Origin: Tribonema minus
Lineage: Eukaryota > Sar > Xanthophyceae > Tribonematales > Tribonemataceae
NCBI GenBank assembly: GCA_017506865.1
Contig: JAFCMP010000053.1
Coordinates: 310,001-374,000, forward strand
Direction: 5' to 3'
Length of the DNA: 64,000 nt
Position numbers and translations under genes: made by a program. Within the stretch, counting starts at the first letter, position 1, and the number at the start of each line of letters is the position of its first letter. A model generated the notes under the pieces. The model did no database searches. It saw only the letters and a program-made list of their open reading frames with translations, and was not told where the DNA came from. Below are positions 1 through 64,000 of this stretch, piece after piece.

Positions 1-230
1 GCTGCCTGCACCGCTCACTATCACATCCGCACAGCTCACCGCCGCGCTATCTTCACAGGCTCAGCTAAACCGCGCCCCACCTACTTTTTACCGCACGCGG
101 CTGCTGCCCTGCAGCGGCCCGCGTCCGCCTGCGTGCGTCCGCGCTGCTCACTGCCACCGTTTGCGCGGCTCCGCACTGAGTTGCTGCTTGCTGCCACGCG
201 CTGTGCTGATGGCTGCTGCTGCGCGCGCAG
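1..230. other. intron sequence at window edge
   Basis: GC-rich sequence that ends in a GCGCGCGCAG acceptor at 221-230, immediately before the first readable ankyrin exon. I read it as the 3' part of an intron whose upstream exon is outside the window. No separate gene is supported. Confidence 0.5.
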
Positions 231-1613
231 TGGCTCGCATCATCCGGCGTGAGCACGCCCGCGGTGCCCAGGGCGCTGGAGGAGGCTGCGAAGGGCGGGC
301 ACGTCGCCGCGGTGCACTGGCTGGTCACGCAGGTACGTACAGTAGGTATGATGCTTCAATAGTCGGAGCTGGTGATGCTCAGGTCGCGCAGGGGACAGGC
401 ACGTCGCCGCGGTGCACTGGCTGGTCTCGCAGGTGCGCACGTACAGTAGGTATGATGCCTCAATATTTGGAGCTGATGATGCTCAGCTCGCGAAGGTGGC
501 GGGCACGTCGCCGCGGTGCACTGGCTGGTCACGCAGGTGCGCAAGGTATTGTGCCGCAGCAGTCGGAGTCAGTGATGCTCAATTCGTGAAGGGCGGGCAC
601 GTCGCTGCTGTGCACTGGCTGGTCACACAGGTATGTACGGTATTGTGCTGCAGCAGTCGGAGTCGGTGATGCGCAGCTCGGCGCACTGGCTGGTCACGCA
701 GGTGCGGTATTGTGCTGCAGCAGTCGGAGTCGGTGATGCTCAGCTTGTGAAGGGCGGGCACGTCGCCGCGGCAGTACGTATGATGAGGTATGTACAGTAG
801 GTACGATGCCTCAGCAGTCTGGTGTCAGCGTGTCAGCCCGTGGCCTGTATTGGCCTGGCAGTGCAGGGGGGGGGGGGGGGGGGGGGGACGATCAACAGGT
901 ATCAGGTATGGCACGGCAGGAGGGCCGACGAGCGTTTTTATCAGCGCTCAGCGACCTGCAGCTTCCCGCCAGTGCGACAGCGCAGCGGCGCGCAGCAAGG
1001 CGTGCCCCTGCACCCCCTCTGACTGCAATGCCAGGGGTTTGAGCGCCTCTGCCCGCCCATACCCTTTGCTCACCGCCCAGATCGTCACGCATCCCGCTCG
1101 CCACATGGGCACGCCAACAGCACAGCGCCACCGCTCACGTGCCCCCCCCCCCCCCCCCCCTCAACCTCCCGCACGTCTGCGCAATCCTCACCTTATCCCC
1201 CCTGCTCCTCTGATCCCTCATGTCTCGTCCCCTTGTCACCCTCTCACTCGCCTTCTAATCCACCCCCCTCTCACTCCCCTTCCAATCCCTCCCCGTCGCC
1301 CCGCCCCCCCCCATGCCCCCAATCGCAGGGCTGCATCCCCGACGCCGCCGCCATCAGCGCCGCCGCCGCCGCCGGCCACACAGCCGTTGTCCACAAGCTG
1401 CTGCTGCTCGCGGGCCCCACAGCAGCGCTCTCCCTCGGCAGCGCGGCGCTCGCGGCGGCGTGCGGCGCAGGGCAGCTGGAGCTCGCGCGCTGGCTGTGGG
1501 GCGTCGGCGGCGCGGCGCTGGATGCTGCGTCAGCTCTCAATGCCGCGCTCGGCCGCGGCCAGTGGGAGGCCGCGCGGTTCCTGCTGCTGCGCGCGGGGGA
1601 GGCGCTGGCGTAG
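231..1613 (+). CDS. ankyrin-repeat-like protein, 3' end of gene (two exons)
   Basis: Two exons read as ankyrin-type helices. Exon A, 231-332 (34 codons), follows a GCGCGCGCAG acceptor, contains KGGHVAAVHWLV, and ends ACGCAG|gtacgt. Exon B, 1329-1613 (94 codons plus TAG), follows ATCGCAG and contains AAAGHTAVVHKLL, GAGQLELARWLW and GRGQWEAARFLLL, each the GH-x-x-V/A-x-x-L core of an ankyrin repeat. Both junctions are phase 0. The family binds proteins through stacked helix-turn-helix units; partner and location are unknown here. The 5' end is missing, so total length is unknown. Copies of the exon A donor edge fill the intron, and copies of the exon B end follow the stop. The link between the two exons rests on matching phase and shared fold, not on a known homologue. 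Confidence 0.65.
391..772 (+). repeat. five echoes of ankyrin exon A donor edge
   Basis: The end of exon A (GGGCACGTCGCCGCGGTGCA onward, through the donor) recurs at about 391-432, 492-537, 588-630, 682-701 and 748-772, spaced roughly 70-100 bp. Most keep a CAG|GT donor. The intervening intron text (AGTCGGAGTCGGTGATGCTCAG) is repeated too, so whole exon-tail-plus-intron units were duplicated. The later copies are the most truncated. Confidence 0.85.
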
Positions 1614-1659
1614 CGCAGCGGGGGGCGGCGGCGGCGGAGGCGGCGAGGCGCGGCGGCAG

Positions 1660-2016
1660 CAGTGCTCGATGTTGCGTCAGCGCTCAGCGCTGCGCTCCGC
1701 CGCGGCCAGTGGGAGGCCGCGCGCTTCCTGCTGCTACGCGCGAGGAGGCGCTGGCGTAGTGCAGTGGGGGCGGCGGCGGCGGAGGCGCACAACGCGGTAG
1801 CAGCAGTGCTCAACGCCGTGTCAGCGCTCAACGCCGCGCTCGACCGCGGCCAGCGGGAGGCCGCGCGCTTCCTGTTGCTGCGCGGACGGGAGGCGCTGGC
1901 GTAGCGCAGCGGGGGCGGCGGCGGCAGAGGCGCGGAACGCGGTGGCAGCAGTGCTCGACGCTGCGGCAGGGCTCAGCAACGCGTGTGCTGCTGCGCGCGA
2001 GGGAGGCGCTGGCGTA
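1660..2016 (+). repeat. three echoes of ankyrin terminal exon including stop codon
   Basis: The last 96 bases of exon B, ending GAGGCGCTGGCGTAG, recur at about 1664-1759, 1808-1903 and 1952-2016 with a period near 147 bp. Each keeps the TAG. Because the duplicated piece is a terminal exon, this is the one clear echo array without a splice donor. An alternative is that the array is a degenerate ankyrin-coding stretch, but the conserved stops argue against translation through it. Confidence 0.75.
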
Positions 2017-3619
2017 GGCGCGCGCACTCACGGTGCGGCGGCGGAGGTAGCGGACGCGGCAGCAGCAGTGCGCGACGCTGCGGCGGAGCTCAGCGGCGGC
2101 GTGCGCTGCCGGCGGCGGGGGCAAGGAGGAGCGATTCGAGGCGCTGCTGCTGCGGTGCGGGGCAGCTACCGGGCTGCGCGTGTGTGCACGCTCGCAGCGG
2201 CAGCGGTCGCGCGGCGCTGCGTGGGCACTGGTGGCGGGCATGCGCATGACCCGTAGCGCTCCCTGGCGTACTAGAAGAGCGTTGTGGCACCAAACTTCAA
2301 GTGACGGCGTGGCGCGCGTGCGCAGCGCTCAGCACTGGGGGGGGTTGAGGTGTGTCCCCCATATTGTCATGGAGGCCGCGGTGCCGCGCATCGCATCAGT
2401 GCTCGAGCACTGAAAACAGTCAGACGGCTGGTTGTGTGCTGGTGTTGTAGAAGGAAGGGAGTCGCCTGGGTGGAGGTGTGAAACCCGACAAACAGCAGCA
2501 GTGCTCGGGGCAGCAGCTGCAGCGCGGGGGGGGGGGGGAGTTCAGGTTTGTGGCTCCTCCTCCCCACTACTTGAGCATGGCAGCTGCAGTCGACAACATG
2601 GACACTGAACGAAGGATCAACAAATTTACCGTAGCGAATGTACGGCAACTGTTACTTAGAGCGGTAGTGCGCAGGCACAGGCGGCGCCTTCTGCTCGCGC
2701 TTGGTACGCGCGACGGCAGGCACGTGAAGCAGCGGAGCGGCATCAGCAGCGCAGCGGCGGCAGCGGCAGCGGCACCAGCGGCGGCGGCGCAGCTCGACGG
2801 CTGCGGCTTATACCTACCCGTATACGCCGCGCGCTCTGTCAAGCGGCAGCGCCCCGCAGCATCACCCGCGCACGCGGGCAACAGGCAACGTTGCCCGCTG
2901 CGGCGGTTGAGCGCTGAGTTGCGCGCCCGCCACACACGCGCGCGCATTTCCGTTCCCAACTGTATTCTTAGGCCCCCGTGGTGGCGCAGTGGCCGCATGT
3001 GCACGTCAGGAGTTTGTGTGAGAATGCCCGCTTCACAGGGGTGTGCTGTACTTGACGGGCGCGCGCCGGTTCCCTGCCCGCAGCCTGTGCGCTCTCTGCA
3101 CAGCTTGCGGCGCGGATGGGCACCGGGGGCGCGTTGCCTTGAGAGGGGGTACACAATCACTGGCGTTGCACATTTGCTGTGCAATACGTCAGAGTGTGCC
3201 GACCGCAGACTGTTTTGACAATGAACGATGCGTGCATAACTTCGCGCCCTCTGCGGATTGTTTGCTGCTCAGCTGACTGTCGGTGTCTATCATGACCCCG
3301 TCCGATTGCATCGGGTTGAGCCAACGGCAGGTTTCTGTGCAAGGCAGGCATGTGTTGCCGACACTGTTGCGAGGACATGACCACACATGCACAGAGACTT
3401 AGCAGGGGGGTTGCTGGGAAGGTTCTCCGGGAGTGCCTTCCGGGAACTGTCCCGGGAGTGTGTGTATTCCACTTGGTTGCATCAGGCAAAAACATACCGA
3501 CGACCAGCGATCGTCACGGATAGCGGCCGACAAAGCACTGCACAGCTGTCTATTTCCTCCCACACGCCGACCGAAACGCGCCAGCGTCTCCAGCACGGCC
3601 GCAAACACAGAAATCGAAG
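2017..3619. other. intergenic, no gene supported
   Basis: GC-rich sequence with a G-run at 2526-2537 and Ala-type triplet repeats around 2750-2790. Long overlapping frames exist on both strands (+2478-3218 and -2567-3184), but neither shows a recognisable domain, and open frames on both strands are expected at this base composition. The last few hundred bases are presumably promoter and 5' UTR of the gene starting at 3620. Confidence 0.4.
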
Positions 3620-5265
3620 ATGCTCTCCCTCGCACAGGCAACGCGTTCCGCTTACCTGCGCCCGTGCGGCAGGCTGGTCGTCGTGCGGAACCTGGAATCC
3701 CTCTACAGCAAGTCCAAATACCCTCCCACAGACGAGGATCCGAAGGGAAAAGGCCCGCCAGCTGCAGGAGAAGCTCTCCCGGCAGCCGCTGAAGGTGCGC
3801 TGACTGACCTGACAAAGAGCGTTCTGTCTTGCCCAGAACATCACCGTCTTCGCTCTTCCCTCTCGCCTGCCCATGAAGCCAGATTTGTGATTGCATATCC
3901 AGCTTGCAGCAATGCTGCTGCACTGACGCGCAAGATGTGGTGATTCGGTCAGATTAATTTGAAGATCTGTCGCAACGTGAAAATGGTCGTGAATATGCCA
4001 AAGTCAATTTCTCGTGCTGCTGCTTCGTCAGGTGGTGCGAATGCCTCTCACAGGCCCTCCGCCGAGAGCGAAGAGAGGGACTCATTTTCCAAGGCAGCCA
4101 TTAGCGGCGGAGTCGAGGGTGCCCGCGAGAAGGTGGAGAAGGGAACAGCACCAGGGGAGAAGGCGAAGGAGAAAGTGAGCTCTTTTCTTGCCCTCCGCTG
4201 CCCCAGCCAGCGCATACTTCGAAACATACTACTATGAAACGGGGCGCGGAAAGCTAAAGCGCGGTGCCTCGACTGCCTCTCGCAGCAGCGCACGTCACTG
4301 TTGGTAAAATTGAAGATACGGATGTCTTTCTAAGAGATGCCCTGGCACTCAGCCATGCACTGACGCTGACCCTAGCTACACGCGCATCAGTAGTGCACAC
4401 AGGCAAAGCCGCACGGTGTACAGGATACAGATGCGAGTTCCCGCTTCGGCTCGGAGCTGCATTCCTGACGCGCAAACGCAAACGCAATAAATGCAGCGCT
4501 AATTACGCAACACAGCCTTTGAGCCTGCACACAACAAAGCATATCTGTTGGTCCGCAGGCTGAGTGCATAGGCATGCGTCGCTACATGGTGACTGCGGTT
4601 GCGCTGCAGCATCGCAAGTGGAGATGCTCTCAGAACTGTGTACACAACGTGAAAAAGGAATGTTCAGGAGAGAACGGCAGTGTGCTGTTCGTGTTTGGGA
4701 AGGTGCTGATGTCAGGTGCCACAAGGGCCTGGGCCTGCATCTCTGCAAACAATGCAACTTTTTATTCGTGCTAGCTTTGGGTGTGAAAAAGCCCAGATGG
4801 TCAGTCCAGCTTGAAATCAGATGCTACATGACACTCATCAGAAGCACACGTGTGAATATGTTCCGTTGTTCAGTACTCCCAAGCAACGACGACCAAGCTC
4901 TTACATTGTGCTCCTGAAACACTGTTTATAAATACTTTTGAATGAGTCCACTTGAATCTAAGGCATGTTGTGTCTGCTGCTGCATTGTCACTCAGATGGA
5001 GGGACAACACAGCCATCCACACTGCGGAGATCGCCATGTACGGCAGCAACAATGGTGTACAAGCTCTTGCCTCGTTTTCCTGAAACGCTTGCGTCAATGA
5101 GTTCACTTGTAACCAGGGCATGTTGACTGCTGTTGCTTTGTCGCTCAGATGGAGGACATGATCAACTCGGCCATCCACACTGTGGAGAAGGCCATGCCAG
5201 GCAGCAACAAGGACCTGCCAGACAGGGACTTTACCCCGCCGCCGCCCAAGAAGGGCAGCAGTTGA
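3620..5265 (+). CDS. small protein, possibly organelle-targeted, function unknown (three exons)
   Basis: Exons: 3620-3794 (donor GAAG|gtgcgc), 4032-4174 (acceptor CGTCAG, donor AAA|gtgagc) and 5149-5265 (acceptor GCTCAG, stop TGA). The phases are 1 then 0 and close exactly, giving 144 residues. The N-terminus has Arg, Ser, Ala and Leu and few acids (MLSLAQATRSAYLRPCGR), as in mitochondrial or plastid transit peptides. The middle is hydrophilic and Lys/Glu-rich (GAREKVEKGTAPGEKAKEK), and the C-terminus ends FTPPPPKKGSS. I do not recognise the family. Phase agreement supports the gene model, but no homologue does, and an extra small exon in the second intron cannot be excluded. The gene is tail-to-tail with the flavoprotein gene. 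Confidence 0.55.
4966..5055 (+). repeat. echo of the terminal exon acceptor edge (gene at 3620-5265)
   Basis: The sequence leading into exon 3 and its first ~55 bases are duplicated upstream: GTCACTCAGATGGAGGGACA here against GTCGCTCAGATGGAGGACAT at the real site (5141-5160). The copy keeps the AG acceptor but has lost the reading frame. Confidence 0.75.
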
Positions 5266-6346
5266 AGAAGTGGAGCGTTACACTTGAAGAAGTGGAGCGC
5301 CACGCTTTACCATCAACAGGGCGCGAGCGATCTGACGTGGGGTCTCAGGCGCGATGTTTGTGATATACTTAGTCCCCAGTACCTACCCTCCCCAGCTTCC
5401 CGCGAGGTACTGAGGAGTGACTATATCGATCTGCGCAACCGTAGTGACAGGGCTCGCGCGAGCGTGCTGCTGTAGAGCGGTGCTGCGTACGCACCCCCCG
5501 CATGCATGTCTGTAGACGGGTGTCGAGACGAATGCAGGTGCAATTCCGCGCTTGCATTTGGGGGGGCGGGGAGAGCGAAGGATGCAGGGGCACACACGGG
5601 AGCATCTCAAGTGATGCCACCAGACGTGCCATCGTGGACAGCCTTGCCGATTATGCGGTTTCATGATGTATAAGACTGGAGCTCTGGGCCACGCCGTCAG
5701 CGCTGCACGTGCAGCCAGCCGCAACATACATGTGCAGATTGCGGGCGCAAAGTTCAAGAAGCGGCGACATGCCGTGTGACCATGAGCGCCAATACAAACG
5801 CCAGCGCGCGCATTCGCGCGCTATCGCTTGGTGCCTTTGAGGCTCTGCCACATGGCGGGTTGTCTGATGGGGGGAAATAACACACCACTGCATGAGAATC
5901 AATATACGTCTGGCGTGCACAGATTGCGTGCGTCACAACTACAAGTTCGTAATGCGGTGCGTCACGCTTTGAAGACGCTGCGATGCAGTCATGACATTTG
6001 TCATTATTGGTCAAGTATGTGCCGTGCGGTAGGCCACGTGTGCGGGGGGGCATGCGCTGCAAGCCGCGGACTTTTGCTGCACAATGCCCGCCAAGCAGGA
6101 GTCGACGCGTCTGTGTCAGACGCAAATCCTCGCCATGGCTTCTGAAGAAGCAGGGCAACGCCCCCTTTGCTGCATGCACTTTGCGCAGTGTGTCTCCTGC
6201 GCATGCCATTCGGACGCGCTGTCAGAAACTTGCATGCAGCTGCCCAATGCAATTTCGTTTGAGCGTCACGCTGTGCGCCGCAATTGTCAGCTCGGCGGCG
6301 CTCCTGCCTTTGGATGCGCAACCGTACTCGTGCTTGCAGTGATGCG
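5266..6346. other. tail-to-tail intergenic region
   Basis: Lies between the stop of the small plus-strand gene and the stop of the minus-strand flavoprotein gene, so it should hold both 3' UTRs and terminators. I see no coding exon or clear poly(A) signal. Overlapping frames on both strands lack any domain. Confidence 0.45.
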
Positions 6347-9300
6347 TCATGTGTCCACTGCTTGTGCCTGCGGCTGCGGTTGTCGTTGCTGAGCGCTGCT
6401 ACCAATGGCGTGCCCCGCGCACCAGCTCGTCGTCCATGCGCTCTGGAAGTTGTACCTGCACAACATTAAGAGAGCACAACATTAGGAGAGGCGTGCGCAG
6501 TCGGGGCAGGAAGGAAGACGTTCGGCAATGAGTGTTGGGCCTCTGGCGAAACAAGGCAGGCAGTCTTCACTGTGCCATAGCACACCTGCCACATCACTGT
6601 GTCCATGATTCACGTGCGTGCAGAATGTGAGATGTATCGTCTATCAGTGTCTACTCAGGAGTTGCTGCAGCGCGTTTGAACGCACGCGTGGCAGCATGCA
6701 CGCATCATATGACAGCATGCATGCATCATACGACAACCCATATTCTGTCTGGGTTGCTCGCGCGCCCCGCCCACCCATGACTGCAGCACGCCTTAACGTG
6801 CTCCCAGCAAACGGGAAACAGGCCTTACAGAGCGTGGAGCTCTTGCGGAGAGTCTGGGAGAGGCAGCAGCATGTGCAGCACTCCTTACATGGCACGTGCC
6901 AGCAAGGGCACTCCTTATATGGCAACGACCAGCAAGATAGGGGCACACGGCTGCAGCAGAGCTATAATAGCAGTGCGCTCCGTATGCTCGCCCGGTGCTG
7001 CCATTTGACGTCGATGCATAATGAGATGTGTAGTCTCTGCTCAACAGTTGCTGCCACGCGCTCAAAGGCAGCACGCGTGCATCATGGCGATTCATTGTCT
7101 GTCTGAGTGCCACCCATGCCTGCAACATCTCGACATGCCCTGGGCACTAAACAATGTTCTGTAAACTCACCCCCCGGTGATGCCGTCGACATCCACAATT
7201 TCGCCCGCAAAGTGCAGCCCTGGGACGGTCCTGCTCTCCATCGTCTGCGCCACGCATCGCGCCACACACAGCGCACGCGTGCATGATTAGGCACCAGAGG
7301 TCAGTGACAGCGAGTGATGACCGCAATGGTCGCTCACTCCGGCGGGCGCTACAGGGTGTTGACATACATGGGGGATGAAGAGAGCTGAACTTCTACGTGA
7401 AATTGCAGCACACGGCAACGGCAGTGCCAGATTTCAGTTCACTGGAATGCGATTCGGGCAGCACGTGCTGCAGGTCGCCTTGGCCGGGACGCCCAGTGCA
7501 GCTTGATCTGGATGTGCCATGCGCAACCTCACAACCAAGTCCTTGGGGAAACAGGGAGAAGGACATGCAGGTCTGCTACAGGTCACAAATCCGGCCTTTA
7601 CCCTTACCGCAACCTTACAGTCACCGCCGCTGGTAGATGGCGTTAGGATGAGGCCTAACCCTAGAGTTAGGTTTAGGCTCTAGCCTCAATCCTACTCCTA
7701 GACCCAGCCGCGGGAAGGCACAAGTCCTAACCATAACCCTCAAGAACAGGTGCAAATCGAAGGGGGTCCGGTCATAAACATGCGCTTCATCTGCGCCGCC
7801 TGACATGCGCAAACGCCATCGCGGAGGCGCAAAGGCAAATCACGTTCGTGCTGTTGCTCTCGAGGGCGACGCTTCCGTGCGCCGCGAGCGAGAGGCCAGG
7901 CGTCGAGCTGCGCGCTGCGGCCCAATTTGCGCCATGCGACGCGCGCAATCAAGCGACCGGATTCTTTGAAACAGCAGTGAATATGTAAAACACATCACCT
8001 TCATGTCGAGGTTCTCGAGGGCGGCGCCGCTGCACGTCGCGAATGAGGGCTGCGTGCCCTAATCCTAATTCTAACCCTAACCCTGACCCTCACCCTAATT
8101 GCGCGCTGCGCCCCAATCTGCGCTATGTAACACGTGCGATCAAGCGATTGAGCTTCTGAAGACAGTGGACAAATATGAAAGCACATCACCTTCATGTCGA
8201 GGTTCTCGAGGGCGACGCCGCCGCACGTCACGAATATGGGGCCGCGTGCCCTAATCCTAACCCTAACCGCGCGCTGCGCCCCAATCTACGCTACTGTACG
8301 CGACACGCGCAATTAAACGATTGGATTGTTGGAACAGCGGATGAATATGAAGAACGCATCACCTTCATGTCGAGGTTCTCGAGGGCGACGCCGCCGCACA
8401 TCGCAAATGAGGGGCTGCATGCCCTAATCCTAAGGCTAACCCTAACCCTAACCCTAACCCTAACATCTAACCGCGCGCTGCGCCCCAACCCAATCTGCAC
8501 TTTCAACCGATCGGATTCTTGCGACAGCGGACAAACATGAAAAAAGGATCAACTTCATGTCGAGGTTCTCAAGGGCGACGCCGCCGCACGTCGCGAATGA
8601 GGGGCCGCATGCCCTTATCCTGACCCTAACCCTACCCCTGACCGCGGCCTGCGCCCCAATCTGCGCTACGCGCCTCACGCGCTCGGAATCTCGGGACAGC
8701 GGATAAACATGAAAAACGCATCACCTTCATGTCGAGGTTCTCAAGGGCGACGCCGCCGCACGTGACGAACTCGTCCTTGAACGCGCCCTTGCCCACAACG
8801 CTCAGGTCGCACGCCGCCGCGTTACGCGCGAGCGCGGCGAGCTTGGCATTGCTGCAGCCGCCCCACTGCTCGTTGTCGCCTGCGCGCCAGTTGCGTCATG
8901 TAGCAAGACTCAAGAATCATTCATTCATTCATGCATTCATTCACTGAAGTACTGATGCGTTCATGCATTGATCGTGCCTACGACGCTCAGGTCGCACGCC
9001 GCCGCGTTGTACGCGAGCGCGGACAGCTTGGCATTGCCGCAGCCGCTCCACTGCTCGTTGTCGCCTGCGCGCCAGTTGCGTCATGTAGCAAGACTCAATC
9101 ACCATTCAATCATTCATTCATTCATTCATTCATTTGGTTACTGAAGCTTTCATGCATCGACCTTGCCCCATGACGCTCAGGTCGCACGCAGGCGCGTTAC
9201 GCGCGAGCGCGGCGAGCTTGGCGTTGCTGCAGCCGCCCCACCGCTCAATATCGCCTGCGTGCAAGTCGCGTTGTGTACCAAGACTCAATAATCATTCATG

Positions 9301-12300
9301 CATTCATTCATTCGGGTACCGATACGTTCATGCAGTGATTTTGTCCACAACGCTCGGGTCGAATGCTGCTTGCGTTTCTCGTGAGCGCAGAGGGATTTGC
9401 ATTATTGTAGCTGCCCCGCTGCTCGCCGCCAACTGCGCTAACACGTGCGGGCAGCAGCATTCAAGGTGCATTCATTCACTCATTCGCTCGCTCACTCGTG
9501 TACTCCTTCACGTTCCGCCTAACCCTAACCCTAACCCTAACCCTACTGCTGCCTAGACTGCGCGCCGCGCGTGTCAGAGCAGCAGCACTGAAATGGTTTA
9601 CTCGTTCATTCAATCGCTGAGTTAGTTACTGATACAGTATTTGTGAGCGATACCACAGAGCGCGCAGCACCGATACACATATGTCACGTGGCGCGGCGAG
9701 CATAGCATCTCATCTCGTGCGAGTACGTTGAAGAAAATTCTTGCCTGTTGCTGAGTTTTCTCACCTATTTCGGTGCGTTGTACATACCAGCGCTTTCCAC
9801 AGCTGCTTCGGGACCGCAGCCTGCTCTAGCGGGCAGTAGGCGGCCACTCCCCAAGCGCTTGAATACTGAACAATTCTCGAAAGCTGTACTACAGAGAGCA
9901 CAGTGTGTACTATGCGAGAGAACACGCGCCTGCCTTGCTGTGCATTTTCTCATGATTTTTCTCACCCTCCAATGGATTTTCTCACCTATTCCGGCGTGCT
10001 GCACCAGCGCTTTCCAGAGCCGCTTTGGAACAGAGGCCTGCTCTAGCGGGCAGTACGTGGCCACCTCCCGGCGCGCTGACGCCGTGCGCATCTGAGCGGT
10101 GCAACAAGAGTATATGCCAGAAGTGTGCTATTAACACACATGAAGCCGTTCCCTCGAAGCGTTGCTGCATACCCACACTTAGCACCAATGAAGCCGATGC
10201 ATTGGTACATACCCACCTAACGCCGTGCACATCTGCGGTGCAACAAGAGTATATGCCAGAAGTGTGCTATTAGCACAGATGAAGCCGATCCTTTGAGGCG
10301 TTGCTACATACCCGCCTGACGCCGTGCGCATCTGCGGTGCAAAAGAGTGTATGTCAGAAGCCTGCTATTAGCAGATACGTAGTCCTCTGCTGGGTTCCTA
10401 GTTCAAGTATGGCAGGCATGCGAGACAGACGACAATGACATGAATTGACACCTCTGCCAGTAGTCATGTGTGGAAGATACCCCAGGGGTGTATCTGCAAG
10501 TACTGGGTGAAGGGGGCAAGGGACAACGTATAAATGTTGATCCACTATGTATGTAGGCAACTTTCTTTGCTGCCAAAGCACCCAGACTCCACAGGTGCGT
10601 AAGCATGCCTACGTGAGCAAGCCAGCATATATACTTTTCTCGGCGGGTCCTTCCCCTCATGAATTCACGTGCGCGCATCTCAACCATGAACGCCCATGAT
10701 CGGTCATGAATCCATGAGCAAAACAGCAGCGCTCACCATTGAAAGGTCGGTCAGCGTCTTCGCCTGCACCGCGGCGGCGCCGCGCACGCATTGAACGTGC
10801 ATTGACCGCGCGTTCAACCATTGATAGTGCTCGGCATAATGTATGAGTTCACGAAGCAGCAGCGCTCACCTTCTGAAACGCGGCCAGCGCCGCCGCCTCT
10901 GCCTTCAACGCGGCGGCCCTGTGTATTCAATCAACGATAATTGATTCATACATGAATTCGCAAAGCAGCAGCGCTCACCTTCTGGAATGCGGCCAGCGCC
11001 TCCGCCTCCAACGCGCACCCATCGACTGCGCATTCAATGATAGTGCTCGGTATCATTCATGTATTTCATCACTGACAGTGCTCGTATCATGCATGAATTC
11101 ATGAAGCGGCAGCGACGCTCACCTTCTGGAACGCGGCGAGCGCCTCCGCCTCTGACACAGCGGCGCTGTGCCAGCATTGAGATTTTATCTTGACCTCCAT
11201 GTTTTTTTAAATATCATTAGCTTGTTCATTCTTCTATTTAAAGAAAAACACATCCAGATGACTGTATCCCAGGTGTCCCTCAGAATCCATGAAGCAGCAG
11301 CAGCGCTCACCTTATAGAATGCGGCCAGCGCATGCGCCTGCGATGCGGCAGCGCCGTGCACACAATGACTGCGCATTCAATCAATGATAGTGCTCGGCAG
11401 AAATACAATTCATGAATTCATGAAGTGGCAGCGCTCACCTTTTGGAATGCGGCGAGCGCCTCCGCCTCCGACGCGGCGGCGCCGCGCACACAACGACTGC
11501 GCGTTCAATCAATGATAGCACTCGGCGTAATTCATGAATTCATGAGGCGGCAGCGCTCACCTTCTGGAACGCGGCCAGCGCCTCCGCCTCCGACACAGCG
11601 GCGCCAAGCCACATTACGTTTCTATCTTTACCCGTATGTTTTGAAAATATTCATTAGCTTTTTCATTCATTTCAAAACACATCCAGGTGACCTCATTCCG
11701 TGTGCCCCTCATGAAGTCATGAAGTGAAGCAGCAGCAGTGCTCACCTTCTGGAATGCGGCCAGCGCCTCCGCCTCCGACGCGGCGGCGCCGCGCACCCAG
11801 TTGACCACGACGGCGCCCTTGTAGCCGCCGCGCTGCAGGTGGCGCGCGCCGAACGCGCTGAGCTTGAGCGCCGCCGGCCCGCTCACGCCGCTGCAGCAAC
11901 AATGCACGAGCAAGATAACAAGATAACGTGCGCGCGCGTAAGGTGCTTGTGCAGATGAGCAGGGAGCGCGCGCGCGCACGGTGGACAAGTAAGTGCGCGC
12001 AGTGTCCAGTAAATCACGTCTCTGCCACCGGTGCAGGTGGCGCGCACCGAACGCGCTGAGCTTCAGCGCCGCCGGCCCGCTCACGCCGCTGCAGCAACAG
12101 TAGATGCGCAAGCGAGAGAACGGGCAGGTGTGCGTGAAGTGTACAGCTCGGCAGCGCGTGTCGCATATGCGCGCGCGAGCGAACGGCGGGCAAGTGTGAG
12201 GCATGCAGCTCGGCAGTGCTGGGCTGAGCTGAGCTAGAGGCGCCGCTGACGCCGCTGCAGCAGCGCTCAATTTGCGGGCAACGGAACGGTCGGGTGCACG

Positions 12301-15300
12301 CGCAGTGTGCAGCGCACGTCGCGAATATGGCCGCTGTGGCCTCCGCCCGCTGAGCTTAACGCCAACCTCAACCCTACATTAAAACAGTGCAGCGCGCAGC
12401 GCTCAGCGCTTGCCTGTGCGTGATGAGCACCGGCCCGCGCTGCACGAGACTCGGGTCGCGCTTCGCCTTGGCCTTGCGCTTCTGCTGCGGCGGCGCCGCC
12501 GCCGCCGCAGCTGCCCCTTCCGGCGCCGCCCCTGCTGTCACAGGGGCAGCGGCCGCCGCCGGCACGGGGGCTTCTATCGGTACCAGGCTGATCTCCGCAT
12601 CCTGCATGCGGTGGGGCACGCGCGCGTTCTTGTGTTGGCGCAACAGCAACAGCGCCTGGTCACTCAGTGGGCATGAGTTGACTATGAGGAGCGGGGCTCA
12701 GTGTCAGCGCGCTGCAGCTCCCAGTTGAGGTGGGAGGTGTGCACTCAGGTGCTGTTGATACAACGCATCTCAGTACGCCGCCACGGGGGCTTCTATCGGT
12801 ACCGGCTGATTTCCGCATCCTGCATGTGCGGGGGGCACGCGCACGTCGTTGCGTCAGCACAACAGCAAGAACTCCAGGAATGCATGGATGTGAATGACGG
12901 TAGGCTATCTCAGCAATCTTAGGGTGAGGGTGAGCGGGGCGAGCGCCATGTGTTGTTGCGATGGCGCAACGGCAACAGCGTTGGGCACGTAGTGGGCATG
13001 GTTGACTGCACAGAGTGGTGCTCCGTGTCAGCACGTCGGCAGCAGCTTCCGGTCGGGGTTGAGGTGCAGGATTGAATTGAGGTTGACTTCGGCACCCTGC
13101 CTGCAAGCTGCCGGGACGCGATGTTTGGGTTGGCGCAACAGCAAAGACACCAGGCAGCTGTGGATTCGAGATAGGGTACGGAGCGTGTCGGCCGCAGGAC
13201 ACGGTGACTGTGAGGCTGACGTCTGCTGATTGCCGCACGCGGGGGTGTGTGGTTGGCGCAGCAGCAACACCACCAGGCATACGGCAACGTTGGATGACAT
13301 CCAGGGATGGCGTTAGGGTTAGCGAAGGCCGCTGCTTGCGGTCACACCATCAGGGTTACAGGGGTTGAGGTTGGGCTGATTTCGGCACCCTGCGTGCAGA
13401 TTGCCACGCGCACGTCGTTGCGATGGTGCGACGATCACGCAAAGCATGGGCTCGAATGACACTGCCAATGAATGCAAGATTGAGACAACAGGTTGGAGGG
13501 GTCGGGGTTAGGGGCCGGGTGTGAGACGGGGGTCAGGGTTAGGGTTAGGGTCAGCTGCAGCAGCGGTCTTGGGACGGTGCAACGATCGGGCAAAGCGTGG
13601 ACTTGAATGACAATAAAAGTACAAGGGTATGTTGGGTCAAGTCTCAAAATCAGGGTTGGGGTCAGGGGTGGGTTCGGGTTGGGGCTTGCGGCAGCTGCAT
13701 CAGCGCGCTCAGGGTAAAAGTTGGCTTGGCATGCTGGTCAGGGCTAGGGTTGGGGCTAGAGCTTGGGGCGGTGTTGCGTTTAGGCTTTCAAGGTGGGGCT
13801 CGGCTAGGGTCAGCGGTAGGGCACATCCTGCTTAGGGTTGAAGTTAGGGTTAGGGTTTCACCTGCACCGCCACGCCCGCGAGCCCCTCTATTCGCGGGTC
13901 GCGGATGGTGAACGTGAACAGGCTCGGCACCGGCGGCGAGATGGTGTGGCCCAACTGCTCTGCCCACTTGTACCCCTCGCGGCTGCGGCAGTGCGGAACA
14001 CGGGGGGGAGGGGGGGGGGGGGGGGGCGTTGATGCACGCAGTTGATAGACATCACCTGGATGGAATCTAATTCTTGACTACGCTAAAGTACGTGTCAGCG
14101 GTTTTGATCACTGTTAAATTTGTCGCTGTATGACTCGCGAACTACTACTTCAAGCTGCTCTGCCAATGTGTACCCCTCGCGGCTGCAGCAGTGCGGAACG
14201 CAGGGGGGGGGGGTGGGGGGGGGCTAGGGTTATGGTCAGGGGGGGGGTGCAGGTCAATGCAGTGGGCAACGGGGGGAAAGGGAAGGAAGGGGGGGGGGGG
14301 GGGGGTCAATGCACGCACATCTGACTAATGCAAATCAGAGCTGTTTGAGTTGTTCACGTTTAGGTGCTCTGCAGCGTATGTCTGTGCTTTTGACGTTCTG
14401 AACCTCGTTGTACTATTCATGGACTAGCAGTGAACCTCCCCCCCCCCCCCCCCCCCCCGCTGACAAGCGACATCACATTCACATGTGATGATCAAGGTTC
14501 TATGTCGCCTGAGACTCCCCAATGCTGCGTCAAAGACTCCTTGTTAATATCAAGTCAGAGGTTTCGCCTGAGTGCAGCAGCACACACCGAATTCGCAAGC
14601 TTAACCTGGGAGCAGCAGCACGCAGCGCATCAGAGCCAACCCCCGCACAAGTCAAGGTTAACGTCCGGGAGCAGCAGCAGCGCGCACCTGCTGCAAGTCG
14701 CCGGCAACACAGGTCAGCACTGCTGAGCGTGTAGAGGCCGCCGCTGCGCGAACACGCCTGCAATGGCCGAGCCTCGCAGCTGATGCATCAGAGCAGAAGC
14801 TACAAGTGCTTCGAGGTATGCACACTTCATAGTGAAGCTGAAAAAACTGAGAAACAGTTCTAAAACCAAATACTCTGGGACCAGATCAACACAGGCGACA
14901 AAAAAAATACTGCACCCAAGAGGAGAATTTATACATCAGCAAACCTACTTTGTGCAGACTATGCAAGTCATAGGTTGTGTCTGTGAGCGCCGCCGCACCT
15001 GCTGCCGGTCGCCAGCAGCACAAAGTCAGCGCTGAGGGTGTAACCGCTGCCGCCGCCGCGCGGCGGCGCTAGCGCCGCGTGCTGCAGCGGCGCGCCGCTG
15101 CTGCCGCTGACAACGTCTATCTCAAAGCCCTGGCCGCACGCGCGCACTGCGCTCACTTTGGCTCCCGTCAGCACGCTGCGCGTACGCACATGCAGACGAT
15201 GCGTATGTTATTGGCATAGAGAGCATATATGCATTCGTCAGTCAGGTACATACATGCGTTGGCTGCGCCTATGAATGCCGATTTTCAGACCAGTTGGAAG

Positions 15301-18300
15301 ACACCATAGTGTCATATACAGGGATGCTGTGTCACGCCACTCCAACTCCAGAGCGTGGTTAGCGCGCCGCCGCCGACCCCGCCGCCGCTGCAGATGGTGA
15401 GCTTGAGGCTTCGGCTCTCGTCACCACGCCGCGCGCGCGTACAGGTACCGGGTAAGTGTGCTGGCAGACTGCTAGCCCTTATACGTGACATACATATATA
15501 TATATGTACAGCAATGCCAGTGCGACTCTGTCCAACGAGCATGGAGAGCACTGCCAGATCCTAACCCTAACCCTAACTGCAAGCTTACCACCGCCAGGCA
15601 GTCTATGATCACAGCCAGGCTTGACCCTGTCGCCGGGAATGCGCGCCTGCCCGCCTCCGTGCTAACTGCCCCTAACCCTAATCCTACCCCTAACCCTGAC
15701 CCTAAACCCTTGAATACTCGTCAGCGCTCCGCTTATGAGTTTGCTTGCACGCTCACACAGTCTGGTCGCGGCGTACTTCAGTCAGACGCTCTGACCCTAA
15801 CTCAGACTCTAACCCTGAGCACTGCGCGCGTCACCCCTGTGCCGCCGTGACGCCGCCATGAAGTAAATTGAAAGATGGTCCGGCTGTGAATGGTGACCGC
15901 ACTTTCTGAATGGCGCCGTCTCGCCGCATTTTTCCGCAGCGTGATCCTCGGGTCAGCACCATGTCCAGTGGAGCGTCACCACGCAGCCTTCAACTACCGT
16001 TTCTGCGCACTCGCCAGCGCTCCGCTGGCGAACTGGCCGCATCGCGCTCTCCGCCCGCAGCCCTCTACAGCGACAGCATACGTGCCTACCCCTCGACGCA
16101 GCACGTGCAGCGGCGCATCACCACCCACAGGGCGTCGCCGTGCCGTGCGCGCCGCCGACGCCGCCAGGCATGCCAATGACGGCCCGGCTGCAACAAAAAC
16201 GCCATTCTGAGCGGCTCTCTCGGCACGTGGTTCCCCGCGCCGCACTTTCTGATTGCACCAGCAGTAATGGAGTTGTAGCGCACCTGACGCGCGCCGCGCG
16301 CGCCGCCCCCCCGAGGCAGTCAATGACCGTCTGGCTGCCAACCAACCATTGTGGCACTTTCTGGGTGGCTCTCTCGAGCGAGCGCTATTAGTGGGCTCGT
16401 AGAAGCGCACCTGACGCCCGCCGCGCGCGCCGCCGCCGCGAGGCAGTCAATGACCGTCTGGCTCGAGTCCGTCACGGGGAACATGCGGCCGTCGGCCTCC
16501 GTCTTGAGGTTGACGCCCCGCTCGCGGAACCACGCCGCCGCGTCGCGCGGCCCGAAGGCAGCGCTCAGGGGCCCCAGCAGCTGCCTGCTGCCGCGCGGGT
16601 AGCCCTGCGCGATCTCGCGCGCCGGCTGGCGCGTCGTACATTGAAGTTGAAGTTTGGCACGCGGTACGTCAACAGCGAACCAGGGTGGAGCGTCAGACAG
16701 TGGGCGGGAGGGGGGGGGGGGATGCAGCATTGTGGAGCGCGTCGAAAGCAACCAGGGCATCCGACGCCAAGGGAGAGTCACAGCAGGGAGTCGGCCGGAC
16801 ATCGGAGCGAGCAAGTTGAAGTTTGTGCGTCAAGACCTGAGTGAGGATGGCGCGTCAGTCAGCGGGGCGGGGGGGGGGGGCGCAGCGGCGTGCAGCGTTT
16901 GGCGCACGTAGCAAGCGGCCGGGGAGTCCGACGCCGATGCGTTGCATCGACAACAACAGGTACCGAGATGCGTTGCATCGACAGCACCTGGGCGCACAAT
17001 GAAGCACAGGGCGGCTACTCGCTCCAGATCGACAGGTGGCAGAGGTCATGACGATGTGGGTGCTGCGCGACGTAGATCTCAAATGCAAGTTCAAATTCAA
17101 GTGCAACTTGCGGCTTTCACGTAGGCTAAACAGCTGATGGAGCGCGACAGCAGGTTCGAATGCAAGTTCAGCTAGGCGCGACAACCTTTTGCAGCTTTGT
17201 ATACGTAGGCTCAAGAGCTGATGGGACGGCAATGTGCGCGCACGCCATCGCTGAGCACCGCCTGGCAAGTTCACATGCAACTTCCAACTGCATACTGCGC
17301 GGTGTGAGCTTGCAGTGCCCACCATGCAGCGCCCAGCGCCTGAAGTGTGTGCGACGTGCCGCTGGACACACTTCAAGCGCTTCTGAAACCCTACTTCAAC
17401 CCTGTTTCTCACCTTGCTCTCGTCGTGCATCACCTGCACGCATGCAGAGCAGGCACCACACGGCAGACGCAGCCAGCGCGATCAGTCACGACCGGCAGCG
17501 GCACAGCAGAGTTCAGAGTTCAGGAGATGAAAAAACCCAGGTCGATGCACACGTCAAGTTGCTCCCAGAGTCTCATGTACCCTTGTGGCACAATGTGTCT
17601 CAAAGCTCAATTGACGATCGCATCCACGAGCATCATGTACCCGCTGTGGCATTGGCCAGGTGCGCGCAGTGCTCAGCGACGAGCACGAGCAGACACAGCG
17701 CTCGTACAGTGCCAAGTGATGCCATCAATATGGTATCGGCGATGTGTGTGAGCAGTGCGAGTGCTGACAACACTTCCTGAGCCGCCTGCAAGGTTCGCAG
17801 CAGAGTGCTGCAGTGTTGGTGGTGCGCGCGCTGCGCCTGCCAAGTCCGTACTTCAAGTGCATACTTCAAGAAGAAGTTTGTTACAGACGAGCGCGACAGC
17901 CGCCGCTGCTGAGCGTCGCGCTGCGGCCACAAGAAAAGTCGGTGTCCAAAAGCCATCGCTTAAACGTATACTTCTAAGACATCCGCAGAAAGCGTATGTG
18001 TCAGCCAGTAGGTGGTTTATAAGCGCGTGGCGCGGCACTCACGTTGCATCTGCCGCCGCCGCTGATCTTCACCTTGCGCAGCGGCGCCGGGCCTGCCTGA
18101 GGCAGCAGCGCATTGCGACCAGCGTACCCCTGGTGAAGCAGTCGTCCGCATGTAGTGATCATGAAGGCACGCGCTTTCGCTGCCTTTCAGCGGATTGCAT
18201 GCAGCAGCCCCGTCTATGGTCGCAGTAGTTCATGCACTGCTGCAATAGCCGTCGCCACTGCCTGCAGAAGACTGCCGCATTGGGTTTGGCGCCGCTATGC

Positions 18301-19104
18301 GCAGCGGCCAGCGGTGCGGAGCTGCGCACTCCGCCGCTTTGGTGACTCACAACGCCGCATGACTGGGCATGAGCGCGAGCACTGCCGCACAATAACAGTG
18401 ATCCTTGGCGTGCTGCTGACGGACGCAGCTGAGGAAGCGCATGGTGCTGTATTGCAGTGCTTGAAGCGTTGAAACTTGACGCAACCGGACAAAGCAATAT
18501 GGCGATGCATTGCGGTTCATGGCGCCGCGCTACAACGTGACTGGACAGGTAGGCACGCCTGGATCAGCGCAACACCGGCCGCAGTGGAGCCTGTCCACTT
18601 GAGTCGCAGCAGCGCAGAACCACAAACGTCACATGAGCGGTCCCACACATGCAGTTCGGGTTCCGCCAACGCACAATCAGTGCGCTTTCTTGCGGGTCCG
18701 CAAGCTGCCTTGTGTCGGTGGGACAGCACATGCAGCGCTTGCGCTTGCGGTGTGGCGGAGCGCGCGGATTTGCTCTTACGCTGCAGTTGCAAACAGTGGT
18801 TGGGGTTCCGCAAGCTGCTTTGCGCTGATGGGGCGGCGCATACAGCAGCGCTTGCGTTTGCGGTTGGGCGTCTCAAGAAGAGATGCTAATGCGCTGCAGT
18901 TGCCAGCAGTGGTGTGAGCACACAAGCAATGCTTGCCTCAAGGATGACGACTTGCAGGCTCTGCCCCCCCGCCACTGCTGCTTCGATGGCTCCGAAGTAG
19001 CCCGCAGCTCCGCCACCAACGACCGCCAGCGTAGACAGAGCACGCGCGTGCTGCAGCCTTCCTGCTGCCACCACCAGCGCCATCGCTGCAAGGCCCGCCT
19101 GCAT
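6347..19104 (-). CDS. HI0933/BaiN-type FAD-dependent oxidoreductase, 12 exons, 492 aa
   Basis: Exons in order: 19104-18937, 18096-18043, 17433-17413, 16625-16411, 15175-14999, 13982-13862, 12601-12414, 11890-11746, 10037-9986, 8879-8725, 7244-7171, 6455-6347. Total 1,479 nt with every phase closing. Residues 28-35 are VVGGGAAG, the dinucleotide (FAD) glycine motif; ISGGGRCN (67-74), GRMFPVTD in exon 4, LLATG in exon 5, GPVLITHSG then [12 protein letters not shown] (exons 7/8), FVTCGGV (exon 10), FAGE at 444-447 and GITGGYNFQ (453-461) are hallmarks of the HI0933 flavoprotein family in the right order. The family binds FAD and probably NAD(P)H; substrates are mostly unproven. Introns 1 and 7 are GC-AG; exon 3 is 21 nt. 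Exon 7 adds an Ala/Pro-rich, basic insert (KRKAKAKR). The N-terminal ~25 residues could be a targeting peptide. Identity is very secure; start codon is the first in-frame Met before the FAD motif. Confidence 0.95.
6625..7130. repeat. dispersed element A, copy 1, flanked by decayed direct repeats
   Basis: Bases about 6815-6960, in the last flavoprotein intron, match the reverse complement of 48690-48535 in the large minus-strand ATPase gene: GAGAGTCTGGGAGAGGCAGC and ATGTGCAGCACT are shared, followed by an internal doublet built on CAGCAAGG. Around it, 6630-6800 and 7020-7125 look like a decayed direct repeat (GAGATGTRTMGTCT, GTTGCTGC, ATTCTGTCTG and CCCACCCATGACTGCA-like blocks). Confidence 0.6.
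7620..7745. repeat. degenerate telomere-type tract
   Basis: Flavoprotein intron sequence rich in CCTAACCC, TTAGGTTTAGG and CCTAACCATAACCCT variants in mixed orientation. It is a decayed interstitial TTAGGG tract. Confidence 0.55.
7993..8660 (-). repeat. four echoes of flavoprotein exon 10 donor edge with telomere-type tracts
   Basis: The exon 10 end (CTTCATGTCGAGGTTCTC on the plus strand) with its donor recurs at about 7993, 8183, 8356 and 8547; the real one is at 8719. Period is about 180 bp. Each copy matches the exon for roughly 45 bases, then runs within about 25 bases into CCCTAA-type repeat and a shared GCGCGCTGCGCCCCAATCTG block. The units were therefore duplicated after the telomere-type tract was present. 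Confidence 0.9.
8920..9450 (-). repeat. three echoes of flavoprotein exon 10 acceptor edge
   Basis: The 5' half of exon 10 with its acceptor (plus-strand ACGCTCAGGTCGCACGCCGC through GTCATGTAGCAAGACTCA) recurs at about 8981-9100, 9172-9285 and 9350-9450, each separated by ATTCATTCATTC microsatellite. Exon 10 therefore has echoes on both sides, from different halves. Confidence 0.9.
9515..9548. repeat. (CCCTAA)n interstitial telomere-type tract
   Basis: About four near-perfect CCCTAA units in flavoprotein intron 9, on the plus strand. Confidence 0.85.
9755..9860 (-). repeat. echo of flavoprotein exon 9
   Basis: TTTTCTCACCTATTYCGG, then CCAGCGCTTTCCA and CTGCTCTAGCGGGCAGTA are shared with the real exon 9 region at 9978-10055, so the whole short exon and both splice sites were copied about 225 bp downstream in gene sense. 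The copy no longer reads cleanly. Confidence 0.8.
10077..10375. repeat. tandem ~125-bp repeat, three copies, in flavoprotein intron 8
   Basis: Units begin at about 10077, 10220 and 10318 and share GACGCCGTGCGCATCTG, GTGCAACAAGAGTATATGCC and AGAAGTGTGCTATTA. The array directly adjoins the acceptor of exon 9. Confidence 0.8.
10858..11612 (-). repeat. six echoes of flavoprotein exon 8 donor edge
   Basis: Plus-strand GCTCACCTTCTGGAAYGCGG followed by CCAGCGCCTCCGCCTC recurs near 10868, 10971, 11118, 11305, 11434 and 11556; the real edge is at 11740. Each copy carries the GTGAGC donor in sense and is separated from the next by ATTCATGAATTCATGA-type sequence. Spacing is about 100-190 bp. Confidence 0.9.
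12025..12094 (-). repeat. echo of flavoprotein exon 8 acceptor edge
   Basis: GGTGGCGCGCACCGAACGCG through CACGCCGCTGCAGCAACA duplicates the acceptor-side start of exon 8 (11838-11900) with few changes. Exon 8 thus has echoes on both flanks. Confidence 0.85.
12780..13440 (-). repeat. about four echoes of flavoprotein exon 7 acceptor edge
   Basis: The real edge near 12565-12655 (GGGGGCTTCTATCGGTACC, CTGATCTCCGCATCCTGCAT, GCGCAACAGCAAC) is repeated with increasing decay near 12782-12870, 13075-13160, 13210-13290 and 13370-13440. Copies keep the CTGCAG-type acceptor and a trailing CAACAGCAA block. Confidence 0.8.
13505..13858. repeat. degenerate TTAGGG tracts before flavoprotein exon 6 donor
   Basis: Repeated GGGTTAGGG, GGGTCAGGG and GGGTTGGGG variants fill flavoprotein intron 6, and the last unit (GTTAGGGTTAGGGTTTCACC) abuts the exon 6 donor at 13861. 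Confidence 0.75.
14150..14205 (-). repeat. echo of flavoprotein exon 6 acceptor edge
   Basis: CTGCTCTGCCAATGTGTACC and CCTCGCGGCTGCAGCAGTGC copy 13955-13998, again followed by a G-run (a C-run on the gene strand). The C-tract was duplicated with the acceptor. Confidence 0.85.
14565..14755 (-). repeat. echoes of flavoprotein exon 5 donor edge
   Basis: 14676-14750 (GCGCACCTGCTGCAAGTCGC, then CAACACAGGTCAGCACTG) is a decayed copy of the exon 5 end at 14993-15060. A more decayed copy may lie at 14570-14650. Confidence 0.65.
15555..15830 (-). repeat. echo of flavoprotein exon 4 bracketed by telomere-type tracts
   Basis: CCTAACCCTAACCCTAAC (15560-15577) is followed by a decayed copy of exon 4 text (CCGCCAGGCAGTCTATGA at 15592, then CGCCTGCCCGCCTCCGT to about 15661), then again CCCTAACCCTAATCCTACCC and further CCCTAA-like units to about 15825. 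Telomere-type sequence therefore lies on both sides of the echo. Confidence 0.7.
16120..16345 (-). repeat. two echoes of flavoprotein exon 4 donor edge
   Basis: GCGCACCTGACGCGCGCC onward and GAGGCAGTCAATGACCGTCT at 16268-16332 duplicate the real exon 4 end at 16405-16462. A more diverged copy is at 16128-16190 (CCGCCAGGCATGCCAATGAC). Confidence 0.8.
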
Positions 19105-19784
19105 TCGCCTGTCGTTGGCTGCAGTGCCAGCAACCAGTCAGTACCATACTCTTGCTGTAAGGCATTGCTTTCAAACTTGTATGTGTCTTGCTTGAGCAAT
19201 CGCGCAGCTGTGCTGGCATGCGAGCCACCAACGAAGCTACGAGCAGAGGCCTTTTTCTGCGGACCGCACGCCACACAATATGGATCATCGCACACCAGGA
19301 ACTCAGTCATCGCACTCTCGAGGAAGCGCGTCACGCAAGCGGCAGAAAGCTTCACGATGTGAACATACTGGGTGGAGTAGAAAGTTTTGTGGAAGATCGC
19401 ATAAGTTGTGCATCAATGTGCGTGTACGATTACGACCTGCCTTAGTTTCCAGCACCAGACCGAAAGACGACCTCGCAGCAGCGAAAGATGCCAGACATTG
19501 CCTTGATTGATCTCAGGGTCCTACTAGTCGCACCAGTCCTCAACTTCAACTTTTCAACTTCCGATGTGTGAATCTCTGTTTCTTTCTTAAGACGTGTTGA
19601 TAGTTTGGTTGCAGCTCGCTCGCGCCAGCCACCGCCAACACAAACCAACCAACATCCAGAGCGTAGCTCCGCCTGCAGAACATCTGTCGGTGGCAACCTT
19701 CTGGGGGTCACCCGGCTGAAAAAAAGCGAGAAAATCCTAAGCGAAAGCTACTAAGAGCCTTTGCATCAAGGCGGCGCTGATAAT
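19105..19784. promoter_or_regulatory. divergent (bidirectional) promoter region
   Basis: The 680 bp between the flavoprotein start (19104, minus) and the CAX start (19785, plus) must hold both promoters and 5' UTRs. It contains several ACTTCAA-type heptamers near 19530-19560 (CTCAACTTCAACTTTTCAAC). I do not see an unambiguous TATA box. A minus-strand frame from 19355 runs into this region but is out of frame with the flavoprotein start. Confidence 0.5.
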
Positions 19785-22700
19785 ATGGCTGAAACAGCAG
19801 CGGCGCAGGCCAAGCAGGCGAAGGTGGTGGCCAGACTGCAGAGCTTACCTGAGCCAAGCAGCAGCCAGGGGTCTATAGCAGCGCGAGCCCTCAGGATGGC
19901 ACACTCGGTCGACGACGACCCGCGCAGGTGACAAGCCATGCGGTATCATGACACCAATTGCAATCACTCAGCATTCAACTGCCTCGCAGGCGCAATTGTA
20001 TCGCGGGTTTTGCTACTGTGTTGCTTTGCTAAGGTCGGGGTCCTCGAGAAGATTCGCCTCGCCCACAGCGTTGTTTTATTGCGCCTGAACTGTGTAGTCT
20101 GTGTAGTGTTGCTGATATAGCTACCGTCTGGTACTGCAAGTGGCACCTGTGCTGTCGGCATTGATTCGAAGACACATTCGAACATCTCCTGCCGATCTTG
20201 CATCTCACATGAGCGTGCCGCTGCACCAACAATCGCGGAGCTTCATTTGTAAATATTGTACTGCTTCTGCTGCTGCTGCCAGCTCTAGTTCCAATGGTGG
20301 CAATGGAATGGGCTCCTCCATGGTGACGGCCTTTGCAGCGACCAAGCTGCTGCGAAGTTTACGCAAAAACAGCAGGTAAACGAGCCCCCCTGCTATTTGC
20401 ATTGAAATTCGAAAGTTTTTAAACCATAGACTCCAAAGTAATAAAGTACAGCAGATAGTTTGTCCGCGCAAACTGCAACTCGATGCGTGCCATCTGCATA
20501 CCGTGCTCAGTCTTGTGCCACTGCTACCTGAGATCTTTGGGATGATCAGCCCACATGTAAACCGGCATGGGTATGGCCGATGAGAGCTGCAGCCACAGGT
20601 GGTTTTCATGCAAGTAAAACTGTCATAGCACTTGCAGGAATAGCGGCACTCCAAGACAACAAGCGCATCATCGCCTCCTGGTGAATTGGGTTGCAGGACT
20701 TTCAGCTCAACAGTGTTTTAAGGCGACAGCCCACACCAGCTGCGACGTGTGTACGACCGCTAAGTGGCCAACGTCGATCATGTAAACTACCACCCGTCAC
20801 TGATCATAACCTTACCAACACTGAGCACCAACGCTCTTAACAACTCCCGATGGCCAAGTACCAAGTATAATGCGGTCCAATTTTAACCACCACCCGCCAC
20901 TGATCATAATCCTACCAACACTGAACACTGAGACCGCAAAGCAGCGCCCGGAAATGCGTTCGGCGCCGCCGGCCCCACTTCTTAAAGCTTGATGTATAAA
21001 GAACTTCAAGGATGCAAGGTGAACATGCGTTTTATTCACAAAACAAATCTCAAACGACGTGGAAGTTGACGCCCAGCGCGCGCGCCTGTCGGGTGTCGAG
21101 GCCGCGGAGCGCTGCCGCGTCGCGACGTTGTGCCGCGCGCAGGCGCGTGCCGGCGGTGCGCACGCGCGCGCCATGCGAGCGCTGACAAGCGTTGTGCGGC
21201 GTTTGCAGCAGCGAGCTCTAGAGTTGAAGCGCCATTCGCGCTGAGGAACGATGCATGAATGAGGCGTGCCTCGGGGCCAGCCAAATTTGCGCAGAAGCAC
21301 CTTGAAACGCAGCGCGCACTGCCTACATGGGACATTTGTATGAGGAGCCATTCACCGTTCAACGCTGCCTTCAACTCGCTGAGGCGTAGGGCATAGCCTA
21401 CACGATGACGCTACACGTGCAATCCTCGCTGCGCGGCGCACTTGTGCCAGGCAAAGCTTCAAATGCATTAGACTTCAAGTGCCGCCCCGCCATCGCTGAT
21501 GTTACCGCCTGCATGAGACTTCAACTTGTCATGCTACATGCTGGCATTGCTCGGTGGCAGCTCGGTGTCCGTGCAGTGGCTGCGCCGACTTCCATGCTAG
21601 ACGGACGACAAGATGGGCAGATAAAACGTCAAGTGAAATTCCAACTTCATCTCTCTGAAGTAACCGAAGCCCAACTGCTTCTATCTCGTGCATCAATCGC
21701 TTTGCATCAGTATCAACACACATGTTGCTCGTTCATCAGCATGTCTCACAGCGGCCGCGGCGGCAGCCTCACTGATGGCGCCAAGGCTTACCAGTCGTTG
21801 GAGAACGTGGAGGAGGCAGACGCAACCTCAAATGATACACCAACTTCAATTGCGACATGACTCAAGTCCAACCGCTGCTCGTCCCTCATGTCAACATGAT
21901 TTCCTTGTACTGGCGTGTTCCACAGCGGCCGCGGCGGCAGCCTCACTGGCGATGGCGGCAAGGGCTACCAGTCGCTGGAGAACGTGGAGGCAGATGCAAC
22001 CTCAAATGATACACCAACTTCAATTGCAACATGAGTCCAACCGCCGCTCTTCTCTCATGCCAACATCTGCTTTCCTGTATTGGCATATCACAGCGGCCGC
22101 GGCGGCAGCCTCACCGGCGACGGCGGCAAGGGCTACCAGTCGCTGGAGAACGTGGAGGAGGGGGGCGGGGGCGCGGAGGAGGAGGTGGAGCCGTATACCG
22201 CTGGCGGCGATCTGGCAAAAGTCGGCCACATGATAGTGTGAGTTTTTGAATGTTTCATGATGGTGTCAAGCTTTGGACGCTTCATGAAAGTGTACATGGT
22301 CTAGGTTTTTGGATGCTTCAGACACTGTGAGCTTTCGGATTCTTCATGGTAATGTAGGCATTGTGGATGATCCATGGTAGTGTACTGAAGTTTTTGGATG
22401 CTTCGTGGTATTGTAAGTTGTGGGATGCTTCTCGTTCCCTGCCAACGTCCTTGCGCAGTCTGCCGCATGACACTGTCAGTCTCCCGTATTCTGCCAGTGC
22501 ACGTCGAGCAAGAGAGCTGGCACGAACTATAGTGTGGGTCCCGTGGGAGCTCGTCGTTCGCCGCCGCCGGCGGTCTGGTGAAAGTCGGCCACATGATAGT
22601 GTGCGTTGCTGGATGCTTCATGATGGTGTCAAGCTTTCGATGCTGCATGAAAGAGTAGGTTTTGGGATGCTTCAAATACTGTGAGTTTTTGGATGCTTCA

Positions 22701-25700
22701 TGATTGTGAGAGTGTTTTGGATGAGGCGGCATGCGTACGCGACATTCGCGCTGGCACGTAGACAGTGCATGCCGCAGACGTGCGTTGACGCGCTTGCGCG
22801 TTAACAGCACACACTGCAGACCCATGCACACGTGGTGGCCGTAAGCGCACACGTATGCTGAGGCACGCGCGCGCCCTGCCTGCGGCATGTCGCATGGAGA
22901 GGCCAGGTGGCAGTTACAGTAGTCACAGCACTTAGGCCATCGGCACGACCTCCCACCAGGGGCAGTCAGCCCCTGCCACAGGAAAACATCAAATCTATGC
23001 CATACCCATACCTGGGTGTACCCATACCTACCTACCTATGCCATCACAGGAGTATGTATTACAGCGCTGAGTTGAACTACTGCCGGCCTGCCGCACGCGC
23101 ACGCGGGCCTGCATGCACGCCATGCGCCAGAGCCGAGGGTAAGCATGTACATGTGGTGTAACATGTCGGGGGCTGGTATGTATCGCGCGAAGTGTGCGCC
23201 ACGGAGGCCGCTGCCCTCGGATCCCCGTGTCTCCGTATCCCCGTGTCCCGTGCACCGTTCGACGATAGTGGATATCCGGCTCGTTTGTATCGATCGTTTC
23301 AAACGAACGGCATTATCATCGGTTATATCGATCGTTTGCAACGCAACGCGTCGTTCATAACAAGCCTGCTGTTCGCGCGTGCGCGACGCGTACTTCAACA
23401 CGTGACCGCATGCTGAAGTGCGACCGCATGTTAAACTGCAACCGCATGTTGAAGTGCATGGCGGGTGACGCTCACTGATGGCGTGCTTGTGTGATGTATG
23501 ACATGTCCCCGCCCCTCTACGCGCGCGCGCGCAGGAGCAAGAAGCTGAACGTCATGCTGGTCCTCGTGCCGCTGGCGGTCGCGTCGCACTTCCTGGGGTG
23601 GGGCGACACGGCGGTGTTCGTGCTCAACTTCCTGGCGATGATGCCGCTCGCGAGCCTCCTCGGCGAGTTCACGGAGGAGGTCGCCATGCACACGAATCAG
23701 ACCATCGGCGGCCTCATCAACGCGACGTTCGGCAACGCGGTGGTGAGTCCTCGTACTGGCCGATGCGTTGCGGTCTGAGGTTGCCATGCACGCCAATCAG
23801 ACCATCGTCATCAGCATCACGTGCGGCAACGCGGTGGTGAGTCCTGAGGACGTAATGGCCGATGCGTTGCGGTCTGAGGCTGCGATGCGCTCCAACCAGA
23901 CTATCGGCGATCTCATCAACGCAACGTTTGGCAGCGCGGTGGCAAGTCCTCGACAGGGCTGAAGCTGCGCTCTCAAATCAAGTGCACCTGCGCAGTCGCG
24001 TAGAGGTACTTTAATACCTCGGCAATGCTGTGGTGAGTTGGAAGGGCCGATGCGGCGCTGTTAGAGGTGGCGATGCACACCAACCAGACCGTCGGCGGCC
24101 CCATCAACGCCACGTTCGGCAATGCGGTAGTGAGTCTAATGTGGCGCTCTCATATCAGTTGCACCGGCGCAGTCGCGTAGAGGTAGTTTCATAGAGGTAG
24201 TTCCATATGTTCGGCAACGCGGTGGTGAGTAGAAAGGGCCCATGCGGCGCTGTCAGAGGTTGCGATGCACACATCAGACCATCGTCATCGATGTTCACGC
24301 TCAGTGATGCGGCGGCGAGTCCTCGGAAAGGCCGATGCGGCGCTGTTTGATCGTAGCGGCGGCGCAGTGTCTCGTGCAGAGCATGGCGGCAGACCGTGTG
24401 GCGGCCCTGACAATGCCACATAGTGGCGCGCCTCGCAGTGCAAAAAGAGATGCGCGGACGTTGTGCAAAGCGACGACGCGTAGCGCGCTGGCGCAGTCGC
24501 CCAGCTTCAAATGTGAGCTTTTTCTTTGAAACCTGCAAAAAAAATGTGTAAAGTTGCAACATGAAGTTCACATTTAAAGCGCCACGACGTCTTTCACGCA
24601 ATCACGCCCAAGCTGAACGCGCACCAACTTGCACCACTTCAGTAGGTGACGTGCCAATCAACGACTCACAGTGCACTGCCTTCAGCACGTCTGGGGCGCC
24701 CCTTGTGTGTGCTGGCAGGCAGTTGCACAACTAGCTGTGGTTGCCCTGCAGGCGCGCTGCACGCAGCCCAAATTCTGTGCATTGAACGCTTTGCATGCGC
24801 GCTACTTCGGTACGTGACCTGTACCGAGCGCATTGCAGTCAACTTTTCTCAACAAGGTATGTACATGTAATTACAAGAGCTCAGAAGCGATCAGCGAAAT
24901 GCATGTGACCTTTGAGGGATGTTGAGTTTCATCCAAATGCCCCCCTCCCCCCCCCCCCCCCCCCCCCCCCCGCTTGTGCTTGCAGGAAGTTGTGGTGGCG
25001 CTACAGGCGCTCCACGCGGGCCAGATCCGCCATTTACCACATTTTAAAAGCGATCCGCAAGTTGTATTCTTTGAGGGATGTTGGGCTTACTGTTCTGTGT
25101 GCAAAGAATTTTGTTTGACACCACGTCACATCCTCAATACACCAAATTCGCATCCTGATTTGCGACTTGAGGAAGTGGTAGTCGCCCTCCAGGCGCTCCA
25201 TGCGGACCAGATCCGCGTCGTGCAGGCCTCGCTCATGGGCTCCGTCTTCTAAAGCAATACCATCCAAATGCCCCCCCCCCCCCCGTTTGTGCCTGCAGGA
25301 AGTGGTGGTGGCACTACAGGCGCTCCACGCGGGCCAGATCCGCGTCGTGCAGGCTTCGCTCATGGGCTCCGTCTTCTCCAACATGCTCCTCGTGCTGGGC
25401 TGCTGCTTCTTCTTCGGCGGGCTGCGCTACAAGGAGCAGCGCTTCAACTCCACCAGGTGGGACTCCGCGCGTTGTCCGTGTATAATTATGTCACTTCAAC
25501 TACAGCTTCAACTTCAGCAGTAGGCGCACCGCCCACTGTCAGACCAAACTTCTGCCTGGATTATGTACACATGTGTGAGATCATAATCTTCTTTGGAAGT
25601 GTTTCAGGTATATAGCTTTGAGTCTGCTTCAACTTCAGCAGGCGACGCACAACACGCTGGTAGGCAAGAGCTTGCCGAGACTGCCCCCCGTGCCCCCTGC

Positions 25701-28700
25701 ATGCCGCTGCATGCATAGCGCAGTGGCCAACCTCCCATGTCCCTGCTGCTCAGCGCTCAGCAACCCCCCTCCCCCCCCCCCCCCCTCCCGTCTCCCCTTC
25801 GCACATCTCTTTCTGCGTGTGCAACGCGGTCGCCACAATGTCTTCGGACGTGTACGAAATCGTGAAGTACAAATAGCATGAACGCACGGCGCTCACCACC
25901 AACTCCTCCCCCCCTCCCCCCCACCCTCCCACCCCAGACATGTGCAGCGCCGTGTCTCAAGCTTTGTGGGGCATCGTCAATTACGCATCTCATGAAAGCG
26001 CAGCGTGCAATACATAACTCCCTCCCGTCTCCCCGCTCCGCGTGCGCAGCGCGGTTGCCATCATGTCTTTCAACGTCGTACGAAATGTAAACAACGCATT
26101 GCCTAAAACGCGGGGCTCAACACTAATTCCCTCCCCTTTTTTTCCCCTCTGCACATCTCTCTCTGCGTGTGCAGCGCGGTCGCCAACATGTCCCTGCTGC
26201 TCCTCTCGTCGCTGGCGCTCGTGCTGCCGACGCCGCTAGCGCAGAGCCACGTGAGTCCTCCATCTGAGCGCTGCTGTGACGGTGGCACGGCTCGGCACGC
26301 CCCTCAGCAAGAACCTATTTGAACTCCAATGGAAGTATTCTCATTAATAATAATATATGTTGACTCGTGGCCAATTGCTGCAGCAGCGGCGATCAGTGGA
26401 AGGCACTAGCGGCTAACCACACCTTGTCACCTAGAGCTCTACGATCTTTTGATTCGTTTCCAAAAACTATCAGCACTAAGTCATAATCATTTTAGCAACA
26501 ATAACAGGAAAAATCATTTCACAGCGCTGCCCTGTTGCAATCTCCCTCACGACCCCCGTCGTGTCGTTGCAATGTGTGGAACTGCTGTGCAAATAGTGCG
26601 TGGATGGGTCCGCCTGAGCGCTGCTGTGGCAGCGGCAGCGCGTCTCAGCATGGCCCTCAAGCAATTGAGTCTTTTCACAACGCGCTCCCCTGTTGCACGT
26701 CTCCTTCACGGCCCCCGTCGTGTTGTCGCAATGTGCGGAACTGCTGTGCGGTTAGCGCGTGGGTCCGCCTGAGCGCTGCTGTGGCAGCGGCAGCTCGTCT
26801 CGGCACGGCTCCCGGCCCGTTCCACAAACCCATCACATTTCTGAGCTGTGTGGAGAATGCGGGGGTAGTCTTTGGAATCGCGCTTCACATGTGCTCTGCC
26901 ACTGAAAGAGATTGTAGTTTTAAATGCACAGAGTTGACACGGACGCAGCACTGGTATACTATTACGGTACTAGTATAGTTTTGATGCATTTGACGTACAT
27001 GGCGATTGCTCTCAGCTCATGACTTCTTTGATGCGTGTGCGCCACAGGAGGACGGCAACGTGCTCCTGATCTCGCTTTTTGCGGGCAAAATGTGCAGATT
27101 GGACACGTGAACGCAGTACCAGTATAGTTCGACAGCACCAGTATGATTTCGGTGCATCTGACATATACATGGAACCACACCTTGCCACCTAGAGCTCTAC
27201 GATCTTTGATTCGCTTCCATATGAAATCGCTCTCAGCGCGTGACGTCTTCGCTGTGCATGCGGTGCAGGAGGACGGCAACGTGCTGCTGATCTCGCGCTT
27301 CACATGTGCTTCATTATTGAAAGACATGGTGGTTTCAAAATGTACAGATTTGACGCATAGACACAGTACTCAGTATAGTTTGACATCGCTAGTGTGGTTT
27401 TGTTGCACCTGACATACATGCAAAACACTCTCAGCTCATGACTTCTTTTGAAACATATGCAAACCACTCTTGCGTTGCTCATGGCTTCTCTTGAAATGTA
27501 TGCAAACCACTCTTACAGAAATACACTACCATTCAAGTCACTCTCAGCTCATGGCGTCTTCTTAAAACGTATCGTACGCTGCAGGAGGACGGCAACGTGC
27601 TGCTGATCTCGCGCTTTGCGGGCATCTGCCTGCTGTTCATGTACGTCCAGCTCATGTTCTTCCAGCTGAAGACGCACTCCCACCTCTACGGCGACGAGGT
27701 GAGCGCTGCTGTGCCGAGGAGAGTCACTCACTTGAAGTAGCGCATTTACCTCAACTCATGTTATTCCAGCTGAAGACGCACTCCCACCTCTACGGCGACG
27801 AGGTGAGAGCGCTGCCATGCCAAGGAGAGTCACTCACTTGAAGTAGTGCATCTACCTCAACTGATGTTTTCCACTGATGACGCACTCCCACACCACCTCT
27901 GCGATGACGAGGTGAGCGCTGCCCTGCCAGGGAGGGCTACACATTCAAAGTAACGCATCTACCTCAACTTGTGTGTTTTCCACTGGAATGCACGCCCACC
28001 TCTACGGCGATGAGGTGCGCTGCCCCGCCAAGGAGAGTCGCTTACTTGAAGTAGCGCATCTACCTCAGCTCGTATTGTTTTGGCTGACAACGCACCCCCA
28101 CCACTTCTGCGGCGACGAGGTGAGCGCTGCCCCGCCAAGGAGAGTCACTTACTTGAAGAAGCTTACTGCAAGAAGCACCTTGCCGTCCTAGTGTCCGCGT
28201 TCCGCAGGGTGCGCCAGCGAATGTGCCGTGCTGGGTGGCCCCCAGGCGCTTACATGATCGTTGATGTGCGGTGTGGAGGTGGAAGTTGAGACAGAGCTGC
28301 TCATGACGGCCGCATACATACCAGCAGATACTGATGATATTCCTATACGTCAAAGAATCAAATGCGTACATGTTTTGTTGTCTGGTATGCTGGCGTGCGG
28401 AAGGAGGTGCGGACGGAGCTGTCCATGCCAGGCGCGTGCATATGCATACAAGCCCTCTATACACTATACACTGGCGTAACCATCAACTACTTGATATGCA
28501 GCATCAGTTCAAGTGATTGGGCGTGCTGGTATGCAGCATCAATGCAACCACAGGTATCATTGCGCATGCTGGTGCGCAGGACGAGGTGCAGCTGCCAATG
28601 GCGTGCGCTGCGTATGCATAAACGCACTCTATACGCTGGAGTATCAATCGACTCCTCCGAAGCACATGACTGATTGGGCGTGCTGATACGCAGCATCAAT

Positions 28701-31700
28701 TCAAATGATGTTGGCTACATGCTGGTATGCCGCATCAATCCCACCACGTGTATCATTGCGCACGCTGGTATACAGGACGAGGTGCGAACGGAGCTGTCCA
28801 TGCCAGGCGTGTGCTGCATACAAGCACTCTATGCGCTGGAAGTTCCATCAACTGAACGCATCGTTGGGCGTGCTGATATGCAGCATCAATTCAAATGCAC
28901 GTACTGTACACGGACTGTTGGGTATACTGCTGTGCAGCATCAATCAACCACTTCGCAGCACGTGGACTCTTGGGCGTGCTGACGTGTTGCATCGCTCTTA
29001 CCACGTGTATCGATGCTCGTGCTGGTGTGCAGGACGAGGTGCAGCTGCCAATGGCGTGCGCTGCGTATGCATGTATACGCACTCTATACGCTGGACTATC
29101 CATCAACTCCTCCGAAAGCACATGACTGGTTGGGCGTGCTGATATGCAGCATCAATTCATATACGTGCATTGTTGACTACATGCGGTATGCCGCATCAAT
29201 CCCACCACATGTATCATTGTGCACGCTGGTGTACAGGACGAGGTGCGGTCGGAGCTGTCCATGCCAGGCGCGTGCATCGGCCTGCTCACCGTGACGCTCG
29301 CAGTGGCATACCTTTCCGAGCTACTGGTGGACTCGATTGACGGCTTCACCGAGCAGGCGCACCTCAGCAAGACCTTTGTGGTGAGTGCTTTAGAGCTAGG
29401 GGTAGGTCAGGGTATAGCTGAAGTGGAAGTTTGCCTACGTACCTCTCGGAGCTACTGGTGGACTCGATCGACGGCTTCACCGAACAGGCTCTCAGCAAGA
29501 CCTTTGTGAGTGCTGCCACTTGAAGTTGAAGTGTAAGTTGACGCTCGCGGGTCGGACCTGCTGGTTAGCAGACCTGCTGGTTAAGGTTGGGGTCAGGAGT
29601 ATGCTGAAGTAGCTGAAGTTGAAGTTTGACTACCCCCTCGGAGCTACTGGTGGACTCGATCGACGGCTTCACAGAGCAGGCGCACCTGAGCAAGACCTTT
29701 GTGGTGAGCGCTTTTGCTGGTTGACGTTGAAGTTGCACAGGCGCCGGCGTGCGTGGCCGCTGCAGGCTTCACTCGGTATGTGGCTTTAGCGGCAGACTGC
29801 GTCTGCGTCACCACCGTGTGTTCTGTGCTCTCAAGTATGGCAAAAGGTCTTGATTTGTCGTGCAGTCCGCAGCAACGGTCCGCCGCGAGACGGCGCACGC
29901 GCGCGCTGCCCTAGAACAGAAGCGTCCCCTTGACACGTCCTGACCAACTTCCAAGCGCCTGTCACCGCTGTGTGACATACTGAGCTATTGCGGAAGGTAT
30001 CAGTCGCCGTGCAGCCCGCAGCGACGCTCCGCTGCGAGACGGCGCATGCGCGCGCTGCCCTGGAAAAAGCGTCCCCCTGACACGCGCGCGCGCGCCCCCC
30101 CGTGCGCCGAGCGCTGCCGCAGGCACACGCAGCGACAGCGCCTATGTGGCAGTTGGCTCCATGCATGTGCCTCATCGTATACGTTTTTTGATGTGCGCTC
30201 TGGCGTGTTTTCGACCGCGTCCTGACCGATCTCGCCGCGTCTGTCACCGCCGCGTGTTCTGTGTTGTAAACTACGGCAGAAGGTCTCAATGTGTCGTGCA
30301 GTCCGCAGCAACGCTGCGCCGCGCACGCTGCCCCTGGAAAAAGCGTCCACCTTGCGCGCGCACGTGCAGAGCGCTGCCGCGGGGGGGTCTGACCTCCTGC
30401 CCATCATCGGCAACACCGTGGAGAAAACATGCCCGAGCGCTCGTACCGTACTTGCATCCGCGTGCGAGCGCGCGTACGCGTGCGCGCAACGAGCAGCAAA
30501 TGACTCGTCTCATCCCAGCTGTGAAATATACGAAGTCTGGCGAAAGAAGTCTTGATTCATCGCGCAGCCTGCAGCAATGCTCCGCCTCTCGCACTGCCCT
30601 TGAAAAAAACGTCACCCTGACACACATGCGTGCCTCGTGTGCTGAGCGCTGCCGCAGGGTCTCATCCTCCTGCCCATCATCGGCAACGCGGTGGAGCACG
30701 TGACCGCGGTGACCGTCGCGATGAAGGACAAGATGGAGCTCGCTATGGGCGTGGCGGTCGGCTCCGCGACGCAGGTGCGCATCGGCGACGCTCAGCAACT
30801 TCAACATTTACTTCGACACCAATTTTCAACTCTTACGCTCGCGACATTGCAGGCCGCGTCGCCGGCGCCGTCGCCCTTGCTTGTACTCATGCTGATACTA
30901 ACTTGGCATAATAATGACAGTACTTCGTAATTGCGCTCGCTCATAGTCATAAGGACCGCTCGCAACAGTCGCGCTCGCGCAATCGCGGTCCGTGCCGCTG
31001 GCGCCGTTGCCGTTGCCGTTGCGCGTACTTGGCGCCTCAGTGCAATGGTCTTGTCGTGTGCGCACATGCCTGCCGGCCAAGCCTCGCTCGCGTCCTGCAC
31101 CCTTGTGAGCGGTTGTCGTTGAGGCTTGCTCAGCATGGAAAAAAAGACGCGCGCCACTGGTGTACTGGACTTCAACGCAGTCGCAGCAGCGCTGTTTTGC
31201 GTGTAATTTCACCAAGTCAGGGGTAGGGTCAGGGTTAGGCTTACATGCAACTTCTCTGTTGGACTGCTGGGCTGGTCAAGACGCCTTGGAAACACTCCCC
31301 ATGCAATCTTCAGACGATGCCTCACGCTGGGAGGCTTGTGCAGACCCACTCACTCAACATGAAGAGAAAGCCGCGCTAGTATTTGTCCTGATGCCTTCAA
31401 ACAGCGCAGAGGTGCTATCATCATTGATAAAGGGGATGCAAATTGTCGATGCGCGCTGGCACTGCAGATATCGGTGCTCATCGCAAGCCCGCGCCACCCC
31501 GTGTGCTTCACCTCAATGGCAGCAATGCTGCTGCGTACACTCGCACTTGACAATGTCATGTGGCCTCACCTCGCATGCGCGAACCGGGTGCTGCTGCGTG
31601 TACTTACACAAAACGCTGTCATGCGTCCTCACCGATGGACTGCTCGCGCACGAATCGCAGCGGCGCTGCTGCGTATACTTTCACCGACGCTGTAACTGTA

Positions 31701-33629
31701 ATGTAGCCTCACCATCGGCATGCTCGCGCGCTGGCACTGCGCAGATATCGATGTCTGATGACGCGCATCGTGGTGTGCTCGCCGTGTACGTCAGCTCCGC
31801 CGCAGCAGTGCTGTTGCGTGTGCCATCCGCCGTTGAACCCCCCCATCAGTCTGCTTGCTTTTCACGCGTCTGTGGTGCAGATATCGACGCACGTCACAAA
31901 ACCCGCACGCCACTCGTGTACTTCAATTCAACGGCAGCAGAGCTGCTGCGTATACCTTCACCGATGCTGTGACGTGGCCTCGCCATCGGACTGCTTGCTT
32001 GCCTGCTGGCGCTGCAGATATCGATGCTCGTCACGCCCATCGTGGTGCTCGCCGGCTGGGCGATGGGCCAGGACATGACGCTCGCCTTCCCCGTGGAAGA
32101 GGTAAGGGGCGCTCTCTCAACGGGCTTTCTCAGCTTGCTATGACCCAAACCCTAACCCTCAGCCTCTGCTGGTCCGCATCGGTGAGTTCACCGCATTTTT
32201 GAAGTGTTTCGGAAGTTATGCGAAGTGCGCAGCAGGCAGCGCAAGAGGTGCTTCATACACTGCGACATGAAGCTTGCCACGCTGCCTCTGCTGCTAGTAG
32301 TAGTACGCACCAGTGGAGTGCGGGCGTTTTGAACTGCTTCGGAGGTTCAAGCGAAGTGCACAGCAGCAGCCCGAGAAGCACTATATAGACTGCAATATGA
32401 AGCTCGCTTTCCCCGTGAAAGGGGCGAGGGGCCTCTCCATTCACGCTGCATTTAGAATGAACGGCTTAGAAGATCAAGCGGAGGCGACAGCAGCAGCCAG
32501 AGGAACTGATGCATTGACTGTAACGTCACTGGTGGTGACGACACCGCACTACCAGCTGCTTCAAAGATCAAGGAGGCCACAGCAGCCGCCTGAGAACAGA
32601 TGCACTGACTGTACTGTCCCCTGGTAGTACACACCGGTTGCCGCATTCAAACTGCCATGAAGATCAAACCAAGTGCCTAACAGCTTGAGAAACTGATCCG
32701 TTGACTGTAATGTAACGTCACTGAGCAGGTCTGCTGTGACCGTGGCGCAGAGCTTTGCACCCCGCGCGCGTCACATGCGAAGTTGCGGTTCAGCGTACCG
32801 TGCCCGCGCAGCAGCAGCGCGCTCGCTCATCATCGCGCAGAACCACGCCAGTCCAGTCTGTACTTTATTTACTTGCGCTTGAGGGGCGGAAACCCTACGA
32901 AAAACGCAACTCGTGTACACATGCGCTGTGTCAAACGTGCAACACATGCGCTATCTACACTATCAAACGGTCACTGACCGCCAAGCCAACTAGGGGAGGG
33001 CTTCCAGGACCAGAACCCCCACTACTGCCCCCCCAAGTCGGCGCCGCCAGGGATGCCATGACTCGCTGAGATAACCACTGACGAGCCCTCGCACACTCTC
33101 TACACATGCATACGAATGTAATGCATGCACCGCGTGTACATGGTGCGCCCGCGCACTGGTGCGGCAGCAGCACACAGTTGCATACCACACCACCGCATCT
33201 GCATGCGCATTACATACCCCCCCCCCCCCCCTCCCCCCCCCAGGTCGTGCTGTACTTCCCGAGCGTAATCGTCGTGCCAACCGCACTATGGCCCCAGCAC
33301 CACATCATACCCAGCAGTGTTTTGAAAACATGTGTACCCCCCCCCCCCCTTTATACCACACCACCACTGCATTTGCGCAAACATAACGTGATCCCCCCCC
33401 CCCGCGCCCCCCCTCATACCTCACCGACACCGCATTTGCAGAAGATAAGTACCCCCCTGCCCCCGCTGTCCCCCCCCAGGTCGTGCTGTACTTCCTGAGC
33501 GTTATCATCGTGACGACCGCCGCGACGGCGGGCAGCTCCAACTGGCTGCTGGGCTCGCTGCTCGTCACCACCTACGTCCTCGTCAGCCTCGCCTTTTGGT
33601 ACGAGAAGGTGGACGGCGACGACGCCTGA
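19785..33629 (+). CDS. CAX: CAX-type vacuolar Ca2+/H+ exchanger, 10 exons, 445 aa
   Basis: Exons: 19785-19927, 22094-22237, 23535-23742, 25299-25456, 26175-26250, 27585-27698, 29237-29380, 30658-30774, 32018-32101, 33480-33629 (TGA). They total 1,338 nt and all phases close. The protein has a hydrophilic N-terminus (~95 residues with an [13 protein letters not shown] acidic patch), then about eleven hydrophobic segments. The two cation-selectivity repeats are plain: [12 protein letters not shown] ending at residue 166 (split between exons 3 and 4) and [14 protein letters not shown] with GNAVE at 338-342. An acidic DEDE link lies between the halves (exons 6/7). Known CAX proteins swap H+ for Ca2+ or other divalent metals at the vacuole or acidic-store membrane; the N-terminus is inhibitory in some plants. 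Length is typical. Introns carry echoes of nearly every exon but very little telomere-type sequence, unlike the two minus-strand genes. The start is the Met that gives a phase-2 donor matching exon 2. Confidence 0.96.
20780..20940. repeat. two-copy direct repeat in CAX intron 1
   Basis: CCACCCGTCACTGATCATAA at about 20791 and CCACCCGCCACTGATCATAA at about 20888, both followed by CCTACCAACACTGA-like text. Period is about 97 bp. It is not obviously exon-derived. Confidence 0.75.
21745..22093 (+). repeat. two near-complete upstream echoes of CAX exon 2 acceptor edge
   Basis: CACAGCGGCCGCGGCGGCAG and CTGGAGAACGTGGAGG-type text occurs at about 21752-21815 and 21926-21990 before the real exon 2 at 22094. 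Both copies keep the AG acceptor and the same reading frame for about 20 codons, then diverge through a shared CTCAAATGATACACCAACTT block to a stop. Period is about 165 bp. These are good candidates for cryptic or alternative acceptors. Confidence 0.9.
22238..22720. repeat. GGATGCTTCATG minisatellite with an embedded exon 2 echo
   Basis: Short units of about 33-40 bp built on TTTTGGATGCTTCATGRT and GTGTCAAGCTTT recur about ten times directly after the CAX exon 2 donor. At 22561-22604 a donor-edge echo of exon 2 (AAAGTCGGCCACATGATAGT) is embedded, and the minisatellite resumes after it. Confidence 0.85.
23777..24330 (+). repeat. five echoes of CAX exon 3 donor edge
   Basis: Copies of GCCATGCACRCSAATCAGAC to GGCAACGCGGTGGTGAGTC occur at about 23777-23846, 23876-23948, 24064-24135, 24205-24232 and 24257-24322. 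The real one ends at 23742. The copies keep the GTGAGT donor; several have point changes that break the frame. Confidence 0.9.
24938..25255 (+). repeat. two echoes of CAX exon 4 acceptor edge
   Basis: Copy 1: a C-run of about 30 bases (broken by a single T), TGCTTGCAG acceptor and 24986-25030 of exon text. Copy 2: 25161-25252, about 90 bases of near-identical exon text ending in TAA. The real acceptor at 25298 has the same C-tract/TGCCTGCAG layout. If either copy were spliced in, translation would stop early. Confidence 0.9.
25718..26090 (+). repeat. three echoes of CAX exon 5 acceptor edge
   Basis: GCAGTGGCCAACCTCCCATG with TCCCTGCTGCTC (25719-25753), TGCAACGCGGTCGCCACAAT (25819-25840) and GCAGCGCGGTTGCCATCATG (26046-26068) precede the real CAGCGCGGTCGCCAACATGT at 26172. 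Each is preceded by a C-rich tract and CTGCGTGTGCAG-like text. Confidence 0.85.
26252..26825 (+). repeat. intron 5 tandem units downstream of CAX exon 5
   Basis: TGAGCGCTGCTGTGACGGTG (26265), and GTCCGCCTGAGCGCTGCTGT with GGCAGCGGCAG at 26608 and 26763, lie in units of about 165 bp (26526-26660 and 26690-26820) that share CGACCCCCGTCGTGTCGTTG-type text. The first block follows the exon 5 donor, so part of the unit derives from the donor-side intron. Confidence 0.75.
26363..26462 (+). repeat. dispersed element B, copy 1 (partial second copy at 27172-27223)
   Basis: GACTCGTGGCCA, TGGAAGGCACT, GCGGCT, TTGTCACCTA, CTACGATCTTTTG and TTCGTTTCC in that order. The same series occurs at 46555-46672 in an intron of the unrelated ATPase gene, and the 3' half again at 27172-27223. 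Length is about 100-115 bp with no coding capacity. Confidence 0.75.
27045..27310 (+). repeat. two echoes of CAX exon 6 acceptor edge
   Basis: CAGGAGGACGGCAACGTGCT occurs at 27047 and 27266, each followed by 20-40 more bases of exon 6 text; the real one is at 27582. Between them lie CTCAGCTCATGACTTCTT blocks that themselves recur at 27010, 27430 and 27545. Confidence 0.9.
27767..28145 (+). repeat. four echoes of CAX exon 6 donor edge
   Basis: CTCCCACCTCTACGGCGACG and GAGGTGAG-type donors recur at about 27770-27812, 27878-27915, 27986-28020 and 28090-28125, each followed by GCCAAGGAGAGTCACTCACT and TTGAAGTAGCGCATCTACCT. Period is about 105-110 bp. Exon 6 is echoed on both sides. Confidence 0.9.
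28290..29236 (+). repeat. higher-order repeat with four echoes of CAX exon 7 acceptor edge
   Basis: Blocks such as TTGGGCGTGCTGATATGCAG, CATCAATTCAAATG and CACTCTATACGCTGGA alternate with exon 7 starts (CAGGACGAGGTGCG or CAGGACGAGGTGCAGCTGCC) at about 28393, 28576, 28773 and 29031, leading to the real acceptor at 29236. Two sub-types of exon edge (GGAGCTGTCCATGCC and GCAGCTGCCAATGGCG) alternate, so larger units of two were copied. Confidence 0.85.
29437..29712 (+). repeat. two echoes of CAX exon 7 donor edge
   Basis: CTCGGAGCTACTGGTGGACT through AGCAAGACCTTTGTG and a GTGAG donor occur at 29441-29515 and 29637-29710, each about 75 bases of near-identical coding sequence. TTGAAGTTGAAGT-type heptamers and degenerate TTAGGG-like text lie between. 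Confidence 0.9.
30370..30430 (+). repeat. echo of CAX exon 8 acceptor edge
   Basis: GAGCGCTGCCGCGGGGGGGT, then CCTCCTGCCCATCATCGGCA copies 30642-30690 with a shifted frame. The AG of the acceptor is destroyed here (CCGCGG). Confidence 0.85.
31440..31930 (+). repeat. three echoes of CAX exon 9 acceptor edge
   Basis: CTGGCACTGCAGATATCGGT (31459), CACTGCGCAGATATCGATGT (31736) and GTGCAGATATCGACGCACGT (31874) copy the real GCTGCAGATATCGATGCTCG at 32011. They alternate with GCAGCAGNNCTGCTGCGTRT blocks. Confidence 0.9.
32255..32435 (+). repeat. echoes of CAX exon 9 donor edge
   Basis: ATGAAGCTCGCTTTCCCCGT then GAAAGGGGCGAGGGGC at 32397-32432 mirrors ATGACGCTCGCCTTCCCCGT plus GGAAGAGGTAAGGGGC at 32076. 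The copy has lost the GTAAGG donor. A shorter copy begins at 32268 (ATGAAGCTTGCCACGC). Confidence 0.65.
33215..33300 (+). repeat. echo of CAX exon 10 acceptor edge with C-tract
   Basis: A C-rich tract and CCCCCAGGTCGTGCTGTACT, then TCCCGAGCGTAATCGTCGTG, duplicates 33465-33510. The acceptor and the preceding C-run are intact, so this is a plausible competing 3' splice site. Confidence 0.9.
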
Positions 33630-34255
33630 GGCACAGCGCTCAGATAGATACTTCAAGTGCAACTTCAAATTCTATGGCGCGGCCGCCGCGCTCTGTGGCG
33701 GCGCATCATCCACCTTTCTTCTGTGTTAGATTCGTAGGGCGGGGAGGGGGAAGGGGGGGGGAGCGGGGGGGGGGGTTGAGGGGGCAGGAATGGGGGGGTC
33801 TCATCCTCACCAAGAAGTACAGCAGGTGACTGACTACGTTCTGATACACGATTGAATTTTATGCCGGGCGGTGCGTGTGTCTCACCCAGCCGATTCCCTA
33901 GCAGACACGGCCCCTGGCAGTTGAACTTGAAGTTGCTCATGCTCACGACTTACAGCCCCTGCTCTGCGCAAGAGGAGCACCCTTTTACCTGCGTGTGCAA
34001 CGTACCGCCGTGTGAGCTGCCACTGCGCCACTGCGTGGCAGCTTTTCTATGCTCGAATAGGGTGTGGTTTGTGCAGCAACCAGCCCTTAGTATTTCGCAG
34101 ACGTGTAGTGGCGATCGGCGCAGCAAATGCGCAGCAAAACTCAGAGCTGCTGCGGCCCCTGTTCGCTCCAAACGCCCACAAAAGCAGAGGCTGCGATGTC
34201 GCGGCACATACCGTCTAGCGGGTGCAGCAAATAGCCACATTTCATGAGTGTCGAG

Positions 34256-34286
<31 letters not shown>

Positions 34287-36478
34287 TGCGTCTCTGTGCT
34301 GCCATGATGCCCCTGAGGATGAGGCGAGCGCTAGGGTTGGGGGTAGGTAGCCAATTGAGGCGCTATGCCAGCGCAGCTTGTCTCAAAGAGTTCCGCATGC
34401 AGTGCACGCGAAGCGAACTTCGCAGCATGCTGCAGTGCGTCTGGGATTGGGGACGAAATGGCACGCTGAGCAACAGCAGACTCGCATTGCGAAAACAAAA
34501 ACAAGTGTCACCGGCACCTACTGACTGGCGTCCAAGCCCCTGTCGCACCTGAGGAGGTGTGGCTCATATCAACGTGTTGTGAGGAACAGCAAGGTCAAGC
34601 GCGATAGAGCCTAAAGTAGCACTAGAAGCTGATGTTGAGGTGCGAGTGACCCCCGGAAGACCACAGTTACACGCCACGTGTGACCCTCCCGCACTTACTG
34701 GGCTCAATTGACACGTCGTGTGCACCGCTGCCACCGCGCACTATGACTTTGTGGGTGGGTTTATTTAAGTTGTGGGACTCCTAAGTTGAAGTTCCTACAT
34801 GGGCATTGTGCAAAAACTTTGCTTTTGAACAGTTTCTTCAAAAAAATAAAACTAGGATTTCTGTCTCTTTGCCGGGGGTACTCCCCAACCTGCATGGCAA
34901 CACGTTTATGTATCATGAGCCTGATGAAAGCGATCTGGTCAATTATCCCACTGGGCGTATCAGTAGTGTGATGGCAATACACTGTCAGGCGCCGTGTGAC
35001 CTGTGCTTTGGCATGAAACAGGTGTACGCGCCTTCCAAGCGCATCGAGGTCTGCTGCAGCGGCAGCTCAACCTCGGGTTCGGGAATGCTGCACTCAAGCC
35101 GCAGAATAGACATCTGGCAGAGTCACACGGTTCCTGGGGTATCTGGGTACCTGGGTGCCGAAGTACATGGCTCGCGCTGCGCCAGTGGACGCTACTTATG
35201 GGCAAGCGCTTCTTCACAGCGCTGGACGCTCCGCAAGTGTCAGCATGCGCCCATGCAAACTTCAACTTCAACTGTATCTTCAACATGTGCACTTGAAGTT
35301 TGAGTTGTTGACCTCCTCAATGCTCGAACGCCGGGTGCGCGAGCAGTTAGCCCAAGCGATCCTTGTCGACATACGTCTTCCAAGATATTACACAACTCTG
35401 GGAAATATCATCAGGTTGCCGGCTGGCTCAGCCTGCCCGGCGTAGCGGTGCAGTCCCAGATCCAGGTCAGAGGCTGTATTGTCACAAAGGCATGGATCGC
35501 CAGCGTCGTTGACTTTGCCACCAGCAGCAGTCCGCAGCCGTTGCTGTTTCTAATCCGAAACAAAATGTCGGCAGCGTGCTTCTCCTCGCGTTGAAAGCAC
35601 ATTCTGTTGATGCACATCAGCACACGCACTGACGAGAGCACTGCTTCGTGCCTGGAGCTGCTTTCCTGGTTATTCATCGGGCGGGACTCATCTGCAGGAG
35701 TTTCGGGTTCGACGGTATACTGTACATGCTGAAATTTTAGGTTGATGCATGCATGTGCAGTCGACTTTTCTTCTCTGCTCCAAAGAGTCCCGCGTTGCAG
35801 ATGCATGGCATACCTGCCAGTCTGCTGATCATTTTCAAATCGCAAGCTGTAGAATAATCTCTCTAGAAGTCTGCTGTGATTATGGCTGATTGCAACATCA
35901 ACGGCATCAGCTGACTGCATCATCAATGTGGTGACTACATTCCTGAAGGGTGACAGGGACGTCAACGGCTGCTACATGCATGTGTACCTCAGCAAATGTG
36001 CAGCTCTTAAAACCAGTCGTTGCGTGATTCTAGTGCTTGATGGCTCTGCTATGCCTGATAGTGCGTTCCCAAGGTACCTCTGGACCTTCATAACATCAGG
36101 CTCAACGAGTGCTGCGCTGACAGCAGTCATGAGGTCGCTGCGGCCCTTCAAGCAGTTCGCACAGCATCCTGGTCCAGCTACCTTGCGACCTCTATTTTTG
36201 TTGTGGCAGAACTTCTAGTCTCACATCAGACTGTGCTTTCAAAGGCTGCATTCCCACACGGCCATGATGCTTGAGCGCTGCCTCGCTCACCGTGTGCGAC
36301 TTGTCTCTGCGATCTGCAGCCTTCTCCATCACCTGGGTCTCGAGGAGCTCCAGCATAAGCAGGAGGCGCACTGCAGTGGTGAGCCAGCCGCACCTGGCGA
36401 CCCCACAAGTACAGTACGGCCGCTCAACCTCAAGAAGCGACGTGCCACCCCCCCCCCTGAGGCAGCGCTCGGCCCACC
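33630..36478. other. intergenic region, no gene supported
   Basis: Begins with the CAX 3' UTR and a G-rich block (33735-33800). A (CTG)n microsatellite lies at about 34254-34284. From 34800 to 36200 the base composition is less GC-rich and there are mid-length frames on both strands (for example minus 35965-35411, 184 codons). None has a motif I recognise. The final part is presumably the promoter of the gene at 36479. Confidence 0.4.
34254..34284. repeat. (CTG)n microsatellite
   Basis: About ten consecutive CTG units in non-coding sequence. Confidence 0.9.
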
Positions 36479-37948
36479 ATGGCAGCGCACCAGCAGCACG
36501 CACCGCAGCGATGCCATGTTCATGTCGTGCAGATGATGCAGACATTTCCCGGCTGCGCCAGCGCGCAGCGCTGGGGCGCGCGCGCCATCGCACGCATCAT
36601 CCGAGACGACGGTACGCAGGACTTTGCCGCTCGCGAGCTCGGCAGGGCCGGCGCGTGCGAGGCCGTAGCCGCCGCGCTGGCGGCGCATCTCGCGGTCGCC
36701 AGTGTCCAGGGCGCTGCGCTGCATGCCGCGAGCAAGCTCGTGCGCGAGTCGGCGCGCAACTGGCGGAGGTTCGAGGCGGCGGGCCTGTGCGCCTCAGTGG
36801 TGGCGTCGATGCGCGCGCACGCTCTCGACTCCGGCATCCAGCTGCGCGGAGCGTGCGTCATCGTGGAGGTTCTCGGCGTGACCGCGAGCGTTGGAGACGC
36901 CACCGGAGATGCCTCTGAGCACGTCGTGTTCAAGGACTCGCTGACGGCCGCGCGCGCCGACGGCGTCCTCGTGCGCGCGCTGCAGAACCACCGCCGCGAT
37001 CCGGGCACGGCGGCCGCTGTGCTGCATGCCGTCGAGTCGCTCGCCAGGGCGTGGACCGGCGCCGAGGCGCTGGCCTTCTGCGCCGCAGGCGGCGCGTGCG
37101 CGGTCGTCGCCTGCGTCGGCGCGCACGCCTGCGACTGGGAGGTGCAGATGCAGTCGCTGTCGGCGCTGATCATGCTGCTGGACAGCGACGTACACGGCAG
37201 CGTCGCCGTCACCGCGAAGTTCTTGGCTGCCGGCGCCATCGCTGCGGTGACCGCGGCGCTTCGCGCTATCCCCCTGGCGCGCGCGGAAGCTTCCCTGGCC
37301 CTGGACGCGGTGTCATGTCTCGCGGCGCACGGCGCCGCAGCACAGCTGGTGGCGGCAGGCGCGGCGGAGCACGTGGTGGCGGCGGCGCGAGCGTATACCG
37401 GGGCAGATCTGTGCGACGAACACCCCCTGGCGGGGCTGACCAGCGCGGTGGGCGCCATCTCTCAACTTGCAGAGAGCGGCGAGCACGCGTGCGTCAGGCT
37501 GCGGGAGGCAGGCGAATGCGAGGCCGTACCAGCGGCCCTCGCATCACTGCCGCTGCCGGAGGATTGGGGGGGCCTGACCGCAGTGGCTCACTTATTTTGC
37601 CTGTCGTCGATTGAGAGCCTGGCGAGCAGCGGCAGCTCTGTCGGCGCAGGAGCCGTGGACTGCCTGGCGCGTGCGGGTGCGTGCGAGGCTGTTGTAGACA
37701 CGTTACGAGAGTTCCTGAAACAGGTCAAGGGCGAGCGACTTGTCACAGACACTGTCAAGGCAGCCATTGACGCTATGATAGTTCTGACCAAGAGCAGTTG
37801 TGTGGCCGCACAGCTGGGTTGCGCAGGCGCACGGAGCGCAGTTGCAAGTGCCATGGCTGCCTACCCAGAACATGAGGACATGCAGGAGAGAGGTACCATG
37901 CTGAAGGACAATCTGGCGGCCGCTGCTGCCAGCAGGTCAAGAAAGTGA
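36479..37948 (+). CDS. armadillo/HEAT-like helical-repeat protein, single exon, 489 aa
   Basis: An uninterrupted 490-codon frame starting in a favourable CCACCATGG context and ending AGAAAGTGA. The sequence is almost wholly alpha-helical with recurring blocks about 40-45 residues apart: RAGACEAVAAALAAHL, AAGLCASVVASMRAH, GGACAVVACVGAH, LAAGAIAAVTAALRA, VAAGAAEHVVAAARAY, EAGECEAVPAALASL, RAGACEAVVDTLREFL. Each has the G-A/I-x-x-A/V-V-x-A-L pattern of an armadillo helix 3 start. Such proteins are scaffolds that hold peptides or other proteins; nothing shows the partner or location. No signal peptide or membrane segment. The gene is intronless and has no echo repeats, unlike its intron-rich neighbours; it could be a retrocopy, but no poly(A) remnant is obvious. 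Confidence 0.8.
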   Translation: MAAHQQHAPQRCHVHVVQMMQTFPGCASAQRWGARAIARIIRDDGTQDFAARELGRAGACEAVAAALAAHLAVASVQGAALHAASKLVRESARNWRRFEAAGLCASVVASMRAHALDSGIQLRGACVIVEVLGVTASVGDATGDASEHVVFKDSLTAARADGVLVRALQNHRRDPGTAAAVLHAVESLARAWTGAEALAFCAAGGACAVVACVGAHACDWEVQMQSLSALIMLLDSDVHGSVAVTAKFLAAGAIAAVTAALRAIPLARAEASLALDAVSCLAAHGAAAQLVAAGAAEHVVAAARAYTGADLCDEHPLAGLTSAVGAISQLAESGEHACVRLREAGECEAVPAALASLPLPEDWGGLTAVAHLFCLSSIESLASSGSSVGAGAVDCLARAGACEAVVDTLREFLKQVKGERLVTDTVKAAIDAMIVLTKSSCVAAQLGCAGARSAVASAMAAYPEHEDMQERGTMLKDNLAAAAASRSRK

Positions 37949-39777
37949 ACAGAACACCATGATATCATTATACCTCTGTATACATTTATGTGGTATACTG
38001 TATTTATAAAGTGCATTTGCAGTGTTTTAGGTTCTTGTTCTTCACCACGTCCAGCTGCCACAAAGTGTGCCTGCAGGGCTTGAATGGCACTGCACACAAC
38101 GCACGTTCTGGAGAGTCATTGCCACCTTGAATGTCTAGTGAACTTGTATGCATAGTTTATCAGCGAATTTGTTGAAGTACGGGTGCTTCCGAGTTGTGAG
38201 TAAAAACAAACATAAGGCCGCTACTGCAGCCCACAACACACCTGTTTGTCCAAAAATTGCATGATGAGCTATGCGGTCTGCCCTCAGAGGTACATGCTGG
38301 CTAAGTCTGAGACATAACCTAAGTACAGCTGTCAGCGTGCAGACATGCTGCATGACAAGCCACAGCACCTCCATTTAATGCATGCAGTGCAGTGTGTGTG
38401 CACTTCAGGTCTTGCTCCGGTGGTGGAGCAGTGCTCAGCGCAGCATATGGCCATGTCGGTGCCGTAATGTAACAACATGTAGTCGCAAGTACGTCATCAC
38501 GTACCATGCAACGGATCAGTGCTGACACCGAATGATACTCTAGAATATGAGTGAGGTCCATATTTCGACAGTGCGTGTGCCAATGGCCAGCATACGACGA
38601 AGACAGAGCACGACGCAATGCAGCCTGCAACGGCGCCACAGAATCCTTTGTACATTCAGCACTATGACGCGTATGCAGCACTACAGCCACGATGCCGCAG
38701 CATCCGAGCGCCGCCGTCATGCAGGCCTCAACACCAGCCAGCGATGCGCACGATGTTGACCTGGTAACAGGGCGGGACTACACGTGCTGCGCATCGCACC
38801 CTAGTCGATACAGTTGCCCGTGTGCGCGCACGCTGTCTGAGCTGCAGCCCCTACTATTGACACAATGTGTGGCGGGAAGGCCGCGTCGGTCGCGAGGTAG
38901 CTGCAGCAAATGAGCGCTGACGCGATGAAAAAATTCAAGGGCTAGCTGCGCTGCACCGCTGCGCCAATGGAGCGCTGCCGCTCAACCGCGCGGCAGTGCC
39001 TAATTCCGAGTAGGGTAGGAGTAGGGTTAGGGTTAGGGCCTAGCCCTACACCCTGACTAACCGCGCGGCGGCGGCGTGCCTTGTTCCGGTTAGGGTCAGG
39101 ATTAGGGTAAGTGTTAAGGTTAGGGCCTGACCCTGAACCCTGACCCTCGCGGTGCGGCGCGCCTCGATGCGCCTCAGTGTGTGTGAGGGCTGCCTCTGAG
39201 CACTGGGCATGTGAAGTATACTATTATAACGTGGCTGACCAGATGTGTGAACTGCCGCAACTAAACCCTGCGCGCCGCCTCTGGCGCAGTCTGGGGAGGG
39301 TTTGAAGTGCTGCGCCACCGCACAGAACACCACGCGTTCACTGGGGGCACTGCCGCAGGCAAACGGAAAACGAATAACCGTGCTGCTCAGGTGCGTGAGG
39401 TTATCGTGAGTGAATTGCTCCAGCGGACTGACTGTTCAGAAGTGCAACTACAGCTCCACAACACGGAAGACGCTAATGTGAGGCAAGTGATTCAGCTGAT
39501 CATTTCAGTCAAAAGAGCGAGCCTCCTCAGAAAGCAATAAGCTACAAAAGAAAGTGACTGTGTTCAGAAAGGCAACTGCACTACAGGCGCTGCTTCAACA
39601 TAGACAGGTGCGCGAGCCATCGAGGTCCGGAGAGCTAGCCCCCCAACAGAACAATAAAGAAGAGTAAACGAATGGGACTCATGCGACTGTATTCAGAAAT
39701 GCAAGTACGGCTCCACTTCGCCGCGCGCGCACGCACCAGATGAAAAATGTTGAAGTAGCCTGCTGCGTGCGCACGCC
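37949..39777. other. tail-to-tail intergenic region
   Basis: 3' UTR side of the armadillo-like gene: AT-richer with TGTATTTATAAAG near 38000, a possible poly(A)-signal region. It also contains telomere-type variants at 39012-39140. Frames on both strands (for example minus 38720-38319) lack recognisable motifs. Confidence 0.45.
39010..39140. repeat. degenerate TTAGGG/CCCTGA tract
   Basis: Two similar blocks (GTAGGGTTAGGGTTAGGGCC and GTTAAGGTTAGGGCCTGACC) spaced about 105 bp apart, each followed by CCCTGA/CCCTAC units in the opposite orientation. This is a rare telomere-type tract outside an intron. Confidence 0.8.
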
Positions 39778-40692
39778 TCACCGCGGCGCGTCGAGCGGCA
39801 CGCTCTCGTCGTGCCCCGCGGCGCCGTGCGCGTGGTACACGTCCTCGTACGCGGCGGGGAAGCACTTGGGCAGCGGCGCGCCGTCCGCCTCTGCGCACAC
39901 GGGCGCCGCGACGAAGCCGTCGTCACCCATCGAGTGGCGCTCCAGCGCCGCGCGCAGGCGCTCGAGCAGCTCGTCCTTGCGCCCCGCCACCGGCAGGCCG
40001 CGCGCGCTGAGCTCCCGCTTGAGCTCCTCCACTTTGAGGCCGCGCAGCGCGGCGAAGGCGGCGGCGGGGTCGCGGTTGTCACGCCACCAGGGGGCGTAGT
40101 CCCCTAGCGTGTCCAGCCCCTGGTCCTGCACCTCCTGCAGGTACCACGGGACGCCGTTCGCGTCGCGCCGCCCCCCGCCCCCCCCCCGCCCGCCCCGCGG
40201 CAGCAGCACGGCGCCGCTCTGCCAGGCCTTGACGGCGGCGTTGGCGCTGCCGGCTCCCCTGCCGCCCGCTCCGCCCCTGCCACCGCCTCCTCCGCCCCGC
40301 CCTTGCCGATCCCCGGATCTGTCGATGACCTCGTTGGCGAACCGCCTGCCGCCATCTTGCTGTAGCTGCTGCTGCTGTGGTCGGGGGCGCTGGCCTCTGC
40401 CGCCCACAGTGCCTCTGTCTGACCGGGGAGGAGGTGGCGGAGGCCCCAGCATGGGCCCTCGCACTGGCATGACCTCGAAGTCGTCATCGTCACCAGGAGC
40501 AGGCCTCCTTTTGCTGCTGTAGAGCGTCAGCGCTGCAGCTCTGTGGTGCTGATGTTCAAGTGCCAGGTGATGATGGGCAGCCTGGCTGCTGCTGCTGCTA
40601 CTGCATGGCGGTGGTGGCGCAAAAGACTGTGCAGTTGGAGCGCTGCCGAGTAGCAAGCCCAGAGCCAGTACTTTCCTTCCAGGGGCTTCCAT
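39778..40692 (-). CDS. SAP-domain protein with secretory/plastid-type leader, single exon, 304 aa
   Basis: Single 305-codon frame, ATG at 40692, stop at 39780-39778. Residues 1-22 are a signal peptide (charged start, then VLALGLLLGSAPTAQ), followed directly by SFAPPPP: the AQ-S-F-A-P junction resembles the ASAFAP cleavage motif of red secondary-plastid proteins. Then come a Pro/Gln/Gly-rich linker, an RGG-like basic Gly block (about 131-176), VPWYLQEVQDQ and APWWRDN (181-206), and a SAP fold (about 215-252: LKVEELKRELSARGLPVAGR then KDELLERL). SAP domains bind nucleic acid, so a plastid nucleoid or RNA-binding role is plausible but inferred. It is intronless with no echoes. Alternative: a secreted protein if the FAP match is fortuitous. 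Confidence 0.8.
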   Translation of the reverse strand: MEAPGRKVLALGLLLGSAPTAQSFAPPPPCSSSSSSQAAHHHLALEHQHHRAAALTLYSSKRRPAPGDDDDFEVMPVRGPMLGPPPPPPRSDRGTVGGRGQRPRPQQQQLQQDGGRRFANEVIDRSGDRQGRGGGGGGRGGAGGRGAGSANAAVKAWQSGAVLLPRGGRGGGGGRRDANGVPWYLQEVQDQGLDTLGDYAPWWRDNRDPAAAFAALRGLKVEELKRELSARGLPVAGRKDELLERLRAALERHSMGDDGFVAAPVCAEADGAPLPKCFPAAYEDVYHAHGAAGHDESVPLDAPR

Positions 40693-41487
40693 CTCTCGTG
40701 TCTTCGTCTGAGCTTTTTTTTTTTAAGGTTTCGTTGAGCGGTGCTGTGTGCTGCGCTGACGCATCTGGCAGATGACCCTGCTTATGAGCGTGAGTCGATG
40801 ACATGATTCCTAGTGGCTTTGCTCCTACAGGTGGTGCGCAACAAGGACTCTTAACGCTCCGACTGAGGCTGCCGAGACCTTTGCCTGTTCGCTGCCCCGC
40901 GCTGATGGTGCGCGCTGCAAACTCAAAGTCAGTTTTGAGTGCAGCCGAGGTCTTGAAGCGCGCGGTGCTGTCTCCGTGAGGCAGTTGATGGGATGCCTCA
41001 CATATGGTACAAGATCATGGTAGTATGCTGCTTGCTTGCAGCCGCTCAATATGTGCAGCTGGCGCCTGTTACTGTGCGGCTGATGCTGTTCACATGCAAA
41101 TTGGATCTGCACTCACTGCTCGAGACCTCGGAGCCACAACACCAGGACAGCGCAGACCGCTTCTCACACCCGAAGCCACATTTTGCCCGTAAAGTAAGCA
41201 GGTAATGCATTCAAGGTACACAAAGCGCTGCGTATGCCCCCCCCCCACGCGCCACACGCGTGCGTGCGCCATCCGCCACTCGACGGGACCACGCAGGAGA
41301 CAGGGTGCACCGCACGCGCGGCCGCCAACGAGCCGTAGCCCACAGCAGCAGCAGCGGCAGCAGCAGCGCTCAGGCAGAGCCCCCAGGCTCCGCGCATCTC
41401 AGCGCTCAACGCGCCCCCGCAGCCGCCCCCCTCGCCGCCGCATGCACGGCAGCGATGGCAACGACTGCAGTGGACGCGAACCCTGCG
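40693..41487. other. intergenic between two minus-strand genes
   Basis: Holds the promoter of the SAP-domain gene and the 3' UTR of the large ATPase gene. A T-run (40713-40723 on plus) lies just upstream of the SAP gene. No coding feature is supported. Confidence 0.45.
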
Positions 41488-41970
41488 CTATCCGCCGCCG
41501 CCGCCGATGCGCTGGCCCTGCGGTGGCCCGCGGCTGCCGCCGCCCGACGCTGCCGATCGATCGTCGTCTTCTTCGTCTTCGTCGTTGTCGTCGTCGTCGT
41601 CGTCGTCGTCGCCGCTTTGTTCGGCTCCTTTTGCGGCTGCGCCGTGGCCTGCAGCGCTGGCCTTGCCTGCACCGCCCTCCGCCTCGCCGTCCTCCTCTTC
41701 TTCTTCGCTCCCTTCCTCCTCCTCCTCATCTGCGGGAGCCGCAAGTGTGCGTCACAGAGCGATGGTGGTGGTTAGCTGAGAGTGTAACAGTTGTGGCACG
41801 GTCGTTGTCGCTGGAACTTGATTCAACTTAATTCTCATCAGCAGCAACACCATCACTGCTCTGCCTGCCCACGCAAAAACGACACGTGTTGGTGAATTCA
41901 TTCACCTTCTTCATCTTCGCCCTCTTCATCCTCCTCCTCATCATCATCGTCGTCGCTATCCTCCTCGCTA

Positions 41971-42003
<33 letters not shown>

Positions 42004-42009
42004 TCGTCA

Positions 42010-42052
<43 letters not shown>

Positions 42053-45000
42053 AGCCGTCGTCGGAGCCGTGCTCGCCGTTGGCGGCCTTGCGCGCCTCCA
42101 GCGCGCTGTTGATCCTGCTGTTGAGCGCCATGGCGCTCGACAGGGCCTCCAGCCGCACCGGCGCAAAGTAGTTGGGCAGTGGGCAGAGGTCCTGCGGCGT
42201 GGGTTAGGGTTAGCAACGGGTTTAGGGTAGGGTTAGAGATGAGATTAGGGTTAGGGCTGGGATTAGCCATGATTTTGTCTACATCGCACTGATTTGGCTG
42301 GGTAACTGCTGACTGATGTGCACAGCATGTTGGCTGGGTGAGAAAGGAGGCTTCGCAGCTGGGCTGGTCAGCAGACTCTTGTTTTATGGTATATAACATG
42401 AATGTGGTGGCCGAGCAGTGCCCCTGTGACCTGAGAAATGCGGTCCACGCCATTCTACATAGTGGGGGAGAAGCACATGCTGTGAAACATATACACTGCA
42501 CCACCACAGACTCCTTGTAGGATGCAGGAACACTAGAGCATCTGAAATTTGGTTCCCTGCAGGCGAGTCTGCTGAGGTAGGTGTTAGGGTTAGGGGTTAG
42601 GGTTAGGCCAGCGCCTCCATGAGCTTGGACGCGCGGCCCACGCCATTCTACATACCTAGAAGTAAGTACATGCTGTGAAGTATATACTTCTATACAATGC
42701 AGCTTACGATTATGTGCAGGATGCAGGAACATAAAGCATCTGGAATTTGGTCCCTTATATTTGCCTGATAGGTGTCCAGCAGCGCTCCCATGAGCTTGGA
42801 CGCGCGGCCGACGTCATTCTACATACTTGGAATAAGTACATACTTTATATATATACTTAAGAAGACACTGCACCAGTAACTACTTGTGGGAAGCAGCATT
42901 GCTAGACTATCTTAATCATGGTCTCTTCCGGCGCAATCGCTCACCTGATAGGTGTCCAGCAGCGCCTCCATGAGCTTGGACGCGCGGCCGACGTCGTCGA
43001 GCTCGCCGTCGACGATGCGCACGAGCTCCGTCGTCGCCCGCACCTCCATCAGCCCGTGGCCAAGCTGCATCACCGCGACATCATCATTGCAGCAGCAGCA
43101 GCGTCAGCTCTGCACACTGGCAGCTCATCTACATGATAATACATTTTGAACATGAGGACGTGCTCCGTCGTCGCCCGCACCACCATCAGCCCGTGGCCGA
43201 GCTGCATCGCCGCGACATCATCATTGCAGCAGCAGCAGCGTTAGCGTGTCAACGCATGTACTTCAGAATGCTGCGGCAGCAGCAGCAGCAGCAGCGTTAG
43301 CTCTGCCCAGTGCCAACGCATCTACTCCAGAGTACTTCGCAACATGGCTATGAGTGGGGGCCATGCGCACCAAGTGGTTATATTCGCTTACACGGTCACA
43401 GCATTGAGCCTTCTAGATCGCCACAACAGCGTATCTTGCCACCCTATTCCACCAGCACTGGGTTGCAGGCCCACGGGCCCTCGGAACGCTCCAACTGTCC
43501 ACAGTCCGTGCTCACAAGCCCTGCTTTGAGGACCGGCAGCTTGTGAAGCCGCTCTACTGCGCCCCGCCGGTGCATCTCAAATCGATTCACTGCGCAGCAC
43601 CAGCAGCGGCAGCGGCAGCGGCGCGTGCGACGCAACGTCGCCCCCCGCGCGCCGCCGCCGCTGCCGCCGTCACCATCCAGCACGCGTAGGTAGGTGTGCA
43701 AAGCGGTGTACGCGCGTGCTTACCAAGAGCCACTACAGCACGCCTGACGCAAATCGGACGTGATACAGCCCAGGTCTCGACTGCGGAAAATCCGATGCGC
43801 TGGCGCGGATGGTGCTAACCTCGAGGGCTTCACCCACCTCTTTCGACAGCTTGATGGACGTCTCGAGCAGCGCGATGATCTTGGCGTTCTCCTGCTCGCG
43901 CGCCGCCACCTCCGCCGCCGTCATGTACTCGGAGCCCGTGCTGTCCTCGCCGTCGCTGGGGGGCTCGTGCGACGCCGCAATGCCGCCGCCGCCGCCGCTG
44001 CCGCCACTGCCGGAGAGCGCTGCCGCGGCGGCGGCGGCGCCGCTGCTGCTGAACTGCGCCGACGTGCGCGCCGCCGTCTCGCGCGCCTCGCGCTCGCAGA
44101 GCATGAGATCCGCCTGGATGTGACAGCGCTCAGGGGTGGGGGGGGGCAGTTGGTTGGTGTGTGTGTGTATTTGGGGGGGGGGGGGGGGGGGGCGTTCATG
44201 TCTCGAGGAGGCTGTAGCCGTCGCGAGTGGAGAAGATTTTGCATCAAAAGATGGTATGTGCGTTGCAGACGGCTCTTCGTAGCACAGCTGCAACTAGAGT
44301 AGCCTCAGGATGAGGGGTAGGGTTCGGAGTCTTTGGAGTTGCCTAAACTGCAGGGTCAGGAACCCCCTCGAAAACCTCTTGGTCTCAACCCCTGAGCTTC
44401 CTTATAAATGCTGGTTGCGCTCACCGAGATGGTGGCAGCCGAGTACAATTTCGCTCTTGCGCGTGCACGCAAGCAAGGGGACGGACACCTGGCTTTGGCT
44501 CTCGATATGCGGCACTCGAGGACACACCTAATCAGAGCGACTGCATACGCAGCAGAATGCGATACTGTTCTTGTCATCCTGCCAGGTACAAGGTACGGGC
44601 ATCATCATCATATGACATCTGAAAATGTCATCACCAGGACCTGCTTTCAAGTGCAGCAAGTGCCGTTTCATGTCCAAGAGTATGGTGTGCACCTAGGGAT
44701 ACGGCAGCAGCGGGTTGGCACAGGATGGGGCTTTCACCACTTGTGTTATTAGGATCAAGTCCATTCTTACAAGTGCACTGCACCTGGGCGTGCCGCCGCA
44801 TGATGCAGTTGGACAGACTTGTCGGACGCCAAGTGATCCATGAGAGAAGACGAACCACGCGACTCAACAAAAACTTGCACCGGCACTGTTGACACTGGAA
44901 AAATTTGTCACCGGTGGTCTAAGTAGGTCTCTGCAAATAGCCTCTTTTTGGTAGTAAGTGTTTGTGTAAGCTCCCAGCAGGGACAGTGTGCTCACGCTCA

Positions 45001-56900: not shown

Positions 56901-59900
56901 CTAAATGTGCGGGAAGTGGGGGGGGGGGGAGGCGGGGGGGGGGGGGGGCTCTGAGGGACCTGAATCCGATGCAGCACAGTTTGCTTTTGCAGCGTGATCA
57001 CAAAACGTGCGGGACACGGCAGGGGAGGGGGGGGAGGGGGGGGGGGGGGGAGGGGGCACCAGATCTGAACGCAATGCAGCACGGTTCGCTGCCGCAGCGT
57101 GATGACGAAACGTGTGGGAAACGGGGGGGGGGGGGCTTCAGGGGCACAGAGTCAACTGCAATTCAGCACTAGTTGCTTAGCAGCATGATCACAAGAGTGA
57201 GTCAAGTTGATGAGATGCGGGGCCCATTCTGAGCATCGCTGCCGGAGCGTTGCGACGACATGACATGAAGACGGGGCCAGCAAGGCAAATTCTGCCACGA
57301 GGTGTTGCGGGCTCAGTTGTGGTCGCCCCGGCACACGCGCACGTGCGCGCCGCAATCAATACCGCACCACCACAGCGCTGATCTCGCACGCATCCAACAG
57401 GAGGTGAGTGTGATGTATTTGAACCGTCAGCTCAGAATTGAAAGAGTTGTGCGCAACGTCTTTTCAGAGCTGCTAAGGAATTTACTCCTTGCGCGCCCCC
57501 TGCGTCACAGCCGGCGATGCCTCAGGCCTCCCGGGAGCAAGTGTGCCACCGTGCGGAGCAACAGTGAATCAGCTCGAGGCCCCCGTTGCATGTCTATCAG
57601 GCTGCAAGGGAGCATGGCTCAGCATGTGTCACTCTTCAGGCCATTCCAAAGGAAGCACCCTGATACTCCTGCCAGTAGAAATTTTTTGCCGCCAGCTCAT
57701 CTGCGAGCGCATCCTCCTCTGATGATGATCAACACCTAGTGAGCACCCCAGACACAGCATTTTTCCAGCGACGGTAGAAAACTTCTTGTCATCAGAAGAT
57801 TCCAGCATTTTTTCACCTGCAGGAAATTTCTCGCCGCCAGATCGGCGAGGTGCGCCTGCAGCGTCTCCTCCTCCATGTCTATCGGGAACACGGTCGAGAG
57901 GAGCTCAAAGCTGAACCACTCCCCCAGCACGCTCGCCACCTGCGCAGCGCGCACACGTCAAGGGGGCCGCCGGGGGTTGTGAGAGTGTATACATGGTGCA
58001 TACTTGAAGGTATATACACTTGAGAGTATATAGTACTTCCTGGCACCGGCAGAATGCAGTAGACCGCGACAACAAGAAACTGCGACGATGCTCACCACAA
58101 CGGCTACATGTACAGTATTGGTTGTGTTGACAACAGTGGCGTCCGATACCCTAACTCCACTCATGAAGTCTAACTATGGTCATAATTCCAATGCTTGTGT
58201 CCCCCGGTACTACCCGCGTGACCAACTGCTGCACGAGTCACTCACTGACTCGCTAAAGGACAGCATGACTCACTAGCTCGCTTCAGACATGTTCGCCCAC
58301 ATCAAGGTCACATGTACTGTAATATAGGGAGACAGTACTTCCGGACAAGTGTAGTGCGTGAATGCAGTCTGCTCGTGGTCGAACCCTAACCCTACACTCC
58401 GATCATAACGCTTGTGCCCTCCGGTACAATCCGCATGACCGACTGCTGCACGACTCGCTCACTGATTCGCTAAAGGACAGCATGACTCACGAGCTCGCTT
58501 CAGACATGTTCACCCACACAAAGGCCGCATGTGCTTGTTGATAATGTTTGGAAAGACGATGTTTTTGAATAAGCGCAATGCATGCGTGTGGTCTGCTCAT
58601 TGTGTTTTAGAATTCGGGTTAGTACTTACATAGGTTTACTGTAGCGTTTTATGGTTTAGGGTAAGGGTTAAGGTGACTTAGCATGGCTGCCGTATTCAAG
58701 TTTGACCTGGGGTTGAAGTAGGGTGAAGGCTGGAATCAGGGTCACGGTTAGGGTAGGGCAGCGAATCAACGCGTGCCAAACCGGAGCAAGCACCCGAACT
58801 TGGTGGTGTTAGGGCAGAGGTACTCCACGAAGTGGTCGGCAATGCGCATTGAGACACTTTTGAGGTGTCCACAAAGGCACTCGTTGATTCTGGTTGCAAG
58901 TCCACGGACATCCACCGTCCGGGCTTCTTCGCGCCCTGAGCGAGGGTTAGCAAAAAGTACTTCATACACACATACCTTGAGGACGAGGGCCAGGGACCTA
59001 ACTCTAACACTAACCCTAACCTGACCCTAACCATAACCAAACCTAAGAGTCAATGCATGCCATACTGGAACAAGAACCCAGACAAGCTAGGGCTGGGGTT
59101 AGGACTACTTCATACATACATACCTTGAGGACGAGGGCCAGGGACGGGTCCAGGGTATCTATTCTAGCGGCGACAATCTCCTGCACCGCTATTGGCAGGA
59201 TGGGGCCGTTGGAGGTGCCCTGCGTGAGCGAGAGGGCGCACCGTTGGGGTTAGGGTTATGGTTAGGGTCAGAGGAAATGCCGCTGCAAGCCTGTGCAGCA
59301 TCAGTGGAGCGGTAGTGTATTTCGCAAGAGGAACCGCCGCAGCGACGCCGCGCAGCATTCGCACAGATGCGCCGCACCAAGAGCGCGAGCGGTAATGATT
59401 TCTTTAATGATTCTGACAGCCCAGGCTCCTGCATTGGATGTGAAGCACCTGCGGCACCCCGCAGGCTCCGCAGAGACGCACATCATCGAGGTCTTCCGCC
59501 AGTGCAGCGCGGCCGGCTCATGCGAATTCTCTCACTGCGGAGAGTCGCACCTGTGAAGTTGCGCGGCATGGCACGGTATACCTGCCCCAGACACCATGGA
59601 GAGTCACGCCCGTAGAGTTTTGCGCTGCGAGGCACGCCTCAGACACTACGAGTGTTGCACATTTGAAGTTTGTGCAGCGTGGCTCTGTCCATTCCGCTGG
59701 GACGACTTGCCCCCCCAGACTTAGGGTTAGGGTTAGGGTTAGGGTTACAGGGTTAGGGTTAGGGTTAGGGTTACGGCGAGGTACAGCACCCATGTGAATA
59801 GTTGAGCACGCATGGCCTAGCCCGGCGTTGTGTGGCGCGCGCGTCCCTTACCTCACACACCGCGGAGAGTCATGCATTGAAGTTTGGGCAGCGCGGCACG

Positions 59901-62900
59901 CTCCCCCCCGCTACTCGTGCCCGCACCCCCAAGACACGCGGCGTTTTGGCAAGTCGCCCCCTTCGTTGTTGTACCTTTGAAAACTTGTGGGAGAGTATCA
60001 CCTTTGAAGTCTTGCGCAGCGTGGCGTGGTCCTTCTGGCTCTACAGCTTCCAGCTGAATGTCGCTGGTGAGTGGCACCTTTGAGGCTTCGCGCAGCGGAG
60101 AGTCTCACCTTTGAAGTCTTGTGCAGCGTGGCGCGGTACTTCTGGCTGGACGTCATTCTGGATGACGAGCGCGTGTTGCTGGTGAGTCGCACCCTTGAAG
60201 TTGTGCGCAGCGGGAGAGTCACACCTTTGAAGTTCTGCGCAGCGGAGAGTCTCACCTTGAAAGTCTTGCGAAGCGTTGCGCGGTCCTTCTGGCTGGACGT
60301 CTTCTGGATGACGAGCGTGTCGCTGGTGAGGAGGTTCGTGCACATCTCGCGCACGAAGAACGGGTTGCCGCTGCACGTTGAGGTTATCAACTTCCGCAGC
60401 TCCGCGTCCAGCTCGTCCACGCCCATGTAGCCGCACGCCATTTCGATCTGAGCGATGCCACGGAAGCAGCGAAAAAGTGTGCAACTTGCGCGCGTGAGGA
60501 CGGGACGAGGTGGAGTGTGCGCTATGCATTGCGCGGCGTATCTCAGGTGTAGGGTTATAATTGGGTGATAGGGTTGCAGTTGAGTAAAGCCGCACGTGAC
60601 AGCGATCTGAGCAGCGCTGCACGGAACGAACAGAGAACTGGCGCGGATCAACATATGTGAGGGTGCTGCGGTGAAACTCTGTCTAGAGAGCGCGGCGAGC
60701 GCGCGTGAGGACGGGACGAGGTAGAGTGTGCGCTACGTGTTGGGTGGCGAATCTCGGGGTTTGGGATTGGGCCGAACATTATACGTTGAAACAAGTCAAA
60801 TTAGGGGTTAAAAGCAGGGGCAGGCCTTGGGCTAGGGCTCGCCTACGCGTCCTTGCTCAGCGAGGTGAGCCGCACGCACGACTTGAGCGCATGCGACGTG
60901 AGCTCAGGGCGAGGGCAACCTGTGCAATATTAACTAGCAGTAGTCATGTCAAAATCAGGAATAGAAAAGGTCTTCGCCGCTGCACTCCCCTGCGCCTTTT
61001 TGTTCAGTGAAGTGAGATGCAGTTGTTGTAGGGAAATAGGACCAGGGCTTGACCTAAAGTTAGGGTTCGCCTCTGTCGCCTCGTTCTCAATTTGTAGCCA
61101 GTTACGGCGCACTCAAGTTACAAGTGCGATCCACAATCATCAGCGATTCTACGGCTTTCGAGTACGGTACGTTACGTTATGACGACGATTCACGACTTGA
61201 ATCTTCAATAAGTGTCAGCGCTCGCTTCGGCCTCCTCGCTCAGCGACGTCAGCTGCACGCGCGACATGAGCTCGGGCGCCTCGCGCAGCGCCGCATACCA
61301 GCGACGACCCTAGACATAGGGTTAAGTGTCAGCGCTCACCTCCGCCTCCTCGTTCAACGACGTCAGCTGCACGCGCGACATGAGCTCGGGCGCCTCGCGC
61401 AGCGCCGCATACCAGCGACAACCCTAGACATAGGGTTAAGTGTCAGCGCTCACCTCCGCCTCCTCGCTCAGCGACGTCAGCTGCACGCGCGACATGAGCT
61501 CGGGGCCTCGCGCAGTACCAGGACCAGCGACAACCCTAGACATAGGGTTGAGTGTCAGCGCTCACCTCGGCCTCCTCGCTCAGCGACGTCAGCTGCACGC
61601 GCGACATGAGCTCGGGCGCCTCGCGCAGCGCCGCGTACCAGCGCAACCCTAGACATAGGGTTAAGTGTCAGCGCTCACCTCCGCCTCCTCGCTGAGCGAC
61701 GTCAGCTGCACGCGCGACATGAGCTCGGGCGCCTCGCGCAGCGCCGCATACCAGCAACGACCCTAGACATAGGGTTAAGTGTCAGCGCTCACCTCCGCCT
61801 CCTCGCTCAGCGACGTCAGCTGCACACGCGACATGAGCTCGGGTGCCTCGCGCAGTACCAGGACCGGCGACAACCCTAGACATAGGGTTAAGTGTCAGCG
61901 CTCACCTCCGCCTCCTCGCTCAGCGATGTCAGCTGCATGCGCGACATGAGCTCGGGCGCCTCGCGCAGCGCCGCGTGCCAGGACAAGCGACAACCCTAGA
62001 CATAGGGTATAAGTGTCAGCGCTCACCTCCGCCTCCTCGCTGAGCGATGTCAGCTGCACGCGTGACATGAGCTCCGGCGCCTCGCGCAGCGCCGCATACC
62101 AGCGCCGCTGGTCCTGAAGGAACGCCGCCTCCGGGCGCGTCGCGAAGATGAAGGCGATGCCCATGGGGGTCTTCCAGCCTGGGCTGCCGCGTGAGCTGAG
62201 CATCGCTGACAGCTGGGGGGGGGGGGGGGGGGGGGGGGCAAAGTGTGGAGCGGGGGCAAGGTTTAGGGTTAGCTTGAGAGGCGGGGCATGAGAGAGGCTT
62301 GGGGGGACCAACCTTGACCCTAGCCTAACAACAACTGCAATTATGTAATGCCCAAAAGCAATTATGCGATGCTCAAAAGCGGCGTGGGGGGGGGGGGGCA
62401 TGCATGGAGTGAGGGCAAGGGTCAGGGTAGGCTTCAGAGGTGGCGCGTGAGAGAGGCTCGGGGCACGAACCCTAACACTTACCCTAACAAAATCTGCAGC
62501 CCAAAAGGTCAGCTGAATATCAGCCCTAATTCTAGTCTGCGGAGCTGTGGGAGCACATGCTGCAACACCAGCGCGGCGATCGAAGTGAACAGTGCTGGGA
62601 AATGGGCTGAGAGAGCAAGACGCGTCCCTGGAGGGCGACGATCCTGCGCTAGATTGAAAAAACGAGACTGTTTGCAGGTGGGCAGGCGGACATCAGGAGG
62701 GTATCGGACATCATAGACTCTGAGGACACGCAGCAACAACACAATTGCACTCTGCAGCGCCCTGCCGAGCAGCGGCGGCGGCGGCAGCGGCATCAGCAGC
62801 GGAACCGCAGCGGCAGTAGCAGCGCCAGTGCTCACCGTACTACAGTTACAGTTTGTGTAACTGTTTTCACCGGCACTCACCACGTCCAGCGACCCCATGT

Positions 62901-62937
62901 CCGCCCAGTGGAGGTCGTCGACGAACACCACGAGCGC
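41488..62937 (-). CDS. AAA/STAND ATPase with helical-repeat tail, ADCY10-like; 3' part, at least 22 exons, ~1,082 aa
   Basis: Exons: 62937-62881, 62212-62027, 60447-60256, 59219-59124, 57939-57817, 56862-56572, 55932-55888 (least sure), 55287-55234, 54483-54298, 53828-53724, 52792-52682, 51219-51158, 50432-50270, 49342-49187, 48798-c.48700 (3' end unclear), 47742-47560, 46770-46702, 45691-45563, 44113-43820, 43064-42945, 42191-41906, 41729-41488 (TAG). Nearly all junctions are phase 0. Exon 1 has a Walker B strand (VVFVDDLHWAD), exon 3 GNPFFVREM, exon 5 ASVLGEWFSFELL, exon 6 RFSHVHMRNTAYSMLL with RLHYRVAAAM: the order seen in STAND ATPase modules of soluble adenylyl cyclases and related bacterial cyclases/kinases. 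Later exons read as TPR-like helices (ASNYFGEALLVVKRLP), then a poly-Asp/Glu tail. Walker A and any cyclase domain would lie upstream, outside the window, so cyclase activity is not shown. An AAA-linked kinase is the main alternative. Confidence 0.85.
41965..42055 (-). repeat. GAC/GAT trinucleotide tract coding poly-Asp
   Basis: The plus strand reads (GTC/ATC)n; on the gene strand it codes an uninterrupted run of more than 20 Asp in the penultimate exon of the ATPase gene, followed by Ser/Glu/Asp mix. The last exon has a second, shorter Asp run (8 Asp). Confidence 0.9.
42195..42265. repeat. TTAGGG-type tract next to an acceptor
   Basis: GGGTTAGGGTTAGCAACGGG and further TTAGGG variants begin eight bases beyond the acceptor of ATPase exon 42191-41906 on the intron side. 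Confidence 0.8.
42420..42830 (-). repeat. three echoes of the donor edge of ATPase exon 43064-42945
   Basis: GATAGGTGTCCAGCAGCGCT then CCATGAGCTTGGACGCGCGG occurs at 42768-42815; a shorter copy lies at 42607-42652, preceded by GTTAGGGTTAGGGGTTAGGG; a remnant (GCGGTCCACGCCATTCTACA) is at 42439. All three continue into CATTCTACATA and a TATATACTT-rich block. Period is about 165 bp. Confidence 0.85.
43150..43335 (-). repeat. echo of the acceptor edge of ATPase exon 43064-42945
   Basis: TGCTCCGTCGTCGCCCGCAC, CATCAGCCCGTGG and the CATCGCCGCGACATCATCAT block at 43160-43228 copy 43025-43090. A (GCA)n remnant follows at 43275-43295. This exon has echoes on both sides. Confidence 0.85.
44785..45540 (-). 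repeat. three echoes of ATPase exon 45691-45563 donor edge in ~225-bp units
   Basis: CTGGTGGTACGGCAGCAGCG with GCTGGTACATGATGCACTGC recurs at about 45351-45430; shorter copies are at 45186-45215 and 44785-44815. Each is followed by GACAGACTTGTCGGACGCCA or a related block, then GCACCGGCACTGTTGACAC and a CTCTAGGT/CTCTAAGT remnant. The donors in these copies are GTATGT or GTACTT, unlike the telomere-type donor of the real exon. Confidence 0.85.
45060..45185. repeat. dispersed element C, copy 1
   Basis: GCATCGAGACACTTT, a central GTGCAGCAAGCTTGGACGCC-like part and TTCCGCGCCCTGAGCGAG match 58848-58945 (GCATTGAGACACTTT, then TTCGCGCCCTGAGCGAG) in another intron of the same gene. Both copies end 30-40 bp before an exon-donor edge or echo. 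Confidence 0.55.
45540..45562 (-). promoter_or_regulatory. 5' splice site made of TTAGGG repeat
   Basis: The donor of exon 45691-45563 reads CCAG|GTTAGGGTTAGGGTTAGG on the gene strand: three telomere-type units start exactly at the exon boundary and supply the GT. Echo copies of the same boundary have ordinary donors, so the telomere tract replaced or was inserted at the original site. Confidence 0.8.
46165..46200. repeat. (CCCTAA)5 interstitial telomere-type tract
   Basis: Five near-perfect CCCTAA units on the plus strand in an intron of the ATPase gene. Confidence 0.9.
46553..46672 (+). repeat. dispersed element B, copy in the ATPase gene
   Basis: Matches 26363-26462 of the CAX intron along its length: GACTCGTGGCCAGTGACAGC, TGGTGGAAGGCACTTGCGGC, TTGTCACCTA, CGACGATCTTTTGG and TTCATTTCC. 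It ends about 30 bp before the exon donor at 46701. Confidence 0.75.
46790..46985 (-). repeat. two echoes of ATPase exon 46770-46702 acceptor edge
   Basis: GCGCTGCAGCGCGCACGAGG with CGACAGCGGATCATC (46828) and GTCTGCAGCGCGCATGGGGC with the same follow-on (46918) copy GCCTGCAGCGCGCACGGGGC at 46769. ACTTCAAGTGTGTACTTCAAG occurs between units. Confidence 0.85.
47875..48372 (-). repeat. four echoes of ATPase exon 47742-47560 acceptor edge
   Basis: CCCGCCGCAGCGGCAGCATC and ACCTGCAGCAG-like text (47879, 48028, 48177, 48342) duplicates the real CCCCGCCGCAGCGGCAGCAT at 47720. Units of about 150 bp share GGACGCCGTCTGATCGGGCA and GCATGGGYTGCTGA. Confidence 0.9.
48485..48700 (-). repeat. exon-edge echo and dispersed element A, copy 2
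   Basis: GTTTTTGTGCCAGACTGCGG with GTTGAGCAGCTCGGC occurs at 48500 and again at the real exon edge at 48686. The block between, read on the minus strand (48690-48535), is the second copy of dispersed element A (GAGAGTCTGGGAGAGGCAGC), which otherwise lies in the flavoprotein intron near 6815-6960. Confidence 0.7.
49490..49800 (-). repeat. two echoes of ATPase exon 49342-49187 acceptor edge
   Basis: GAGGACCTGCGGCGGGCGGC to GCGTCAGCGATGCATGTCAA (49500-49595) and GGGTAGCGCTGGAATTGTGG to GCGTCAGCGGTGCACTTCAA (49693-49795) copy 49330-49390. A (GGC)n tract has expanded inside both copies. Confidence 0.8.
49920..50225 (-). repeat. three echoes of ATPase exon 50432-50270 donor edge
   Basis: GCACCCACCTGGTTCATCCA with GTTCTGGTGGCTCGTGTCGT recurs at 50158-50215; more diverged copies are at 49928-49995 and 50045-50110. 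Repeated GAGTTCACRCGS text separates them. Period is about 110 bp. Confidence 0.88.
50433..50575. repeat. (CGG)n tract forming the polypyrimidine region of an ATPase acceptor
   Basis: About 140 bp of CGG/CGA triplets. On the gene strand it reads (CCG)n directly into CCGCAG, the acceptor of exon 50432-50270. It is likely polymorphic and able to form G-quadruplex or hairpin. Confidence 0.85.
51716..52680. repeat. long degenerate CCCTAA array with two exon echoes
   Basis: Nearly 1 kb of CCCTAA variants (CCTAACCCTAACCCTAACCC at 51739, then CCCTGACCC, CCTAAACCT, CCCAACCCC) in one ATPase intron. It contains two donor-edge echoes of exon 52792-52682: 52262-52292 (CACCTACCAGCACATTGTCG) and 52535-52597 (CTCACCAGCACGTTGTCGGG), each running straight into telomere-type text. 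Confidence 0.85.
53865..53990 (-). repeat. (AGC)n tract and echo of ATPase exon 53828-53724 acceptor edge
   Basis: AGCAGCAGCAGCAACAGCAG (53867-53905) is followed by CATGCATAAATTGCAGCAGC and GGGGCCAGCGGCAGCGGGCA (53921-53980), a copy of 53814-53868. Confidence 0.85.
54065..54270 (-). repeat. two echoes of ATPase exon 54483-54298 donor edge
   Basis: ACGCACCTGACACCCCTGCA, CAGCAGCCCTATCTCCAGCA and CATCACGCCAGGGGCTCTCC at 54184-54265 is a close copy of 54292-54370. A decayed copy at 54070-54125 keeps CACCTGGCACCTCTGCC. ACTTCAAGTACTACTTCAAC separates the units. Confidence 0.9.
55158..55215. repeat. (CCCTAA)n tract
   Basis: About eight CCCTAA-type units immediately on the intron side of the donor of ATPase exon 55287-55234. 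Confidence 0.9.
55300..55690. repeat. intron duplication with telomere-type ends and an exon-edge remnant
   Basis: AAGAGGCTCAGAGCGGTGTT (55356) and AAGAGGCTCAGAGCCGTGTT (55622) head two units that both end CATCAAG..GCTA..CCCTAACCCTA. Between them ATGACCTGCACGCGCACGGG (55426) is an acceptor-edge echo of exon 55287-55234, and a TTGAAGTTGTTGATTGAC doublet lies at 55507-55540. Confidence 0.75.
56090..56555 (-). repeat. two echoes of ATPase exon 56862-56572 donor edge within a TTAGGG array
   Basis: GCTCACCTCGAGCCAGTGGT through GACGTCGTGCCGGTGCCGCC (56437-56505) copies 56566-56640 and then runs into TAGATATAGGGTTAGG. A decayed copy is at 56110-56165 (ACTCGAGCCAGTCGTGCTCG). 56305-56430 is a TTAGGG/TCAGGG array of about 20 units, and 56513-56550 holds six more. 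Confidence 0.9.
56875..57190. repeat. tandem units with long G/C homopolymers upstream of an ATPase acceptor
   Basis: Three units share GCAGCACRGTTYGCT, GCAGCGTGATSACAAAACGT and GCGGGACACGGG-type text followed by G-runs (C-runs on the gene strand). The unit nearest the exon provides the C-tract of acceptor 56863. A fourth, short unit is at 57163-57195. Confidence 0.8.
57655..57725 (-). repeat. echo of ATPase exon 57939-57817 donor edge
   Basis: GTAGAAATTTTTTGCCGCCA with GCTCATCTGCGAGCGCATCC and TCCTCTGATG resembles 57830-57880 (GGAAATTTCTCGCCGCCAGA). Confidence 0.65.
58130..58545. repeat. two-copy ~290-bp intron duplication in the ATPase gene
   Basis: GCTTGTGTCCCCCGGTACTA (58193), CGACTCGCTAAAGGACAGCATG-like text and CTCGCTTCAGACATGTTCGC (58278) recur at 58410-58515 (GCTTGTGCCCTCCGGTACAA, CTCGCTTCAGACATGTTCAC). 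The second copy is introduced by CCCTAACCCTA at 58384. No exon sequence is evident. Confidence 0.8.
58845..59040 (-). repeat. dispersed element C, copy 2, and telomere-ended exon echo
   Basis: 58848-58945 matches 45068-45165 (GAGACACTTT, TTCGCGCCCTGAGCGAG). It is followed at 58969-58998 by a donor-edge echo of exon 59219-59124 (ACATACCTTGAGGACGAGGG, CCAGGGAC), which breaks directly into CTAACTCTAACACTAACCC. Confidence 0.75.
59535..60235 (-). repeat. about eight echoes of ATPase exon 60447-60256 donor edge
   Basis: GGAGAGTCTCACCTTTGAAG, TCTTGTGCAGCGTGGCGCGG and TTCTGGCTGGACGTC-type text recurs at about 59537, 59598, 59645, 59867, 59994, 60070, 60100 and 60217. The best copy, 60100-60180, covers about 80 coding bases. 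A TTAGGG array (59723-59773, about eight units) interrupts the series. Confidence 0.85.
61205..62011 (-). repeat. seven-copy array of ATPase exon 62212-62027 donor edge with inverted telomere half-repeats
   Basis: Units start near 61207, 61325, 61439, 61552, 61665, 61777 and 61890; the eighth, at 62012, is the real exon. Each has the TGTCAGCGCTCACCTCCGCC donor edge and about 90 coding bases, breaks at ATACCAGCG or a nearby point, and continues AACCCTAGACATAGGGTT. Period is 113-122 bp and copies are about 95% alike, the youngest-looking array in the window. Confidence 0.95.
62216..62240. repeat. G/C homopolymer at an ATPase acceptor
   Basis: A G-run of about 23 bases on the plus strand; on the gene strand it is a C-run ending directly in CCAG, the acceptor of exon 62212-62027. 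It serves as the polypyrimidine tract. Confidence 0.85.
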
Positions 62938-63009
62938 CTGCGAGCGATGCGCGCAGGGTTTGAGGTTAGGTTCAAGGATTGACTTGCGTATGGGTAAAGG
63001 GTGAAGACG

Positions 63010-63320
63010 ATCATGCGGCGGTACACGGCGGAGTTAGGTTTAGGATAAGGGTTAGATTTAAGATTAGGGTCAGGGTTAAGTTAGTATCAGGGTAATACCA
63101 TCGCACTCCCCACCCTAGGGTGGTGTGTGTACCATGCTGAGCGTGCGCAATGTCACCTGCGGCGCCGGCACGGCTACAGAGTACGCTGCTGGTGATCGCA
63201 CGATGCTACCTCAAGTGCTGATTACTGGGTGGCTCAATGTGCTCAAGCAGCAGCGCAGCGGCTTCCGTAGGCTCTAGGGGGTTATGTTTAGGGTTAGGGT
63301 TAGGGTTAGGGTTAGGGTTC
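63010..63320. repeat. degenerate and perfect TTAGGG tracts
   Basis: 63030-63090 holds decayed TTAGGTTTAGG/AGGGTCAGGG units; 63283-63320 holds five near-perfect TTAGGG units in an intron of the ATPase gene. Confidence 0.85.
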
Positions 63321-63534
63321 GCTTCCAGCTCTGTACACTGGTCCTGTGCGCAAGCACAGGCGTGCGAGCAGCAGCGGTACTTACAGCAGACTGCCATACA
63401 GAAAACAGGCTCAGTGGGCTCTGTCCAGAAATGCAGGACGCACAACACGGCCAGAAGGTGGTTCAACGTGCGGCCGCTGCTGCAAGCAGTAACAGCGGCA
63501 GGCGCGGCGCTGTTGAACCAAAGTGCAACTTCAA

Positions 63535-64000
63535 CTATAGTTTTCAACACAGCGGCAGCGTTCGCCTTGCGTGCCTTGACAGCGGGGCGGCAGCGGCGTG
63601 CAGCAGCGCAAGGCACAGCTTGTACAGCACCAAATTGGAACCTTAAACAGATGCTTCAACATAGCACCAGCAGCGCTCACCTTGTGCGCCTGGACGGCTG
63701 CGGCGGCGGCGGCGTGCAGCAGCGCGAGGCACAGCTTGCGCAGCACCAAACTGGAACTTCAACTAGATACTTCAAACAGCAGCAGCGCTCACCTTGCGTG
63801 CCTTGACGGCAGCGGCGGCGGCGTGCAGCAGCGCAAGGGCACGACTGCTGCAATATGGAACTTCAACTGGATACTTCAACATAGCGGCAGCGCTCACCTT
63901 GCGCGCCTTGACGGCGGCGGCGGTGGCGACATGCAGAGGGTACAACTGCTGCAGCACCACGCTAAAACTTCAACTAGATACTTCAACACAACAGCAGCGC
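63535..64000 (-). repeat. echo array of the next upstream ATPase exon, running off the window
   Basis: Four units of about 115 bp (near 63555, 63668, 63783, 63889) have a sense GTGAGCGCTG-type donor after a short frame ending AAAVKARK, then ATTTGGTGCTG/CAGTTGTACC-like coding text. A fifth copy starts at 63990. The 63958-63900 unit has an open frame (VVLQQLYPLHVATAAAVKAR) and could be the real exon, but the array continues past the end, so the genuine exon is probably outside. Confidence 0.7.

Follow-up and report, generated by a model that had tools for sequence, protein, structure and literature searches.

Short duplications of nearby DNA, of a size similar to those considered here and attributed to break repair, have been described in vertebrates by Pace et al. 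(2009; PMC2671141), with splice sites among the copied pieces. As described there, the donor lies within 5 kb, the copied pieces average 162 bp and reach up to 619 bp, and one opposite-orientation case is presented; the rates given for ten vertebrates, with copies within 50 bp left out, are 0.08-0.65 per Mb of transposable-element sequence. At breaks whose 3' overhangs are complementary, fill-in leads to direct duplications, as Schimmel et al. (2021; PMC8355091) describe. In potato RdRp, a tandem duplication over an intron-exon border is presented as one recent event that gave a new intron (Ma et al. 2016; PMC4974935), and Rogers and Bendich (2025; PMC11782384) describe direct repeats of 4-30 bp at intron borders, which they read as traces of break repair.

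The window analysed here, a 64-kb stretch of the 158-Mb genome of Tribonema minus, an alga of the chlorophyll a/c type by its light-harvesting match, resembles the vertebrate cases in that the copies are local and include splice sites, break repair being the cause to which they are attributed there; unlike those cases it holds 61 families in 64 kb with inverted copies nearly absent, the vertebrate rates having been obtained by a different and narrower method. The repeats would share with the products described by Schimmel et al. their nature as direct duplications of break-end DNA, but the latter are tandem and shorter than 100 bp, whereas here the two-copy families are mostly spaced and some duplications have grown into arrays. 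As in potato, units cross an intron-exon border; a single intron-making event is described there, in contrast to the 143 mostly decayed families found here in 41 sequences. As in the intron-border repeats of Rogers and Bendich, direct repeats occur near splice sites, but the units here are tens to hundreds of bases long and many lie off borders.

A first-pass annotation of the window had proposed that most exons of its five intron-containing genes are accompanied by same-orientation copies of their edges ("echoes"), that duplicated units always cross an exon-intron border, and that a process acting at exon borders is responsible and lengthens introns. The places it cited, the orientation and the claim on most exons stand; the word "always" does not, and the pattern is weaker elsewhere in the genome. 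By surveying local repeats with and without masked exons, in the window and in other loci, we hypothesize that error-prone repair probably produces short direct duplications in non-coding DNA, blind to exon borders, and that those overlapping an exon edge survive through splicing.

Gene models and repeat calls

Exons were taken from ab initio rather than RNA-backed gene models. Splice models were learned solely near high-scoring coding segments, and a later gene-finder run still fused genes; a self-trained gene finder was discarded because it drifted to false micro-exons. Pfam scans were limited to 23001-33002 on the plus strand and to 5001-14902 and 54001-63902 on the minus strand. Local repeats were called at lags of 40-1200 bp and at least 40 bits, with simple repeats filtered out. 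The main features are collected in Table 1.

Table 1. Duplicated units, spaced pairs and repeat-free genes in the window.
Feature	Position	Strand	Remark
CAX exon 23535-23742, donor-edge copies, array in next intron	23677-24350	+	repeat family spans donor after 23742
CAX exon 27585-27698, donor-edge array	27635-28162	+	period ~107 bp, 4.8 copies
CAX exon 29237-29380, acceptor-edge copies	28387-29277	+	upstream of exon
CAX exon 29237-29380, donor-edge copies	29309-29733	+	two downstream
CAX exon 32018-32101, acceptor-edge copies	31657-32054	+	
Flavoprotein (HI0933-like) exon 11746-11890, donor-edge array	10704-11804	-	GT-requiring gene finder puts seven copies downstream
Flavoprotein exon 8725-8851, one family per edge	7909-8769 (donor side), 8784-9504 (acceptor side)	-	
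Cyclase-like gene exon 62027-62212, donor-edge array	61208-62107	-	114-bp unit, 7.8 copies, ~90% matches
Spaced pair, final 53 bp of exon 16411-16625 with 7 bp of intron	16277-16463	-	copy 67 bp off, 95% alike
Intron-only spaced pair, 129 bp	58190-58535	.	87% alike, no modelled border touched
43-bp direct repeat around SINE-like dispersed element 48530-48681	48493-48720	.	98% alike
Intronless gene	36479-37948	+	no local repeat family (negative case)
Intronless gene	39778-40692	-	no local repeat family (negative case)

Direct local repeats in the window and across the genome

The window contains 161 direct local pairs covering 31.4% of its length, and the same search (lags of 40-1200 bp, at least 40 bits) found no inverted pair; two kinds of shuffled control gave none in either orientation. 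Pooled over all 41 sequences, local pairs near genes are almost exclusively direct (323 direct vs 4 inverted; 0 and 0 in shuffles), which agrees with the orientation first reported and counts in favour of the repair explanation. The bias weakens far from genes (30 direct vs 9 inverted hits from 598 probes), and this counts against it. Same-strand local repeat cover reaches 31% in the window vs 8.6% in 20 random 10-kb loci. A genome search with an entire 10-kb locus was dominated by matches to a short dispersed element, and two pairs of near-identical contigs (99.9-100% identical), compared for allelic copy-number change, held few short local pairs only and no arrays.

The 82 two-copy families of the 41 sequences have a median lag of 158 bp, in keeping with the spacing first described, and a median length of 86 bp. 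Copies fall within the range given for proximal duplications (less than 5 kb away and up to ~600 bp long), the search being confined to lags of 40-1200 bp. Some arrays run head to tail like tandem minisatellites, such as 61209-62104 in the cyclase-like gene; yet 63/82 two-copy families have a spacer longer than 10 bp (14/15 among those at least 88% alike), and in 16/28 cases the spacer resembles its outer flanks no more than its own shuffles do. Both findings count for the repair explanation. Two observations are counted on the other side: among the 15 two-copy pairs with the highest likeness, four are doubtful in our reading, being short, simple or dispersed, and 12/28 spacers score above 20 shuffles.

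Repeats with spacers might also be target-site duplications, though very long ones, left by short mobile elements that inserted close to exon edges. One pair does bracket a dispersed SINE-like element (48493-48720), and 4 of 22 SINE-like copies examined have direct repeats of 32-67 bp adjoining their presumed ends. In a genome search, however, four of five repeat-spacer-repeat stretches matched themselves alone, 16277-16463 among them, and spacers matched elsewhere in the sequences analysed in 25/137 cases vs 33/137 controls. As spacers are no more repetitive than controls, mobile elements were rejected as the general cause, and we regard this origin as very unlikely.

Exon edges and a possible border preference

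At least one edge lies in a duplicated unit in 26 of 38 modelled exons (CAX 9/9, flavoprotein 4/8, cyclase-like 10/16, acidic 1/3, ankyrin-like 2/2), which confirms that most exons are echoed. The donor, acceptor and two-edge examples of the first-pass annotation also hold: family 23677-24350 at a donor; families 31142-31984, upstream of the acceptor of CAX exon 32018-32101, and 31657-32054, at that acceptor; and families spanning both edges of CAX exon 29237-29380 and flavoprotein exons 8725-8851 and 11746-11890. No family overlaps the two intronless ORFs, as had been stated. Within 36479-37948, Tandem Repeats Finder reports a short 27-bp repeat of 2.3 copies (37330-37389), below the lag limit of the family calls. 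Against the claim that the unit always spans a border, 24 of the 57 families within the spans of the five genes lie clear of any border, and 39 of 72 borders are free of families; the other 4 of the 61 window families lie outside these spans (4941-5210, 18690-18913, 20785-20928 and 38984-39164).

With exons unmasked, the 33/57 families that touch a border exceed the 18 expected by chance, and the excess is greatest for the most alike pairs, which are not independent and touch borders in 29/53 cases vs 10.9 expected; because pairs from one array recur many times, family counts replaced identity-binned pair counts. Both observations count against a border-blind process, and the excess of families counts for one in which exon-intron borders are the preferred sites of breakage and re-copying, through a link to splicing, R-loops or nucleosome borders. 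Exon edges may seem special, however, because one copy is an exon held by selection; since this conserved copy prolongs visibility, apparent hot spots need a control in which exons are masked, which stops conserved exon copies from extending detectability.

Under masking, repeats occur throughout the introns, and cover stays level however far from the border it is measured. Window introns show 0.33 at 20-30 bp, 0.36 at 40-60 bp, 0.37 at 200-300 bp and 0.36 at 600-900 bp, staying at 0.33-0.40 over 20-900 bp, and 0.55 at 900-2000 bp; 16 bounded introns of random loci show 0.21 at 20-60 bp and 0.19-0.31 at 60-700 bp. On the donor side of unbounded introns in random loci, cover falls from 0.27 at 40-200 bp to 0.09-0.16 past 300 bp because the measurement runs past the intron end. 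Level cover and the families off borders count for a border-blind process and against one that acts at borders, as first proposed. Young masked families speak the other way, with 10/21 near borders vs 4.6 by chance (P 0.006); old ones do not depart from chance (7/29 vs 7.7).

Probes of 80 bp detected border-spanning copies in 20/40 cases in the window, 15/80 in 20 random loci and 9/75 in 20 light-harvesting loci, so that border copies exist beyond the window but are rarer. Light-harvesting genes are taken as highly expressed, and their low count does not speak for transcription or R-loops as the driver. Exon middles were seldom spanned (6/114 probes), which counts for the repair explanation. 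Our data give no clear indication that duplication targets exon edges; a preference for splice borders may exist, at most about twofold, and a border-targeted process is in our view quite improbable.

Echo copies and splice sites

In every alignment the echo falls to the intron side of a border that already exists (45/45 donor and 22/22 acceptor alignments, 67/67 together). Echoes include 29644-29703 and the 27-bp copies located between 61340 and 61932. Their splice dinucleotides have decayed nearly neutrally, donors being kept in 32/36 cases (29.6 expected) and acceptors in 14/20 (16.2 expected), where the expectation is exon-side decay. Both results count for the repair explanation, and the second against a border-targeted process; conserved echo splice sites as a mark of use were rejected on the same GT/AG survival. 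A hint of donor retention comes from the low mismatch of the echo donor signal (0.04-0.05 vs 0.10 on the exon side), which is counted against the repair explanation, but the GT/AG survival test did not bear it out. Exon-side indels in the echo alignments, which are not independent, are not multiples of three in 31/36 cases, and this counts in its favour.

Echoes might instead be scars of intron birth, left when tandem duplication of exon segments or introner elements created the introns. Units do combine exon end, splice site and intron, and the potato duplication across a border did produce an intron, as described for that case (PMC4974935). However, echo units already hold neighbouring intron sequence and sit beside an existing border, and introner-type dispersal was not found among the five units searched in the genome, four of which match only themselves while the fifth contains a dispersed element. 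We consider intron birth extremely improbable.

Introns and intergenic DNA

Repeat cover in the window is 0.41 in modelled introns vs 0.054 in intergenic DNA, which upholds the claim that the duplications lengthen introns and counts against a gene-blind process, by which such a contrast is not predicted. In random loci the contrast is about twofold (bounded introns ~0.22, our mean, n=16, vs ~0.11 in opposite-strand gaps shorter than 2.5 kb). Both comparisons fit duplication that occurs mainly in introns or transcribed DNA without special regard to borders, for example by transcription-coupled nicking followed by fill-in, as do the telomere-like tracts (26 in introns vs 1 intergenic) and the random-locus probes, whose hits at borders (15/80) and in near introns (27/274) exceed those far away (20/598). 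But same-strand gaps in random loci (0.112, all together) are scarcely more covered than convergent (0.079) or divergent (0.109) ones, 9 of the 16 bounded introns in random loci contain no repeat, and light-harvesting introns are repeat-poor; we judge this alternative unlikely. On a further, rather unlikely reading, direct-only duplication is unusually active, weak between genes but strong in certain introns, and would have built ~40% of intron sequence across entire genes, with a modest (up to twofold) splice-border preference and transcribed or spliced DNA as its substrate.

The 88-bp spacer of the intron-only pair 58190-58535 contains a telomere-like tract. Direct repeats show no preference for flanking such tracts (13/55 vs 22% of controls); they were rejected on this count as filler between copies, and the result is counted against the repair explanation.

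Discussion

Error-prone repair blind to exon borders, the reading we favour, would work as follows. A mutational process would repeatedly make same-orientation local duplications of tens to a few hundred bases, irrespective of borders. The primary event may be the repair of a staggered double-strand break by fill-in and end joining, at times leaving filler that separates the copies, and not slippage of a polymerase or unequal exchange; some duplications would then expand into arrays, for which unequal exchange between direct repeats is the probable route. Duplications within exons would be purged by selection, and units inside introns would decay unnoticed. If a unit includes an exon edge, splicing could continue at the copy attached to the exon, and the spare copy would fall in the intron and decay; border-crossing duplications would thus persist because splicing removes the additional copy. 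Edge pairs, in which one copy is a selected exon, would stay recognisable longer and so draw the reader's attention.

Duplications of this kind as such are already known elsewhere; their density here and the contrast between introns and intergenic DNA are unusual. The window offers a case of introns visibly growing through local duplication, together with a warning that a conserved exon-edge copy prolongs the visibility of duplications that cross borders. It also points to an annotation hazard, as echo copies resemble genuine small exons to a gene finder. If the contrast between introns and intergenic DNA holds genome-wide, it would point to repair tied to transcription, and intron growth would become directly testable.

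Gene models and genomic setting

The assembly comprises 158 Mb in 554 contigs, with a G+C content of about 58% over the sequence analysed. The window covers positions 310001-374000 of contig C53, of which 2 kb remain past the end of the window. In two contig pairs (C489 and C70, C296 and C490) the small contig is 99.9-100% identical over about 4.9 kb to part of the larger one, and these are likely uncollapsed assembly duplicates. The light-harvesting family has 92 genome matches among the matches listed; for one of them the best match among solved structures was to fucoxanthin chlorophyll a/c proteins, which marks this as a red-lineage alga.

Codon log-odds were trained on 40 exon pieces of light-harvesting genes plus three segments of the window, namely the two intronless genes and one CAX exon; the scores of these three are therefore partly circular. 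In the window, 20 random 10-kb loci and 20 light-harvesting loci, 139 coding segments scored at least 22 bits; shuffles of the window and random loci gave none at 25 bits. Splice sites learned near the ends of coding segments were canonical (CAG|GTGAGY donor, GCAG|G acceptor), and 99 donors and 97 acceptors of the 139 segments passed p 0.7. The window genes are predicted, ab initio models curated partly by eye.

Predicted intron-containing genes of the window and located dispersed or telomere-like sequences
Feature	Sequence	Position	Strand	Exons	Remark
CAX	window		+	9	predicted model
HI0933-like flavoprotein	window		-	8	predicted model
Cyclase-like gene	window		-	16	long; named from a weak AAA_16 match and our own reading
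Acidic gene	window		-	3	predicted model
Ankyrin-like gene	window		+	2	name is our own reading
SINE-like element	window	48530-48681; 6808-6963			length about 170 bp (estimate)
SINE-like element	L048-L067				further copies
Short dispersed element	L021 (random locus)	5307-5387; 5919-5991			about 75 bp; both strands, many loci
Partial resemblance to short dispersed element	window	26415-26462; 27173-27219			were counted as one local family
Telomere-like tracts (TTAGGG/CCCTAA)	window	56312-56400; 59721-59773			interstitial; examples

Local direct repeats and their density

The local copies described in the first-pass annotation exist beyond chance: at lags (distances between copies) of 40-1200 bp, the 41 sequences contained 323 direct and 4 inverted pairs, and shuffled sequences none in the same search. 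Identity was 70-95% in 287 of the 323 direct pairs, too diverged for assembly error, an argument that does not reach the 16 pairs more than 95% alike. The window is a hot region for such repeats, with 161 direct pairs and 31.4% cover as against 8.6% for the random loci together; the adjoining 10 kb holds four pairs, at 10% cover.

Unmasked cover in the window was 0.41 for introns and 0.054 for intergenic DNA (13.4 kb). In the random loci, the 16 bounded introns (each with a donor and an acceptor) had cover of about 0.22, with any repeat in 7 of them, and the figures for gaps were about 0.11 (opposite-strand, below 2.5 kb) and 0.112 (same-strand, all together). The contrast between introns and intergenic DNA is strong in the window and about twofold elsewhere, on few introns. 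In the window, telomere-like tracts number 29, of which 26 lie within modelled introns (38 kb), one in intergenic DNA (13.4 kb) and two in gene flanks; the random loci have 22 in 200 kb, and shuffles none.

Exon borders as possible targets

It had been claimed that the duplicated unit always spans an exon-intron border, which proved too strong: only 33 of the 57 repeat families in window gene spans touch one, with 18 expected under random placement summed over genes. The excess was clearest in CAX (12 of 18 families against 5.8 expected, P 0.0015), followed by the cyclase-like gene (11 of 21 against 6.7, P 0.03) and the flavoprotein gene (6 of 13 against 3.4, P 0.07), with no significant excess over random placement in the two small genes; tallied by borders, CAX alone stands out (P 0.005; other genes P at least 0.18). 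Using 80-bp probes, with simple-repeat probes removed before counting and a hit defined as a copy spanning the probe centre, the window, random and light-harvesting loci gave, respectively, 10/21, 8/37 and 6/41 hits at donors, 10/19, 7/43 and 3/34 at acceptors, 2/19, 3/59 and 1/36 in exon middles, and 41/152, 27/274 and 12/153 at 250-600 bp from a border; far from coding segments there were 20 in 598. Inverted matches were seen once at a border, six times in introns and nine times far from any coding segment; against other loci, a single probe in all exceeded the threshold.

An exon copy is held fixed by selection, so that a pair with one exon member stays recognisable longer. When modelled exons were replaced by N, intron cover in the window was 0.23 at 1-10 bp from the border and 0.29 at 10-20 bp, distances at which the mask itself cuts alignments, then 0.33 at 20-30, 0.36 at 40-60, 0.40 at 100-150, 0.37 at 200-300, 0.36 at 600-900 and 0.55 beyond 900 bp. 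The bounded introns gave 0.12 at 1-20 bp, 0.21 at 20-60, 0.24-0.25 at 60-200, 0.19 at 200-300, 0.28-0.31 at 300-700 and 0.03 beyond 700 bp (4 introns). Over the random loci as a whole, donor-side cover was 0.27 at 40-80 bp, held at 0.26-0.27 as far as 200 bp and dropped to 0.09-0.16 beyond 300 bp; acceptor-side cover was uneven (0.08-0.19). It is chiefly the profiles of the window and bounded introns, level with distance, that cast doubt on a process acting at borders. In its favour, 10 of 21 masked families at least 85% alike reach a border (4.6 expected, P 0.006), though with a level cover profile; older masked families show no border excess (7 of 29 against 7.7). Duplications may have a modest border preference.

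Local duplications that cross such borders have been documented in vertebrates (PMC2671141) and potato (PMC4974935); among the matches listed from titles and abstract openings of the open-licence literature, we found no report of exon-edge arrays in an alga.

Mobile and dispersed elements

One of the direct pairs encloses a dispersed SINE-like element (at least 40 genome matches, one being itself), other copies of which sometimes bear long adjacent direct repeats; but four other repeat units matched themselves alone in a genome search, and mobile elements are therefore not the general cause. In 4 of 22 SINE-like copies examined, direct repeats of 32-67 bp adjoin the presumed ends, with a T-rich start, and, with the ends so placed, are unusually long target-site duplications. 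A direct repeat of at least 32 bp (score at least 35) lies within about 140 bp in 9 of the 22; for mismatched flanks the 95th and 99th percentiles of the score are 21 and 79, probably because some copies share flanks.

Occurrences of the heptamer TTGAAGT (often as AAGTTGAAGTT) number 207 over the 264 kb of window and random loci, with 3 in coding segments, and its 9-mer forms reach about 14-64 times first-order expectation. The 71 occurrences near repeats lie a median 12 bp from a copy end (23 bp for random positions), 46% of them within 10 bp (27% for random positions), and the motif is possibly a break site or filler.

Fate of the copies and origin of the duplications

In every alignment, 45 at donors and 22 at acceptors, the copy lies on the intron side of the border. 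Among these intronic echoes, splice dinucleotides are kept in 32 of 36 donors and 14 of 20 acceptors, where exon-side decay predicts 29.6 and 16.2; mismatches in the wider donor signal run at 0.04-0.05, compared with 0.10 for the exon side of echoes, a hint of retention; and 31 of 36 exon-side indels are out of frame. No firm sign of echo use emerged from these comparisons with predicted exons.

The one-sided orientation of the pairs speaks against capture from either strand; it favours fill-in at staggered ends, slippage or unequal exchange. Two-copy families make up 82 of 143, 63 of them with spacing of more than 10 bp, as are 14 of the 15 most alike pairs (4 of the 15 doubtful). Compared with shuffles, the spacer shows no excess similarity to either outer flank in 16 of 28 cases; in the other 12 it does, in some weakly. 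Most likely, we infer, repair of staggered breaks would make the initial direct duplication, and unequal exchange between direct repeats would later build it into arrays.
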